Assembly: GCF_001315985.1 (NCBI RefSeq)
Contig: NZ_BBBI01000011.1
Coordinates: forward strand, 1-64,000
Length of the DNA stretch: 64,000 nucleotides
From: Vulcanisaeta distributa JCM 11216
Lineage (GTDB): Archaea > Thermoproteota > Thermoprotei > Thermoproteales > Thermocladiaceae
Reading direction: 5' to 3'
This document shows positions 1 to 64,000 of this stretch, in pieces. The notes under the pieces are model-generated. The model made no database searches and was not told where the DNA came from. It saw nothing but the letters and a program-made list of their open reading frames with translations. The position numbers and the translations under genes are program-made. How positions within the stretch are numbered: position 1 is the stretch's first letter; every line of letters starts with the position of its first letter.

Positions 1-1
1 T

Positions 2-1147
2 GATGTTCCAATCATTGAGTACGCACTAGCCCTGGCTTGGTCAAGGGCATACAACACGAGCGTAATAGCAATACCCATGCCAAAATACCCAAGCGGCCTG
101 AACTACGTGGCGGCATTCGGCAACAACCACGTCCTCATAATAGGACCACACACATTAACATCAGCCCTAAAAATCGCAAACAACCTATGGATGCCAATAA
201 TAACGAAACAACCACTGGCCGATCCTGCTGATGATATATGTGAGCAATTGATTCAGGAATATAAAGTGCCGACCAACCAGCCTGCCCAGGTTAATAATGC
301 CTACGTGATTGTTTATGGTGAGCAGGGTTATACTGACTCATATGGCTCGGCTGTCGTTGACTTCTGCGTCTCATGGGCTGGCATAGTCGACACTCAATAC
401 AACGGTTACTCAATTGGCTACGCCGAACTTTACAACTACATATACTACGCACCTAACACGGGAACCTCGATCAACTACCTCAAGTCCTTCCAGGATGCCT
501 ACGCATCATACCTAGTCTATGAGTGGTGGGAGGGTCAGAATTCGCAGATACCGGGTGATGTTGAGGGAATTGCCTCAATCGGTGGTGGTTACGAGCCAGG
601 TTACTGGACGAGCACAGCGGGCTTCGCACCGCATGCCCAGCAGTGCTCAGTGAGTGGTGGTTATACCATCTCCTTCGCCACCAGCTTCTCAATATCACCA
701 TCAGGTCCCAGGGGAGGAATAACCGTGGGTGGTTCAATACAGCAGGGGTATAGTTGTCCTCAGGTTAATTTGAACGTTATATCCTCAGGATCTAATTCAA
801 CGCCCATTGGTGGTGCCGTTAATACCACGTGGATTTATCAACCAACCACGACAAAGACCGACATTAATGACTTCGCAACCGAGAGTGAGGGCAACACCTA
901 CATGGGCCCCCCCGCCAATAACCCACAACCCACAGCCTATACAATACCCGCCGGTGTCTCGGCATGCCTTTATAATGGTAACTACGAGCACATGGTCTAT
1001 GACATCACCTGGGATGTCTGGGTTAACACCAACGGCGCCATGAGCTCCAACTCCTTTGGCGTATCAGGCCCGCCACCAGCCTATAGCCCAAGCACGTGGA
1101 CTTCAAGCAACGGCTTCTACATAACTCATCAATACTGTTCCGGCTAG
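2..1147 (+). CDS. Secreted or surface protein of unknown function, 5' truncated
   Basis: The reading frame is open from the first bases of the window, so the start and any signal peptide lie outside it. The visible 381 residues are rich in Tyr, Gly, Ser, Thr and Asn and poor in charge, with scattered Cys near the middle and end (one is third from the C-terminus). This composition is typical of extracellular proteins of thermoacidophilic Crenarchaeota. Gly-Gly and Pro-rich patches and NST/NTT sequons fit an exported, glycosylated chain. I recognise no catalytic motif or named family. The frame ends at TAG just upstream of the convergent tRNA gene. That it is a real gene is likely; exported location is inferred. 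Confidence 0.6.
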   Translation, partial: DVPIIEYALALAWSRAYNTSVIAIPMPKYPSGLNYVAAFGNNHVLIIGPHTLTSALKIANNLWMPIITKQPLADPADDICEQLIQEYKVPTNQPAQVNNAYVIVYGEQGYTDSYGSAVVDFCVSWAGIVDTQYNGYSIGYAELYNYIYYAPNTGTSINYLKSFQDAYASYLVYEWWEGQNSQIPGDVEGIASIGGGYEPGYWTSTAGFAPHAQQCSVSGGYTISFATSFSISPSGPRGGITVGGSIQQGYSCPQVNLNVISSGSNSTPIGGAVNTTWIYQPTTTKTDINDFATESEGNTYMGPPANNPQPTAYTIPAGVSACLYNGNYEHMVYDITWDVWVNTNGAMSSNSFGVSGPPPAYSPSTWTSSNGFYITHQYCSG

Positions 1148-1276
1148 CAAAGAACCACCCCCCCTCAAATAAATTAGAAGCAATCGATTCACCAAACAAT
1201 CCAAACCCAAAAACCACAAGGCCCAAAGGCAAAGTCTCTAATTGCCGATTTTCATCATTAATAATGCAATTTCTTG

Positions 1277-1371
1277 TGGCGGCCCCCCCGCGGGATTTGA
1301 ACCCGGGTCCTACGGCTCTCTGCCTATTACAGCCGCAGGCCGCCGCTCTATCCATGCTGAGCTACGGGGCC
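1277..1371 (-). tRNA. tRNA-Arg (anticodon GCG) with a 15-nt intron
   Basis: Read on the minus strand, the gene starts GGCCCCG-TA-GCTC at 1371 and ends G73-CCA at 1277, so CCA is encoded. The anticodon stem GCGGC/GCCGT brackets 22 nt. CTGC pairs with GCAG to form the 4-bp central helix, flanked by 3-nt bulges GGC and AGA: a canonical archaeal bulge-helix-bulge at position 37/38. Cutting it removes 1318-1332 and leaves the loop CTGCGGA with anticodon GCG at 1334-1336. Two defects stand out. The 3' acceptor strand has seven G where four are needed to pair with the 5' CCCC, and the T-stem lacks one G. Both look like sequence errors. Confidence 0.9.
1318..1332 (-). other. tRNA-Arg intron (bulge-helix-bulge)
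   Basis: This is the 15-nt insert between anticodon-loop positions 37 and 38. Its last bases GCAG pair with exon CTGC, and each bulge is three bases cut after the second, the classic substrate of archaeal splicing endonuclease. No other placement of a 15-nt intron gives this geometry. Confidence 0.8.
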
Positions 1372-1435
1372 GTAGTAGTGTCTCTCCTTATGATTTAAAG
1401 TCTTTGCCTCATGGATGGATTGTTGGGATATGGTG

Positions 1436-3326
1436 TTAATTTATTTCGAGTCCCTTGTCTATCGTTACTTTGAATTTTCTCCACCAGTTTATGTAGTCCT
1501 CATAGTCCTCGAAGCCCCAATCCTTTGACCCGATTTCCCTGGCCATTGTTGAGACTACGTCCCTAGCCCTCCCGCTCTCCCACGGCATGGGTTCTGCACC
1601 GGCCTTTATTGAGTACTCGGCTATTTCCTTATAGAGGTTCTTATTTGGTCCCATCCCCCCCGTGACTTCTACGTATAACTTCTCAAGTACTGGTTCGGCC
1701 CAACCCCCCCTGTGGAACCTGCAGAGGCCTGCATCATCAATCAAGGCTTCCGCAATTGCCCTGCCTAAGGATGATTTGGCGAAGTCCTCCGGTCCCATGA
1801 ATGTTGGTGTGTAATTCGTCCAGTACCTACCGAGTACGTACATTGGGGCGACCATGCCGGGGGCCCAGTATAGGTTTGGTGTCATGTAGCCGTCATTCCC
1901 GTAGGCAGCATAAACCACTAAGTCCCTAAAGGATTTACCAACCCTTAATACCCTGTCATGGAATACCTCATCAAGTTTCCTCGCGGCAACCCTAACGCCA
2001 TTCTCAGCGATTATCTTAAGCACCTCGCTGGACTTCTCGACAAAGCCCTTAATAACCTCACTAGCCAGTCTCGCATTCCTCCTCGAATCAGTCTCCGGGT
2101 TAAACCTCATGGGGGGGTCGAACACGGGCTTATCACTAAGCCCAGCCTCATCCGGCCTCAATAGCCCATTCTCAATCGCGTCAAAAATCCACGCAACCAC
2201 ATGCCCCATCTCGATAGCATCCAGGCCGTACTGGTCTATTAAGTCCACGAGTGATACTGCCTCCTCGAATACGTAATTACCAATGAAGGGGCCCATGGCG
2301 TGGAACGGCTCGTAATCCACCTTCTTACCGCGCCAAACCTTCTTACAAACCACCGAGCACCCGAAGTCACCGCAATTATACCAACTCTTACCCTTGACAA
2401 AGACCTCATCATTGAAGGGCTTCCAGAAAAGCCTCAGTATTGCCTCAACGTGTTGAATTCTCACCTCCCTGGGCAGGTATATGGACTTATAACCAAAGAG
2501 GGGCAGTAACTCGCGGTAATGCGGGTAGTTAACGCCGAAGGTGCCTCCAGTGCCCATGCTTGGGTCGAACCTGTACTTAATGGTCTTCTCATCCATGACC
2601 TGCCTAAAGGGTTTCTTAAAGGACTCAATCATCAACTTATTAATGAAGTCCATATCATTGACCTTCACATACCTTGCCCTATACGTGCCGCCAGCCACAA
2701 TGCCAACCACGTTATGGCCCATGGCGAGGGCAGTGCCTGGCCCGCCCCTGGCGGCGAAGTCCTCAGCCCCCCCAGGCCTGAACTCGCCTTTTATTGGATT
2801 AACATCAATGGATACCAAGGCACCATTATACGTACTCAACGCGGCTGGACCAACAACCACGGCCCTCGCGTTGTACTTAACGAAGAAGTCCCTATAGGCG
2901 TCGAGTAGGTACTTCGTGAAGGCGTAGGCGCCGTGGTAATTACCATACTCAAAGACTGGGTCAATACTCTTCAATTCAATGCCATCGCTCGACAGGAAGA
3001 TTACTGTTGGTCTCTTGGCCTTACCCGCTATCACCAATGCATCAATGCCAGTCCCATGAACTTGTACGCCGCGCCGCCCAGGGCAGCCACGTGAAGCGTC
3101 CTCGTCATTGGGCTCTTGAAGACCGCAATTAACCTGTGGAAGCCTGGCATTTTACCGCCAACGAATGGGCCCATGCCTATTACAAACGGCACACTCGGTC
3201 AAGTGGGTCTAGGCTCCAGGTCCTTGCCTCATTATGTATCCTAACGCCTAGGGTCACTGGTCCCTGTGCTGTTGCATCCTCGATACGCCACGAATTCTCA
3301 TTAAGGTCTAGTCTAAGTACCTTCAC
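1436..3326 (-). CDS. Tungsten-containing aldehyde:ferredoxin oxidoreductase family protein (frameshifted)
   Basis: AOR-family enzymes oxidise aldehydes with ferredoxin as acceptor, using a tungsto-bispterin and a 4Fe-4S cluster in the cytoplasm. The intact 533-residue part has the family Cys set: NCGDFGCSVVC near its middle and AGLCRFHR late, which supply the cluster ligands. The N-terminus is recovered by joining frames upstream: a GTG at 3326 begins VKVLRLDLNENSW, followed after lesions near 3200 and 3050 by a block reading IGMGPFVGGKMPGFHR. The repaired length of about 630 residues suits the family. Substrate is unknown. A second, separate AOR lies at 49.6 kb. The upstream spacer holds the CBS gene promoter on the other strand. 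Confidence 0.8.
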
Positions 3327-3410
3327 GCGTACTGATTTTTTGAGCTCAATAATAGGCTTTCTTGAGTAAACTGTGAATAGGTAATACCTCCTTAATATGG
3401 GTCTTCGGAG

Positions 3411-3423
3411 AAATACTTATTAA
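3411..3423 (+). promoter_or_regulatory. TATA box of the CBS-protein gene
   Basis: AAATACTTATTAA fits the archaeal BRE/TATA consensus. The same core occurs upstream of eL31 at 11181. Its centre is 41 bases before ATG 3458, so this transcript should carry a leader of about 14 nt, which contains repeated ACCCAG. Confidence 0.55.
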
Positions 3424-3431
3424 CTTATTAC

Positions 3432-3456
3432 ACCCAGTTATACCCAGTAGACCCAG
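3432..3456 (+). repeat. Three ACCCAG direct repeats in the CBS gene leader
   Basis: ACCCAG occurs at 3432, 3442 and 3451, spaced 10 and 9 bases, about one helical turn apart, between the TATA box and the ATG. It could be a regulator site or a chance repeat. Confidence 0.4.
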
Positions 3457-3457
3457 C

Positions 3458-3843
3458 ATGAGGATCAAGGAATTAATCAGGGATGGCGTCATATCCTGTA
3501 AATCCATTGACCCAATAACCTGCGCCGTCGCGAAAATGTACATGCACAATGTCGGCAGTGTCCTTGTGATCGACGAAGATGGTAAGCCAGCCGGCATATT
3601 CACAGAGAGGGACCTGGTCAGGGTTGTGGCTGAGGGCATTAGCTCGACACACCACTAATGAAGGTTATGAGTAGGAGGTTAATAACCGCGAATACCTCGG
3701 AATCCGTGATCTCGGCCGCGATGAAGATGATTGAGAACAACATAAGGCATTTACCTGTTGTTGAGGAGGGTAGGGCAGTCGGTATGGTTAGCATTAGGGA
3801 CTTGGTGAGGGCTTTGATGGCTCAGGAACTATCTTATCCATAA
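3458..3843 (+). CDS. Protein of two CBS domains (frameshifted)
   Basis: A stand-alone CBS pair (Bateman module) of about 130 residues. Such proteins bind adenine nucleotides such as AMP, ATP or SAM and act as energy sensors or partners of other enzymes. The first CBS contains VGSVLVIDEDGKPAGIFTER and the second HLPVVEEGRAVGMVSIRD, each ending in the usual RDLVR helix. The frame breaks after AEGIS near 3644: restoring one C gives AEGISLDTPLMKVMSRR and joins the halves. It is divergent from the AOR gene and has its own promoter. The role of the pair here cannot be told from sequence. Confidence 0.85.
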
Positions 3844-4022
3844 TTTGTTGGTTCACTGACGTAGTAACGATACACGTGTAACCCAATAAAAATGATATAT
3901 TGTAAGAAATTGATAAAATCCTACGGCACATAATTATTTTTATGCTAAAACGTAAAGGTTATGAATTAATTCCGAAAAAGATACTTCGCATTTTAAATAA
4001 TTATTACTATACTAGTCCCAAA
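3844..4022. other. Intergenic spacer without recognisable features
   Basis: AT-rich spacer between the convergent CBS gene and the small winged-helix gene. I see no open frame, hairpin or repeat I can support. Confidence 0.4.
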
Positions 4023-4207
4023 TTATGTGGCTTTATATCTCCCGTCCGTCTTAATTACCTTACCATCCTTTATTAATCTCGTGAGTTGGGCCTTAACCAC
4101 GTTCAATCTCTCCTCACCAATGGCCCTAGCGATTTCCTCGGCAGTGAATTCCTTGCCTTATTGCTTGTGAGATAGTCAAGTATTTTCTTCTTGATGCCCT
4201 CAACCAT
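4023..4207 (-). CDS. Small winged-helix DNA-binding protein (one-base deletion)
   Basis: Translating the minus strand from ATG 4207 gives MVEGIKKKILDYLTSNK, then a break at 4153. Restoring one A (AA to AAA) continues as KEFTAEEIARAIGEERLN, VVKAQLTRLIKDGKVI and a TAA at 4023. The result is a 61-residue single winged helix: helix 1, the FTAEEIARAIG turn, a recognition helix with QLTRLIKDGKV, and a short wing. Such mini-HTH proteins are common in crenarchaea, usually as transcriptional regulators. The TATA-like CCTTTATAAC lies about 25-30 bases upstream. The gene is too short and too broken to show as a long open frame. Target unknown. Confidence 0.65.
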
Positions 4208-4490
4208 ACAATGTAAATACTACTTCCTTAGGTTATAAAGGTATTGCCTTTATATTTGTGAAGTATCACCCGTAGTTTGCCCGGTCATTTGATGATATAA
4301 TTGAGCCTATGAACATGTTCATCACTTATTTTACTCCCTGAGAAACCCTTTATTTTCCCATATATTATATAATTCATTTCATGAAATTTAAGGTTATTCA
4401 TTTTCATTATACGCATGTAGAAAGAGTTTCAAATTTTGGCCATCATGGGCAATAACCTATTATACCGGCCTGTAGTGTTGTTAGGTTGTA
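4208..4490. other. AT-rich intergenic region with two palindromes
   Basis: No coding frame is visible. The region serves the divergent winged-helix and beta-CASP genes. It holds the perfect palindromes ATGAACATGTTCAT (4309-4322) and ATTTCATGAAAT (4376-4387), either of which could be an operator. The run around 4360-4380 is very AT-rich and could be a promoter. Confidence 0.4.
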
Positions 4491-5511
4491 ATGGGTAGGT
4501 TTAGGGCGTATTATGATGATGGGATTGTGGTAGAGTATGAGAATAGTAGGTTCGTTATTGATCCATTAAAGAAGCCGGTTACTCCATTCAACGCGGTATT
4601 GATAACACATGGGCATAGAGACCACGTCAACCCAAGGGTTCTTTATAATGTGTCGCCTCTCATTATGAGTGATGAAACGGCAAGGATAATTAGGGCTCGT
4701 GATGGTGATTACCTTAGGCACATCACTGTTGGTCCGGGTTCTAGGCTCGTTATTGATAATGTCTTGGTTGAATCCTTCAATGCTGGTCATGTGGTTGGTA
4801 GTTTATCCTACGTGCTTGACTTTGGCGATCTTAGGGTTGGAATTACGGGGGATTTTAATGTGGAGCCCTCAATACTACTTAGTGGTGCTAAGGGCCTTGA
4901 CGTTGACGTACTTATTATGGAGGCTACGTATGGTGACCCGGACTACGTATTTCCAAGCAGGCGTGAAGTGTATGAGGAGTTAAGGGCCATCGTTGATGAC
5001 GGCACTAGGGATGGCGTTACCGTGCTTATGGGTCAGCCACTTGGCCGTGGGCAGGAACTCACCGCATTGCTTAAGGACTACCAACTCTATGTGGAGCCTA
5101 GTATTAAGGTGATTAACAATGTACTGGGTTTAAGGTATGGCTCAGTGGCCAGTGGTTTACCGCCCCCCTGGCTCCGTCATCATTATGGGAATCCCCAGAG
5201 ACACCACGCGCCTCATTAGGACTCTGAGGAGTAAGTATGGAAGTGTGAGGGTCGTTGCATTGAGCGGTATGTACGCTAAGCGATCGAGGGCTTCCCAATT
5301 AGGCAAACTTGGCATTGATGCAATACCGCTTAGTAGCCACTCGGATTTTCCCGGTCTTGTGGACTTTGTACTAAGTAGTGGGGCTAGGTTTGTGTATACT
5401 GTTTATGGAAATGCCGCTAAATTTGCGAAGTACCTAAGGAGTGAGTTGGGTATCATGGCCAGGCCATTGCCGGGGGGGCATGGCCAATTAACCATGGATT
5501 ACTTCCTATAA
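4491..5511 (+). CDS. Metallo-beta-lactamase-fold RNA/DNA nuclease, SNM1/CPSF-like (frameshifted)
   Basis: About 340 residues. The zinc site motif ITHGHRDHV starts near residue 39, then DxxF of the beta-strand GITGDFN, then HSD in PLSSHSDFPGLV, which matches motif A-B of the beta-CASP branch acting on nucleic acids. The length suits archaeal SNM1/Artemis-like exonucleases rather than the longer KH-containing aCPSF1. The frame breaks at a C6 run near 5163: with five C the chain reads SGLPPPGSVIIMGIPRDTTR and continues to TAA at 5511. The SAM hydrolase gene follows by 34 bases and may be co-transcribed. Substrate is inferred from the family only. Confidence 0.75.
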
Positions 5512-5545
5512 ATGCTTAAATCAGTATATGGTGTTAGGTACTTTA

Positions 5546-6362
5546 ATGAGACCGGTGATAACATTACTCACGGATTTCGGGTACGAATCATACTTTGTAC
5601 CGGCAATGAAAGGCGTAATACTTAGCCTTAATCCCGAAGCCTTGATAATTGACATCACACATTCAATACCGCAGTTCAATGTGTATAAGGCCGCGTTCAC
5701 GCTATGGGCGTCATATAAGTACTTCCCAAGGGGGGGTACAATACATGTGGTTGTTGTTGATCCAGGGGGGGTTGGTACGTCGAGGAGAGCCATAGTCATA
5801 AAAACTAGGAATTATTACTTCGTAGGTCCCGACAATGGCGTGTTGATGATGGCTGCCGAGGATGACGGCATAATCGACGTCAGAGCAATTGAGAATAGGG
5901 AATTCATGAGACCAATTATGTCGAGCACGTTTCATGGACGTGACGTCTTCGCGCCAATCGCTGCCTACATAAGCCTTGGTTTAGACATATCATTACTTGG
6001 GCCTAGGGTTACTGACCCTGTCAAACTTCAGGGCATTACAAGTAGGATTTCCAGAGATTCTGCTAACTCGGTTATTGTATATATTGATCACTTTGGTAAT
6101 GCATATACAGGTATTAAGGAGGGTGATCTCGGGGGGGTTCTCGGTCTTAAGTATGGTGATGAATTACGTGTTAACATACCAAAGAAAAACATCGAACTTA
6201 AGGTCAGGTTCCTAAGGAGCTATGGCTATGCCAATGAGGGTGAGGCGCTGGCTCTCGTTAACAGTGAAGGCTTCCTGGAGCTCTCGATTAATAGGGGGAA
6301 ACTTTGCCCAGAGGTTTGGTGTTGAGGAGGGTGATGAGGTCGTTATTTCCGTTATCAAATGA
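5546..6362 (+). CDS. S-adenosyl-L-methionine hydrolase (adenosine-forming), DUF62 family (frameshifted)
   Basis: The family hydrolyses SAM to adenosine and methionine. The N-terminus MRPVITLLTDFGYES with the following YFVPAMKGVI, the DPGVGT(S)RR loop and NYYFVGPDNG are hallmark motifs. I chose ATG 5546 because the family begins at TLLTDFG; ATG 5528 is possible. In this window the loop reads DPGGVGTSRR and the strand before it PRGGTIHVVVV, each one Gly longer than the family, both at G7 runs. Near 6295 a G5/A3 stretch shifts the frame; repaired, the chain ends NFAQRFGVEEGDEVVISVIK at 6362, overlapping the convergent MGMT gene by a few bases. Confidence 0.88.
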
Positions 6363-6910
6363 GCATGTTATGTGATGCGTAATTGAGTAGTTCCCTGAAA
6401 TTCCTTATCAGGGTTGAATCATCAATTAGGTAGTGTCTAGGTACCTTTCCATTAATCAGCCTCACGCCTTCCATCTCCAGTAACTTGAGTTTGATAGTGA
6501 TATCCCCCACCGAGTAGCCGCCCGGTGTTCCATCGCTCTTAATGACCCTATGACATGGAACAATTATTGGGAGCTTATTTGCACTGGCTAATTTACCAAC
6601 GGCCCTGGGGGGGCTGGTGTTTAATAACTTGGCAAGTTGGGCGTAAGTTGCAACCCTGCCTCTCGATATTGAGAGCATGGCGATCTGAGCCAGCAAGTAG
6701 GCCTGGGCTTAATTCCACGTGTTTAATTATCTCCTGAGGCCCTATTAATCCCGTTATATACTTCATTATGGTCTCAACAATGGAATTAGTAATGCTTCTC
6801 TCAGCGCCATCCGCCCCCCCAACCCTGACCCTGACCTCCCGAATCTTATCGCCATAAACACACACCTCTAGGGCACCAATTTCCCTCAGCGATAATGTTA
6901 TGCAACGCAT
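6355..6910 (-). CDS. ogt: Methylated-DNA--protein-cysteine methyltransferase (frameshifted)
   Basis: Repairs O6-alkylguanine by transferring the alkyl group to its own cysteine, a suicide reaction. The active site IIVPCHRVIKSDGTPGGYS is complete, preceded by the helix RGRVATYAQLAKLLNTSPRAVG, which binds the minor groove with its Arg finger. Near 6603 a C-run gives SPPRAVG; the family has a single residue more or less there, so one Pro is probably extra. The N-terminal half (from ATG 6910) is in another frame, with the lesion near 6695. Repaired length is about 180 residues, normal for archaeal enzymes. Confidence 0.85.
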
Positions 6911-6960
6911 TTAGTTCAATTATTTAGGAGACCTTAAAAACCCTGTCCCAAGGCGCTTCT

Positions 6961-7248
6961 GTGGTAGTTAAGGTTAGGTTGGTGGGTGTTTTAAGAGCAT
7001 TGGCTCTTGGTAAGGAGTACGTGGAACTTAACGGTGTTACTACGGTGAGGGATGTGATTAATAGGCTTAAGTCAATAAATGATAAATTGTTTAAAAGGGT
7101 CTTTGATGTCTCAAGGGGGGGTGAGCTGGCCCCCCCTGACGTTTACGTTGCAATTAATGAGGTCGATATTAGGTTACTCAGGGGTCTAGACACGCCTGTT
7201 AAGGATGGTGATGAAGTTTTAATACTGGCTTATATACATGGTGGTTAG
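6961..7248 (+). CDS. MoaD/SAMP-type ubiquitin-like protein
   Basis: A 95-residue beta-grasp protein starting at GTG 6961 and ending YIHGG, the diglycine tail that is adenylylated by an E1/MoeB-like enzyme. It may donate sulfur in molybdopterin/tungstopterin synthesis, where the two AOR enzymes of this window would be clients, or modify proteins as a SAMP. Motifs: an N-terminal beta strand VKVRLVGVLRALA and the late KDGDEVLILAYIHGG. The G7 and C7 runs near 7113 and 7130 probably each add one residue (GG, PP). The Cgi121-like gene starts 5 bases later, suggesting one transcript. Confidence 0.8.
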   Translation: MVVKVRLVGVLRALALGKEYVELNGVTTVRDVINRLKSINDKLFKRVFDVSRGGELAPPDVYVAINEVDIRLLRGLDTPVKDGDEVLILAYIHGG

Positions 7249-7253
7249 TCATA

Positions 7254-7776
7254 ATGAGCTATGTGATTAGGGTCACCAGTGATATTGGTGAACTGAGGAT
7301 TTGGCTTGTCACAGTATTTTTGGTAAAACCCATTAATGATGAGTTCCTTGGCAGGGTAAAATCCCTAGTCAGTGAATGCCCTGGTTCCTTAATAACTATA
7401 GTACCTGCAAGGAGAGTGCTGAATGCATGGCACATGGTGTACCCAGCTTACCTAAGCCTTAGAGACCACCTGAGGGGTGTGTCTAGGTTTAGGGACCCGG
7501 GGGCTTGGTGCATTAACGTACATGGCAGGCACCACTCAATTAAGTAGGGGTTTGAGCATATTGAACCCTGTTGGTAATAATCAATTATCAATAATAGTGA
7601 TGGGTATTTATGACTGCGTGCATAGTCTAGTAGTTAAGGTAATTAATTTGCTTAGGGATTTCATGGAGGATTTAATCGTGGGCGTTGGCTGCCATAGGGC
7701 CTATGATAGCGTATTCAAGTCCTTTGATGAATTCATGAGTGCGCTGATTAGTAGGTACATTAGTGAGTTCACGTGA
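7254..7776 (+). CDS. Cgi121/TPRKB-like protein, possible KEOPS subunit (frameshifted)
   Basis: Two frames join at a G5 run near 7490; with four G the junction reads RFRDPGLGALTYMAGTTQLS. This matches the central signature of Cgi121 (a helix, then EILLYxAGxRQIxxAL), the KEOPS subunit that helps make t6A in ANN-decoding tRNAs. Repaired length is about 173 residues, slightly longer than archaeal Cgi121. The N-terminal part is divergent, so this is a family-level guess. Neighbours: the MoaD-like gene immediately before and nicotinate phosphoribosyltransferase 55 bases after. Confidence 0.5.
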
Positions 7777-7831
7777 TTATGGCAATTCTTGCAGTTAACA
7801 ATTTATAATTCCACCAGCCCTCAGGAAGTTA

Positions 7832-9045
7832 ATGGATAGGTTGTTCTACATAGCTAGGGATGAGGAGATAATTAATGGTGAAGCCACCGATATATACTTC
7901 CTAAGGACTGTCGATGTGCTTAGGGCGGCAGGTCTTGATAGGGTTAGGGTTAGGGCCGAGTTTCATGTGGTTAACCTACCAAGGAACTATAGGTGGGCCG
8001 TGTTCGCTGGTTTAAAGGAGGTCGTTAACCTCACGGTAACCAAGGAGTTACCGATAACCATATACGCAATGCCCGAGGGCACCCTCTTCAAGGCTAATGA
8101 GCTATAATGGTCGTTGAGGGTAATTACGTGGATTTCGCCGTCTATGAAACTGCATTCCTGGGGATACTTAGGCATTACAGCTCGGTGGCTAGTAAGGCGG
8201 CTAGGATTAAGAAGCTGGCTGGTGATAAGTCATGTGTATTCTTTGGTGCCAGGGTTGTGCATCCCGCAATACAGCCAATGGTTGATAGGGCATCCTACAT
8301 AGGGGGGGGTTGCGACGGTGTTGCAGGCGTGATAGGGGGGGCTAGGTTAATGGGTATTAAGCCGAGTGGCACGATGCCCCCATGCATTGATGATAGTGTT
8401 TAGGCACGCGACTGGCGATCACACGCTTGCCTGGGCTTGGTTCGATAAGGTAATGCCCAGTGACGTGCCGAGGATAGTGCTTGTGGACACGTTCTTCGAT
8501 GAGCGTGAGGAGTCAATGATTGCCGCAAAACTACTTGGCAATAGGTTATACGGTGTTAGGCTAGACACGCCAAGTAGTAGGCGTGGTAATATGGAGGCCA
8601 TCGCCCGTGAGGTTAGGTGGACCCTGGACCTGGCTGGTTACAGGAATGTGAAGATTCTCATTAGTGGTGGTGTTGATGAAGAGGATGTTATTAGGCTCAG
8701 GGATGTTGCTGACATGTTCGGTGTTGGTACATCAATAGCTTCCCACCAAGTGTTGATATTAGTATGGACATTGTGGAGGCGTATGACGAGAAGGGTGGGC
8801 GTTGGGTACCGATAACGAAGCGCGGTAAATTACCTGGCTTTAAGCAGGTCTATAGGTGCAGAGGCACCTTAAACGATCAAGTGGTTCCGTGGGACGCCGA
8901 GCCCGCGCCATGCCCAGACGGTTCTAAGCCGGTTCCCCCCCTGCTTAGGAAGTTTGTTGATAATGGTAAGGCCGTTGAGTCAATACCCAGCGATCGGGAG
9001 ATTAGGGATTACGTGATTGAGCAATTGAAATATGCCGAAATATGA
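7832..9045 (+). CDS. pncB: Nicotinate phosphoribosyltransferase (frameshifted)
   Basis: Converts nicotinate and PRPP to nicotinate mononucleotide in NAD salvage. Four frames assemble into about 404 residues: an N-terminal barrel, [20 protein letters not shown], the substrate His region [25 protein letters not shown], and [13 protein letters not shown] followed by FGVGTSIAS and [16 protein letters not shown] with [13 protein letters not shown]. Lesions: one C lost near 8103 ([11 protein letters not shown]), a C-run one base long near 8370 ([12 protein letters not shown]), and one base lost near 8745. A G8 at 8298 gives IGGGCDG, where the family usually has fewer Gly. Confidence 0.88.
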
Positions 9046-9159
9046 TTTAATCAGTAATGCGTAGATTTAGAAATTACCTAACCTAAAAAGGCCATATCCA
9101 GGCAATTTATAATTGGAGAAATGGTTATTTCTATTTTTAAAGGAAAATAATCATTAATA
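9046..9159. other. Spacer between convergent genes
   Basis: AT-rich with no open frame. It separates the end of pncB from the end of the minus-strand acidic mini-gene. Confidence 0.4.
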
Positions 9160-9252
9160 TTATAATTCCTCCTCCCATTCCTCCTCAAATTCTTCCCACT
9201 CCTCTTCCTCCTCACCTTCCCACTCCTCCTCTTCCATAACTAGGTTGTTCAT
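9160..9252 (-). CDS. 30-residue acidic Trp/Glu-rich peptide
   Basis: From ATG 9252 the minus strand reads MNNLVMEEEEWEGEEEEEW, then EEFEEEWEEEL and TAA at 9160. Two-thirds of the residues are Glu; the rest include three Trp and one Phe at intervals of 8, 4 and 4, and no basic residue at all. Two TATA-like elements (CTTTTAAG 9269-9276, CTTTTTAAG 9281-9289) lie 20-33 bases upstream, right for a leaderless or short-leader mRNA. Codon choice mixes GAG and GAA rather than being a simple repeat. I know no family for it; the acid-plus-aromatic pattern recalls Sem1/DSS1-type or RNA-polymerase-binding acidic tails. Expression is unproven. Confidence 0.5.
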   Translation of the reverse strand: MNNLVMEEEEWEGEEEEEWEEFEEEWEEEL

Positions 9253-9268
9253 ACTCGATCAATGGTGA

Positions 9269-9289
9269 CTTAAAAGCATTCTTAAAAAG
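9269..9289 (-). promoter_or_regulatory. Putative promoter of the acidic mini-gene
   Basis: Two overlapping TATA-like boxes read CTTTTTAAG and CTTTTAAG on the minus strand, centred 33 and 20 bases before ATG 9252. Confidence 0.45.
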
Positions 9290-9436
9290 CATTACCTACT
9301 CAATCTACTTATTCACACAATTGTTTTTCAAGCATATCCTGCTCTCATTAATAAATTCCAGTTTTTGTTGGGGGGGCCCATGAGATGGGTGTGGTTTATA
9401 AAAGGTTAAGGTTAGGTATTATCGGGGGGGGTTCAT
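9290..9436. other. Intergenic region upstream of the THUMP gene
   Basis: Contains a G7 run at 9370 followed by CCC, and a G8 run at 9424-9431 directly before the start codon of the THUMP gene. A promoter is likely around TTTATAAAAGG (9395-9405), about 37 bases from the start. Confidence 0.4.
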
Positions 9437-9982
9437 GTGGATTTCAACTTAGTGGTGTCCACAGGAAGGAGGTTGGAGGGTCGGTGCGCTGATGAGCTTA
9501 GGTACATAGGTGACCTCGTTGGTATTAGGGTTGCCCAGACATCTTTCACGGGTTTCGATGGGTTAATAACTGGGTATGTGGATGGTGATCCTGTGGATTT
9601 CGTTAAGAGACTTAAGGAGCTCGTTGGTAGTGGTCGTTATGTGCCGCGTTTCGTGCTTAAGGTTGTTCCTATAATGAGGACTGTGAAGACCAATATCGAT
9701 GAAATCAGTAAGGCTGCTGTTGATTTGGCGAGTAGGTACCTAGGCCCCCCCGGCGAGACCTATAAGGTTGAGGTTAGGAAGAGGGGGGGTGTTGACCTTG
9801 ATAGAATGGATGTCATTGATTCAATCGCCTCAAAAATAAGTAATAAGGTTAGGCTTGAGAACCCGGATAAGGTTATTCAGGTGGAAATATTTCCATCAAG
9901 GACTGGGATAAGCGTTATTAGGGAGGATGATATTTTCTCGCTCATGAAGATCAACGTAAATACTCAGCAGGGTAATGAGTAA
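9437..9982 (+). CDS. THUMP-domain RNA-binding protein, Tan1/COG1818-like
   Basis: About 181 residues starting at GTG 9437, VDFNLVVSTGRRLEGRCADEL. Family members bind tRNA through THUMP and in eukaryotes help Kre33 acetylate cytidine in tRNA. The C-terminal half carries the THUMP pattern: KVEVRKRGG, then a helix, then RLENPDKVIQVEIFPSRTGISV. A C7 run at 9751 makes LGPPGETYKV and a G7 at 9783 makes RKRGGVDL; both are likely one residue too long. There is no methylase domain, so it is probably an accessory subunit. The dehydrogenase gene follows. Confidence 0.75.
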   Translation: MDFNLVVSTGRRLEGRCADELRYIGDLVGIRVAQTSFTGFDGLITGYVDGDPVDFVKRLKELVGSGRYVPRFVLKVVPIMRTVKTNIDEISKAAVDLASRYLGPPGETYKVEVRKRGGVDLDRMDVIDSIASKISNKVRLENPDKVIQVEIFPSRTGISVIREDDIFSLMKINVNTQQGNE

Positions 9983-10035
9983 TTCATTGATCAACTAACC
10001 ATAATCCTTTAATTTCCTCACGACACCTCAATTTG

Positions 10036-10884
10036 ATGGAGGTAACAGTCATTGGGACTGGCAGGATGGGTAGCGCATTGGTTAGGAGATTGGCTAAGCA
10101 GGGCTTTGACGTTTATGCCTGGAATAGAACCAGGGATAAGTTGAGGGATTTACCCGCAAAGGCTATTGATGATATTTCACAGGCTAGGGGAGTGACCTTT
10201 ATATTCGTCTCCGACGATGAGGCATTAAATGCCGTTAAAGGCGTTGGTGGCGACGTAATTGTGTTATCAGGTACTTACAGTATTGGCGCCGTTACCGCAT
10301 TCAATATTAGGTTCACGAGTATGGGAAAAGGATTATTGGCGGCGCCTGTTGTGGGTGGTCCCGCCGATGTCGAGAATGGAACAGCGATATACCTGATTGG
10401 TGGTCCTGAAAGTACGTACCAAAGGGTTAAGGAGGTTTTTGATAAGTTAGGTTCCATAATTAGATTACCAACTGCTGAGGCAGCAATGGCGCTCAAGCTT
10501 GCCTACAATTCCTTTCTAATAGGTACCATGGCATTGCTTGGGGGGGAGTACGTAGTACTTGGGAGGACTTATGGCGTCGATGATGATACATTAAGGGCGT
10601 TATTAACCAAGACCGTGTTTAAGGAAGTCAGTGAGAAGTACATGGATAGGATGCTAAGGCCTAAATCGCCGCCATCATTCACGCTAGCCCTGGCCGCTAA
10701 GGACGTGCATTACGCCGTTAAATCGGCGGGTGATGCAAAGACTCCATTAATTGTTTCCTCAGCCGTTAAGTCCCTATACGAGCTACTGGCAGTTTTGGGT
10801 TTTGGTAATGAAGATTACGTTAGGGCTGGCTTATTGGAAATAGGGCCGCAGAATAAGGATGTACACGGCCGAGGAGACACGTAG
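10036..10884 (+). CDS. NAD(P)-dependent dehydrogenase, 3-hydroxyisobutyrate/6-phosphogluconate dehydrogenase superfamily
   Basis: 282 residues. The N-terminus VTVIGTGRMGSALVRRLA is a Rossmann GxGxxG; WNRTRDK follows, whose Arg suggests NADP preference. VVGGPADVENGTAIYLIGGP matches the substrate loop of the family (usually G(S/T)xGGxxxAxxGxL), and LKLAYNSFLIG carries the catalytic Lys (K-x-x-x-N). GLG-type C-terminal helix: GFGNEDYVRAGLL. Such enzymes reduce small 2- or 3-carbon aldehyde acids; substrate is unknown. ATG 10036 is preferred over TTG 10033. The G7 at 10541 gives LLGGEYVVLG, one Gly possibly extra. Confidence 0.8.
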   Translation: MEVTVIGTGRMGSALVRRLAKQGFDVYAWNRTRDKLRDLPAKAIDDISQARGVTFIFVSDDEALNAVKGVGGDVIVLSGTYSIGAVTAFNIRFTSMGKGLLAAPVVGGPADVENGTAIYLIGGPESTYQRVKEVFDKLGSIIRLPTAEAAMALKLAYNSFLIGTMALLGGEYVVLGRTYGVDDDTLRALLTKTVFKEVSEKYMDRMLRPKSPPSFTLALAAKDVHYAVKSAGDAKTPLIVSSAVKSLYELLAVLGFGNEDYVRAGLLEIGPQNKDVHGRGDT

Positions 10885-11042
10885 ATTAGGTTGAAGGGTA
10901 GATCGTTAATTGAGGCTATTGATGGCGTTGAAACGCATGTAATATAGGCAACAGGAGTCAGGTGAGGTTGAGGAAGCAGTCGTAGGAGAACTTGAGTGCA
11001 CTAAGGTGTTTTCAGGAGAGGTTATGAAACGTGGGTCATAGG
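10885..11042. other. Non-coding or decayed sequence
   Basis: No sustained open frame. A short stretch after the dehydrogenase stop reads IRLKGRSLIEAIDGVETHVI before TAG, which looks gene-like and may be part of the same decayed ABC locus that follows. Confidence 0.35.
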
Positions 11043-11175
11043 ACTGAGGTAAAGAATTATAGCGAGGGGGGGTTCATAGCCTACCTTAAGTGCGGTGGGA
11101 CTTTAATCCTAGGCCAGTAACTTCGGCAAAACGACAACGCTGAGGGTAATTGCTGATTGTACTAACGTGGTTTAA
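11043..11175 (+). pseudogene. Relic of an ABC transporter ATPase (Walker A region)
   Basis: One frame reads AYLKCGGTLILG and, after a shift near 11115, another reads SNFGKTTTLRVIADCTNVV before TAA. Joined, this is the start of an ABC ATPase: a beta strand ending LLG, the P-loop GxSxxGKTTTLRxIAG, then the next strand. The rest of the domain is missing; the eL31 promoter begins only 6 bases later. Unlike the other broken genes here, no single-base repair restores a full protein, so I read it as a true remnant. The G7 run at 11066 lies inside it. Confidence 0.4.
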
Positions 11176-11180
11176 GGGAA

Positions 11181-11194
11181 AAATACTTATTAAG
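11181..11194 (+). promoter_or_regulatory. TATA box of the eL31 gene
   Basis: AAATACTTATTAAG is centred 26 bases before ATG 11213, the spacing expected for a leaderless archaeal mRNA. This supports ATG 11213 as the true start. Confidence 0.65.
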
Positions 11195-11212
11195 TGTGCA
11201 GTTTAGCCGTGT

Positions 11213-11530
11213 ATGATGAGCGAGGGCGCCAGGGTTGAGGTTGAGAGGGTTTACGTAATTAACCTGAGGAGGACTAGGGAGGTTTCGAGGACCAAGAGGT
11301 CTCCATATGCTGTTAGGCTGATTAGGAGGTTTGTGGCCAGGCACATGAGGGTTGACCCTGAGAATGTTAAGATTGATAATGGTGTTAATGAGTATATTTG
11401 GTCTGGAAGTATTGAGAAGCCGCCAAGAAGGGTTGAGGTGAGAGTCACTAAGTATAGTGATGGCACTGTTAAGGTTTCATTAAATGTACCGGAGGGTGCT
11501 GAGACCAAGGCTGCTGAGTCAAATAAGTAA
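11213..11530 (+). CDS. rpl31e: Large ribosomal subunit protein eL31
   Basis: 105 residues with the eL31 signature: [33 protein letters not shown], then [20 protein letters not shown] and [18 protein letters not shown]. It sits at the exit of the peptide tunnel. The start is fixed by the TATA box 26 bases upstream. In many archaea rpl31e is next to eIF6 and LX, but here it stands alone between an ABC relic and the membrane AAA gene. The reading frame is intact. Confidence 0.95.
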
Positions 11531-11612
11531 AAAGTAGGGTTTCTTTCTCGATATTCGGCCAATCCTTAGAGTTAACCGATTCTTTTTAAAGAACATCTTT
11601 ATATTCATTAAC

Positions 11613-14263
11613 GTGGTTAGCAATAGGACGTTGCAATTAATGTCTAAGCTGTTTACGGCCATCCTCTACTTGGCAATCTCCCTAATGGCGTTCCTGATAG
11701 ACTTCCCATTTTACCCAGCCCCGGTTGCGCTACTGATTATAGCCGTGACCACGGCGTTGGCCTACTCGGGTCATGTTAAGCTTGGTTTTGCGATAATGAC
11801 TATTCTCTTGATACCGGCACTTCTTTATGCTTATGAATATGCGGCATTGGGTGTTCTGCTTCTGATATTGATCCTCTTTGTTTTGATTAGGGTCTTTGAT
11901 TGGTTGGGCGTTGGCGTTGGTATGCTTGCTTGGGAGTTCTCAGTAATGCCTAACCCACTTTATGTTCTCTCGGTACCGATTATACTGACCTCGCCAAGCC
12001 TTACGATAGGTGTTTCAAGGAGGGTGACGCCGCTTAAGTCCTTAATAACATTCCTAATACTATATATACCAACACTACTGTTGTTAAATGCTAATAATGT
12101 TGTTCCCTGGTTTGGTTATGTAGGCCTGAACCTGTCTCCGCTTCAGACGCTCACTGTTAATTCAATAACGAGTGCTCTAGGTAATATAAATGTGGGACTT
12201 TACGGGCTGTCCCAATCAATTAATAGGGTCTTTACCTGGACCAGTACTTACGTATTACCGGCAATAATGGCATTAACGGCATATACGGCGTACGTAATAT
12301 CAAGTAAATTGAGGTCACATGATAATAAGGTGATTAGGTACCTGGCGCCTGCCATTGGTACGATGACGGCCTATGCCTTAATGACGTACCTATTATTTTA
12401 CATGAATCCATACTTCGGTCTTTACCAAGGCATTGACGTTAATACTCTAATGCAGGGGGCTATTACCCGCACTAATCATTAGTCTCGCCATACTACCATT
12501 AATAATGCATTTTAGGCTCGTTGAGATTAAGTTTGAGCAGGAGGAGAAGCAGTCGATGATCGCCCTCGAGCGTGGTTACCAATTAATCCTTAACAAGGAC
12601 GAACTAAGGTCACTTGCCAGTGAGTGGGATAACGTGGTTGGGCTCGACGACATTAAGAATGAGATAGAGACCTCGGTCATAACGCCACTCAGGGATGTTA
12701 AGCTATCCCAGAAGTACGGCTTGATGCCAATACATGGAGTACTCCTCTTTGGTCCTCCCGGCGTCGGTAAGACGATGCTCGCCAGGGCGATAGCGGGCAG
12801 GTTAGGTTGGACGACGATAATAATGAACCTCGGAGAATTGCTCAGTAAGTACTACGGTGAGAGCGAGAATAGGCTTGCAGAACTTTTCAGGGTGGCTAAG
12901 AATTACGCACCGACGGTGATAATAATCGATGAGTTTGACGCCATTGGCAAGGCCAGGACCAAGTATGTAAGTGATGATGTTACACCAAGACTATTAAATA
13001 TTTTACTTAGTGAGATGGATGGGATAACCAAGAGTAATGAGAATATCCTGGTAATCGGAACAACAAACCAGCCAGACCTCCTAGACCCTGCGCTTCTTAG
13101 GCCTGGTAGGTTCGATAAGGTCATATATGTGCCACCACCGAATGAGGAAACCAGAGCTAAAATGCTTGAGGCAATGCTGAGGGGCAAACCCATCCAGGAT
13201 CAATTGACTATGCGAAGCTTGCGAAGATGACTGATAGGTTTACGGGTGCGGATATAATGAATGTGGTTAGGACGGCCGTGCTTGAGTCATTGAAGGATGG
13301 TAAGCCAATAACCCAGGGAAAGCTCGAGGAGATAATCAATAGGTACAAGCCGAGCCTCACGTATGACCTGCTTGAGAAGTACGAGGCCTTCAGGCTTCAG
13401 TACAGTAGATTGAGGACTTATGGAAAGGCCCAGGTCGGTATCCCGGAGGTTACTTGGAATGATATTGGTGATCTTGATGTGGTTAAGGAGGTCATTAATA
13501 AGTATGTAATAACCACGATGCAGAGGAGAGATATACTTGAGAAGCTCGGTATAGAGCCGATACACGGAATCCTACTCTTTGGTCCTCCCGGCGTCGGTAA
13601 GACCCTCGTTGCTAAGGCGACGGCTAATATGCTCAAGGCAAACTTCGTAGAGCTCAATGGCGCCGAATTGGCTAGGGTTGGGCCTGAGAGGGCTGCCGCA
13701 GTTGTTAGGGACGTGTTTAACATGGCCCGTGACAACGCCCCCCCAGCCGTAATATTCATTGATGAAATAGACTCAGTAGCGCCGCCTAGGGATTCACCAA
13801 TAGGTGGTGTTTGGTCTAATGTGGTTTCCCAATTATTGACAGAGATGGATGGGTTGAGAGGATTAAATGGGGGGGTCATCGTTATTGCGGCTACGAATAG
13901 GCCTTGGTTCATTGACCCTGCGCTTCTTAGGCCTGGTAGGTTCGATAAGGTCATCTACATACCACCGCCCAATAGGGATGCTAGGCGTGAGATTATTAGG
14001 ATACACATTAGGAATGCGGAGGTTGAGGAGGGGTGATTGATTGGGTTGCCGAGGTCACTGAAGGTTACAGTGGTGCGGACTTGGCTGCGTTGGTTAGGGA
14101 GGCTAAGATGAGGGCCTTGGATAGGGTTTTAAGTGGTGATGAGAGGATTAAGATTACGAGGGAGGATTTCGAGTATGCGCTTGGTAAGGTTCATCCATCA
14201 TTAAGTAAGGAGGTACTTAGTCAGTATGAGGATTTTATTAAGAGGGTTAACTTGATGGTTTAG
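11613..14263 (+). CDS. Membrane-anchored double-AAA ATPase, Cdc48/VAT-like (frameshifted)
   Basis: Residues 1-290 form a polytopic membrane domain with about eight hydrophobic segments. It runs, after one repair at the G5 run 12455 (four G gives MQGLLPALIISLAILPLI), straight into a basic stretch and two AAA domains. D1: GVLLFGPPGVGKT, IIIDEFDAIG, GTTNQPDLLDPALLRPGRFD. D2: GILLFGPPGVGKT, VIFIDEIDSVAP, AATNRPWFIDPALLRPGRFD. Other lesions: one A lost at 13202 (IQDQIDYAKLAKMTDRFTGAD) and one base lost at 14030. C7 and G7 runs add P and G in DNAPPAVIF and LNGGVIV. The usual Cdc48 N-domain is replaced by the membrane part. Start GTG 11613 is 26 bases after TTTTTAAAG. Likely unfolds membrane proteins; inferred. 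Confidence 0.75.
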
Positions 14264-14338
14264 TACGGTATTTCTTGGATATTAATTAACAAATTACTAT
14301 AGGCTTAGTAATTTAAAGGGTGTTTCTCACATTTCGTT

Positions 14339-15172
14339 ATGAGTCAAAAACCTGAGGCATTGAAGAACGTAATTGAGGAAGTTACGAAATTGGTAAAGGA
14401 GGGATATTCCCTAACGAGTATCGTGAAGGAGGTTACTGAGGCGATTAATAAGGATGTTGGCTTGAGCAAGGTGATATTCAATGAGATAAAGGAGTCCATG
14501 GTTAAGATAAGCCCTGGCAATGTGCCGGTCGGCCTATTCACGCAATGCGCGTTAATACCGAGTTACTATCTGACTGGTAAGACGCCAAGTATTGATTGGG
14601 GGGGTGACGTGACAATGCATTTGTTGGGTAAGATGATACATAGCCTGGCAATTGCCGAGATAAGGAATAGGCTTGGTAATAGGTGTGTTGAGGGTGTCGA
14701 GGTCATGTACACGTATAACGCATGGACAATGAGGGGTAAGCCAGACCTCGACTGTGGTAATTACTACCTGGAGTTCAAGACCATAATGGGTAGGGTTACG
14801 AAGGCCAGGTTATTCCATGACATGATACAGGCAGGTTTCTACTCAGCTGCGGGTAATAAGAATACGTATGTTCTTTACCTGGTGCTTAATGACAGTGTGC
14901 TACGAAATATAGTACCCATTGAAGTGATACCTGAGGTTGGTTACCCGGTCATCTACGCCTTTAAGCTTTGGGTTAAGGCAGTGGAGGGAGGTGATATTGG
15001 CGCACTTGTCGCTAAGACAACATCATGCAAGGTGTGTAGGTTTAGGAATATTTGTATAATGAGGACTAAGAACCCGCACGAGGTCCTACTTCCGGGTAAG
15101 GAATTACTTGATAATTACCTAGATTATGTGAAGCATGAGGTATCGAAGGCCGGAGTTAAGGTGATTGGTTGA
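14339..15172 (+). CDS. Cas4-like Fe-S PD-(D/E)XK nuclease
   Basis: 277 residues. RecB-family nuclease features are complete: an early His in MHLLGKMIHSLAIAEIR, then RGKPDLDC...YYLEFKT (D...ExK), and a four-Cys iron-sulfur set made of one N-terminal Cys (LFTQCALIPSYYL) and C-terminal SCKVCRFRNIC (C-x2-C-x5-C), as in Cas4 and AddB. There is no cas1, cas2 or array nearby, so it is a solo Cas4-like nuclease, perhaps for DNA repair. W-G-G at the G7 run 14597 is probably one Gly too long. The stop overlaps the next start (ATGA), so the two are co-translated. An N-terminal 60-residue helical part precedes the core. Confidence 0.75.
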   Translation: MSQKPEALKNVIEEVTKLVKEGYSLTSIVKEVTEAINKDVGLSKVIFNEIKESMVKISPGNVPVGLFTQCALIPSYYLTGKTPSIDWGGDVTMHLLGKMIHSLAIAEIRNRLGNRCVEGVEVMYTYNAWTMRGKPDLDCGNYYLEFKTIMGRVTKARLFHDMIQAGFYSAAGNKNTYVLYLVLNDSVLRNIVPIEVIPEVGYPVIYAFKLWVKAVEGGDIGALVAKTTSCKVCRFRNICIMRTKNPHEVLLPGKELLDNYLDYVKHEVSKAGVKVIG

Positions 15173-16100
15173 TGAGTCTTGAAGAAATAACTGACCTAGC
15201 GAATTACCTATTGAATAGGTTGCAGCTTAGGGACACGCATTTTGTAACCTCGATTTCTAAATGCTCATTACTATCCCTCAGAAGAGATGTTAGTATAATG
15301 GATGAGGCTTACAGTGAGTACTTGCCAAGGATCCTGACAGTATGTGCTACAGAGAAGCACGTGATTAGGGTTGAGGATTTAATGCTTGAGCTACCGAGGC
15401 TTTTAAGGTGTGGTGATTCATTAATATTACCGAAGCTTATGCTCCTTAAGGACAATGTTAAGTCCCACATAGTCGAGGCATTACTTGTGGCTGCCCTACT
15501 CAATACTGAGATTCAGCTTCATTACTTATCTAGGAACATCAATGGCGATATTGAGGAGGGTCTATCAATACCAATAAAGCCCGAGTGGGGGGGTAAGGAA
15601 CTACTTGATGCTGTTATTAAGTCCCTGAGGAATAAGGAGGTTGAGGTTAAGACAATAAGCTGCGGTACATGCCCATTAAAGGATGTATGCCCATTCAGTA
15701 AGTTGGGTGATAAGGTCGTAATACCTGGTGAAACCATGAAGATAGTTGAGGATCTATATAGTAAGTTGGTTGTGGAGGTTACGAACGCGCAGGAAGAACG
15801 TAATACAGAGGCTTTAATACCGCCAAGTTCACTGGATAGGGAGAGCGTCCGGGATTACCTTAAGCGGGTCACTGAGTGGGCTCGTTCTCATGGCAGGACT
15901 TGGGTTAGTGTTGCGGTGGTAGGTGCCCTATATGTGGTAGGGAGGGTACGCTGGTGATTAGGGTTACAGGTGGTGGAGAGAGGGTTCTTTATAGGCATGG
16001 TTCATCAACATGCACTATTGGTACGATAGATGAGTCGATCGATAAGATAAGAATTGACAGGTTTCTAGAGATTGAGAATAACGAGGCGAGAGGTAAGTGA
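15169..16100 (+). CDS. Degenerate Cas4-like partner protein with four-Cys cluster (frameshifted)
   Basis: It starts in the stop of the nuclease gene. The layout copies its neighbour: one early Cys (SISKCSLLSLRR) and a late SCGTCPLKDVCPF (C-x2-C-x5-C), but the D...ExK nuclease residues are not recognisable (the equivalent strand reads EIQLHYLSRN). After the cluster it has a longer tail. The frame breaks near 15945 and resumes as TLVIRVTGGGERVLYRHGSS to TGA 16100, giving about 310 residues. I infer a structural, Fe-S-bearing pseudonuclease that pairs with the active enzyme. No named family recognised. Confidence 0.55.
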
Positions 16101-16153
16101 CCAGAGGCTACGTGCATTAATTGTTATAAGTAGGCTTTTAAGTACCTGGGTTA

Positions 16154-16618
16154 ATGACGTTAAAAATCGGTATTGTCGATACCACATTTGCCAGGGTTGA
16201 CATGGCTAGGTATGCCATTGAGGAGTTAAGGAATAATGAGCCTTCCGTAATGATAGAGAGAATAACAGTGCCCGGCTTCAAGAACACTCCCTGGGCAGCT
16301 AAGCAATTGATAAACAAGGGTGTTGATGCCGTTATGGTATTTGGCTGGATTGGGCCAAGCCTAACGGATAAGATAACCTATGCCGTGGCCTCCATGGGCC
16401 TCATAATGCTTCAAATCGAGTATGATAGGCCAATAATAGACGTGACGGTTCACGAGGATGAAGCGCACGATGAGAAGGAACTATTTGACATTGCGGTTGA
16501 CAGGTCCAGGAAGCACGCAAGGGGGGGCCTCATACTTATGCTTAAGGGCGAGTTAACGAGGTGGGCCGGCATGGGGCTTAGACAGGGTCGACCGGATGCT
16601 GGACCAATTATTAAGTAA
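16154..16618 (+). CDS. ribC: Riboflavin synthase, archaeal type
   Basis: Dismutates two 6,7-dimethyl-8-ribityllumazine to riboflavin; the archaeal enzyme is homologous to lumazine synthase, not to bacterial RibE. The chain opens KIGIVDTTFARVDMARYAIEEL and closes MGLRQGRPDAGPIIK, both family hallmarks; VHEDEAHDEKELF lies between. 154 residues is the normal length. It is intact, with one G7 run at 16508 encoding RGG before LILML. It probably has its own promoter in the spacer after 16100. Confidence 0.92.
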   Translation: MTLKIGIVDTTFARVDMARYAIEELRNNEPSVMIERITVPGFKNTPWAAKQLINKGVDAVMVFGWIGPSLTDKITYAVASMGLIMLQIEYDRPIIDVTVHEDEAHDEKELFDIAVDRSRKHARGGLILMLKGELTRWAGMGLRQGRPDAGPIIK

Positions 16619-16651
16619 AACTTTATTTAATACTATGTAGGTGTCCTCGTT

Positions 16652-17199
16652 GTGAGCTCATCGATTGACTTAATAAGGAAGATCTTTAATGAATTAACGA
16701 GCGATAACCTACTAATTAGCACCAAGGATAGGCAAAACCCGCTGGTTTCCGAGTACATCATTAGGTATGGCGATAAATGCCCCCCCAATATTGATAATAT
16801 TGATGAGGATATAAGCATGGATAGGGAGTTGGCTTGGTACCAGGTATTGACTGTGGGGTTGGTATGAAACTAAGTATAAATAGGGTTAGCTTGAGCCTAG
16901 GCCGCGTTGATAATTCCATAAGGATCACATTAAGGCTTATGAATGGTGATAGGCTGAAATCGTCGGAGGAGTTTATAATAACATGTGGAGAAGTCAGGGA
17001 TTCTATTTATGGTAAGTCCGTCATAGATCTATTCATTAATTTGGACATTGTTTCAAGGTTCTTGAATACTGTAAAGGAGAGAAGAAAGTTAAGTGATAGC
17101 TTTATTGATGAATTATTGAGATTTCTAAGTAATGCTAAGTCTAGGGTTGAGCAAGATGTTAGGAGACTGGTCAGTGCTTATCAATGGTTTGAGGAGTGA
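16652..17199 (+). CDS. Conserved hypothetical protein upstream of GH57 (frameshifted)
   Basis: Two frames join near 16830; the N-terminal part ends ...DISMDREL and the second begins PGIDCGVGMKLSINRVSLSLG. Repaired length is about 182 residues. The C-terminal 60 residues look helical and charged (TVKERRKLSDSFIDELLRFL). There is no signal peptide or membrane segment. It ends 6 bases before the GH57 gene, so it may be a partner in alpha-glucan metabolism. I do not recognise a family. A C7 run at 16780 gives KCPPNIDN. Confidence 0.5.
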
Positions 17200-17205
17200 C
17201 GTGTT

Positions 17206-18421
17206 ATGGTTAGGAAATTAATACTGTTCCTAGAGATGCATCAACCAAGGAGGTTAAAATACGGCGTACTTAATAAACTATGTGATTTGAGGAGTGATGA
17301 AATTAATGAAGTAGGTATAAGTTCGATAATATTTAATGACGAAGTGAATAAGGAAATACTGAATAGGGTTGCCGATAGGTCCTATGTACCAACTCGAGTT
17401 AATGAGGGATTTGGGTAATGAGGGCTTTAGGACCGCAATTTCGATTTCCGGTTCATTAATTGAACAATTATTAATGTGGCGACCAGATGTTATTGACCTG
17501 CTGAAGGAATTAATAAGGAGGGGTATTATTGAGTTGGTTGCTGAGCCTTATCATCATTCCTTGGCATCAATAATTAGTAGAGATTTATTTCTTGAGGAGC
17601 TGAGAGATCACGTTGAAATCAATAAATCACTATTCGGTCAAGTGCCTATTACCTACGAGAACACAGAATTCCTCTATAGAAATGATTGGGGCGCATTGAT
17701 GGAAAAGGCTGGCGCGGCTATCGTGCTTACGGAGGGGGTTGATTGGGTGCTTGGTTGGAGAAGCCCAACGTATTTATACGGCGCGCCTAATTTAAGGATA
17801 AAGCTATTATTGAGACATTACAGGTTATCTGATGATATTGGTTTTAGATTCAGTAATAGATCCTGGGATCAATGGCCATTAACTGCTGATAAGTACATGG
17901 CATGGATTAGGGCAACCCCCCCAGGGGATTTCGTGCTAATTGGCCTAGACTTTGAGACATTTGGTGAACACCATTGGCGTGAAAGTGGTATTTTCGAGTT
18001 CTTGGCCTGGCTTCCAAAGGAGGCACGTAGGGCTGATGTTACTTTCATACAACCATCATCATTAGTCAATGAGGAACCCATTGATTATTTAGACATCCCA
18101 TCAACGATATCTTGGGCTGATGTTGAGAAGGATGATAGTGCATGGCAGGGAAATGAACTACAGAGGATAGCGCTTGAGCACGTGGTCTCCATAGGCAATC
18201 TAATGAGGTCATACGGTCTTGAAAAAACCTGGAGATACTTGTTAATGAGTGATCATTATTACTACATGTCGATGAAGTACGGACCAAGTGGTGAGGTTCA
18301 CAATTACTTTAATCCCTTTAATTCTGCATTTACTGCTTTTAAGGCCATCGAGGATGTGGTTGTGGGAATTACATGTGCGCTAGCTAATGCAAGAAAGGAT
18401 AGGTTTTATGGGATTAAGTGA
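17206..18421 (+). CDS. Glycoside hydrolase family 57 protein, alpha-amylase-like (frameshifted)
   Basis: About 405 residues. GH57 marks: the opening LILFLEMHQPRRL (HQP), the E-P-Y-H-H block (LVAEPYHHSLAS), and GLDFETFGEHHW, which contains the catalytic acid region of GH57 amylases. YENTEFLYRNDWG and LTEGVDWVLGWR follow family order. The frame breaks near 17375 between VADRSYVP and MYQLELMRDLGNEGF. A C7 at 17925 gives ATPPGDF. No signal peptide, so it is cytoplasmic, acting on glycogen or maltodextrin. A partner hypothetical gene precedes it. Confidence 0.85.
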
Positions 18422-18436
18422 GTTCGGTATAATACT

Positions 18437-18931
18437 ATGGTAAATAAGGTGCTGGTTACCGTTAGGGCATCCTTTGAGTACGGCATAAGGCAGGACATTA
18501 GGGATTACCTATTTTTCTTTGATAGGAATGTGAATGTTAGGGCTACGGAGTTCCGAGGTGTCTTAATTATAGAGGTTAGTAAGGATCCTAAGCATGTGGC
18601 GCAGCTCCTCATTAACGCGCCAATACCCGAGAATATATTGACTTCGATAGTGCCGATTATTTATGAGGGTAACTATAGTACTATTAATGACTTGGTAAGT
18701 AGTGTTCGTGATCACGTAAGTGGTGATTGTAGGGCTTATATTGTTAAGTGTAGGTTACGTGGCTCCTCGATAGGCAACGATAATTGTGAGAATGCAGTGA
18801 TCGGTCTATTAAGGGTTCTTGGGTTCCGCGCTATGTATAGGGGGGGCGCTTCTGATTGTGCAGTTGTTATTGAGGGTTTGGGTAATTGGTTTGGTATTTA
18901 TGTTGGGCCTAGGTCATTTGTGAGGGTTTAG
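18437..18931 (+). CDS. THUMP-like RNA-binding protein
   Basis: 164 residues, start ATG 18437. The N-terminal half resembles the ferredoxin-like domain that precedes THUMP (VLVTVRASFEYGIRQDIRDYL), and the C-terminal half has an alpha/beta pattern ending in CAVVIEGLGNWFGIYVGP, like the last strands of THUMP. Identity is weak, so the family is a tentative call. It would be the second of three THUMP-type genes in the window (others at 9437 and 23510). A G7 run at 18840 encodes RGGAS. Start is 15 bases after the GH57 stop. Confidence 0.45.
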   Translation: MVNKVLVTVRASFEYGIRQDIRDYLFFFDRNVNVRATEFRGVLIIEVSKDPKHVAQLLINAPIPENILTSIVPIIYEGNYSTINDLVSSVRDHVSGDCRAYIVKCRLRGSSIGNDNCENAVIGLLRVLGFRAMYRGGASDCAVVIEGLGNWFGIYVGPRSFVRV

Positions 18932-19015
18932 TGAAAGTTTTGGTTAACCCTAGGTCAGGACTTATATAGTAACCAAAAACTATTTTTTACCTCCCCCCCA
19001 GTAAAGAAATAGTAA
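18932..19015 (+). promoter_or_regulatory. Promoter region of orc1/cdc6
   Basis: GACTTATATAGTAA (18959-18972) is a good TATA candidate about 45-50 bases before ATG 19016. A C7 run (18992-18998) lies between. I looked for origin-recognition (ORB) repeats with G-rich ends and found none that I can support. Confidence 0.4.
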
Positions 19016-20218
19016 ATGCCTAGGATCTTCAAGAACGAAGCTGCATTAACGCCGGAATACATACCAGGTAAGCTACCGCATAGGGAGGAGCAATTGAAGC
19101 AATTAGAGACGTATTTTAGCGGTTTCCTCGAAAGCCCGGGCTCTATGTACCCCCCCAAGGTTATGCTGATTGGTAGGCCAGGTAGTGGTAAGACCGTAAC
19201 GAGTAGGAAGTTTGGGAATTACGTGGTAAAGTCAAGTGAGAGGGTTAGGTATGTTCACGTATCCTGCTTCCTCAATAGAACACTGAGTTCGGTGCTAAAG
19301 GACATTGCTGTTCAATTAAACATTGCAATACCAAAGAGGGGGGGTTATTCGACGGAGGAATTACTTAAAATGTTACTAGACATGGTTAGGGAAAAGGACG
19401 TATATGCAATAGTAGCCCTTGACGACGTATTCCACCTGGTCAATAATAGTGGCCCACATGCATTGGGTACATTGATAAGACTTGGTGAGGAATACGTAAG
19501 TAGAGGCGATAAGTATAGGTTCGGCTTAATACTAATTAGTCAGGATCTAACCTTTAAAGATCAACTCGATAGAAGTTCGCAGAGTGCGCTTGGCAATACG
19601 GTCATCAAGTTCGAGCCCTACACAAGAGATCAAATATTCGAGATACTCCTAGCGAGGGCTCAGGAGGCTTTAGTTGATGGTGCCTATGATGAGGAGATCC
19701 TCGAGATGATCGCGGATGTTTCCGGCATTAACGAGAGTTCGATGGATGATCACAGAGGCGATGCTAGGTATGCCATTGACATACTATGGAGAGCCTCGAA
19801 GCTCGCTGAGATGAAGGGTACTGATAGGGTCTTGCCGGAGCACGTCAGGGAGCCATAAAGAACACGCTCAGGGGGGGTATTAGAAGTGATGAGTTAAAGA
19901 TGTTACCGCTTCATGAAAAGATATTCCTTCTGGCCATTGTTAGGAGTTTAATGAAGAATCCGAACTCGCCCTACATACTTTGGGACTGCTGAGGATGAGT
20001 ATCAAATGCTCTGTGAGCAGTATGGTGAGGAACCCAGGAAGCACACGCAGTTATGGGAGTACCTTAGGGACTTGAATACAAAGGGCTTTGTTGAGACTAG
20101 GACGTCTAGTAAGGGTATGAGGGGGGGTAGGACAACGCTAATTTCAATACCATCAGAGCCCCTAGCCACATTAGAGGAAGAGTTGGAAAAAATAATTAAG
20201 GGTGAGTTGGGTACGTGA
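19016..20218 (+). CDS. cdc6: Orc1/Cdc6 replication initiator (frameshifted)
   Basis: Archaeal initiator that binds origin repeats and loads MCM. AAA part: HREEQLKQLETYF, Walker A LIGRPGSGKTVTSRKF, Walker B VYAIVALDDVFHL, sensor 1 LILISQD, and the lid SGINESSMDDHRGDARYAIDILWRASK. The C-terminal winged helix is in other frames: LPLHEKIFLLAIVRSL, then YQMLCEQYGEEPRKHTQLWEYLRDL and MRGGRTTLISI. Lesions fall near 19855 and 19985. Repaired length is about 400 residues. G7 runs at 19337, 19872 and 20123 each encode Gly-Gly. The small wHTH gene overlaps its stop. Confidence 0.88.
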
Positions 20219-20522
20219 GTGTCGATTTCGTAGAGAGCCTATTCTCATCAAGGATTAGAGTTAGGGTGCTTAAGGCGTTGATTAAGTATAAGGAGGTGAA
20301 CATAACCAAGCTCTCCAGGGAGTTGGGCGTTAATTATAAGGTAATTGAGTACCACATAGAGGCTCTTAAGAGACTTGGCATAGCGAGGAGAAGAGGTTTG
20401 GTAGGATAAGGATAATAAGGCTCAGTGAGGGCGACCCACGGGTTTTAGCCATTGAGCGCTTCTTCACGGAGCTCGAGCAGGCATTTGCTAACTCTGATTC
20501 ACGTAATCAAGGATCCTCTTAG
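20215..20522 (+). CDS. ArsR-like winged-helix transcriptional regulator (frameshifted)
   Basis: GTG 20215 overlaps the orc1 stop (GTGA). Residues 1-60 form a winged helix: SRIRVRVLKALIKYKEVNITKLSRELGVNYKVIEYH, with recognition helix NYKVIEYHIEALKRLGI. One base is missing near 20388; the repaired chain continues RFGRIRIIRLSEGDPRVLAI and ERFFTELEQAF to TAG at 20522, about 102 residues, with a short helical tail for dimerisation. It overlaps the end of the convergent CitE-like gene. Co-expression with orc1 suggests a link to replication control, but the target is unknown. Confidence 0.7.
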
Positions 20523-21306
20523 CCAATTTATAATGCACATAATCAACCAACTGACCCTCAAGGCTTATTGCCCCACGGCCCTCCTTAACCGCCCTTTCAT
20601 AGGTCTCAACAACCCTCCTAGCCCAATTGACCTCCTCCTCACTTGGTGAGAAGACTTCGTTGGCCACGGGTACCTGGCTCGGGTGAATGACCTGCTTTCC
20701 AATGAAACCCATGGACTTAGCCTCAACACACTCCCTCCTAAAGCCCTCAATATCCTTAATATCAAAGAACACCTTATCGATCGGGTCAACACCATAGGCC
20801 CTCGCTGCTGAAACAATGATTGTCTTAAGGACCTGGTTTTGTTCATAAGTCTTCACTACACCACCAACCGAGAGTGCGAAGTCGGCTGCCCCATAAGACA
20901 CGGCGGTAACGCCCTCACTCCTAACGACATCCTCGACCCTAAGCAAACCCCTAGCCGTCTCTATAAGCGGCTCTATCTCCCTACGTGGCCTTATATACGA
21001 AGCTTAAGTCAAACTCAGCCTTTGGAATCACGATGCACTTAACCACATCGATCTTATACACGGTATCAATGTCCGCATAGAAGAAGGGTGTCTTTGGGTC
21101 ATTAACCCTGACACAAACCTCCTTACCACCCAATCAAGTTGTGGAAGTAATTCCCTTATTAACTTACGTGCCGCTTCCTTACCATCAATAGGCACCGCAT
21201 CCTCAAGGTCAATAATCACAGAATCAGGCTTCAACTCAAGGGCTGCCTTCCTAATCATGCGCTCATTATTACCAGGAACAAATAATTGGGACCTCCTCAA
21301 AACCAC
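20488..21306 (-). CDS. CitE/HpcH-family C-C lyase (malyl-CoA/citramalyl-CoA lyase-like) (frameshifted)
   Basis: Members cleave or hydrolyse (3S)-citramalyl-, malyl- or citryl-CoA with Mg2+. From GTG 21306: RRSQLFVPGNNERMIRKAA (CitE N-terminus), DSVIIDLEDAVP (metal-binding E-D), then in another frame VRVNDPKTPFFYADIDTVY (CoA-binding Arg) and IVIPKAE, and finally GAADFALSVGG and GKQVIHPSQVPVANEVFSP. Breaks lie near 21135, 21000 and 20950. Repaired length is about 270 residues. With the propionate genes at 52-55 kb it could take part in C3/C4 acyl-CoA metabolism, but the substrate is not shown. Confidence 0.75.
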
Positions 21307-21344
21307 GGGAAGAACTAGGATTAATAACTAATTAATTTTACCCA

Positions 21345-22307
21345 TTAAAACACCAAAACAGCCCTACCCAAAACCCTCTGGTTAATCAAGTCATCATATG
21401 CCTTATTAACATCCTTAAAGCTATAAACCCTGTAAATAGGCTTAACAACACCTCTATGAAGAAGATCAACAGCCTCAAGAACCTCCCTCCTCGTATACGC
21501 AGCCGAACCAACTATCCTATGCTCCCTCATTACCGTAAGTGCAGGCCTCGCCAACCTAACCTCCTCGCCCTCAGTATTGCCTATCAGCACCAACGTACCC
21601 TCACGCCTTAACGCCCTGAGACTCTCGTTTATGGTGGCCGCACCCACAATCTCCAAAACAACATCAACATCCCTAACCTTCCTCGAAAACTCCCTATCAG
21701 TAACGACCTCATCCGAGTACCTAGCCACAAAATCAGCCTTACTGGGCGACGTTACCGATATCACGTACGCACCAAGACTCTTAAGGTACTGAATAGTGTG
21801 CACGCCAACACCGCCCCCCCCGCTTCCTGTGACGAGAACCCTGGTGCCCGGTCCAACATTGCCCAGCTTACTTGCGTGAATTGCCGTTGCCAATGGACAT
21901 ACTGCTGCGGCGTACTTAACGTGGTCACTGTCCGGCAACTCGAATACGCTGTTTCTCGGCGCTATTACAGCCTCTGCGTAACCACCAGGTCTGTTTTCGC
22001 CAAAGAATTGAAGGTTTAAGCACAGGTTATCCTTACCAGCCCTACAGTATGGACATGTGCCGTCAGTAATTGCCCCAAACACACCAACAGCCTTCCCATT
22101 AAGTTCACCAAATATTTCATGACCAAGGATCAACGGAGGCTTCAAATTCCTGAAACCACCCCCCCTCCAAATAACCAGGTCACGACCACAAATACCCTCA
22201 GCCCTTACTCTCACCACGACGTCATTAGGTCCAGGTTCACCAATATCATACTCCTCAATACTGAAGGGCTTATTGAATTCTCTTAGTACGGCTGCTAATA
22301 CCCGCAT
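21345..22307 (-). CDS. Zinc-dependent alcohol dehydrogenase (MDR family)
   Basis: 320 residues. Catalytic zinc Cys in GICGRDLVIW, His in ILGHEIFG; structural zinc loop GTCPYCRAGKDNLCLN, with three Cys visible there. Rossmann motif VTGSGGGGVGVHTIQYLK has one Gly more than the family pattern (GxGGVG), at a C8 run (21814-21821), and WRGGGFRNLKPP has a C7 run at 22161. NAD(P) use and substrate are not determined. The frame is intact. It lies downstream of, and on the same strand as, nothing obvious; the CitE-like gene follows after 38 bases and may be co-transcribed. Confidence 0.85.
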   Translation of the reverse strand: MRVLAAVLREFNKPFSIEEYDIGEPGPNDVVVRVRAEGICGRDLVIWRGGGFRNLKPPLILGHEIFGELNGKAVGVFGAITDGTCPYCRAGKDNLCLNLQFFGENRPGGYAEAVIAPRNSVFELPDSDHVKYAAAVCPLATAIHASKLGNVGPGTRVLVTGSGGGGVGVHTIQYLKSLGAYVISVTSPSKADFVARYSDEVVTDREFSRKVRDVDVVLEIVGAATINESLRALRREGTLVLIGNTEGEEVRLARPALTVMREHRIVGSAAYTRREVLEAVDLLHRGVVKPIYRVYSFKDVNKAYDDLINQRVLGRAVLVF

Positions 22308-22440
22308 TATTATTGTGACTGAACGAATCGATTATTAAACTAACTAATACATATTTTATTTAGGGCCTAACGTTAAGCATTCTCGGTCAGCCTCTCTCCA
22401 TCAAAGTAATACTTATTTCCTTAGCCCTATCTTGCATTAC

Positions 22441-23513
22441 GTGGAAACGTGTATTGTATTGCCGACAATAAACGAGGCCGATAACCTGAGAATACTACTG
22501 CCAATGCTAAGGAATTACCTAGTTGATTATGACTGGTTCGTGGTGGTTGTGGATGACGGTAGCACTGATGGTACTCAAGACGTTGTAGCGGAATTCGCTA
22601 AAGCAACGAAAAGGGCTGAACTAATCGAGAGGGGGGGTGTTAGGCTCGGCCTGGGCAGTGCAATTAAGGTTGGCATGAGAGCATGCCTAGAGAAGGGTGC
22701 TAGGTCTATTGTTGTTATGGATGCCGACCTGCAGCATCCACCTGATGTGGTTCCAAACCTTGTTAATGCCGTGCTTAGGGATGGTGTGGACTTGGCAATA
22801 GCCAGTAGGTATGTTAGGGGGGGTGGTGGTATTGTTGGTTGGTCATTTAAGAGGCTCGCCATTAGTAAGGGGGGGGCTACGTACATGGCCAGGTTACTAA
22901 TGCCCTGGGCCCGCAGCATTAAGGATCCAATTAGTGGGTTCTTCGCCGTAAATGCGGAGAGACTAAGGGGGGTGTGATTAACTTGCTTAGTGATTCAGCG
23001 GGTTATAAGTTGATTCTAGAGTTATTGACGCTATTTCACGTGAAGTATGGTGATTCATTCAGGATTGTCGAGGTACCGTATACCTTCAGGAATAGGGTTT
23101 ATGGCGAAAGTAAGTTAGGTGCTCATGAATTAATTAATTATGCAATGCTCGTACTTAAGCTTAGTAATTACTCAGTGCCTAAGTACTTAGTATCCCTAGT
23201 AATTGGTTCCATAGTTGGTTATCTACTCTTTAACGTGTTATCGAACATGAACCCAATAGTCTGCAATTTAATATCCATAGAGTTATCCCTGTTCACCGTT
23301 ATCACCATTTATCAATTGTTAATGGGCATTAAACTACAACTACAGTATTACGCGAAGTATCACCTGGTTAAGTACGTTGCTGTGGCCGTGAAGCTGATGC
23401 TCTATATGGCGTCAACGCCCGTGTTTATAGCACTTATGATCTCAGGAATAATACAATTATTAATGACGCTTAGAATAATAACCATAAGCCCGACAATAAT
23501 ACACGTGATATGA
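22441..23513 (+). CDS. Polyprenol-phosphate mannosyl/glucosyltransferase, GT2 with GtrA-like membrane tail (frameshifted)
   Basis: Transfers a sugar from an NDP donor to dolichyl phosphate for N-glycosylation. GT2 features: CIVLPTINEADNLRILLPML, VVVDDGSTDGTQ, VVMDADLQHPPDVVP (DxD-type), IASRYVRGG, and DPISGFFAVN. The membrane tail has about four hydrophobic segments (VSLVIGSIVGYLLF and later). A G6 run at 22968 breaks the frame; four G gives RLRGVINLLSDSAGYK. G7/G8 runs at 22625, 22816 and 22869 each encode an extra-looking Gly. GTG 22441 is preferred from the TATA box at 22410; TTG 22432 is possible. Confidence 0.82.
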
Positions 23514-24625
23514 ATCACGAAAGGCCTTTTAATTCAATTACCTCACTACATTTCCATGTAATGATAATACTCCTAACGACGGTACCTGGGATTGAGGATA
23601 TCGTAATTAATGAAGTCAAGGAATTATTTAGGGATAGGGTTGCTGCAGTGGAGATTTTTGGTTCATCCAATGTGACTGGTAAGGTACTGGTAAACATAAG
23701 TGGTGTGACCATTAACGAGCTAAAGACGCTAGGCACCGTGGAGCACGTGGTAATGGTCCTCGACATAGGAAATGTTGGTAAAGACGTAGGGAGTTTAAGG
23801 GATTGTATTTGGAAACTAAGACTTGACGAGTTACTTAATTATTACACTCCAAACACCACAATTGGTATAATGGCCGATAGGTCTGGAGATCATGAATTCA
23901 GGAGCCCAGATGCAGCGGCATTACTTGGTGAGAGGATTTCCGAGTTCCTGGCGTCCATGGGCATTAAACCCCTCTTCAACCTTGATAATGCTGACCTAAC
24001 ATTAAGACTTATTATCGACCAGGACAAGTGCGTGCTTGGTATATCAATAACCCGTAAGCCACTTAGGAATAGGCCGTACAGGAGGTTTAATCATCCAGCA
24101 GCATTAAACCCCCCCATACTGGCTAATGCAATGTTTAGGGTATTGAGTCCAGCCCCCCCATCATCGAGGGTTTGCGACATAACCTGTGGTAGTGGTACGA
24201 TAGTTATTGAGGGTGCTTTATTGAGGAGAGACGTGAGTTTTCTGTGTATCGATATTGATTATGGCTACGTCAGTGGGGGGGCATTGATGAATGCGCGGGA
24301 GGCTGGTGTAGATTATCTAGTTGATTTCGTGGTTATGGACTCGACAAGACCAGCCATCAGAGATAATGTGTGTGCACATGCAATTTTCAATCCTCCATTT
24401 GGGATTCGAATCGAGCCCCTCAAGGGAGTAACAAGCTTCTATGACTCATTGTTAAGAGCACTTAGGGGGGGAGTTCTTAGGGATGGTTCGAGTGCCGTAT
24501 TTATAACTGTTAGGAAGTCCCTGGTCCGGAAAATACTTGCTAAGTATGGGTTTAGGATAATGAGTGAGAGGGTCGTTGAACAGGGTGGTATTTGGAGTTC
24601 TATTTTTAAGGTTGTTAGGGAATAA
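23510..24625 (+). CDS. THUMP-domain tRNA/rRNA N2-guanine methyltransferase, Trm14-like
   Basis: About 355-371 residues. The N-terminal ferredoxin-like plus THUMP part (MIILLTTVPGIEDIVINEV onward) is followed by a Rossmann methylase: VCDITCGSGTIVIEGALL (SAM loop), CIDIDYGY, and the catalytic IFNPPFGIRI (NPPY/F). Trm14 makes m2G6 in archaeal tRNA; RlmL-like activity on 23S rRNA is the alternative. Start ATG 23510 overlaps the previous stop; ATG 23561 fits family length better. C7 and G7 runs near 24110, 24153, 24271 and 24470 add P, P, G, G relative to the family (for example LNPILANAMF). Confidence 0.85.
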   Translation: MNHERPFNSITSLHFHVMIILLTTVPGIEDIVINEVKELFRDRVAAVEIFGSSNVTGKVLVNISGVTINELKTLGTVEHVVMVLDIGNVGKDVGSLRDCIWKLRLDELLNYYTPNTTIGIMADRSGDHEFRSPDAAALLGERISEFLASMGIKPLFNLDNADLTLRLIIDQDKCVLGISITRKPLRNRPYRRFNHPAALNPPILANAMFRVLSPAPPSSRVCDITCGSGTIVIEGALLRRDVSFLCIDIDYGYVSGGALMNAREAGVDYLVDFVVMDSTRPAIRDNVCAHAIFNPPFGIRIEPLKGVTSFYDSLLRALRGGVLRDGSSAVFITVRKSLVRKILAKYGFRIMSERVVEQGGIWSSIFKVVRE

Positions 24626-24655
24626 GGAATTGATTATTTGATTTTAAAGAGTATT

Positions 24656-25438
24656 CTACTGAGCCTTTGGTATGAATGACCTCTGATCCTCATTTGGAAA
24701 TAGCCTATCAAGGACTTTCCTAGGCACCTTATACACCCTGAGGGCTATCTCCCTAATCAACTTATCATGAGGTACGCATTTAGTCAGGTTAAGCCTAAGG
24801 CAGTGTGTGTATTTCATGATCTTCTTCTCCTCAATCTTCTTAATATTACCAAGCGCGATGTCCTCAGCCACTCTAAAGGCTACATAAAACCTCACATACC
24901 TCATGAATCTATCTGCCAGGTCTGGAAAGGCTGTGCTTAATGCTTTATATGTGCCCACGAAGTTCTCCTCAGGGAAGTCTGGAAACCTCATTATTGTACC
25001 AGTGAATACATACCTCAATAACCTAAATCCTCTCTCCTCGGTCTTAGGCCCCAACACCTCATTATCAACCATTTTCCTAAACTGTTCAGTATCGTTATTA
25101 TCACCTAGTTGAAAGTTTTTATTCTTAAGGAAGTTATACGCCTCGTCACATGCAATTTCCACATCAAAGATGTTCTTGAGCGCATTGGCGAGCTCGCCAT
25201 CAAGTAGGCCTAGGCCGTACTTACCAACTATGTATACCGTGGCTATTTCCTTATCGTAAATCCTAACCTTACTAAAGCCCCCTGAAGGCTCGACGCCCTT
25301 CTGTTTATAAATAATATATACTAACTCCTCGAGTTGATTCCTTGTACTTACCTCATTCCTCATTATCTTACTCCATATCTCCGTGACGGCCTCAATACGG
25401 TCTTTATACAACTGCCTAGCATCTAAGCCACTACTCAT
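24656..25438 (-). CDS. Conserved crenarchaeal protein of unknown function, DUF2192-like
   Basis: 260 residues, mostly helical, highly charged, no membrane segment and no obvious catalytic motif. Conserved-looking patches include LVYIIYKQKGVEPSGGFSK, VYIVGKYGLGLLD, and the basic C-terminal LRVYKVPRKVLDRLFPNED. The length and pattern remind me of the crenarchaeal DUF2192 group, but I am not sure. The frame is intact, with a G5 run at 25280 correctly encoding SGG. Downstream genes on this strand are none; eL10 lies upstream. Codon use matches the neighbourhood. Confidence 0.6.
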   Translation of the reverse strand: MSSGLDARQLYKDRIEAVTEIWSKIMRNEVSTRNQLEELVYIIYKQKGVEPSGGFSKVRIYDKEIATVYIVGKYGLGLLDGELANALKNIFDVEIACDEAYNFLKNKNFQLGDNNDTEQFRKMVDNEVLGPKTEERGFRLLRYVFTGTIMRFPDFPEENFVGTYKALSTAFPDLADRFMRYVRFYVAFRVAEDIALGNIKKIEEKKIMKYTHCLRLNLTKCVPHDKLIREIALRVYKVPRKVLDRLFPNEDQRSFIPKAQ

Positions 25439-25503
25439 ATTAGCAATCCACCTACTCCAAAGTCTCCAAAAAACAGTGCCTTATAACCCTTGTGCTTCAG
25501 GAC

Positions 25504-26051
25504 CTATGACTGAGTAGCGGCCTTAACCTGCTGAGATCGCTTGGGGAAGATAACAATCCTCGTTGGAAGAGGTAACTTGGATGCAGCCCTCCTAAGGGCT
25601 TCCTTAGCATGTGCCAGGTTCTTATTCTCAACCTCAAGGTGCATTATCACTGTGCCTGGCTTAAGTATCCTCGCAGCCCTACCTGAGGGTACGCCAAATG
25701 ATAACCTCATGCCCTGCTGCAGACGGTCCGCACCGGCCATGGCTAGCATCTTATTTTCCCTAATCACATGGAATGGGTAGACATTTATCTTTAGGTAGAA
25801 GTTGGGGTCATTAACGTACTTAGACAGGTACTTATACGCCATTTGCCTAGCAGCCTCGAGGGCATTAGCCTTATCTGGCCGGTCTCCTCAGCCACAAGCT
25901 CAACCACATAATCAAACCTAGCCCTCTCCCTGGGCTTCGTATTACCAAGCTCAAACCTAGGTATTTGAACATATGGGGCGCCAGCTATGTACTCAGTCCT
26001 CGTGTATGGCCTCTTCAACCTCCTATAACAACGCGCGGGCCTGAGTGGCAT
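25504..26051 (-). CDS. rpl10e: Large ribosomal subunit protein eL10/uL16 (frameshifted)
   Basis: Archaeal uL16 (named L10e). From ATG 26051: [27 protein letters not shown], then after a missing G near 25872 ([16 protein letters not shown]) the core [39 protein letters not shown], and [12 protein letters not shown]. About 183 residues, normal. Unlike most genes here it contains intact G4/C4 runs (25538, 25805, 25973), none expanded. An upstream G5 at 26066 lies in the leader. Confidence 0.95.
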
Positions 26052-26101
26052 AGCAACGTCGAATTACTGGGGGAAGCATGGGTATTTAAACACTACGCCC
26101 A

Positions 26102-26401
26102 TTAAATCCTGCCAATCCTCAACGAACCAACATACCTCTTAATCCACAGGACCAACTCCTCATACGTCCTCTCACCATCCCTCGTAAGCCTAACGAAGCC
26201 ATCACCATCAACGAGAACAAGGTTCTTCCCAATCATCCAATTAAGGTACCTCTCCAACTTATCATACGATAAACCACAGGCCGTAGCCAACCTAGTCCTC
26301 TTCATAGGCCCATTATTGACCAAGGCCTCGATGATCCGCGCCAATACGTATAGGTCAGGCCTGAATTCCCTGGAGTTCATGATAAAGCCACCTAAGCTCA
26401 A
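26102..26401 (-). CDS. Small winged-helix protein
   Basis: About 93-99 residues. The frame may begin at TTG 26401 overlapping the previous stop, or at ATG 26380 (MNSREFRPDLYVLAR). The body is a winged helix: IIEALVNNGPMKRTRLATAC, recognition helix SYDKLERYLNWMIGKNLV, wing VLVDGDGFVRLTRDG, and a C-terminal helix. This matches archaeal PH1932/AF2008-like one-domain regulators. It ends the transcript that carries the two membrane proteins upstream and may regulate them. Confidence 0.65.
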   Translation of the reverse strand: MSLGGFIMNSREFRPDLYVLARIIEALVNNGPMKRTRLATACGLSYDKLERYLNWMIGKNLVLVDGDGFVRLTRDGERTYEELVLWIKRYVGSLRIGRI

Positions 26402-27032
26402 TAATTAACCCGCCCAGACCATAGCTTCTTGACGTCATTAACCAAGCTATCCCACTCAAGGGCCAATGTAATGGTGATAGTGATGACCACGGCAATCGTC
26501 ATGAAGAGCCACGTGGGTGCCTCCGCATAACCGAGGAATACCGTAATCCAGGACGTAATGAACAATGCAATTATGAGGAGTAGTATGCAAGGGCCAATAG
26601 CTTAACCACCATGAGTAATATGTAACCAGCCCTCGCCCTATTTATCCTATACTCAATATCCGTGAAGTCAAGCGATGATAGGACCTCAAGGATCCCCGAA
26701 ATGCCTCGATTAATTAACTCAGGCCAATCGGCATAGTGATCTGCGACCTTGCTTAACCTCTCGATACTTAAATAAGCATTGGCGGGCAGTGCGATGAGCA
26801 ATGCCATCAATAGCAAGCCGCCAACTGACGAGAGGAACCCCCCCAATCTAACGGGCATCGTGACCAAGTACCAGAGGGAAAACAGGATGTAAATACCGAA
26901 TACAATACCTATGATCAATAAAGTTTCGAGCAAGAGCCTTGGTAATGCGTCCAGGACATTATTTATGCCGTCAATATGTATCAACGCATCCCTTAATGCC
27001 ATTAACTTAGCCCTGGCTTCCTCAATGCTCAT
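26398..27032 (-). CDS. Membrane protein of unknown function (frameshifted)
   Basis: From ATG 27032 a soluble helix of about 35 residues precedes hydrophobic segments (LLLETLLIIGIVFGIYILF, LLLMALLIALPAN). After an amphipathic domain of about 60 residues it returns to the membrane (GYILLMVVKLLALAYY). One base is missing near 26585; the repaired chain continues LIIALFITSWITVFLGYAE and TWLFMTIAVVITITITLAL to TGA 26398. About 212 residues with five membrane segments. A C7 run at 26838 encodes LGGFLSS. It overlaps both neighbours by 4 bases, so it is part of an operon. No family recognised. Confidence 0.55.
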
Positions 27033-27622
27033 ACCACCATCACCACGTACTTAACATCCACTATGAATGCGGCTGGTTTACCATTGACCGTCGATATAAT
27101 AACGTAATAACCACGTATGCATGATAAGCCCTTAATAATGTCTTGCACACCATGCACATAAGCCGGGATGTATACGTAGCGTATGACCACCGGGTTTGTT
27201 TTACCGCTTATGTATGTATAACCAATCGTTACTGATCCATTAACGCCTAACACAGTAAGGTAGTCCGCACATGAATATGCGAAGTAAGTACTTGGTGGAA
27301 ATAGGTTCGTTAATTCCATGGAATCACCAGGGTTTAGAATTATCGTGGTTTCATTGGGTAGATATATGGCTATTGACGTGTTTGAGGGGGGGTTCATTAT
27401 CACCATTGAGACTTTAACGAACGCGTTCCTCGCCATCAATATCAGGAGTAAATAATTTGATGTGGAATTCACACCTGCGAAAATCGGTTCCTCATAACCG
27501 GCCAGGTTTTGCGAGTTGACTGCGATCAGCGTTATTTCACTGAGAACTATAAGTATGAGTATTATTAGGGCAAGCCTGAAAAGCAATTTTCTGTATTTGT
27601 TCATTAGGTTCGTGTCTCCCAC
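27029..27622 (-). CDS. Membrane-anchored extracytoplasmic protein of unknown function
   Basis: A basic N-terminus (NKYRKLLFR) and one hydrophobic segment LALIILILIVLSEITLIAV form a signal anchor. The rest is a beta-rich, Asn/Thr/Tyr-rich exterior domain with several N-x-S/T sequons, ending in VVMVV that could touch the membrane. ATG 27604 gives a cleaner start than the annotated frame start at 27622. It overlaps the next membrane gene (ATGA), suggesting a complex. The C7 at 27386 encodes NPPSNT. No named family. Confidence 0.5.
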   Translation of the reverse strand: MGDTNLMNKYRKLLFRLALIILILIVLSEITLIAVNSQNLAGYEEPIFAGVNSTSNYLLLILMARNAFVKVSMVIMNPPSNTSIAIYLPNETTIILNPGDSMELTNLFPPSTYFAYSCADYLTVLGVNGSVTIGYTYISGKTNPVVIRYVYIPAYVHGVQDIIKGLSCIRGYYVIISTVNGKPAAFIVDVKYVVMVV

Positions 27623-27637
27623 GACATTTTAATCCTA

Positions 27638-27657
27638 ACTCCCCAGCGGGGGGGAGT
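27638..27657 (-). terminator. Hairpin between the NAC gene and the membrane operon
   Basis: The plus strand reads ACT-CCCC-AGC-GGGGGGG-AGT. If the G run were four long, this is a perfect 7-bp stem with a 3-base loop; as written, three unpaired G spoil it. It lies directly after the NAC stop codon on the minus strand and could be a terminator or an mRNA end structure. It is one of two places where base-pairing tests a G-run length. Confidence 0.45.
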
Positions 27658-27661
27658 GCAG

Positions 27662-28112
27662 TCATGTTGAGCTCCTCCTTTGATTGCTCTGTATCCTAAC
27701 TATGGCCTCCGCAATGTCACCATTCGCCTCCCTTAATGCCTTGATCGCCTCCTCCTTGTACAGCCGGTCTCCTCCATGACGAGTCTAATATCGTCCTCAC
27801 TCGGTTCATACTGCTGTGGGGGGGCCTTTGCACGGTGGCTTGTTGGGGTTGTTGTATTATTAGTGATGTTCTCGGCTGCTGCATCGTTGGTTGCGGCTTA
27901 ACGACCTTAATATCCGAGTCACTGGCCTGCACTTGATATATTGATAGTCCCTGTATTTTCATTCTGGCAACCATGGGCTTATTAATCTCGATGGTTGAGC
28001 CATCGCCAAGATAAATAACCACCTTAGTTACGTTATTCACCTCCTCTAGATTTAAGTCTTGTATACCAAATCGTTTAAGCATTCTCTTTACTTCCCTTGG
28101 GTTTATACCCAC
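27662..28112 (-). CDS. nac: Nascent polypeptide-associated complex protein (frameshifted)
   Basis: Archaeal NAC binds chains leaving the ribosome as a homodimer. The NAC domain opens MGINPREVKRMLKRFGIQDL with VNNVTKVVIYLGDGSTIEI and MVARMKIQGLSIYQV. A Gln/Pro-rich linker follows. One A is missing at 27756; repaired, the C-terminus is a UBA domain, EPSEDDIRLVMEETGCTKEE then AIKALREANGDIAEAI, to TGA 27662. About 148 residues; archaeal NACs are usually 110-120, the linker accounting for the excess. A G7 at 27817 adds a Pro (KAPPQQ). Confidence 0.9.
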
Positions 28113-28162
28113 GAAGCCTTAACACAGCAGCTATATTTAAGCAATTTTCATCTTAAGGAGCG

Positions 28163-29128
28163 TTAACCACAGTATGGTCCTAACATTTGTGCTATTGTTT
28201 GTGATGAGCATCCGTAGCCGAGTACGTGGGTTGGGAAGTACTGGATTACGTAATATATGGAACCACTGCTTATGAGTTTGTCCAGATACCCGCCATACTC
28301 CAACTGGAATATTGCACAGTACGGGCATTCTGGGTCTAGGAACTCAATAACGGTTATATTCGCACTCGGGTTGCCAATACCAAGACCACTTGAAGCCAGT
28401 TCTCTAATAAAGGAAACCTGGGTTGAATTGGCCCTAAATCCATAACCAAGCTCCTGGCCTTGATACGTAAACGTAGTTATATTACCTAACTTACTATAAT
28501 TAATGGCGTAGAAAACAAGGGGGGGTGACGCGCCGGCAAGTACATAGGTTATATTATTTGCCTTATTAAGGACGATGAATAATGGGGGGGTTCCAAGTAA
28601 ATTACCTGGTACATTAAGTGTATAAGCCATTGTATTAATATTACTTAACGCACCCATTACTACATTTGCCAGGTACTGATCGCTCTCATTCACGGCGCAA
28701 CTCGGATATTTATTTGCCAGGTACTGATATTGGGCTATTGGATACATTAATAAGTATGTAATATTATTCGTCTGTTCATAATAATACAGATAGTTATATG
28801 CAATTATGTATATGCTATTCACGGTATTTAATGTAGTATTTCCGCCATACTTATTATAAATGCATATAAGACCAAGCCAATTCTCAACACCTCTCTCAAA
28901 TGCCTCAGCAAACGATACAGTTTGGGTTGTTGATGATGAAGATTGAGATGTTGAGTTTGTTTTGGGAGAGGTCTGGTTTTGAGTCGAGTTTGTTCCTACA
29001 TTTATTAGTGGTTTTGCCATTAGTGGTGGTTTAGGCGCAAGGAAGTAAACTAAAACCGCGACAAGTGCCGCTGCGAGTACTATTACGGCTATTAATAATA
29101 TCCTGTTTATGCTCGCGGTACTTGACAT
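28163..29128 (-). CDS. Membrane-anchored DsbA/thioredoxin-like protein with truncated redox domain
   Basis: A signal anchor (ILLIAVIVLAAALVAVLVYFL) precedes a Ser/Thr/Gln/Asn-rich linker, then an Asn/Tyr-rich exterior domain. A DsbA-type thioredoxin start follows: ITVIEFLDPECPYCAIFQ, with the CPYC active site near residue 268. Only about 50 residues remain after CPYC, against roughly 150 in DsbA, and the stop comes 50 bases before the NAC gene, so no room is left for the missing half. Two further Cys lie near the end. Either it is shortened or uses a swapped partner. G7 runs at 28505 and 28584 add Pro. Confidence 0.65.
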   Translation of the reverse strand: MSSTASINRILLIAVIVLAAALVAVLVYFLAPKPPLMAKPLINVGTNSTQNQTSPKTNSTSQSSSSTTQTVSFAEAFERGVENWLGLICIYNKYGGNTTLNTVNSIYIIAYNYLYYYEQTNNITYLLMYPIAQYQYLANKYPSCAVNESDQYLANVVMGALSNINTMAYTLNVPGNLLGTPPLFIVLNKANNITYVLAGASPPLVFYAINYSKLGNITTFTYQGQELGYGFRANSTQVSFIRELASSGLGIGNPSANITVIEFLDPECPYCAIFQLEYGGYLDKLISSGSIYYVIQYFPTHVLGYGCSSQTIAQMLGPYCG

Positions 29129-29229
29129 AATCCCCCCCTATCATTGTTTAGGATAAGTTAAAAACCTTACTAACCTTCCGTAGGTTCATTAAGAAAGACA
29201 TTAATAATTTAAATTAAATATTAATTATA

Positions 29230-29649
29230 ATGGCTATTCGATTACGGATCAAGTTATCATCAATGATGGGTAGGACCACGGTAACAAAGGCTTTGGTGAC
29301 CACGGGCTATGAGACCCAGGAGCCGGAGGTGTTAATACCCAGGGGCGTTGCCGAGGACCTAAACCTACTGCCCAAGTTACCCAGTGGTTCCGAGGTTAGG
29401 AATTACGTGCTAGCTGACGGAACGGTGACTAGGTTAATACTAATACCCAATGCGGTTCAGGTCTGGGTCCTTGAGAATGATAGGGAAGTGGGTGGTATCA
29501 CGGCGCACGTAGCAGTTAGTGACCGTGCTGATGAGGTATTACTAAGTGATAAATTGGTCAGTAGGTTAGGCATTGTTTTACTGGATATTGGTGAGGGTGT
29601 TTGGTGCTTTAGGGATGAGATTGGGAGGACGGTTAGGAGGAGCCTATAG
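29230..29649 (+). CDS. Retropepsin-like (clan AA) fold protein lacking the catalytic Asp
   Basis: 139 residues. The order beta-strand, ALVTTGYETQEPEVLIPRGVA, a strand with DGT, VAVSDRADEVLLSDKLVSRLGIVLLD follows archaeal aspartic-protease-like proteins, where the first motif is usually ALVDTGA and the later one LLGxxFLxxLG. Here D is replaced by T (TTG), so protease activity is doubtful; it may be a binding domain. It is transcribed away from the DsbA-like gene and convergent with alaS. The fold assignment is an inference from pattern only. Confidence 0.45.
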   Translation: MAIRLRIKLSSMMGRTTVTKALVTTGYETQEPEVLIPRGVAEDLNLLPKLPSGSEVRNYVLADGTVTRLILIPNAVQVWVLENDREVGGITAHVAVSDRADEVLLSDKLVSRLGIVLLDIGEGVWCFRDEIGRTVRRSL

Positions 29650-29685
29650 AACTTAGGAATGCCTTAACAGTACTTATGAAGGTAT

Positions 29686-32384
29686 CTATCGGCGGTTTGC
29701 CTGGGTGAATCCCTGCCCATAGGTCGTTGACCCACCACCCTTACCATTAACGCTTACGTTAAGTCTCGCCATTAATTCCCTAATGCCCACGCGCTTGGCG
29801 GTTTCAGGACTTAGGTAAACCATGTACTCGGTTCCATTACCAACCCTATTCACTATCAACAACACGGTGTTGGGCCTAGCGCTTAAATACTCCTTGGCAA
29901 ACTCCTGTATGTAATTCCTATCCTCATTCTCATACTCCATGTACGTAAAGCCAACACCGTTTATCGTAGTTTCCCTATCCATGGCCTCGGCAATATCGCC
30001 CCTAATGGCCTTCCTGGTTAACGCCTTTATCCTACCCTCCATCTTATTCACATCGCTAAGCAACTCCTTAATGCCCTTAACCACGTCCTCCCTACCACTA
30101 CCAATTAATTCAGATACTTCATTGATGGAGTCCTCAAGGGACTCTGCGTAGTTGAGTGCGTGCCTGCCCGTGGTGAATATGAATCTGACAACACCCTCCT
30201 GAATCTTCTCAACCTTAACAATCTTAATCAACCCAATCTCACCGGTACTGCTCACGTGCATGCCACCACACGCCTCCACATCATATGGGCTATCGTCAGG
30301 GCCCACCTGGACAATCCTCAGCCTAGCCCCCCGGCACCGCGCCTCCCTGGTATATGTAGACGCCGAACTTCGACTCAGCCTCGGTCCTGCCCAGCCACCT
30401 AATGATCACTGGGTAGTTGGCAACAACCATTTGGTTTGCCAACTCCTCAATCTTCTTGACCTCATCCTACTGGGTAACTTATAATGCGTCACATCAAGCC
30501 TACTGAAGGGCACGTTCTTCTCCGCACCTGCCTGCCAAACATGCCTACCAAGGACGCGCCTAATGCTCTGGAGCAGTATGTGGGTCGCGGTGTGCATTCT
30601 CATTAGGTCGAGCCTACGGGTAGAATCCACAATGCCCTCCACAGTCTCGCCCTCCATTGGCGGCTCACCCTCAATAACATGCACGATCACTGGGCCAACC
30701 CTCTGAACATCGACAACCCTCGCCTCACCCCTGCCATGCTTAATAATGCCGTGGTCAGCCACCTGCCCACCACCCTCTGGGTAAAACGCGGTTTGGTCTA
30801 GAACCACGTACTACCCTAATGACCCTAAGGACTTGGCGTTGAATTGAAATAGCCTCATATTCTCATAGAATAATTCCCTGGTCTGTGGTAGGTCCTGAAC
30901 CTCCACTGGGTTCACATCAACCTTAGGCTTCTCCTCACCGACCTGTCTCTGATACCTGGCGGCTAGCCTTGAGTAGAAGTCGTCAGGTACTGAGACACTT
31001 AGTCCAAGCTTTGATGATGCGACGTCACGCACAATCTCTGGCGGTAGTCCCTGTGAGTCATAAAGCATCATTAAGTCATCAACCGTGAGCTCCCTCTTGC
31101 CGGTCCTCCTCTCCCTATCCCTAACGACCCTATCAATAATGCCTGGCGCCTGCCTAAGTAGTTCCTTAAACTTCCTCTCTTCGAGGTCGATTAATTCAAG
31201 TATTGTTTGCCTCTCCTCATAAACCTCTGGGTAATCATCCCTTAGGAACTCAAGCTCCATGTTCATAATCTCTGTAAGCGGCATTTCAATACCTGCAACG
31301 TACATGCTCCTAAGCATCCTCCTCAGCAATAGCCTACCCAGGTAACCAACACCGGAGTTGCTCGGTATTACGCCATCGGTCATCATCCAGGATAGCGTCC
31401 TACCATGGTCACTAAGCATATACAGTGTCTCCTGGGCCTTAAGTACGTTCCTAACCTCATTGACATCCATGCCGACCTTGCTCGATATGTATTCATAGGC
31501 CTTCTCAATGCTCGTAACCTCAGGGTCAAGCTGCCCAAAGTAGGTTGCCATGTGCATTAGCATTTCATCGCTTGGCTTTGGAAGACCTAGCCTACTCCTT
31601 AGCTTCTCAATGAATGGTCCAAAGACAGCATCATAAACGGTGGGTTTACCCGTGAGTAACCAGTAGATTCTCTCGAGTCCATAGCCCGTGTCCACGATCT
31701 TCATGGGCATCTCCACGTACTTACCATTGACAGTCCTATAATGCATAAAAACGAGCGTAGCTATTTCTAAACCACCCACGAGAACCTCGAGGCACTCACC
31801 CGCATTACCGCCGCCCTCCCAAATATTCTCCTTATACGTGATTTCGTCGTCCCTGAGGCCGAGTTCCTTCGTGAAGAACTCATGCGCGTACTCAACAGTC
31901 TCGTCAATCCAGTAAATGTACTTATCGGGATAATTAAAGGCGTGGTGTGCCATCATCTCAAAGCCCGTTAAGTGCCTACCGCTACGGCCGACCTTATCAA
32001 TATCCGTAAACCTAATGCTGGGTTGGGAAAGAGTCAGTGGATTTGCTGGTGGTGGTACAATGCCCTCGGTGACCCATGCTGGAAGTCATAAATTGAGGCG
32101 CCAACTAAGTAAACATCGGACCTCCAACGCGCAACCACTGGATACCTCTTAATCCTAACATGGCCATGCCTCTCGAAGAAGTTTAGGAATCTTTCCCTAA
32201 CATCCCTAATGGACTCAGGTCTGAATTTGCCGGGTGGATTGCCTATGAATAGGTATGGTGTGCAGGGTTGGTCACCGCAGGATTCCTGGTCCTTATTCAG
32301 CGTCCAGTAGTGGTGCTTGCAGTATGGGCATTGCTTCCTGTAAAACTTCATCCTGTCGAATAACCTCGTCCTCAATTCTTCCAT
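29686..32384 (-). CDS. alaS: Alanyl-tRNA synthetase, archaeal type (frameshifted)
   Basis: Attaches alanine to tRNA-Ala and edits mis-charged tRNA. From ATG 32384: an archaeal N-terminal Zn-type extension with CPYCKHHYW and CGDQPCTPY, then [20 protein letters not shown] (motif 1), catalytic core through [12 protein letters not shown], and [14 protein letters not shown]. The editing domain appears as [18 protein letters not shown] and [17 protein letters not shown], with the Cys-His zinc site CGGMHV. C-terminal domain to 29686. Breaks lie near 31990, 30809, 30450 and 30325; the last is a C6 that with five C reads [20 protein letters not shown]. Repaired length is about 900 residues. Confidence 0.92.
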
Positions 32385-32447
32385 AACTTAACGATAAATA
32401 AAAATGGGATTATTTTTATATTTTGTTCCTGTCGCAATTAAAAATCA

Positions 32448-33359
32448 CTATTTACGCTTTGTCTCAAGGTCTCGGAAGTACTTATACAGGCCATCAACGG
32501 CCATTCCAAACAGGTGATAATGAGCTCATGTTCCTAAGCCTATCATAAACCCTCCTAAGGTCTTGATCCCTCTCCACGAGAATCCTCTCAAGGTCACTAA
32601 CACTCAACCCTCCCTAACAGCCTCCTCAGCGGCCCTACCCCCAAGCATCCAATTGCCTGAGGTGCCTATTCAATAGGTCGGTGGCGTTGGGAACGAGCAG
32701 GTGATGCGTATAGGCTATGTACCTTGGATTCCTAGCTACCAACTTCTTGACACTATCAACATACAAGTCAAACCTAAGGGGCTCCATCGTGGTTGGTATT
32801 ATGTAGTCGAGGTCCTTAACATAGATGCCCGCCGCGTCTCCGACAATGAGTATGTCCCAGGGCTCAACAATGAAGGATTGGTGATGGCTCGCGTGACCCG
32901 GCGTGTGTATCACCTCCACGGTAACGTCACCGATGGTCATCCTATCACCGTCCTTAGTCTCCCTAGTATTCCTACCTGGTATCTCAAGCGGCCTACCGTA
33001 TAATTCACCGAGCCAGCCCATGGCCTCCCTAGCAGGCACCCAAATAATGTCTGGATTTGGTAGGACCTTTGAACCCCCCTTGGATGAACGTAAACCTCGA
33101 TATTTGGGTTAAGCCCCCCCGCTAATGCACCGGTGCCGCCGTAATGATCAATGTGTACGTGCGTAATAAATACATGGGTAACATTGCCTAACCTCATTAA
33201 TGCATTCCTCAGGTCGTTACTGGATACCGCAGGTCCTCCCTCGAAAACTATTACACCTCTGCCTGTGTTTATTGCATACACTGAGACTAGGTTACTAAAT
33301 CCACCTGGCTCTAGGTCTATTTGATATACATTATTCATTACCTCAATTGTCCGCACCAT
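32448..33359 (-). CDS. Metallo-beta-lactamase-fold hydrolase (frameshifted)
   Basis: Glyoxalase II-like fold. Zinc motif ITHVHIDHYGG, then after a C6 run near 33072 (four G reads HPRGSKVLPNPDIIWVP) VEVIHTPGHASHHQSF, LIVGDAAGIYV, and YIAYTHH. The C-terminal helical part (AHYHLFGMAVDGLYKYF) is recovered from further frames and ends at TAG 32448, typical of the group with a winged C-terminal domain. About 300 residues after repair. It is upstream of, and on the same strand as, alaS. Substrate unknown. The C7 at 33113 gives LAGGLNPN, one Gly likely extra. Confidence 0.7.
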
Positions 33360-33453
33360 AAATAAACTTAAGACGTACTACTTAATAAATTGTGTGATAA
33401 TTATATTATATATGGGGGGGAAGTAGTGAAATATAAATAACGAATATTGTATT

Positions 33454-34514
33454 TTATGAACCAAACAGGCTGGAGAATCCGGCCGCAATCTCTTCATCAC
33501 TTGGGCCCTCCTTCTTCTCCTCGGTCGTCTCTTCCTTCTTTTCCTCCGACTTCCTTTCCTCTGCCTTAGTCTCGCTCCTTACTTGTTGTGGCTGCTGAGG
33601 GACCTGAAGCCCAAGCTCGGGGGGGCCTTTGGCGCTATTACTGAGGCAAGCGCGTTTGCCTCTGATACGGCCTTAGCTAGTATATACTGCGCAGTCTCCG
33701 GAGTTACGTACCTAGCGTTAACGGCTAGGTTCAGTGCCTCCATGTGGGCCTTGGCAATGGATACCCTAAGTACCTCTGGTGTTGGGTATGCCGTGTTGAC
33801 GGCCAGGTTAAATGCATACCTAACGGCATCCTCGACCATTGACCTATACGCACCAATATCCAACCTAAGGTTATCAGCGGCTATTACATACTTACCCTTC
33901 AGTATTGCCGCCTTTATCTTAAGGGTCTCGAATATGGGCTTTATATTCAATTTCTTCAGGATCTCGGCAGCATCTTCATTGATCTTATCACCCTTCTTAA
34001 CGACCACCGTGTCCTTAACAATCCATATCTTACCGTCCTGAACCTTGATCGGTATCTTCAACTTACCAAACTTACTCATTATTGGACCTGGGCCCATGTT
34101 CGTATTACCGGCGGGTGCCACTAAGTCAAATGGCGCTACATCGCCAGGCATCGCCTCCCTCCTAACTCCTGTGCTCCAAATCCACCTGGCTAGTTCGAAT
34201 GGGTTCTCATTCGAGAATATGAGGAGGTTCTCACCAGTGAATAACTTCTCAACATCCTCACTTACACTACCCATTAACTGCCTAAGTGCTATTAGCACAA
34301 GGGTGTTCTTCGCCTTAATTACCCAGGCACCCCTCCTCCTGAGCCAGAACCTATACTCCTGGAGAACCCTGTTGGATGTTTCATGAATATCGACGATGAA
34401 TGCAGTTTCATACTTGCTAAATAAATCCTTCAATTCATTAACAATCCTAACCTTCTTTTCCGGATAGGGCTTCGTCCTAACGTATGTACGCTTAAACACT
34501 GGTTGTGAAGCCAT
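33454..34514 (-). CDS. rplP0: Ribosomal stalk protein uL10 (P0) (frameshifted)
   Basis: P0 anchors the P1 dimers of the GTPase stalk. From 34514: YPEKKVRIVNELKDLFSKYE, the RNA-binding globular domain, then the helical P1-binding spines (IAKAHMEALNLAVNARYVTP). The C7 run at 33618 shifts the frame; with five C it reads KAPELGLQVPQQPQ and a charged tail ends EEIAAGFSSLFG at 33454, the classic translation-factor-binding C-terminus. About 352 residues after repair. It is separated from uL1 by the inserted amidohydrolase, and the P1 gene is not adjacent. Confidence 0.93.
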
Positions 34515-35156
34515 ACTGGCAAGAACCGCTCAAATGATGCACTTAATTAATTTTTCTTTCAATAGGTAGCTTAATAATGCAACATACGTAAGTGGGCATT
34601 AGTTGACGGTTCCTTGCCCTTCAGGGTAGGGAGGAGGTTGGTTATTTTTGATTTACTCAACCTGGGTCACCAATAATGGATTAACACAATTGGTTACATT
34701 AATGTTTCGACTCTATGGGTTATTTAGCTTGGTTGGCTTTACTTAATCCCCCCCATAATATCCATAAATATGTAAATTAGAACTACTGGTTCTTACGGGT
34801 TAGGCTAAGCCCATTGACTTAACATCGTTGTGGTATTATCAAGGCCAGTTAAATGGTAGCATTGCTAATAACCTGACGTATTCATACCGAGGGTTTATGT
34901 AGATACCTACTATTAACCACGTAATTAACACGTTGAGTTCGATAACCATAGCCGTAACACCAACAGGTACCGACAATTGGAGGATTAGGCCAATGAGTCG
35001 CTTAACAACAGAACCCATGCTTTTGATGCTCATGATCACTCAATCAATTTTATTAGTTCATAAGTGGTAGTGTTTCCCACCAACGGTATTGAATGTAATA
35101 CTTCCATTACTTAATGGTACTGTTTACCTTAGGGTTGGTGCAAGTACGACTAATGC
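34515..35156. other. 640-bp spacer between P0 and the amidohydrolase
   Basis: Mostly without coding sense and AT-rich. It contains a possible 66-codon membrane frame at 34839-35039 on the minus strand (annotated separately) and a C7 run at 34747. In most archaea uL1 directly precedes P0, so this spacer marks one edge of an insertion. Confidence 0.4.
34839..35039 (-). CDS. Possible small membrane protein or gene fragment
   Basis: 66 residues with two hydrophobic stretches (RLIGLILQLSVPVGVTAMVI and LNVLITWLIVGIYI) after a Met/Ser/Lys start. No promoter stands out and no family is recognised. It could be a remnant of a transporter lost in the P0-L1 spacer or a chance frame. Confidence 0.3.
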   Translation of the reverse strand: MIMSIKSMGSVVKRLIGLILQLSVPVGVTAMVIELNVLITWLIVGIYINPRYEYVRLLAMLPFNWP

Positions 35157-36148
35157 TCAGAAACGCAGAAGTCTCTCGGCGTTTTCATGCGCTATCTTTT
35201 CTTTATCCTTATCGCTTATTGGTAGTTGGTGAAGGAATTGGACAGCCTCCTTCATAGATGAGTATGGGTAATCCGTAGAAAACATTATCCTTTCCGCCCC
35301 AACGTGCATATAAAGGTCAAGGAACGCGGGAATAAAGTTAAACCCGCTTATCGTGTAGCTTACATTCTCCTTAAGATAAGCGCTAATGGGTTTTTCAAGT
35401 CCTGTTAGTCTCGGAGGAAGCACTCTATCGAGTCTCTCCATAAAAAATGAAACTCCCTCTCCTAGGTGGCCTATTATGACCTGGAGTTTAGGATGCCTAT
35501 CAAAAACTCCGGCAAGAATCATCCGCAGTACATGAACGGCTGTGTCGATGTGCCAACCAAAGCCTGCTGTGGAAAAACCATCGCAACCTCCTTCCTCAGT
35601 CCATTTTCATAGTAAGCTTCAAAGACGGGGGGTAGGAGGCACATTTGGATGTAAATATATGGGAACCCCCCCAAGATCCTCGGCTCCTTGTAACAAGGGT
35701 TCAAAAAATGGATCGTCAAGATACCTACCCTTATAGTTACCACTTATCATAGCGCCTTTAAAATGTATTGCTTTACTGTCCTTTCAAGTTCGTCAACCGC
35801 CTTTTCCGGATCGGCGATTGGGAGCGTGGCAAAGGCTGCAAACCTTTCAGGATGTTTCATTATTATATCTGCGACGTAGTCGTTAACTTCTCTTGAAAAG
35901 GCCACGGCTTCTTCAATATCTAGTTGTTCTTTTCCCGGAGCCACTAGAGAGAGTACTTGTAGGTCTACCCCTGCTTCATTCATTTCATTAATCCTAAGGG
36001 TCTCGATATCTAATAGTCTCCTCTTAATATCAGGATCTTGAGCATAGCTAAATGCGGGAGGAGGTACCATTTTGTATTTTCTAGTAATTTTATCTGGAAC
36101 GGAAAAGTGTTCCTCAAGAGCGATGATTTTCTTGAAGTTGTTCCTCAC
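35157..36148 (-). CDS. Amidohydrolase-2 family protein, gamma-resorcylate/ACMSD decarboxylase-like (frameshifted)
   Basis: TIM-barrel metal enzyme. The N-terminus KKIIALEEHFSVPD supplies the early metal ligands; RLLDIETLRINEMNEAGVDL, LSLVAPGKEQL, HPERFAAFATLPIADPEKA, HPKLQVIIGHLGEGVSFFMERL and FSTDYPYSS with a final GNAERLLRF-like helix follow decarboxylase order. Four frames are needed: breaks near 35757, at G-runs around 35630-35665 and near 35523. Codon and base use (AGA, GAA, TTT) differ from the flanking ribosomal genes. GTG 36148 is the likely start. It lies between P0 and L1, an unusual place, so horizontal transfer is plausible. Confidence 0.75.
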
Positions 36149-36334
36149 AATCTTTGCAACCCTTTTCCTGCATTTAAAAATAATGGTATTCAACCAGGTA
36201 CTCACAAAAGGGAGTTAGATGGGAAGGATCAATTTGCCTAATAAAGACATAACAATATAATTCAATAGTATGATAACTACATGACACCTCTGTGAGCACA
36301 GGAAACCGAGTTTGAACTTGCTCATGAATTTTAA

Positions 36335-36993
36335 TTATCGTGATATAAACGGGTTCACGCTTACAGGCGAGCTCATGGTTAGTTTTATTATTACGTTTCT
36401 TAATTGTTCAGGCCTAACCCTCTTGAGTATTTCGTCAAGCACCGCCGCTATGTTCTCGGCAACCTGCTTTGGATCCATGTCCTCGGTACCTACCTTACAC
36501 ATGACCTGCGGTTGGTCCTTAACCCTAACCCTAACGCTTCTCTTTAGCCTATCAATAACGGCCTTGATGTCCGCGTTTGGCTGGACAACCTCAGGCATCT
36601 TGTTCCTGGGACCCAGTATTTGACCCATTACCCTACCAATGAGCACCATCAGGTCTGGTGTGGCTACGAAGTAGTCATAGGAATTGGCCAGTTTCCTGAT
36701 CTCCTTCTTATTACCGGATAGTTTCTCAATGTCCTCCCTGGTGAGTATTGCGTCTGCCTTGGCCTCCTTGGCCGCGAGTACCATGCGCCCGTAGCCATCA
36801 CGCAGACCCTCGGTTCCTTACCCTGCAATGGATGCGGCAGTGTAATGGTTATGTTGAATCTATTGGCTTGGTTCTTAACGTCGAAGTCCTTGAACCTAAT
36901 TATTAACTCGTATGTCTGCTTAAACCTCCTCCTCTTCGCCTTTGCCTTGGCCTCCATGACAGCCTTAGTTATTGCGTCAAGGTTTAGGCTCAT
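36335..36993 (-). CDS. rpl1: Large ribosomal subunit protein uL1 (frameshifted)
   Basis: From ATG 36993: a helix rich in Ala/Lys/Arg, FKQTYELIIRFKDFDVKN, ITITLPHPLQGKEP. After a one-base loss near 36793 (VIADGRMVLAAKEAKADAIL) it continues PDLMVLIGRVMGQILGPRNKMPEV, the rRNA-binding motif, and ends VNPFISR. About 219 residues, normal. It also represses its own mRNA in many archaea; the leader was not examined further. It follows L11 on the same strand, as usual. Confidence 0.95.
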
Positions 36994-37069
36994 AATCGCG
37001 CATTGTGGAGAAACCCCCTTATTAAAGCATTTTTCCCTACTAATGCTGTGTTTTGATTAATTCCCTAGT

Positions 37070-37591
37070 TTATAACCTGCCCTCCTGCTTTAATAGCTCT
37101 TCGTACTTAGTTATCACATTATCATAGGAACCCGCGTCCAGCTCCTTCAGTACTTGCTTCGGGTCCTTACCGTTGATTGTAACGCCGATACTCCTGCAGG
37201 CGCTTATTACCTGCTTAAGGGCATTCCTGAAGTTCCTACTCCTTAACTCCTCCCACTTTATGTAGGCTATCTCAGCAAGCTTCTCAATGCTTATGTCCCC
37301 CCCAATCAACTCCTTAACTGCTTGATGACTACCTGTGTCCTTGCCAATGGCCTTCATTATAAGGTCAGCGATAGGTGGTAGCTCAGGCTTTACCTCAAAG
37401 TTCTTCGTGTCTTCGTCTACCTCTACCTCTACGAATACATTGTTAATGCCGTAATTGGCCAGTATTTTCGTCTTTTTATTGATCTCCTCAGTGACCTTAC
37501 CAACATCGATGCCATACTGACTCAATTGCTGAACTGCAGGTCCACCCGCCTTACCTGGCGCGACCGCTATCTTGACAACTCTCTTTGCCAT
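37070..37591 (-). CDS. rpl11: Large ribosomal subunit protein uL11
   Basis: 173 residues. From ATG 37591: VVKIAVAPGKAGGPAVQQLSQYGIDVGKV with its proline-turn region, then LPPIADLIMKAIGKDTGS and the C-terminal RNA-binding domain (KELIGGDISIEKLAEIAYIK, VISACRSIGVTINGKDPKQV). IGGDI holds a C7 run at 37297; relatives have a single Gly. Frame intact. It is preceded by Spt5 and followed by L1. Confidence 0.95.
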   Translation of the reverse strand: MAKRVVKIAVAPGKAGGPAVQQLSQYGIDVGKVTEEINKKTKILANYGINNVFVEVEVDEDTKNFEVKPELPPIADLIMKAIGKDTGSHQAVKELIGGDISIEKLAEIAYIKWEELRSRNFRNALKQVISACRSIGVTINGKDPKQVLKELDAGSYDNVITKYEELLKQEGRL

Positions 37592-37636
37592 ATCGTAGGA
37601 CCTGCCTAATGTAGGTATTTAACGTTTTTGCTATTA

Positions 37637-38106
37637 TTACTTACTTTCAATTTTCCTAACACCCTTAATATTCACGATAATGGGCATCGTACTAGATGAA
37701 TCAAGTAATTCCAGGTAAACCTGACCCCTCTGCCTATCAATATCCACCACCTTGCCTCTATATCCTCTAAATGGTTCGACGATTATTTCAACAACATCAC
37801 CAACATTAATCTCCACGGGCTTAGCCAGGCTACTTACTACTTCATCAACATTCATAACACCCCCTAACCATGCCCCCTATAGTGCTTAATACCCGTGGCC
37901 AAGTCTTGAATTTCATAGGGCATCGAACCCTCCACAAACACAAAACCCTTTAAGGAGGGCAGAACAACTATTGCTGTTATCTTAACCTTATCCAGCCCCT
38001 TATGCTCAGCCCTGGACTTAAGCATGAAGGCCACATTATACTCCTGATTACCCACAGCCCTGAGGGCATAAACCCTACAACTCATTGCCTGCTCAGCACT
38101 ACTCAT
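37637..38106 (-). CDS. spt5: Transcription elongation factor Spt5 (NusG family) (frameshifted)
   Basis: NGN plus KOW protein that clamps RNA polymerase. NGN: CRVYALRAVGNQEYNVAFML, IVVLPSLKGFVFVEG. KOW: VGDVVEIIVEPFRGYRGKVVDIDRQRGQVYLEL. The join at 37862-37880 contains two C5 runs (AACACCCCCT and TGCCCCCTAT); with four each the linker reads HYRGMVRGVMNVDEVV, as in relatives. So two +1 errors occur in 20 bases. About 156 residues. Standard place between SecE and L11. Confidence 0.93.
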
Positions 38107-38167
38107 TGCCTCCTCCCTAACCTAATGAGTTAATAAAACTTGCCCAATAATGGATTGCCTTTAGGCC

Positions 38168-38475
38168 TTACCTGCGGCCGAGACCCCCCCTTGTGCTCAG
38201 TATAACAAGTATGAGCATCACGGCTAGTATAATAATTATTGTAAGCACAACAATTAGGTTGAGCGGGTATGGCAGACTAAAGTTGGCGCTGCTCGTCAAG
38301 TACTGCTGAGCCACACTGAATAGGAATGAATAAACACCGAGTATTGCGACTATTAATGAACCCAACTTAAGGATTATCATGTAATTATCCTTAGTCGCTT
38401 CTTAGCCACCTTGAATATCCACGCCAGTGTGCTTAACCAATTCATTATCCTCTTACTCAAGCCTTCATTGCTCAT
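38168..38475 (-). CDS. secE: Protein translocase subunit SecE/Sec61 gamma with an extra C-terminal membrane segment (frameshifted)
   Basis: From ATG 38475: an amphipathic N-terminal part ending LAWIFKVAKK, then after a one-base loss near 38400 ATKDNYMIILKLGSLIVAIL, the single TM of SecE. Unusually the chain goes on through a short polar loop into a second hydrophobic segment (LNLIVVLTIIIILAVMLILVIL) and a basic end. Ordinary archaeal SecE is about 60 residues with one TM; this is about 100. The C7 at 38185 makes TRGGLGRR. Position between FtsY and Spt5 is canonical. Confidence 0.8.
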
Positions 38476-38521
38476 TACGGTTTATGGCTAATCAGTGATT
38501 ATAAAATTTTCTAATCATTCA

Positions 38522-39445
38522 TCACAATACCAATTGCTTAAAAAAATCCAACTTATTAAATGGTCTTAAGTCATCATACCCCCCCTGCCCAACACCCAGG
38601 AAATAAATGGGTCTCTTGAGCTCGTGAAGGAAGGTCAGTATGGCACCACCTTTCGGGTACGCATCAACCTTAGTGACTACCAAGCCGTCAATCCTCACGT
38701 ACTTACTATAGTACTTGGCAATGTCCAGTGCCTCATTGCCCAGCAATGCATCTGCGATGAATATGGATATGTCAGGTCTACTAACCCTCTGCACCTTACT
38801 TAGCTCATTCATTAGGTTAGTGTCTGTGTGCATTCTACCGGCTGTGTCTATCATTACGTAGTCAATACCCCCCCTATTCCTGGCGTGGCTTATCGCATCG
38901 TAGGCAACAGCGGCTGGGTCGGAACCATAGCCATGCTTTATAACCCTAACACCAAGCCTCGTTGCATGACCCTCCAACTGCTCAATAGCGCCGGCTCTAT
39001 AGGTATCAGCCGCGGCCCAAACGGCCGTGTAGCCTCTCTTCATTAGTTGATGCGTTATTTTAGCAATAGTTGTTGTTTTACCATAACCATTGGGGCCCAG
39101 GAATAGGAGGACGACGGGTTTCTTTTCCTGAAGCATCTTAGTGACCTCGCTCATGAAGTCCACATCAGGTACATCACTAAATAGTTTGTTCATCACATCG
39201 AGTACTCCATTTTTAATTATTGATTCCTTATCACCAAACCTAGGCACCCTTAGGTCTCTCAGGTAATTAATTATTGCGTCGCATATTGCGTCGGCAACGT
39301 CAACGGCAACGTCGGACTCCACCAATTGCATGAATAATTCATCACGAATTTCATTAAGCTTATCCTCGCTTAACTCCGTCGTTGTTATTGAATTAACTAA
39401 CGTGTTTGTGAATGTTTTAAACGCATTCTTCAATTTATCAAACAT
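38522..39445 (-). CDS. ftsY: Signal recognition particle receptor FtsY
   Basis: SRP GTPase, 307 residues. N domain from residue 1, then VLLFLGPNGYGKTTTIAKI (G1), WAAADTYRAGAIEQL (G2), DYVMIDTAGRMHTD (G3), VVTKVDAYPKGG (G4), and the closing LGVGQGGYDDLRPFN. Relatives read GQGYDDL and ARGIDYVMIDTAGR; here GQGGYDD and NRGGIDY carry an extra Gly at C7 runs 38580 and 38872. No frame break. It is 13 bases from prefoldin alpha, which it follows. Confidence 0.95.
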   Translation of the reverse strand: MFDKLKNAFKTFTNTLVNSITTTELSEDKLNEIRDELFMQLVESDVAVDVADAICDAIINYLRDLRVPRFGDKESIIKNGVLDVMNKLFSDVPDVDFMSEVTKMLQEKKPVVLLFLGPNGYGKTTTIAKITHQLMKRGYTAVWAAADTYRAGAIEQLEGHATRLGVRVIKHGYGSDPAAVAYDAISHARNRGGIDYVMIDTAGRMHTDTNLMNELSKVQRVSRPDISIFIADALLGNEALDIAKYYSKYVRIDGLVVTKVDAYPKGGAILTFLHELKRPIYFLGVGQGGYDDLRPFNKLDFFKQLVL

Positions 39446-39457
39446 TTAAACGTCACC

Positions 39458-39931
39458 TTACTGTCCAGGTTGTTGCTGCTGCCTAATGGCCGTGCTTATG
39501 TAGAGGAGGAAGTTATCAATATCCGTTATCCTCTTCGCGATATCCGCCGACTGGGTATCCAGTTTTGACTTCAGTTCCTCAAACTCCTTAATCCTCTCGT
39601 CAATATAATTTATGGCATATGACACATCCATTTCAATAACGAAATTAGCGCCAACACTCACAAGGACCTTCTCACCTTGGGTTGGTGAGGCTCTAATGAA
39701 GACTCCTCCACCAACTCCTGCATATGTGTCCTGAACCAAGCCCTTACTTAATAGCGTCAGCATGTCCTTGGCGCTCCTTAACTCATTTAATGACTGGGCA
39801 ACTAGCGCTAGGTTTTGCCTAACAACATCAAGTAGTGCGGCCAGGGAATTCCTCTCCTCCACAAGCCTTTCAATGTCCTCCCTTGTTATCACTATTCGCT
39901 GTGGTTGCTGGGACATTAATAGCATCACCAC
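39458..39931 (-). CDS. pfdA: Prefoldin alpha subunit
   Basis: 157 residues. Two long coiled coils (RNSLAALLDVVRQNLALVAQ and IDERIKEFEELKSKLDTQS) flank a beta hairpin with DTYAGVGGGVFIRASP. As in other archaea it lies next to LX and FtsY. ATG 39931 overlaps the LX stop. Likely a hexamer with prefoldin beta, handing chains to the thermosome. A Gln-rich tail follows the second coil. Frame intact. Confidence 0.92.
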   Translation of the reverse strand: MVMLLMSQQPQRIVITREDIERLVEERNSLAALLDVVRQNLALVAQSLNELRSAKDMLTLLSKGLVQDTYAGVGGGVFIRASPTQGEKVLVSVGANFVIEMDVSYAINYIDERIKEFEELKSKLDTQSADIAKRITDIDNFLLYISTAIRQQQQPGQ

Positions 39932-40191
39932 CTAACCAGTGACTCCATGGATAATAATTGCAGTATCTCTGTGTGTTTGATCTCATCCTTATTTATCTCC
40001 TTAACCTCCTCAATCTTTATCATACTCCTCTTCAGCTTATGCCTACTCCCTAACTCGCTATATGCAATCTCCACGGCCTCGCTCGGCTTTGTAGCCAGCA
40101 ACTCCAGGGAAAACCTTTGCCACTGCATTCCAACCCTCATACGCCCAACTATTCTATAAATCCTAACCGACACGTTGATGAATTTAGGCAT
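39925..40191 (-). CDS. rplX: Ribosomal protein eL20/LX (L18Ae)
   Basis: 88 residues from ATG 40191, VSVRIYRIVGRMRVGMQWQR and ELGSRHKLKRSMIKIEEV, the LX pattern. Position before prefoldin and FtsY is canonical. It is divergent from MBF1; the 66-base spacer must hold promoters for both. Frame intact. Confidence 0.92.
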   Translation of the reverse strand: MPKFINVSVRIYRIVGRMRVGMQWQRFSLELLATKPSEAVEIAYSELGSRHKLKRSMIKIEEVKEINKDEIKHTEILQLLSMESLVRW

Positions 40192-40257
40192 GAAATATTT
40201 AATCTTTTCCCAATATGTTTTTAAAGGAGAATTACCAATACTAGTCAGGTGAATGGT

Positions 40258-40799
40258 ATGGTCCTGACATGCGACGTCTGCGGTGCACCAATTGAGGGTG
40301 AACCCGTCATTGTGGAGATTGATGGTGCAGTACTAACGTTATGCCAAAAATGTGCCCGTAAGTACACCAGCGTTAAGGGTGTTAAGGTAATTAGGGGGGG
40401 CCCATCGCAAGTCCAGACGACGCAGCAATCAATGGTTGTTGCCAAACGTGAATCCAGGAGGGGGGGGTTACGTATAGGGTCAGTAAGCCTAGGGTTAATG
40501 CCGATAGGTATGAGGTCGTTGAAAACTATGCCGAGCTCATTAGGGAGGCTAGGGAGAGCCTTGGCATGAGTAGGGACGTGCTGGCTAAGGTCATTGGTGT
40601 TAAGGAGAGTATATTGAGGAGGATTGAGGATGGTCAGTTAATACCGGATATTGAGCTTGCCAGGAAGCTCGAGAAGGCGCTCGGTATTAGCTTACTTAGG
40701 GAGTCCGAGGATGTTGGCACGGAGACCCAGAGACCTGTTAGTAAGTCATTAACGTTAGGTGATGTGGTGACTCTCCGCGAGAAGAGCAAGGGTAAGTGA
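40258..40799 (+). CDS. mbf1: Multiprotein bridging factor 1 (MBF1) (frameshifted)
   Basis: Archaeal MBF1: an N-terminal zinc ribbon (LTCDVCGAPI and LCQKCARKY), a linker, and a Cro-type HTH (LIREARESLGMSRDVLAKVI, SILRRIEDGQLIPDIELARK). It binds small ribosomal subunits or transcription partners. The G8 run at 40458 breaks the frame; six G reads SRRGVTYRVSKPRVN and joins the two parts. A G7 at 40395 encodes RGGPSQ. ATG 40258 (VLTCDVCG) is preferred over GTG 40249. Confidence 0.9.
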
Positions 40800-40856
40800 T
40801 CTGCCTACATATTGTGGCAATAGTTTTAAATAACGAGTGAGATACAAAAATGCATA

Positions 40857-41986
40857 GTGGGTAATAATAGGGCTAAGGCATTATTGCTTGTTGCCGATAA
40901 CGTTGGAGAAAATAGAATCAGGGAATTTCAATTGCTCAGTGAGGCTGGCGGTTATGAGGTTCTTGACACGATCATACAGAGGAGGAGGCCTGACACGCGT
41001 TATTACCTAGGCATTGGTAAGTTGGGTGAGGTTGAGTCGCTCGTTAGGTCCCTTGGGCCTGACGTGGTGATTACGTATCATCAATTAAACCCGATACAGT
41101 ACGTTAACCTTGAACGTAGATTAAAGGTTAAGGTCATGGATAGGATACTGCTGATCCTTGAAATTTTTGAGAGGAGGGCTGGTAGTAAGGAGCTAAGCTC
41201 CAGATTGAATTGACGAGACTCAGGCTCGAGATTCCAAGGGTTAGGGAGTTCATTAGGCTCGCCAAGATGGGTGAGCAGATAGGCTTCTACGGCGGTGGTG
41301 AGTACGCAATAGAGGCTTACTATAGGTACATGATGAGGAGGATAGCCCACATCAGGAGGGAGTTAAGTGCCATTAGGAGGAGGAGGGAGATGCTCGTAAC
41401 TAAGAGGAGGGATTACGGGCTTCCGCAGGTCGCGCTCACGGGTTATACGTCGGCCGGTAAAACCACGCTCTTCAATAGGTTGGCCGGGGGGGAGAGTAAG
41501 TACGTTGATGGTAAGCCCTTCGCGACACTGGACACATACTCAAGGCTTGTTGATTTCAATGGGTTAAAAGCGATATTGACCGATACCATAGGCTTCATTG
41601 ATGACTTACCACCATTACTCATTGAATCCTTCTACGCAACCATTGCCGAGGTGCTCAATGCAGATCTTGTTCTATTCATGGTGGATATAAGCGATGATTA
41701 CCAGGAATTCTCGAGGAAAATCATGAGCTCCATAAAGATATTTAATGACTTAGGGATACCCAGGTCTAGGATACTGCCTGTCCTCAATAAGATTGATTTA
41801 ATGAATAACGTCGGTATTAATGATAAAATAGGTCTTGTGAAAAGTGAATTCCCGGATTATGTGATAATATCGGCGAAGGCAGGTATTGGCATTAACGACC
41901 TTAGGAACGCAATAAGGGCTAGGTTAGAGCCCTTAATCATTGACAGGAAACATGGCAATAGTAAGGATTTTAACCCAATAGATTAA
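40857..41986 (+). CDS. hflX: HflX-family GTPase (frameshifted)
   Basis: Ribosome-splitting GTPase. Subdomain I: PDTRYYLGIGKLGEVESLV, YVNLERRLKVKVMDR; after a lost G near 41198 the coil LQIELTRLRLEIPRVREFIR. GTPase: LTGYTSAGKTTLFNRLAG (G1), TLDTYSR, LTDTIGFIDDLPP (G3), NKIDL (G4), SAKAG (G5). The G7 at 41485 makes LAGGESKYVDGKPFATL; relatives have one Gly. About 376 residues. Starts at GTG 40857 after a good TATA (GTTTTAAATAAC). Confidence 0.92.
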
Positions 41987-41996
41987 TCACCCATTA

Positions 41997-42533
41997 ATGG
42001 TCGAGGATCTAGAGACGTCTTTATTTCTTGAATACGCAAGGAGGAAGATAGCCTTTGAGTATGATAATGAAGATATGGGTGAATTAGCCGTTAAGATCCT
42101 GAGAACGTTGATTGAGAAGGGCGAGGCAGTACCTGATGAAACCCTCGCCCTAATATTAGGCATAAGTGCCACGGAGATTAGGAGGATACTGCATGTAATG
42201 CATAAGGCTGGTCTCGTAGGTCTCATTCGCGAATCCACAGATCAGTATAGGTATGAGTATAAGTGGTTCATCAATAGGGACTTCATCAGGAAATTCCTCG
42301 TGCAACATATTAACAATGTTTCATCAAAGCTAATGCATAGGATAAATGCGCTAGGCACAACCACGCTTTATATATGCCCAACATGTTTCAGAGGCTACAC
42401 GCTCGATGAGGCTTACGAGTATGATTTTAGGTGCCCTAGGGATGACACAGAATTAGTACAGGCAGATGTACCCTCGGAAATAACATTCCTTTCAAATGTC
42501 ATTAAGAATTTACGTAGGGAGGAAAAGGAATAA
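41997..42533 (+). CDS. tfe: Transcription factor E alpha (TFE)
   Basis: 178 residues, 10 bases after hflX. The N-terminal winged helix (MGELAVKILRTLIEKGEAVP, IRRILHVMHKAGLV) opens promoters with TFB/TBP. The C-terminal zinc ribbon reads CPTCFRGYT and FRCPRDDTEL: three Cys, where relatives have CPxC twice, the fourth replaced by Asp. The frame around it is intact, so this is not an indel effect. It is normal length. Confidence 0.92.
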   Translation: MVEDLETSLFLEYARRKIAFEYDNEDMGELAVKILRTLIEKGEAVPDETLALILGISATEIRRILHVMHKAGLVGLIRESTDQYRYEYKWFINRDFIRKFLVQHINNVSSKLMHRINALGTTTLYICPTCFRGYTLDEAYEYDFRCPRDDTELVQADVPSEITFLSNVIKNLRREEKE

Positions 42534-42581
42534 TGCGATAAATTAATTTAATGATACGTTCAATTTGACCACACTATCGAA

Positions 42582-43945
42582 TTAATACTTGCCTTTGGAT
42601 AATACCCTGGCTGCTGTGATTAGCGGGTGCCAAATTGGCGCTGTTGGTGGTGAATATGATAGATCAGCGAAGAAGAAGTCATCAATGGTGGCGCCCTTCC
42701 CTATCAATGCGGCTGCCACGTCGATATAACCAGCAATTATTTTGTCAGGGCCTATTACCTGAACTCCGAGAACCCTACCGCTTGATTCGTCAATGGTCAT
42801 CTTAATATTAACTTGGACACCACCTGGGTAGTAATGAGCCGTGGTTCTGGCCTTAATCGTGGTAGACACAGGCTTGAACCCCCCTCCTCCCTTGCCTGCC
42901 TCTCCGTGAGCCCGGTCCTAGCCACGTAGAGACTGAACACCTTAGTCACGGCAGTACCTAACACACCTGGGAATTTTAGGAACCTGCCCTTGACTGCATT
43001 CGCACCAGCCACCTGCCCCCATCTTATTAGCCGGCGGTGCCAATGCAACGTACATCCTCTTCCCAGTGATTAAGCTCCAGGTCTCAGCCACGTCACCAGC
43101 CGCATAAACATTCGGCACAGAAGTCTCCATGTACTCATTAACCCAGACAGCCCCCCCAGTCTCGCCGAGCCTCGCGCCAGCCTTAACTGCGAGATCCACG
43201 TCCGGCCTAACGCCAACACCCATAACCACCTTATCAATATTGTACTCGCCCTTCTCCGTAATGACCTTATTCACGTGGCCATTAACACCCCCCCTGAAGC
43301 CAACAACCTTCTCATTAAGGTGTAGCTCAACACCATTCTTAATGAGTTCATCATGTATTAGCTTAGCCATGTCCTCATCAAATGTCGTTGGTAATACGTG
43401 AGGCATCATCTCAAATAGGAGCACCCTCTTACCGAGGTTCCTAAGCGCTCGGCAACCTCAAGGCCTATGTAGCCACCACCAACCACGGCAACGGTACTCG
43501 CCTTCTCTACTTCCTCCCTTAATTTTGGCGCTTCATGTGGAAGCCTGAGTGTCAATATGCCATTTAGGTCGTGGCCCTCCACAGGAAGTGTTATTGGTTT
43601 TGCGCCGGTGGCTATTATGAGTACGTCCCATTGATACTTAACCGTTTCATTACCCTCCCTGGCATACACGACCTGGTTCTTAGTGTCCACATCAAATACC
43701 TCAGCGTTTATTTTAACGGTTATTCTTCTCTCCTTAGCGAACTCCTCCGGGGGGGTATATATCGCTAGGTCCTGAGCCTCCTTAACCACACCACCTATGT
43801 AATAAGGTATTCCACAGGGTGCATGGCTTATGAATAGGCCCTTATCAAGCATCACTATCTCTGCCTCCGGGTCTAGCCTCCTAGCCCTAGCTGCTGCCGA
43901 TGCGCCGGCGGCGCCGCCACCGACTATTACAACACGTTTGCCCAT
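42582..43945 (-). CDS. FAD-dependent CoA-disulfide reductase/NADH oxidase-like enzyme (frameshifted)
   Basis: From ATG 43945: FAD motif VVIVGGGAAGASAAARAR, redox Cys in HAPCGIPYYIGG, IIATGAKPITLP, NAD motif VAVVGGGYIGLEVAERL, NVYAAGDVAE and the C-terminal dimer domain (TAHYYPGGVQVNIKMTID). Lesions near 43430, 43030 and at the C6 run 42880 (four gives AREEGFKPVSTT). C7/G7 runs make GETGGAVWVN and YTPPEEF, where relatives read TGA and TPEEF. About 455 residues. It keeps CoA or other thiols reduced, or reduces O2. Confidence 0.88.
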
Positions 43946-43984
43946 ATAGTCTCCAGAACTACTACGACTTAATTAGTTTTTCCA

Positions 43985-44940
43985 TTAGCCACAATCGCCA
44001 TTGAACCTCATTAATAACTCATTAATTATCTTCCTAGCGGCCAATGCATGTCTCCTTCTGATGGGGGGGTATTGAATCGCTAATTCAGTGCCACCCAACT
44101 CACCCGCACTTCCATACTTGATGCACTCAGCCACGTATCTGCTCACGTGGGGTGTTAATGTCCACGCTATTAATTCGTGAATAACGCCATCATCGATAAC
44201 GCTTGGTATTCTCTTCATCATCTTTATAAACGTTGATGAAACGAGGTACTTCCTATCAAGTATGTAATGGAGGAATTCGTGAACGAGGGTATCAACTACA
44301 TTACTTATATCGTTTAACGTGAGGTCTCCCCCCTAGAGATAACGTCATTTAACCTAAGTAGGTCCCAGATCGACAATGCGATTACCTCGTTTCTATTAAT
44401 GGGTATTATCTTCCCGTAAATGGTCGGGTTATGGGTAAGCAATATCCTTGGCATGTCGGTCTCGAATACCTTACTCATTATCGTTGACGCCTTTAGTATT
44501 AATTGAAAGTACGTATCCGCATTACTCCTTGCTATGCTTACCCTATCATCAACGTAGTACTCACAATCATTATTGCACGTGATCATTAACTCAATGATCA
44601 ATGTCGGGCTTGCCTTAATGGTTACTATGTATGTACGGCCATGCCCCTTCATACTCTCTATAGTCACGTACTTATTAACGTCATAATCCCTCATGAGTGA
44701 TTCCACGGTATCTTTAGTAATTAAGGCGTACTCCTCACCATGGGGGGGCATGAAGTCAGGGTTAACGGAGCCCAATAAATTTAGGATTAGGTCGAGGGTG
44801 GATAATGCGATTCTTAATTTAATGCGTTGTCTATTAAGTAAGAATACCAATGTATTTATGGATTTTAAGTTGTTTAGGAAATCATTATGAAGCTTTCCAA
44901 CATAGTTCCATGATAAGTTAGTCAGCATGCTAATTATCAC
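43985..44940 (-). CDS. HExxH metalloprotease-like protein (frameshifted)
   Basis: Two frames join at a C6 run (44325): with one or two C fewer the chain reads ISRGDLTLNDISNVVDTLVHEF and passes through HEFLHYILDRKYLV (44267-44281 codes HEFLH) to IHELIAWTL, whose Glu could be the third zinc ligand, a gluzincin pattern. The N-terminal 200 residues are beta-rich with Asn and Tyr. About 318 residues, no clear signal peptide in the visible start. The zinc motif lies in the sequence between the two open parts and is not inside either alone. No named family; activity is inferred. Confidence 0.5.
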
Positions 44941-45013
44941 TGATGCAGTATTAATTTTATTATCAGTAATTTAAATGATTCTTTTTGATGCATTAACTAT
45001 CCTTCTGCGCAAT

Positions 45014-45023
45014 ACTATAAAAT
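45014..45023 (+). promoter_or_regulatory. TATA box of the gamma-glutamyltransferase gene
   Basis: ACTATAAAAT is centred 26 bases before GTG 45045. This argues for a leaderless start at 45045 rather than GTG 45030. Confidence 0.5.
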
Positions 45024-45044
45024 TTCCAGGTGACGCATTACCAC

Positions 45045-46591
45045 GTGCCCTTGCCAATAGTCAGTGGTGTTAAGCCTCCCTGGATTACGGAATTGGGTGG
45101 CGTCGCCTCGGAACACCCCCCCGTGGCCAGTAGGTTGGGTCTTGATGTTCTTAACCTAGGTGGTAATGCCGTTGATGCCGCAATAACAACATCACTTGCG
45201 CTGGCCCTTACGCAACCACACCTGGGCGGCCTTGGTGGTGACTTCTTCGCAATGATTTACATGGCCAGGGAGGGGGGGAGGGTTTACTTCCTAAATGCGA
45301 GTGGGTGGGCACCGCGGAGACTGAGTAGGGAGTTATTAATGCAAAGGGGGGGGTTGAATGCGGTACCAATAAGGGGTCCGCTATCGCCTGTGGTTCCCGG
45401 GTTATTGGCGGGGGGGCTTCATGCGATGTGGAGGCGATTTGGAACCAGCGAGTGGAAATCCTTAGTAAGACCTATTGTTGAGACTGCGAGGAAGGGTTTC
45501 CCAGCAAGTCCAAGTTTCGTTAAGGCCATAGAATCACTTAGGAGTGACATTGTTAATGATAATGACTTCAAGTCAGTATACCCAATAAATGCCAGGCCCT
45601 GGGATTTGATTAGGATTGAGCCGTTGGTTAAGACCTTCGAATTAATAATGGAGCACGGACCGACATACTTTACAGAGGGGAGGTTGGCGAGGCTATCGTG
45701 AATTACGTGCAGTCCGTTGGCGGTGTTATGGAAATGAATGATTTGACTGAGTACGAACCTGAATGGCGTGATCCACTGAGCATTGATTATAAGGGCTTGA
45801 CAATCTACGAGTCACCACCCAATACCCAGGGCATAACCACGTTGATGATATTAAAGCTCCTGGAGGAGTTGAATGTTAGTGCCAATGCGTGGTCACGTAG
45901 TAGGATTGAGACTTACCTGGGCATTTATAGGATTGCCTATGAGCTTAGGGACTCGTACATCGGCGACCCGAGATTCGTTGACGTACCAATCAACAAACTC
46001 CTTGACCCGGAATTCCTGGTGTCCACGTATAAGTCCAGGGTTAGTAAGCAATTAAGTGGTTCCGGCGATACCACATACTTCGTTGTCGTGGATAGGGAGG
46101 GTAATATTGTAAGTGCCATCCAAAGCCTATACCAGCACTTTGGTTCATTAGTTACCGAGCCTAGGTATGGAATCACGCTCAATAATAGGGCCTCGGACTT
46201 CTCAATGGATGGTCCGAACGCATTAATGCCAAGGAAGAGGCCGCTTCACACACTAAGTACTGTAGTAATCACTAAGGATGGAGAACCAAAGTACGCACTT
46301 GGAACCTCTGGGGCCCACTTCAGACCACAGCAACACACTTTATTTATAACGAACATTGTTGATTACGGGTTAAGCCCCCCCGTGGAGGCAATCGACGCGC
46401 CCAGGTTCCTGTGGGATAGAAAGTCATTAATCATTGAGGAGGGTTACGAAGTAGCGGGCTTAACAGAACCACACCAAGTAATTAGGTACCCTGGGCGAAC
46501 AGGCGTGGCAAGCGTAGCCTCATTTCTCAATAATGGTAGGAAACTACTCTACGCCGACATACGCGGTGATGGGCTGGCCCTCGGTCAATAA
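45045..46591 (+). CDS. ggt: Gamma-glutamyltransferase-like Ntn hydrolase (frameshifted)
   Basis: Cleaves gamma-glutamyl bonds; matures by self-cleavage before a Thr. N-terminal part: VASRLGLDVLNLGGNAVDAAI and LGGLGGDFFAMIY; VVPGLLAGGLHAMWRRFG; then, after a lost G near 45692 (LARAIVNYVQSVGGVM), SGDTTYFVVVDREGNIVSAI with the catalytic Thr in TTYF, FGSLVTEPRYGITLNNR, and the substrate loop. G7/C7 runs at 45112, 45275, 45345, 45412 and 46375 add a residue each (family: EHPVA, VAGLHA). About 514 residues; no signal peptide, so perhaps cytoplasmic as in other archaea. Confidence 0.87.
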
Positions 46592-46639
46592 CCTTGTGTT
46601 TATGGCTGCGAATGTATGTGCGTGCGGGAAGTACTTATA

Positions 46640-46659
46640 AATAGGATGCTTATCCTATT
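46640..46659. promoter_or_regulatory. Inverted repeat over the start region of the B12-transporter operon
   Basis: AATAGGAT-gctt-ATCCTATT is a perfect 8-bp inverted repeat. It begins at the end of the TATA box (CTTATAAAT, 46634-46642) and ends 5 bases before ATG 46665, so it covers the expected transcription start. A repressor bound there would block polymerase. Confidence 0.6.
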
Positions 46660-46664
46660 ATCGT

Positions 46665-47749
46665 ATGTCGAGGGGGGGAATTTCGAAAGCGTTAGTTGTG
46701 GGAATAGTCGTAATAATCGCCGTGGTAATCATAGCCCTATACTACGTAACTCAAGCCCAATCATCAAGGCAGAGCATGCATGGTGCTGGCGTTAATTATC
46801 CAATAACGGTGGTTGATTACCTGGGCCGTAACATCACGATATACTCACAACCAAGCACCATAGGTACCGTAAGCCCTGACTGCACACAAATAATATACGC
46901 ATTGGGCTTTGGTGATAGGGTTGTTCTAATTGATATTTACTCCGAGCAATTGCTTAAATACCTAAACGTCACAGTGCCGAGTAACGCCACCACTATTAAC
47001 TCGATATATGGGTCACCACCGATAGAGCCAATAATAACCGCGCACCCATCACTACTCTGCGCAGATGCTGGTTTCCAGCCACAGCTTACGCAGAATGTTG
47101 GTACGTTAGGTGCGGCTAACATTACCGTGATATTCATAGGTGGTACGAGCAATACAAACGTGACTGGCATAGAAAGTGACATAATGCTAATGGCTAAGGC
47201 ACTTGGCGTTCCAGGTAAGGGCGAGGAGGTAATAAGTCACATGAATGCAGTTATCAATTACGTAGAGGGTAAGGTCTCGAATGAGCCCAGGGTAACCGTA
47301 GCCTACATATCGTGGTACAACCCAATCTACGTCGCGGGTAATTCCTCATTCGTTGGTTACTACATTAATCTAGCCGGTGGTTACGACCCATTCAACGGCA
47401 TGTACCCACGGTAAGCCCAAGCCAATTACTCACGGTTAACCCTGACTATATAATCGCCGATGACTTCATGGGCAACTACACGGCAACCCTCCAGGCAATA
47501 CTCTCAATACCCGGAATAAACAGTACGAATGCCGTTAGGGAGGGCCACATATACGTGCTTGGTAATTTCGCGGAGAGCCTCATCGAGGAGCCTGGGCCAC
47601 TCTCTGTTTATGGAGCTCTATTGCTCGCCATGATACTTCACCCAGTCGCATTCGGCCTTAATTCAACGGCCATACCACACTATATAAGTGCCCAGTGGGT
47701 TAATCAATACGTTAAGCCCAACCTAAACATTGCATTGAGCAATGGGTGA
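46665..47749 (+). CDS. btuF: ABC transporter substrate-binding lipoprotein-like protein, BtuF/FhuD type (frameshifted)
   Basis: Signal anchor GGISKALVVGIVVIIAVVIIALYYV then DYLGRNITIYSQPSTIGTVSPDCTQIIYALGFGDRVVLIDIYSE, the class III binding-protein start, ALLCADAGFQPQLTQNVG, and a C-terminal lobe recovered after a lost base near 47410 (YPTVSPSQLLTVNPDYIIAD). Ends at TGA 47749, overlapping the permease. About 360 residues. Genes for B12-dependent enzymes lie 3-8 kb downstream, which favours cobalamin over iron; the ligand is not proved. Confidence 0.82.
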
Positions 47750-48747
47750 TTGCGACGGTAAAGGACTTCATCATTAAATTCCTTTGGATCTTTATTCCAT
47801 TATTACTAATAGGCATTGTCCTGAACCTCATTATTGGTGAAGTTACGATTCCACTAAAGGCATTATTTGATCCAACAAATACCTACAGAGTTATAATAAT
47901 GGATATTAGGCTACCAGAGGTACTTGCATGTTTGGTAGTTGGTAGTAACTTGGCGGTTGCTGGCGCCGTCATGCAGGCCGTGTTTAGAAACCCACTTGCA
48001 GAACCCTACGTGACTGGTACGGCATCTGGGGGGGCGTTATTTGGGGGGGCGTTGCTGGGCTTATTAACATATGCACTATTCAAGGTCCCCCTCATCTCAC
48101 CAATTATACTCATGCCAATACTATCATTCCTAGGCGCCCTACTCGCCACAGCGATTGTGGTGATTTTCGGCAGAGGGTATTGGCTATCCCTCATCCTGGC
48201 AGGTATTGCCGTTTCAATACTATTCTCGTCAATCGTAATGATACTAGACACGTACTTACTAACCATAATCCCAACATTACCAGCAATTGTTTACTTATTG
48301 TTCGGCACCGTGAGTGGTGTTAATTGGGGTGAGGACATCGTTATGCTTAGCGTGAGTTTGCCGATCCTGGTGTACATAGTCATGAGTAGTCATGAGATTA
48401 ATTTACTAATGATGAGTGATGAGGTGGCTCAGGCCGGTGGTGTAAGTCCTAGGGCATTCCGAAACCTACTAATTGCCTTAGTTGGGTTAGTGACTGCGGT
48501 ATCGGTATCTTTCACGGGCATCATAGGCTTCGTGGGTCTCATGACTCCTCACATAACTCGATTACTAATATCGAGTTCCGATAATTCAAGGGTTATACCA
48601 TTATCGGTCATTTCAGGTTCCACAATAATGCTCTATGCAAATGTTGCCAGCAAGGTGTTGGTTCCCGGGGTTGTTATGCCTATAACGGCAATAACGAGCC
48701 TCTTTGGTGTCCCAGTATTACTAATATTGCTCAGGGGGTGGTCGTAA
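47746..48747 (+). CDS. btuC: ABC transporter permease, FecCD/BtuC family
   Basis: 333 residues with about ten TM segments. Family marks: LPEVLACLVVGSNLAVAGAVMQAVFRNPLAEPYVTG, IIGFVGLMTPHITRLL with the coupling helix region, and a final LLILLRGWS. GTG 47746 overlaps the binding-protein stop. Two G7 runs at 48027 and 48043 give ASGGALFGGALLG; the family has SGAALGA. Stop overlaps the ATPase start. Frame intact, though the final G5 (48734) may be off by one. Confidence 0.88.
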   Translation: MIATVKDFIIKFLWIFIPLLLIGIVLNLIIGEVTIPLKALFDPTNTYRVIIMDIRLPEVLACLVVGSNLAVAGAVMQAVFRNPLAEPYVTGTASGGALFGGALLGLLTYALFKVPLISPIILMPILSFLGALLATAIVVIFGRGYWLSLILAGIAVSILFSSIVMILDTYLLTIIPTLPAIVYLLFGTVSGVNWGEDIVMLSVSLPILVYIVMSSHEINLLMMSDEVAQAGGVSPRAFRNLLIALVGLVTAVSVSFTGIIGFVGLMTPHITRLLISSSDNSRVIPLSVISGSTIMLYANVASKVLVPGVVMPITAITSLFGVPVLLILLRGWS

Positions 48748-49510
48748 TGGGTGATTACGTGGTTAGATTCGTGAATGCCAGGATCGGCTATGAGGAGCCG
48801 ATCATTAGGGATATCGCGCTTAATATACCAACGTCAAGCCTAACAACGATACTCGGGCCCAATGGTTCTGGAAAAACCACGTTACTTAGGGCCATAATAA
48901 AGTATGCAAGGCTCTTTGGCGGTTATATCTACATTGATGGTAAGAACATTAGTGAGGTACCGATTAGGGACTTGCCGAGGTACGTATCGTACTCGCCAGC
49001 CGAGATTTACTCGCAAATGGCGTTAACGGCCCTTGACGTGGTTATGAGTTCACGAAATGGCGGTGGTTGGGTAAGTAGGGATGAGGCAATTGCCGTGCTT
49101 AAGTACCTGGGTATAGATGATATTGCGAATAGAAGGTTTGATGAATTGAGTACCGGCCAGAAGAGGCTTGTTTTGATAGCGAGGGCGTTGGCTTCGAAGG
49201 CCTCATTACTGTTGATGGATGAACCAACGTCAAACCTAGACCTCGGTAATAAGTATAGGGTTATCCATACGTTGAGGAGGATCGTTAGTGATAGGGGGGG
49301 GTTACGGTGATAGCCGCCGGTCATGACATTGACCTGGCGTTAGCCAGTGATTGGGTTGTGGCGTTGAAGGATGGTGAGGTTATGGCGATGGGCGTTCCAG
49401 AGGATATAATTAATGGTAAGGTTTTAAGTGAGTTGTATGGTGTTGATGTGGAGGTTTTTGATGTGGATGGGCGTAGGCTTATTTATGTTCGTGATGAGTT
49501 CGTAAAATAA
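48747..49510 (+). CDS. btuD: ABC transporter ATP-binding protein, FecE/BtuD type (frameshifted)
   Basis: Walker A ILGPNGSGKTTLLRAIIKYA, Q-loop region YSPAEIYSQMALTALDVV, signature ELSTGQKRLVLIARALAS, Walker B LLMDEPTSNLDL, switch His in AAGHDIDLALASDW. A G8 at 49293 breaks the frame before VIAAGHDID; six G reads SDRGVTVIAAGHD. GTG 48738 is an alternative start; ATG 48747 overlaps the permease stop. About 255 residues. Completes an importer with the two genes before. Confidence 0.88.
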
Positions 49511-49590
49511 CCTTCTCATTAGTTATATTTACTTTATTTTTGGATACTGAGAAAAATTTATTTAATGCATTGACCTAGGTAATCGCCGTT

Positions 49591-51454
49591 ATGTTTGGAT
49601 GGGGGGGTGGGCATGTATTAAGGATTGATCTATCCAAGAGGAAATTCGTTGTTCAATCGCTCGATCCATTACTCGCCCAGAATTACATTGGTGGTAGGGG
49701 GTTTCGCGATAAAGACTTTGTGGGACGAGTTACCACCTGGCGCTGACCCATTAGGTCCATTAAATAAGTTAATATTAGCCGTTGGTCCATTAACGGCATT
49801 ACCAATACCCAACAGCGGCAAGTTGCTCGTGGCTGCCAAGAGCCCATTAACTGGCGGTTATGGTGATGGAAACGTTGGTTCATGGTTAGCCATTCACATG
49901 AGGAAGGCGGGCCTTGACATGATAATAATCGAGGGTAAGGCAGAGAGGCCCACGTACCTATACATCGAGAATAAGGGCGATGAGTTTAGAGTCGATTTTA
50001 GTAGTGCGGAGGATTTATGGGGGGGTCTTGACTCCTTCACCACAGAGGATAGGTTGAAGAAGATCCATGGTAGTGACGTTGGCATGGTACTAATAGGGCC
50101 TGCCGGTGAGAGGCTCGTGAGATTTGCAACCATTGTTGCGCAGAAGGGTCGTAGTGGCGGTAGGCCCGGTATTGGCGCCGTCATGGGTAGTAAGAACCTG
50201 AAGGCCGTGGTTATGAGGGGGGGCCATGGCGATGTTAAGGTTGCAGATCCAGCACTTAGGAAGATAGGTATTGATGCCATAGTGGCTACGAAATCCAAGC
50301 CTAATTACCCATTCTGGATGAGGCAAGGCACCACATCAACTGTGGAGTGGGCTCAGGAGGCTAGTGTGTTGCCTACGTATAATTATACCGAGGGTCAATT
50401 CGACGAGTACGAGAAAATAGGCGGCTTTGCGGTTGAGAGGAGTAAGGTTATGACGAGGTCTTGCCCGCAGTGCGTCATGGCATGTGGTCATGTGGTTAAG
50501 GACACTGAGGGCGAACTTGCGGAGCTTGATTATGAGAATATTGCAATGCTTGGTAGTAACCTCGGTATTGGTGACTTAACGAAGGTGGCCTACCTCAATA
50601 GGATTGCGGACATGATGGGCATGGACACGATAAGCTAGGTTCCACACTGGGCTTTGCAATGGAGGCCTCGGAAAAGGGCCTCCTTAAGGATAAGATTGAG
50701 TGGGGTGATTATAAGAGGGCTGCTGAGGTGGCCATGGACATAGCGCTGCAAAGGACGGAATTAGGCAAGTTACTTGGTAAGGGCGTTAGGGCTGCATCGA
50801 TGGAGTTGGGCCCGGGGCCACGGAATTCGCAATGCATGTTAAGGGTCTCGAGATAAGCGCCTATGATTGCCACGCAGCGCCTGGAATGGCGCTCGCGTTC
50901 TCCACGAGCCCCCCCATTGGCGCTCATCATAAGGATGCCTGGTTAATATCCTGGGAGGTTCAGAGGGGGGGTAGGTTTGACTATACCAGGGAGAAGGTTG
51001 AGAAGCTTGTGGAGATGCAGAACATTAGGGGGGGCGGCCTATTCGAGACCATAGTGACGTGTAGGTTCCCATGGGTTGAGGTTGGGCTTGAGCTTGACTG
51101 GTACTTCCGCCTATTCAAGGCTGCCACGGGCATGGACATGAACATGGAGGTACTAAATACAATAAATAATAGGATTTATACGCTGATTAGGGTGTTCTGG
51201 ATTAGGGAGTATGGTCATTGGGATAGGACTTACGACACACCGCCTGCCAAGTGGTTCAAGAGACCGTTAAGTAAGGGGGGGCCACTTAAGGGTGCTAAGC
51301 TTGATTATGATGGCTACCAGAAAATGCTTAGTTGGTATTACGAATTGAGGGGGGTTGGGATGAGAGGGGGGGCATACCGAGGAAGGATACCCTGAAGCGT
51401 TTAGGGCTTGATTTCGTTATTCCACAGCTCGAGTCTAGGGTTAATCTTAATTGA
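49591..51454 (+). CDS. aor: Tungsten-containing aldehyde:ferredoxin oxidoreductase (frameshifted)
   Basis: From ATG 49591: [31 protein letters not shown] (G5 at 49695, four needed), [38 protein letters not shown] (pterin loop), [13 protein letters not shown] (cluster Cys), [17 protein letters not shown]. Lesions: one C lost near 50635 ([13 protein letters not shown]), near 50815, and at 51345 (G6, four gives ELRGWDERG). Extra Gly/Pro at G7/C7 runs 50009, 50217, 50905, 51362: for example [29 protein letters not shown]. About 610 residues. It sits between the B12 importer and propionate genes. Confidence 0.88.
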
Positions 51455-51503
51455 ATTTAATAACGAATTAAGTTTATATAATGATTATACGTGACTTGTA
51501 ATA

Positions 51504-52118
51504 ATGAGTAATGAGTGCCGCTTACCTTTGTTTGCGGATTGTAAAGAGGTTGATGATAGCATCAAGTGCCCTGGCGATAGTGGCTATAGCGTAATACCAT
51601 TGTTCGGCAGGAGGGTTAGGGTTCGTAAGGATTCAGCGCCAATAAGGCTTATGGGTTGTTTAGATGAATTATCGAACATAGCAAACAATGTTAGGCTCAA
51701 CTTCGGTGGTAATGCGGTTGGTAAAATAGCATCGATAGTCATGGCATTATCCATGCAGTTAAATGCTTACCTGGTCCAGGGCACCGATGACAGGTTAACC
51801 AGGATTAGGAATGTGGAGGGCCTACTAATGTCCAAAATTGCCGAGCTATGTCGCGGATTTAAGGGGGGGCCGCTTGGCTGGATAATAGCGACGACGCCCG
51901 ATGTGCAGGCGCTAGATACCATAAGGGTTAAGTTAAGGGAGTGCGGTAGGATAGCGTCATCCATGCTCAATGATTATCAATTAACAATTAATGTAATTAG
52001 TATTATGAATCATGCCGATAAGTTGGTCGCCCAGGCCATGTACTGCGTGGGTAGTGGTCGTGTATTTAGGACTGTTGATGATGCCGTGAATTATTTGTTA
52101 AGTGATGTCACGGAATAA
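51504..52118 (+). CDS. Cob(I)alamin adenosyltransferase, PduO-like (divergent)
   Basis: Makes adenosylcobalamin from ATP for methylmalonyl-CoA mutase. The ATP-binding start GDSGYSVIPLFGRRVRVRKD and MGCLDELSNIANNVR match PduO (GDxGxTxLxxxxRVxKD, GxxDELNS). The body is helical as required, but the usual R(R/A)ER motif late in the chain is not clear (VKLRECGRIASSMLND), so it is a divergent member. 204 residues, frame intact. A short N-terminal Cys-bearing part (ECRLPLFADCKEV) is unusual. G7 at 51865 gives FKGGPLGW. The TATA TTTATATAATG (51472) is 32 bases upstream. Confidence 0.75.
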   Translation: MSNECRLPLFADCKEVDDSIKCPGDSGYSVIPLFGRRVRVRKDSAPIRLMGCLDELSNIANNVRLNFGGNAVGKIASIVMALSMQLNAYLVQGTDDRLTRIRNVEGLLMSKIAELCRGFKGGPLGWIIATTPDVQALDTIRVKLRECGRIASSMLNDYQLTINVISIMNHADKLVAQAMYCVGSGRVFRTVDDAVNYLLSDVTE

Positions 52119-52157
52119 AGACAGATTTATTAGCTAATAATTATTTGTAAATTATTA

Positions 52158-53835
52158 ATGGAGAGTACGGATAGGATTAAGGAAAAGTATGATGAGTGGG
52201 TTAGAGAATTCCTACTGCCAACCCTTAAGAAATTACCTGAATGGAGGAAATTCATATCATCATTTGGAATTGAGATAAAACCACTATACACACCACTAGA
52301 TATTAAGGGCGATTACCTGGACAGGTTGGGATTCCCAGGTGAGTACCCATTCACCAGGGTATATACCCAAGCATGTATAGGTCAAGGCTATGGACGTTTA
52401 GGGAGTACTCAGGCTTCGGGTCGCCTGAGGATACAAATAGGAGGTATAAGTTCCTCATATCGCAGGGACAGACCGGCTTGAGTGTCGCATTTGACTTACC
52501 GACGCAGTTAGGCCTTGACCCTGACCATGAACTCGCGTATCCTGAGGTCGGTAAAGTCGGTGTTTCAGTTCCTGAAGTTATTTCCATGTCTATACTCTTT
52601 GATGGTATTGACATTGGTAAAATAACCACGTCGTTTACCATAAATGCCACGGCAGCGGAGATACTGTCCATGTACATAACAGTCGCCGAGAGTAGGGGGG
52701 GTATTGATAAGGCGGTGCTTGATGGGACGATACAGAATGACATACTCAAGGAGTTCATAGCCAGGAACCTATACATATACCCGCCACTGCACTCGATGAG
52801 GTATACGACGGACATAATAGCCTACACATCAAAAAACATGCCAAAGTGGCACCCAATAAGTATCAGTGGTTATCACTTTAGGGAGGCGGGGGCCACGGCA
52901 GTCCAGGAGCTAGCCTTCACCCTAGCCGATGCCATTGAGTACACTAATTGGGTTATAAATAGGTGGAAGATGAATGTCGATGATTTTGCACCGGGGTTAT
53001 CCTTCTTCTTCGCAGCAACGACAAACCTCTTTGAGGAGGTTGCGAAGTTCAGGGCAGCCCGTAGGTTATATGCGAGGATTATGAGGGAGAGGTTTGGCGC
53101 CAGAAAGTCTGAGTCGATGAGGTTGAAATTCCATGTACAGACGTCGGGGGGGCTACGTTAACGGCCCAGCAGCCCGAGGTCAACATTATTAGGACAACGA
53201 TACAGGCACTGGCCGCGGTGCTTGGCGGTGCCCAATCGCTCCATGTTAATGCGTATGACGAGGCGTTAGCGTTACCTACCGAGAAGTCCGTGAAGCTGGC
53301 ATTAAGGGTTCAGCAGGTGATAGCGTATGAGAGTGGAGTCGTTGATTCAATAGATCCGCTGGGTGGTTCGTACTACATTGAGTGGCTTACGGATACAATA
53401 GAGGAGGAGGTCATGAAAATAATTGATTATATTGATAGGCTTGGTGGTATGACGAAGGCCGTGGAGATTGGTTATCCACAAAGGGCTATTGCCGAGTCCG
53501 CGTATCAATACCAGAGGATGGTTGAGGAGGGCAAGATAGCCGTGATTGGCGTGAATATGTTTAGGGAAGAGGAGGAACTCCACATAGAGCTTCATAAGGT
53601 CGACCCAGTGTCTAGGGAGAGGAGCATTAGGCGCGTTAGGGAGGTTAGGGAGAACCGTGATAGGGAGGCCTGGGAGAGGGCACTCAATGAGTTGAGGAGG
53701 GCGGCTGATAGGGAGGATGAGAATGTGTTCCCATACATACTAAATGCAGTTAGGGCTAAGGCAACCGTTGGTGAGATATCAAGTGTACTACGTGATATAT
53801 GGGGGGGTGAGTATAAACCACCATCAATTTACTAA
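52158..53835 (+). CDS. mcmA1: Methylmalonyl-CoA mutase, large (catalytic) subunit (frameshifted)
   Basis: Isomerises (R)-methylmalonyl-CoA to succinyl-CoA with adenosylcobalamin. Barrel motifs: [22 protein letters not shown] (one G lost near 52366), [68 protein letters not shown] (the G7 at 53147 breaks this; five G is right), [21 protein letters not shown], and the end [10 protein letters not shown] (written WGGEY). About 560 residues; the B12 domain is a separate gene, as in other archaea. ESRGGIDKA likely has one Gly extra. Confidence 0.95.
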
Positions 53836-53877
53836 GGAAAAGATTTTTAGGGTATGAAACATGGTTAGTGATGAAGT

Positions 53878-54273
53878 ATGCCTAAGCCTAAGGTAATCAT
53901 TGCCAAACTTGGTCTTGATGGGCATGACAGAGGTGCCAAGGTCATTGCCAGGGCATTGGCCGAGGCCGGCTTTGAGGTTGTTTACACGGGTATTAGGCAG
54001 ACGCCTAGCCAGGTTGTTGAGACCGCGATTCAGGAGGATGCGAAGTTAATAGGCATCAGCATATTGTCTGGCTCTCACATGGAGCTTGTGGGTGAGTTAA
54101 TGAGGATTATGAAGGAGAGAGGTGTGAATATACCTGTACTTGTTGGTGGGATAATACCTCCTGAGGATAGGGATGCATTATTAAAGATGGGTGTCGCTGG
54201 TGTTTATGGACCTGGCACGCCGCTTAAGGAAATTATCGATATAGTAAAGAAGCTCGTGGGTGTTGTACAATGA
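53878..54273 (+). CDS. mcmA2: Methylmalonyl-CoA mutase, small (cobalamin-binding) subunit
   Basis: 131 residues. KLGLDGHDRGAK holds the DxHxxG that ligates cobalt through His; SILSGSHMELV and VGGIIPPEDRDALLKMGV complete the base-off B12 site. ATG 53878, 43 bases after the large subunit. Its stop overlaps the next start (ATGA). Frame intact. Confidence 0.95.
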   Translation: MPKPKVIIAKLGLDGHDRGAKVIARALAEAGFEVVYTGIRQTPSQVVETAIQEDAKLIGISILSGSHMELVGELMRIMKERGVNIPVLVGGIIPPEDRDALLKMGVAGVYGPGTPLKEIIDIVKKLVGVVQ

Positions 54274-55164
54274 GTATTAATGAATTACTTGAAAGGGCGC
54301 GTAGTTGGGATAAAGCAGCCATTGCTAAATTAATAACTCTGGCTGAGGAGGGTATTGAGATTCCATTAAATATACAACGTAAGAGCCACGTAATAGGCAT
54401 AACCGGTCCTCCAGGTTCGGGTAAAAGTACTTTAATATATACGATGGCAAGGAAAATACCACAGGACAGGAGGATTGCAATACTTACCATTGATCCATCC
54501 AGCCCATTCACTGGAGGTTCCTTCATGGGCAATAGAATTAGAATGCAGGAACTCACCTCAAGACCCAACATATACATTAGGAGTATGGCGACCAGGGGTA
54601 TTCGTGGTGGGCTTAATTACGCGACAATAGCTGCGGTGAACATACTTGAGTACGCCGGCGCGGATTACATATTCATTGAGACTGTCGGTGCTGGGCAGTC
54701 GGACACGGACGTTAAGTATGTGGCCGACACAATACTCGTACTGGTACCACCACTCTCCGGTGATGAGATCCAAGCCCTCAAGAGTGGTCTTATGGAGATT
54801 GGGGGATATATACGTCGTCTCAAAGTCTGATAACCAAGCATCTGAGTCGACATATAGGGATTTACTGGCCATGGTCGACATGATGAGGGAGGTCAAGGGT
54901 GACTCTTGGAAACCTGCCGTGATTAAGGTGTCTGGCTTATATGGTTATGGAGTCGATGAGTTACTTAGGTTAATTGATGATAGGTTTAGGGAATTGAGCA
55001 ATAATAGTAAGTTGGGTGAATCCCTAATAAGCAGGAGATTGCTTGAGATGAGGCTTTATGCCTATGACCTACTTGAGAAGAGACTTGATGAAAGTAAGGA
55101 CCTAGAGGGCGATGTAATTAATGGCAGGTTATCACCGCAGGAGGCTGCGAGGAAACTGCTCGGT
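54270..55164 (+). CDS. meaB: Methylmalonyl-CoA mutase chaperone GTPase MeaB (frameshifted)
   Basis: G-protein that loads and guards the mutase cofactor. IGITGPPGSGKSTLIYTMAR (P-loop), LTIDPSSPFTGGSFMGNRIRM, YIFIETVGAGQSDTDVKYVADT (switch/Walker B), then after a G5 near 54803 (four gives MEIGDIYVVSKSDNQ, with the SKSD guanine motif) SGLYGYGVDELL and the helical end GRLSPQEAARKLLG. About 300 residues. There is no stop codon before the epimerase, whose ATG 55165 follows in frame; as written they form one chain. Confidence 0.9.
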
Positions 55165-55575
55165 ATGGAGAAGCCGAGGCTTGATCATGTGGCCATTGCG
55201 GTTAAAGACCTCAACAGTGCTGTTGAGAAGTTCAGGAAATTAGGACTTAGGGTCAGTGATCCAATAATTGTTGAGGAGCAGGGGGGTTAAAGTCGTGATG
55301 GTGTGGCTTGGTAATACTAGGATTGAATTACTTGAACCACTTAATCCAAGTTCCACAGTGGCTAAGTTCCTGGAGGGTAGGGGGGGTGAGGGTATTCATC
55401 ACATAGCCCTTGAGGTTGATGACTTGGATGGGTTCATTAAGAGGGTGCAGGAGGTGGGTCTCACACTTACTGGTAAGCCAAGTAAAGGCGCTGAGGGTAT
55501 TGTCACGTTCATACACCCAAAGAGCTTAATGGTGTCCTCCTCGAGTTAGTTCAGCGTATTGCACATAATGAGTGA
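55165..55575 (+). CDS. mce: Methylmalonyl-CoA epimerase (frameshifted; in frame with MeaB)
   Basis: Interconverts (S)- and (R)-methylmalonyl-CoA. Vicinal oxygen chelate pattern: LDHVAIAVKDLNSAVEKF with metal His, then VWLGNTRIELLEPL, GEGIHHIALEVDDLDGFI, and NGVLLELVQ with the metal Glu. The G6 at 55279 is one too long (EEQGVKVVMVW), and one A is lost at 55528 (KSLNGVLLEL). RGGEGIHH has one Gly extra. About 136 residues if started at ATG 55165, the typical length, which argues for a separate protein; but no stop separates it from MeaB. Confidence 0.9.
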
Positions 55576-55610
55576 TCTTTAAATAATCTAGAGGTGCAGG
55601 TTCAGCTTGC

Positions 55611-57410
55611 GTGAAGAAGGGTAGGTCATTTGAGCATGGTTATACAATAGTATTTAGAGGAGGGGGGGATTCATTAAAGTACTCATTAATGATATTAATC
55701 ATTATAGTTCCTTACCTAATGAGCCTATATGTACATGAGTCATTAATTATGTACTTTAAATCATTGGTTATTTATGGCATTATGTTCTTATCGGTGTTCA
55801 TAACCCTTAGGGTAATGGTATTCACTCAATCATATAGGGGCTTTGGTACGACATTATCGCTATTTAGTACGGCGCTCGCAGCCGTAATAGACCTACTGAT
55901 TACCTTAGCCACGCATAAATTCGTTGTTGGGTTTGGTGCATTATCCTTTGTCTTGCCACTAAGTGCCATGATAATGGTTCTGAGGGGGGGTCTTGAACAT
56001 AATGGGGGGGGTTCGATGAAGAGATACATCGCATATCCGCTCTATACCTTACCGGGCATATTAATTATTCAATTGATATCGTATTTTTTAATTACTACAA
56101 TAGATCCCATAAAATACGTTATTTTAGACTCGGCGTTTTACGTGTTCTCCTTCCTATTCATTTACTACGTGATCTTTAAGTTTGAGGCATCTTACGGTGG
56201 TATTGATATATTTAAGTTATTTAGTTCATATTTATACACGGCCCTCTTTGAGTATTCCGAGCCGTTTGAGAGAGAGCTAAGTAAAAGATCCATTGTTAGG
56301 GACGTTAAAGTACACCTGTTTATACTTAATAATGATAATAACGCTTATGTGGTCACCATACCTGAACTTCATGCTGGGCCAATAGCTAAGGTTGGTGGTG
56401 GTTACCTAATTAGTGATCTCGTTAGTGAGGTAAGTCGTTATGTGAACCCCCCCGTGGTTTATATGCACGGTGTTGGTAGTCATGAGTTGGACCCGGCAAC
56501 TAGAATTGATGTGCGTAAGATAGTTAGGGTGGTGGCTACCAAGGTTAAAGAGTCACTAAATGAGCGTAGCACAGGCAATGTATGCGTTGGGAAGATGCCT
56601 GTTCAAATAGAAAGTCGTAATTTCAGGGTAACCCACGTACCTTTATGTGGGAAGTCCCTCGTGATCATTAGTCGGCTCGTTAAGTCCAGCGATGATATCC
56701 CTCTCAGTGTTTATGAGGAATTGAGAAAGAGAGTAAGGCTTGATTGGGATAATGTAATATTGATTGATGCCCAGAATTATTACTCAGATGATAATACGTG
56801 GGATGAAAATGACATTAATGAATTAGCCCAATTACTGAGTAGGATTGGGGGGGAGTTAGAGGATCAAAGGCTTGAAATAAAGTCATGTGTGAATCATGTG
56901 CCTAAATATGCCTTTGGACCTATACAATTTGAAATTGGTGATAATGGTCTAATAACGTGGGGCCTAGAGATAAATGGTAAGAGAGTCCTGCTGGTCATAT
57001 TTGATGGTAATAACTTGAGGAGGGAGTTGGCCGACGCAATAATTAATGAGTTCAGAAGTGGCTTCGACATCGTCGAGGTCTTAACCACAGATAATCACCA
57101 ATACACGGGTATTGCCAGGTTCACGAGAAGTAGAGGCTATAAGGTTGTTGGTGATTCAATAAGTCATGAGTTAATAATAAGGAATGTAAGGAAGAGCGTA
57201 AAGCGCTGTATTGATGATCTAAGGAAAACTAGTGTGAGGTACTACCCGGTGCTTGTTGAGGGCGTTAGGTTAATTGGTGATTCTTTTAGTAGTATGGTAA
57301 GGGCTGCGGAGAGAGGTGTCATGGATTGGAAGAAGCACTTCACGGTATTGATAATACTGCCGATACTGACGATGATAATACTGGGGGGGATAATACTCGG
57401 TATTCTTTAA
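55611..57410 (+). CDS. Archaeal membrane protein, DUF2070-like
   Basis: 599 residues from GTG 55611. About six hydrophobic segments in the first 200 residues, then a soluble domain of about 370 residues with HAGPIAKVGGGYLISDLVSE, VYMHGVGSHELDPATR, and EVLTTDNHQYTG, which match the His-rich motifs of DUF2070, and one last TM (FTVLIILPILTMIILGGI). The conserved His/Asp could bind metal; function unknown. G7/C7 runs at 55661, 55984, 56001, 56450, 56846 and 57384 encode GG or PP. Frame intact. Confidence 0.75.
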   Translation: MKKGRSFEHGYTIVFRGGGDSLKYSLMILIIIVPYLMSLYVHESLIMYFKSLVIYGIMFLSVFITLRVMVFTQSYRGFGTTLSLFSTALAAVIDLLITLATHKFVVGFGALSFVLPLSAMIMVLRGGLEHNGGGSMKRYIAYPLYTLPGILIIQLISYFLITTIDPIKYVILDSAFYVFSFLFIYYVIFKFEASYGGIDIFKLFSSYLYTALFEYSEPFERELSKRSIVRDVKVHLFILNNDNNAYVVTIPELHAGPIAKVGGGYLISDLVSEVSRYVNPPVVYMHGVGSHELDPATRIDVRKIVRVVATKVKESLNERSTGNVCVGKMPVQIESRNFRVTHVPLCGKSLVIISRLVKSSDDIPLSVYEELRKRVRLDWDNVILIDAQNYYSDDNTWDENDINELAQLLSRIGGELEDQRLEIKSCVNHVPKYAFGPIQFEIGDNGLITWGLEINGKRVLLVIFDGNNLRRELADAIINEFRSGFDIVEVLTTDNHQYTGIARFTRSRGYKVVGDSISHELIIRNVRKSVKRCIDDLRKTSVRYYPVLVEGVRLIGDSFSSMVRAAERGVMDWKKHFTVLIILPILTMIILGGIILGIL

Positions 57411-57468
57411 CACTTAATAAATACAAAAGGTTTAATAGAGAGGTCTACGTGATTAATCAGGAAGGGAT

Positions 57469-57936
57469 ATGGGTTCCGAGGATCTGAAAAGGCAGGCAAT
57501 TAGAGCCCATATAGCTGGGTTAATAACTAGGCTGGAGAATTGGGTTAAGGACCAGAGGAAGTTCATGGATGAGCTTCAGAAGTACGGCGACTATATAGTT
57601 AGCCAGGATAGATTATCACTATTACTATCAGCGCAGGCAATGCTATACTACATAGAGAGGACGCTCAAGGACTTTGAGTCCTGGTTGAACAACCCAATGA
57701 TAACATCGATAATGCCCATAGACATGCTGAAGGAGTTGGAGGAGAGACTTAGGGATATAGCAATTGAGTTTGTTAGGCTTGATATAGATCACACGAGTAG
57801 GTACGTGGACATACTAAAGAAGATGGAGAATGAGAATGAGATACCGGACATACTGAGACTCTATATTGAGCAGAGAGGTATTGCTCAACAGAGGGGTCAG
57901 CAGGGAGAGCAGGGTGAGGTACCAAGATTCATGTGA
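57469..57936 (+). CDS. Conserved crenarchaeal helical protein, DUF2153-like
   Basis: 155 residues, all helical with a coiled-coil look (HIAGLITRLENWVKDQRKFMDELQKYGDYI) and a Gln/Gly/Glu-rich tail (RGIAQQRGQQGEQGEVPRF). I think of DUF2153 but with limited certainty. No catalytic residues. ATG/GTG choice: first Met at 57469. It follows the DUF2070 gene by 58 bases. Confidence 0.6.
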   Translation: MGSEDLKRQAIRAHIAGLITRLENWVKDQRKFMDELQKYGDYIVSQDRLSLLLSAQAMLYYIERTLKDFESWLNNPMITSIMPIDMLKELEERLRDIAIEFVRLDIDHTSRYVDILKKMENENEIPDILRLYIEQRGIAQQRGQQGEQGEVPRFM

Positions 57937-57958
57937 TTTAAAATTAATATTGATTTAA

Positions 57959-58330
57959 TTATTTCCCGACAATCTCATTTAAATAGTCCCTAATTATTTG
58001 AATGGCGTCCTTACCAAACATCTTAATTATTAAGCCAATATGCTCCCTAATGAGTTCGTTCTTAACCTCGTAGGGTATTGAAAGTTCATATACGAATTGC
58101 CTAACATTATTTACAACCTTTTCACGCTTATTAATAAATCCCCCTGGTGTATAACCTACTTAATACCGTGAGCACCGTGGTGTAGGCGGTCTTCCTACCC
58201 CTCTTCGTCAACTCCTCCAGATTGTCATTGCCGTAGCCTCCTTAAGCTCATTAAGTATGCCAATAACCTCAGCCTCAAGTGGTCCAATCATCAATAGGAG
58301 CCTCCTTCTGCGTTCGTTTTGTTCCATCAT
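57959..58330 (-). CDS. BlaI/MecI/CopY-family transcriptional regulator (multiply frameshifted)
   Basis: No long open frame, but joining three gives a clear protein. From 58330: MMEQNERRRRLLLMIGPLEA, EVIGILNELKEAT, NDLEELTKRGRKTAYTTVLT, VLSRLY (the BlaI recognition-helix signature, AYTTVxTxLxRL), then PGGFINKREKVVNNVRQFVY and LIREHIGLIIKMFGKD to TAA 57959. Breaks lie near 58233, 58160 and at the C5 run 58140. BlaI proteins are winged-helix repressors, usually freed by a sensor protease (BlaR). No such partner is adjacent. About 124 residues. Confidence 0.6.
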
Positions 58331-58371
58331 ATAGATTTACACGCGTAGTTTTATAAACCTAACACACAGGT

Positions 58372-59223
58372 CTAAAACTTACCAACTCTAATATCTAGCC
58401 TAACCTTATACACATATGGAGCATAATCCCTAACAATCCTCCTATTAATGACTTGACAATCATAACCCAAATCACCACAGTAATTCCTAACCAAGCCCTC
58501 GGCTTCACCGTAAGGATTCTCCTCAGTGCCTAAATGATAGAAATGAATAATACCACCATCCTTAATACACATCAATGATTGCATTAAAAACCTATGAGCA
58601 CCCAGGGGTAAAGTTAGAATAATTCTATCGACACCACAGAATAATCTCATTAACCTTGAGGCATCGCCGAGTAGCGGTAGTACCTTGCCCTCGAGTCTAT
58701 TCAATTTAATATTATCAAGCATGTAGTAATATGCGTATTCATTAAGTTCGATGGCGATTATCAACTTGACCGAGGACTGCCTCTTCAATATGGTAATGGC
58801 GTATGGGCCGACACCAGCAAAGGGGGGGTATAGAATAACCTCGCCAGGCATTACCTGCCTGGCAATGTCCTCTCTATCGCCCTGATCCCTAGGTGAAAAG
58901 TAGGCCTTGGTGGGGGGGTCCACCTTAATTAAGTAATTATCCTCCTTATGAATAACCTCAGTAGGCCCAGGGACTAAGACCTCGTACCTATATAGCCTAA
59001 ATTCGCCTTCCCTCGCGCCGATTCTTCTGACTACGGCCTTGACGTGCTTGTTCAATTTAACTATTGCTTCTCCAATCACAAATTTATAGTCCTCAAGCTC
59101 AGGTGGTATCTCAATAATTGCAACTGCGCCTGACCTAGAGCCAATTATATCGAAGCTCCTTGGCACCTTATCCCAAAGCTCCCTTGGAATTAGTGGCTTA
59201 ACAGCCTCTTTAAGCGTGGGCAC
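58372..59223 (-). CDS. trm5: tRNA (guanine37-N1)-methyltransferase, Trm5 family
   Basis: 283 residues. Forms m1G37, or acts in wyosine synthesis (Trm5a/Taw22). IPRELWDKVPRSFDIIGSRSGAV, VDPPTKAYFSPRDQGDREDI and ILYPPFAGVGPYAITI carry the family motifs, but relatives read VDPTK and xxFAGVG after one residue; both spots are G7 runs (58913, 58831) adding Pro. ELNEYAYYYMLDNIKLN and TLPLGAHRFL (equivalent of N-L-P) follow. Frame intact. Subclass not decided. Confidence 0.88.
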   Translation of the reverse strand: MPTLKEAVKPLIPRELWDKVPRSFDIIGSRSGAVAIIEIPPELEDYKFVIGEAIVKLNKHVKAVVRRIGAREGEFRLYRYEVLVPGPTEVIHKEDNYLIKVDPPTKAYFSPRDQGDREDIARQVMPGEVILYPPFAGVGPYAITILKRQSSVKLIIAIELNEYAYYYMLDNIKLNRLEGKVLPLLGDASRLMRLFCGVDRIILTLPLGAHRFLMQSLMCIKDGGIIHFYHLGTEENPYGEAEGLVRNYCGDLGYDCQVINRRIVRDYAPYVYKVRLDIRVGKF

Positions 59224-59325
59224 TGACGCTCCTCATAATTGTGCGGAAACCCCCCCTAAATTAATTTATCCTGTGGTCTTCGTGTGGAATAAAAATTAAT
59301 AAGTGCTGTAAAACTCTGTAAATCG

Positions 59326-60776
59326 ATGAGTAAGGTCATAGAGTCTGTACCAGGCATTGTGTCTTACAGCACGGTTAGGGAGGTTAAGGGGGGGCCATTG
59401 ATAGTTATCGAGAAGACCAAGGGCGTTGCATATAACGAGATAGGCGAGGTCATAGGCCCTGATGGAGAGCCTAGGATGGTTCAAGTCGTTGAAGTTGGTA
59501 GTGATTATGCAGTGGCTCAGGTACTTACGGGTACACTCGGTTTACCTGCCAGGGGGGGTAGTACTGTGAAGTTTTATGGAAGAACTCTCAGGATGCCTGT
59601 CACTGAGGACTTATTAGGTAGGGTTCTTGATGGTAAGGGGGGGCAACCAAGGGATGGATTACCACTGCCTCCAGCCGAGGAGTACCTAGACATAAATGGT
59701 GAACCGCTAAATCCATATGCGAGGGAGTATCCGGAGGAACCAATAGAGACTGGTGTAAGTGTTATTGATGGTTTAAACACAATGGTTAGGGGGGGTCAGA
59801 AGCTACCTATATTCAGTGGCACGGGGGGGCTTCCGCACAACATGTTAGCTGCCCAGGTAGCTAGGCAGGCAACGGTTAGGGGGGGTCATGAGGAGGAGTT
59901 CGCAATAATCTTCGCCGCAATGGGCCTTAAGTCTGAGGAGGCTTTATTCTTCTTGAATGAGTTCAGGAGGACTGGCGCGTTGAGGAGGCTTGTCATGGTT
60001 TTGAACCTAGCGAGTGATCCAATTGCCGAGAGAATACTAACACCGAGAACCGCATTAACAATTGCTGAGTACCTGGCGTGGTATAGGGATTATCACGTGC
60101 TAGTAATATTGACAGATATGACGAATTATGCGGAGGCACTTAGGAATTATCATCATCGAAGGGTGAACTACCTGGCAGACGTGGTTATCCAGGCTATATG
60201 TACACGGACTTCGCGACTATCTACGAGAGGACTGGCAGGGCTAAGGGTAAGAAGGGCAGTATTACGCAGTTCCCAATATTGACGATGCCTCACGACGATA
60301 TAACGCACCCAATACCTGACCTGACGGGTTACATAACCGAGGGACAACTAGTGCTCAGTAGGACTCTGTGGGGGGGTAAGGGTATTTACCCACCGTTTGA
60401 CGTGATAATGAGCCTATCGAGGCTCATGAAGGACGCGGTTGGCGAGGGTAAGACGAGGGATGACCATAAGTACGTGGCCAATCAATTAATTGCCGCCTAC
60501 TCAAGGTCATTGGATGTTAGGAACCTAGCGTTACTCGTTGGTGAGACTAACCTGAGTTGGCGTGAGAGGAGGTATCTCAGGTTTGCTGAGCAGTTTGAGC
60601 GTAGGTTCATTAATCAGGGCTATTACGAGAGGAGAACCTTTGAGCAGACGCTCGATATTGCTTGGGATGTTATTAGTATATTACCTGAGGATGAATTAAC
60701 GAACGTACCACCCGACATATCTAAGAGGTATTATAGGCGTTCGATATTTGAGTCCATAAAGGACGTGGGTGCATAA
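59326..60776 (+). CDS. atpB: A-type ATP synthase subunit B (frameshifted)
   Basis: Non-catalytic nucleotide-binding subunit. [75 protein letters not shown], and after one A is lost at 60145 ([20 protein letters not shown]) [20 protein letters not shown] and [20 protein letters not shown]. Relatives read KGPL, GxGx[18 protein letters not shown]: each G7 run inserts one Gly. Length about 480 including those. The rest of the ATPase operon is not in this window. Confidence 0.94.
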
Positions 60777-60844
60777 AATTAGCACTTTGTAAATATTGTT
60801 AATGCATTCGATCGAAAATACTTACAGAGTTCACGGTAGAGAAT

Positions 60845-60854
60845 CTTAATAAAT
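60845..60854 (+). promoter_or_regulatory. TATA box of the RHH gene
   Basis: CTTAATAAAT is centred 26 bases before ATG 60876, right for a leaderless mRNA. Confidence 0.5.
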
Positions 60855-60875
60855 CCTGTAATTATCTAATCTATC

Positions 60876-61088
60876 ATGCCAAAGACCAAGGCGAAGGAAA
60901 AAATGGTGCTGATAAGCGTGCACATACCCAAGCAAATGCTTGAGGAGTTGGATGAGTTTGTAAAGCAGGGCGTATTCCCGAGTAGGAGTGAGGCTATTAG
61001 AATTGCAATAAGGGACTTGCTATATAGGGAGAATTCGAGAAGTAAGACGCAGAATGTGGAGGATCTAATATTATTACCCGGTAGATAA
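60876..61088 (+). CDS. Ribbon-helix-helix DNA-binding protein
   Basis: 70 residues. KMVLISVHIPKQMLEELDEFVKQGVFPSRSEAIRIAIRDLL is a classic MetJ/Arc RHH: the beta strand LISVHIP binds DNA, then two helices with SRSEAIR between them. A short basic tail follows. Small dimeric repressor; target unknown. No toxin gene is adjacent, so not an antitoxin by context. Frame intact. Confidence 0.85.
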   Translation: MPKTKAKEKMVLISVHIPKQMLEELDEFVKQGVFPSRSEAIRIAIRDLLYRENSRSKTQNVEDLILLPGR

Positions 61089-61235
61089 TGGTTCGTATGA
61101 TAGGGTTAATAAAGAATAATAAAACATAATTGTTGGATATTTCTTTTAAAATATTTTTATATAGGTATATATAATATATGTAATTGGCAAAACCAGGCAT
61201 TAATGTTATATTATTAGTACCCCTTCATTAGTGCT

Positions 61236-61817
61236 GTGAGGAGAATAGTGGTTGGTATAACGGGGGGGGCAAGTGGTGTTATTTATGGCGTGAGATTCCT
61301 TGAGATGATTAGGAGGTATGCAAAGGACTCGGAGGTTTACCTGGTCATGAGTAATACCGCAGTTGAAATATTGAGACATGAGGTTGGTCTCGATAAGGAG
61401 TCAATATTGAAACTTGCAAACAGGGTTTACAATGAGGATGAACTAGGCGCACCAATAGCCAGCGGGTCATTTAAGCATGATGGTATGGTAATCATTCCCT
61501 GCTCAATGAAGACCCTGGCATCCATAGCCCATGGAATAACGGATAACCTAATTACTAGGGCGGCCGATGTGGCGCTGAAGGAACGGAGGAAGTTAATCTT
61601 GGTAATTAGAGAGACGCCGCTCAACCTAATACATATTAAGAACATGGAATTAGTTACGTTAGCAGGCGCCATTGTAATGCCTGCAGCCCCCCCCGCGTTC
61701 TATAATAGGCCGAGGACTATTGATGATATGGTGAATTTCATAGTTGGTAGGGTCCTTGACCTGCTGGGTATTGAAAATGACCTTTACAGGAGATGGAGTG
61801 GTTATTCTGAGGAGTAG
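61236..61817 (+). CDS. ubiX: Flavin prenyltransferase UbiX
   Basis: Makes prenylated FMN for UbiD-type decarboxylases. [54 protein letters not shown], and [17 protein letters not shown]; relatives read GITGASG and PAPAFY, so the G8 at 61262 and the C8 at 61685 each add one residue. 193 residues, start GTG 61236. No ubiD is in the window. The upstream spacer (61089-61235) is AT-rich. Frame intact. Confidence 0.93.
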
Positions 61818-61832
61818 CATAGTAATTTAAGA

Positions 61833-62885
61833 ATGGGTTTGTTAAAACGTGTCAATAGGATTATGGATATTCCAATGTGCACGAGGTGCGGCAGGAGACC
61901 AGCAAACTACTATAGAGTATCCAGTGGTGAGAGACTTTGTCTCAACTGCCTGTTTAAGTCTATTGAGGATACGGTGCTTTGGACCATTAGGAAGTATCGA
62001 TTAATAAGTAATGGTGATAAGGTTGGTATAGCAATTAGTGGTGGTAAGGACAGCCTAACCCTAATGTACCTACTGGGTAAGTTTAGGAGGCAGGGCAAGA
62101 TACCTAGGGATGTCGAGTTGGTGGCGTTTAGCATTAATGAGGGTCATCCCTATAGCTGCTTCTATAGGATGGCTAGGGTTGATTATGTGCAGAAATTGAG
62201 TGAGGAATTCAACATACCCTATAGGGTATACACCTTCAAGGAGATATTCGGTGTAACCGCCAGTGACGTGGCGCATGGGCTATGGTCCAGGGGGGGCATT
62301 AATGTGCATATGTGCACCATAGACGGCGTGCTAAGGCGTAGGGCAATGAACATAATCGGCCGCCAACTAGGCCTAACGAAGATAGCCACTGGGCATAACC
62401 TGGATGATGAGGCTCAGACGGTGTTGCTTAACGTGCTTAGTAATGACTTGGATAGGTTCGCGTGGTTCGGTCCAAGGCCCGAGGTGGATAGGGAGGGCTT
62501 CATACCAAGGATTAAGCCCCCTTCGTTTCGTTAGGGAGGAGGAGATCGCCATATATGCCCACTACCACGGTATACCACTGATGGAGCTTGAGTGCCCCTT
62601 CGTATATAGTAATCCCAGGTATGAGCTTAAGTTCACGCTCGCCCGCTGGGAAAGGGATAATCCGAATATTAAGTATTCCCTGGTATCCTTCGGCGATTCA
62701 CTGGCAAACTTAATGGGCGAGAGGGCTGTGAATGTACCATTGAAGAGGTGCAAGTATTGCGGTGAACCAACGTCTAGTGATGTGTGTAGGGTTTGTGAAT
62801 TGATGAACAGGGCAGGCTTATTGGAGAGGTATTTGGCTCATTTAAGGGCCTTGAAACTTATGGATACGCAATCCCCCCCTCGTAG
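61833..62885 (+). CDS. tRNA sulfurtransferase, TtuA/Ncs6 (TtcA) family (frameshifted)
   Basis: Thiolates tRNA U54 or U34 or C32. N-terminal zinc finger MCTRCGRRPANYYR and CLNCLF, PP-loop VGIAISGGKDSLTLMYLLGK, HMCTIDGVLRRRAMN, IATGHNLDDEAQTVLLN, and C-terminal zinc site CKYCGEPTSSDVCRVC. The C5 at 62517 breaks the frame (four gives RIKPLRFVREEEIA). The end is uncertain: as written the frame runs on to 63000 over the ACT gene, but a five-C run near 62874 would stop it at TAG 62885. A MoaD/SAMP-like protein (6961) could be its sulfur donor. Confidence 0.85.
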
Positions 62886-63544
62886 TTCTTACTTACTGCT
62901 TCAACATTACTCTTTAGGATCTGTGACAGGAATCCCGTGTAGTACTCAATCATTAATTCCTCCATTACGTGCTTATCATTTAATTCAGAGCAGGACTTAA
63001 TGGTGATAGTGCCATTCCTCTCAATAAGCACAACCTTGCCTAATCCCCCCCTGAATTGCCCCCCCATCTTAATGAGTTCACCTAGATTGCTATTACGTAG
63101 TAGTGAGGCATCATAGATCCCCCCCAAGTCCCTAATTATCCTCCTAAACTCCGGATTTGTTAATAGGTCCTTAACCTTCTCAAGCTCCACCACCAGTACT
63201 TGCCTATCCCTGAAGGTGGGCATTATCATTGACGGCACCATAAAGGCCTCCCTCTCAACAATCCTATACCTAACCCACTCAACGAAGGAGAATTTCTTCA
63301 ACTCCTTCTCTAAATCATTTAATGATGTATCCATGTTTGTGAGGTCAACCACGAAGTGCAGTAGTAATTGCGTCCTATTGACTGATATGTTGAGTATGTT
63401 TATCCCGTGATCAGCAAAGACATTGGATAGAGCAGCGAGTATCCCCGGCCTGTCCGCGGTGAACTTAATCAGGAATTCGCCAAGTACCTTGTCCTTACCC
63501 TCAAATGACATCGCAAAGTCCCTGTACAATACCTCCACAAGCAA
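62858..63544 (-). CDS. ACT-domain regulatory protein
   Basis: 228 residues. The ACT domain LIKFTADRPGILAALSNVFADHGINILNI (residues 22-50) binds an amino acid; the remaining part is mixed alpha/beta and not recognised. Archaeal proteins of this shape are often annotated as ACT or GlnD-like regulators. G7 runs at 62874, 63046, 63060 and 63119 encode EGGIAYP, RGGLGK, MGGQF and LGGIYD, in frame, but possibly each one Gly too long. Convergent with the TtuA-like gene. Confidence 0.75.
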   Translation of the reverse strand: MLVEVLYRDFAMSFEGKDKVLGEFLIKFTADRPGILAALSNVFADHGINILNISVNRTQLLLHFVVDLTNMDTSLNDLEKELKKFSFVEWVRYRIVEREAFMVPSMIMPTFRDRQVLVVELEKVKDLLTNPEFRRIIRDLGGIYDASLLRNSNLGELIKMGGQFRGGLGKVVLIERNGTITIKSCSELNDKHVMEELMIEYYTGFLSQILKSNVEAVSKNYEGGIAYP

Positions 63545-63684
63545 CCCTCAAGAAGTCATGGTTTAAAAACTTATTTGCTGGTAACTTACGGAGGTATTTA
63601 ACGAGCATTCATATATTATTACGCAACATAGATGAGTTATCTTTTAAAGGTACTCTTATGCTGTGTATTGGGACCTTTATTGGT

Positions 63685-64000
63685 ATGGAGTTCAAACCAA
63701 GACTTCAGGAGAAGAGATGGGACCCATCAAAGGAATTAGAATTACTCAAGAAGTGGGAGGAGGAGGGCTTATTCGAGGTTAAGATTGATGAGAAGAGGCC
63801 GACGTTAGTAATAGACACGCCACCGCCATACCCATCAGGGAGACCCCCCCACATCGGCGGCATAGCGCATTACGCGCAAATCGACATGATTGCCAGGTTC
63901 TTTAGGATGAGGGGGTTATAACGTAATATTCCCATTCTATGCTGACAGGAATGGACTGCCTGTCGAGGTTCAGGTCGAGAAGACCTATGGCATAAACATG
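63685..64000 (+). CDS. valS: Valyl-tRNA synthetase, 5' part (frameshifted, runs off the window)
   Basis: ATG 63685, MEFKPRLQEKRWDPSKELEL, then RPTLVIDTPPPYPSGRPPHI with the HIGH-type motif written PPHIGG (relatives PHIGG), YAQIDMIARFFRMRG, and after a G5 at 63911 (four needed) YNVIFPFYADRNGLPVEVQV. The TATA box CTTTTAAAG (63641-63649) is 39 bases upstream, so a short leader is expected; ATG 63658 in frame is less likely. Only the first 105 residues are in the window. Confidence 0.92.

Follow-up and report, generated by a model that had tools for sequence, protein, structure and literature searches.

Lengthened G and C runs in the draft genome of Vulcanisaeta distributa JCM 11216: a probable sequencing and consensus artefact

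The first 64,000 nucleotides of contig NZ_BBBI01000011.1 of Vulcanisaeta distributa JCM 11216, here called the window (1..64000, no strand assigned), raise the question of why runs of exactly seven G or C should be so numerous, and whether the residues that they add to conserved proteins exist in the organism. Among the 216 G/C runs of at least four bases there are 106 of length 7 and 10 of length 8, beside 68 of length 4, 23 of length 5 and 9 of length 6 (runs of three number 1235), which bears out the first-pass annotation in its statement that 7 dominates and that 4, 5 and 6 are scarcer. The roughly one hundred runs of six or more that it reported are real, but the count was somewhat low, as 125 were found. 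The extra bases are almost certainly a sequencing and consensus artefact, and the additional Gly and Pro residues are very probably absent from the actual organism.

The window was compared run by run with genome G002 as the main reference (~95% identity to the window) and with two other unaffected relatives, G003 and G007, using the runs that lay within alignments and had the same flanking bases as the reference. The 123 G/C runs of four in G002 appeared in the window with a length of 3 (2 runs), 4 (41), 5 (13), 6 (4) or 7 (63), and 6 of 16 reference G/C runs of five appeared as 8. Runs of one to three bases were almost unchanged (821 of 830 reference G/C 3-runs kept their length) and G/C runs of at least four were lengthened, i.e., the length error is confined to homopolymers; A/T runs of four had the same length in all 144 of 144 cases. 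The most frequent change was +3, which does not match the one-base step typical of flow-platform error. The claim that G/C runs are systematically written as 7 therefore holds as an addition of three bases to runs of 4 or 5 (4 to 7, 5 to 8), but not as a universal length, as some runs gained one or two bases and many were unchanged. A check for the same extra residues in close relatives, as had been suggested, found a reference run of at least 7 at 0 of 84 comparable 7-runs (G002, G003 and G007), the 22 of the 106 that lacked a clean reference being left out. Among the clean reference runs at the 7- and 8-runs of the window, none exceeded the six bases that G002 has at the G8 of 49294..49301 (+).

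The sites named in the first-pass annotation were all present, some displaced by one or a few bases (38579, 59789, 63844, 43749 and 25543). Its assertion that a 7-mer adds one residue was upheld at 13738, 38579, 43749, 59789 and 63844, where comparable unaffected relatives have at most four bases. G002 has 4 at the C7 (as read on the + strand) of 13738..13744 (−) and at that of 63844..63850 (−), the latter being the PHIGG example; at the C7 of 38579..38585 (−), G007 has 4 and G002 has three C after a substitution, exactly 3 bases fewer; and at the G7 of 43749..43755 (+), G002 and G003 have 4, beside a substitution, with the affected genome G008 having 7. The DPGVGT example, a G7 at 5765..5771 (+), gave no clean comparison, G002 reading CC followed by G4 and G003 CC followed by G3 and C, both shorter, and affected G008 CC followed by G8. 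Site 59789 lies in a region of two overlapping open reading frames (59326..60776, +), which we take, following the earlier naming, to encode the ATP synthase B subunit, and which holds seven 7-runs (59388, 59552, 59637, 59789, 59823, 59879 and 60370), at all of which the window is exactly 3 bases longer than G002, G003 and G007. In the same region, at 60145-60147, the window is one base short of these three genomes alike. G002 likewise has 4 at the G4 runs that had been described as untouched at 17520..17523 (+) and 25543, but no clean comparison could be made at 745.

The lengthening was independent of function, as it was found in coding sequence, in a tRNA gene and in the 16S region alike. 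The tRNA-Ala gene (anticodon TGC, 1281..1371, −) contains at 1283 a 7-run that is only four bases long in G002, confirming the non-coding +3 that had been noticed there; the extra 3 bases sit close to the 3′ end of the gene, and its Rfam score (29.9 bits against a cut-off of 29) is barely above threshold. Of the 30 reference 4-runs in the stretch where the 16S gene starts, 14 appeared as 7 (12 runs of at least three were set aside in this count), and one of these changes falls in GGGGATTAGATACCCC, a conserved 16S position.

The window's genome (G000, a Vulcanisaeta draft of a hot-spring archaeon) contains 4803 isolated 7-runs in 2.42 Mb, and there are 0-5 apiece in the ten other Vulcanisaeta genomes without excess among those searched. 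An excess of 7-runs occurs in three of the 81 genomes of the class, namely G000, G008 (which contains NZ_BBBJ01000002.1, V. distributa JCM 11217, BBBJ) and G020, belonging to two genera; the ratio of 7-runs to 6-runs is 16.4, 14.2 and 7.7 in these, versus at most 0.27 in 38 other genomes searched. Affected genomes are interspersed with unaffected ones, G002 (94% identity with a 19-kb query) being clean, and G008 (88%) and G020, of the other genus, being affected. Both G002 and G004 are JCM drafts and have no G7 excess, so the sequencing programme alone does not predict it. The patchy distribution, the comparison with three unaffected relatives and the extra bases in 16S and tRNA together support the earlier suspicion that a consensus artefact, biased towards +3, affects coding and non-coding sequence alike.

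What distinguishes a 4 from a 7 was then sought in the consensus, with tests of context, neighbours and simulation confined to runs of 4 and 7 (those of 5, 6 and 8 being excluded). Context dependence was rejected in G000, where neither three flanking bases per side, nor the base itself (G or C), nor local GC separated 4 from 7 in 1,075 runs, those less than 15 bases from the end of a stretch having been dropped. A site-intrinsic cause was rejected as well, since at orthologous sites of G000 and G008 the state in one genome did not follow that in the other (7/10/8/15, n = 40, Fisher p = 0.75).

The state of a run, 4 or 7, depends instead on its neighbours within ~100 bases, a new observation that was made from the consensus sequence only. 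Neighbours on the same strand within this distance agree in G000 more often than expected (0.756 versus 0.54), and neighbours on opposite strands less often (0.371 versus 0.54), as illustrated by two adjacent G4 runs (711 and 745, in 711..748, +) and the C7 at 907. Agreement of same-strand pairs was present in all three affected genomes, and G020 showed the strand-linked pattern in the same direction as G000; opposite-strand pairs in G008 disagreed little (0.50 versus 0.55 expected, 16 pairs). When strand was ignored, G020 showed no neighbour correlation and G000 a weak one (r values of 0.21 and 0.15, both at distances of less than 100 bases), and the strand split showed that this weakness came from pooling the two kinds of pairs. 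Agreement on one strand together with disagreement between strands is what a read-level over-call of G alone, or of C alone, leaves when the local majority of read strands decides the consensus. A simulated one-strand model with reads of 100-200 bases gave a 7-fraction and a decay of correlation similar to those observed, and a strand-blind null simulation did not reproduce them; the threshold of the simulation (0.45) was arbitrary and unfitted, and below 40 bases the simulated correlation was 0.42-0.58 versus an observed 0.33-0.34. In G020 the 7 state was commoner in C-runs (88/127) than in G-runs (66/127), an imbalance that a symmetric model does not predict and the clearest of the differences seen in some cells of the samples smaller than that of G000.

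The raw reads would thus be expected to carry an over-call by 3 of one base only, G or C as the machine reads, once a run reaches at least 4, and such a one-base over-call would make reads of one strand show 7 and those of the other strand 4. The assembler would keep the locally dominant read strand, perhaps slightly favouring the longer version. The untouched G4 runs fit such a model, in which the fault sits on one read strand and not on the other.

Alternatively, the reads might be correct, with 4 bases, and a pure assembler or alignment fault might have spread the run over 7 columns by its placement of gaps. A quantised +3 is indeed odd for a noisy signal, and the three affected assemblies may have a common pipeline, but A/T runs of four, which are untouched, should then suffer too, and the opposite states of G and C neighbours are not predicted by such a fault itself, making it unlikely as the sole source. 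A modification or adduct of the DNA within G tracts, disturbing the base calls and giving the artefact a biological cause, would accommodate the restriction to G/C runs of at least 4 and the occurrence in three related archaea; this suggestion of the first-pass annotation is not supported, however, since G000 shows no flanking-base context, the orthologous sites of G000 and G008 do not agree, and the state tracks the local strand rather than the site. Sister genomes are clean, moreover, and the sibling drafts G002 and G004 carry a different fault, in A/T runs. PGM templates are clonally PCR-amplified, which would erase a modification if the platform was the PGM. A modification is thus very improbable, and there is as little reason to expect that the G tracts of these Thermoproteaceae strains have some strand-specific chemistry through which polymerase or caller would register G4 as G7 and so report a real modification. 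That genuine GGG insertions, by a mutational process or a mobile triplet, turned G4 into G7 at thousands of sites is hardly credible: a +3 does preserve the reading frame, and sequencing errors in homopolymers are seldom of exactly +3, but the tRNA gene and conserved 16S positions are also hit, the extra bases are missing in a relative of ~95% identity yet found in another genus, +1 and +2 changes occur alongside, and the strand of neighbour runs within 100 bases predicts whether a site is 4 or 7, a dependence for which we know of no mutational process.

The sequencing artefact most likely originated in a run-specific fault of flow calling, an inference drawn because the draft BBBK of V. souniana JCM 11219, whose accession is adjacent to BBBJ, is described as sequenced on the Ion Torrent PGM (PMC9872577); the PGM with Newbler 2.8 was also used for two other JCM drafts, according to the excerpt consulted of PMC3968344. 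The platform would accordingly be flow-based, most probably a PGM, with faulty homopolymer-length calibration in particular runs. In the excerpt consulted of Bragg et al. 2013 (PMC3623719), high-frequency PGM indels are described as mostly single-base, chiefly A/T insertions or C/G deletions, with strand-asymmetric errors dominated by C and G deletions and under-calling taking over as homopolymers lengthen; the errors are mostly not repeated in other runs and are said to give frame-shifts in assembly. The present artefact resembles these errors in affecting homopolymer length with some strand asymmetry, but it adds exactly three bases and only to G/C runs of at least 4, and no quantised +3 step appears in that excerpt. 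Given this step of three rather than one, the artefact would work like a PGM homopolymer over-call, although not in its usual form. No pointer to a 4-to-7 rule was met in the literature searched, at the level of titles and abstract openings. The PGM software may recalibrate homopolymers from length 4 upward only, which would match the threshold, a point of background rather than of evidence.

In three species-representative genomes, 7-runs by the thousand are very probably false; they give conserved proteins an additional Gly or Pro, put bases into tRNA and 16S records that others use, and could enter family alignments as spurious "insertions". The +1 and +2 changes that go with them disrupt reading frames, which may in part explain the low completeness of G000 (67.75%); G002 (63%) and G006 (54%) are also low, without any excess. 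Such genomes are easily screened for by 7-runs that far outnumber the 6-runs (a ratio well above 1), combined with strand-linked neighbours, and the consensus alone, without reads, suffices to recognise a one-strand miscall.

The JCM drafts G002 (NZ_BBDN01000013.1, JCM 16159) and G004 (putatively NZ_BBDM01000004.1, JCM 14467) likewise show homopolymer lengthening beyond a threshold, but theirs affects A/T runs of ~6 with smaller steps, in contrast to the G/C runs of 4 in the window. The counts of A7 and A6 were 223/70 in G002 and 206/118 in G004, versus 8/285, 24/423 and 30/391 in three single-contig Vulcanisaeta genomes.

The number of G/C runs in the window drops from length 3 through 6 and then rises sharply at 7 (1235 runs of 3, 68 of 4, 23 of 5, 9 of 6, 106 of 7 and 10 of 8 in 64 kb); its A/T runs fall off smoothly, with a single run of 7 and none longer. 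The draft genome to which the window belongs (G000; 2,422,819 bases in 65 contigs, 67.75% complete) holds 4803 isolated 7-runs and 502 8-runs against 293 6-runs, and a 284-kb sample taken from it outside the window has a distribution resembling the window's (322 runs of 4, 96 of 5, 33 of 6, 592 of 7 and 75 of 8). As the excess is seen in the window, in the genome totals and in the sample, it is real and genome-wide, and the statement of the first-pass annotation that G/C runs are written mostly as 7 was borne out.

Unaffected Vulcanisaeta relatives, aligned by blastn, served as run-length references; a run was counted when three or more bases matched on either side of it. The 123 G/C 4-runs of the JCM 16159 draft (G002) were found in the window as 3 (2 cases), 4 (41), 5 (13), 6 (4) or 7 (63), and its 16 5-runs as 4 (1), 5 (4), 6 (2), 7 (3) or 8 (6); the length was the same in 821 of 830 3-runs and in all 144 A/T 4-runs. 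Two single-contig references agree, their 4-runs being 7 in the window in 18 of 31 cases (G003) and 15 of 31 (G007). One or more of these three genomes offered a clean reference for 84 of the 106 window 7-runs, and 7 of the 10 8-runs could be compared; in no case did the reference run reach 7 or 8, respectively. In the region 59326–60776, seven 7-runs each carry exactly three bases more than all three references. At 60145–60147, near a frame change between two overlapping ORFs, the window is one base short of the same references; this missing base is outside what a +3 rule explains.

The excess also reaches structural RNA genes, including the tRNA-Ala gene of the window. In a 2.6-kb 16S stretch (gene start and upstream flank), 10 of 30 reference 4-runs were unchanged, 3 were written as 5, 1 as 6, 14 as 7 and 2 as 8, and the nearly universal 16S motif GGGGATTAGATACCCC of the relatives is written with seven Gs in G000. 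One G7 of the relatives' 16S became G8 in this region, from which it may be judged that long runs gain perhaps one base only. The G000 16S gene (G000:C19:39187-40306), rich in 7-runs, reaches the contig end after ~70% of the model; a 16S match was looked for in G008, the V. distributa JCM 11217 draft, and none was found. Two 500-base pieces of the JCM 11217 record NZ_BBBJ01000002.1 match G008 without a single difference.

All named matches of one window gene were to Vulcanisaeta (Thermoproteaceae), the top one being JCM 16159 with 97% protein identity in the best segment. When G000 was counted together with 40 relatives, the sole outliers in 7-runs were G000 itself (4803), G008 (3857) and G020, which belongs to another genus (7958); the remaining ten Vulcanisaeta have 0–5 each, and the top count among all other genomes was 310. 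The ratio of 7-runs to 6-runs was 16.4, 14.2 and 7.7, respectively; none of the other 38 genomes exceeded 0.27. At class level, 3 of 81 genomes are affected, and in a phylum-level sample of 398, from which G020 was not drawn, only G000 and G008 are, the next count being 340. The affected genomes form no clade: the clean G002 is 94% identical over the query, the affected G008 88%, and G020 lies in another genus. Their completeness is 47–68%, and comparably low values also occur without the excess (G002, 63%; G006, 54%). The excess is present in the file and very probably absent from the organism. The earlier reading of a consensus artefact is supported; DNA modification in GGGG, which the annotation left open, gained no support. 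As biology the excess is of little interest, and as a caution about data quality it is of moderate interest.

What decides between 4 and 7 was sought in several places. A cause intrinsic to the site was rejected, the orthologous sites of G000 and G008 showing no agreement (both 4 in 7, both 7 in 15, mixed in 10 + 8; p = 0.75), as was sequence context in G000, where the state was predicted neither by the bases beside a run, nor by whether it was G or C, nor by local GC. The predictor in G000 was the strand of nearby runs, followed in 344 kb (the window and 14 stretches of 20 kb) with pairs taken as same-strand when both were G or both C. Within 100 bases, 75.6% of 246 same-strand pairs were concordant, a value matched by none of 2000 shuffles, and 37.1% of 124 opposite-strand pairs, versus 54% expected from the shuffles; the effect vanishes at 100–200 bases. 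A signed correlogram of G000 has values of 0.33–0.54 at distances under 80 bases, then 0.21 and 0.12 as far as 125 bases; farther out it ranges from −0.13 to 0.11. The window on its own gave 18 of 26 concordant same-strand pairs and 4 of 15 opposite-strand ones. In G020, the values were 67.1% (73 pairs) and 37.7% (53 pairs) with 52% expected, the effect extending to 200 bases. In G008, 74.1% of 27 same-strand pairs agreed (p = 0.03), with hardly any disagreement effect on opposite strands (50.0% of 16 pairs versus 54.6% expected).

This pattern is matched by a one-strand over-call, as we infer from the consensus sequence. Reads of opposite strands would have given different run lengths, the over-call hitting only one of G or C, setting in at run length 4 and adding three bases, and the consensus would have taken whichever read strand prevailed locally. 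A simple, unfitted simulation, in which the long version occurs only on one strand's reads and the local read majority sets the consensus, gave a 7-fraction of 0.65–0.72 versus the observed 0.64 and a similar decay with 100–200-base reads; under a strand-blind null the correlation was absent. The symmetric version of such a model is in conflict with G020, where 88 of 127 C-runs are 7 versus 66 of 127 G-runs.

Flow-based machines read run length as a per-nucleotide signal, and a base-specific length fault is therefore natural on them. The earlier V. souniana draft BBBK, whose accession adjoins that of G008 (BBBJ), was sequenced by Ion Torrent PGM according to the complete-genome paper (PMC9872577), and another report gives PGM with Newbler 2.8 for two further JCM drafts (PMC3968344). 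The quantised +3 of the affected genomes stays the odd point, the available text of a PGM error study (PMC3623719) giving no account of it.

Sibling JCM Vulcanisaeta drafts carry a fault of another kind, in A/T runs, unlike the G/C excess of the three affected genomes: A/T 7-runs outnumber 6-runs in G002 (223 vs 70) and in G004 (206 vs 118), whereas three single-contig Vulcanisaeta genomes have 8–30 versus 285–423. By inference, this supports run-specific calibration faults. Where G002 aligns with the window, its A/T runs of 7–8 correspond to window runs of 6 or 7, ten in all. At G/C runs of 1 and 2 in G002, the window has one base more 14 and 23 times, compared with 0 and 1 times when G003 is the reference, which suggests under-calls in G002, consistent with its 63% completeness.
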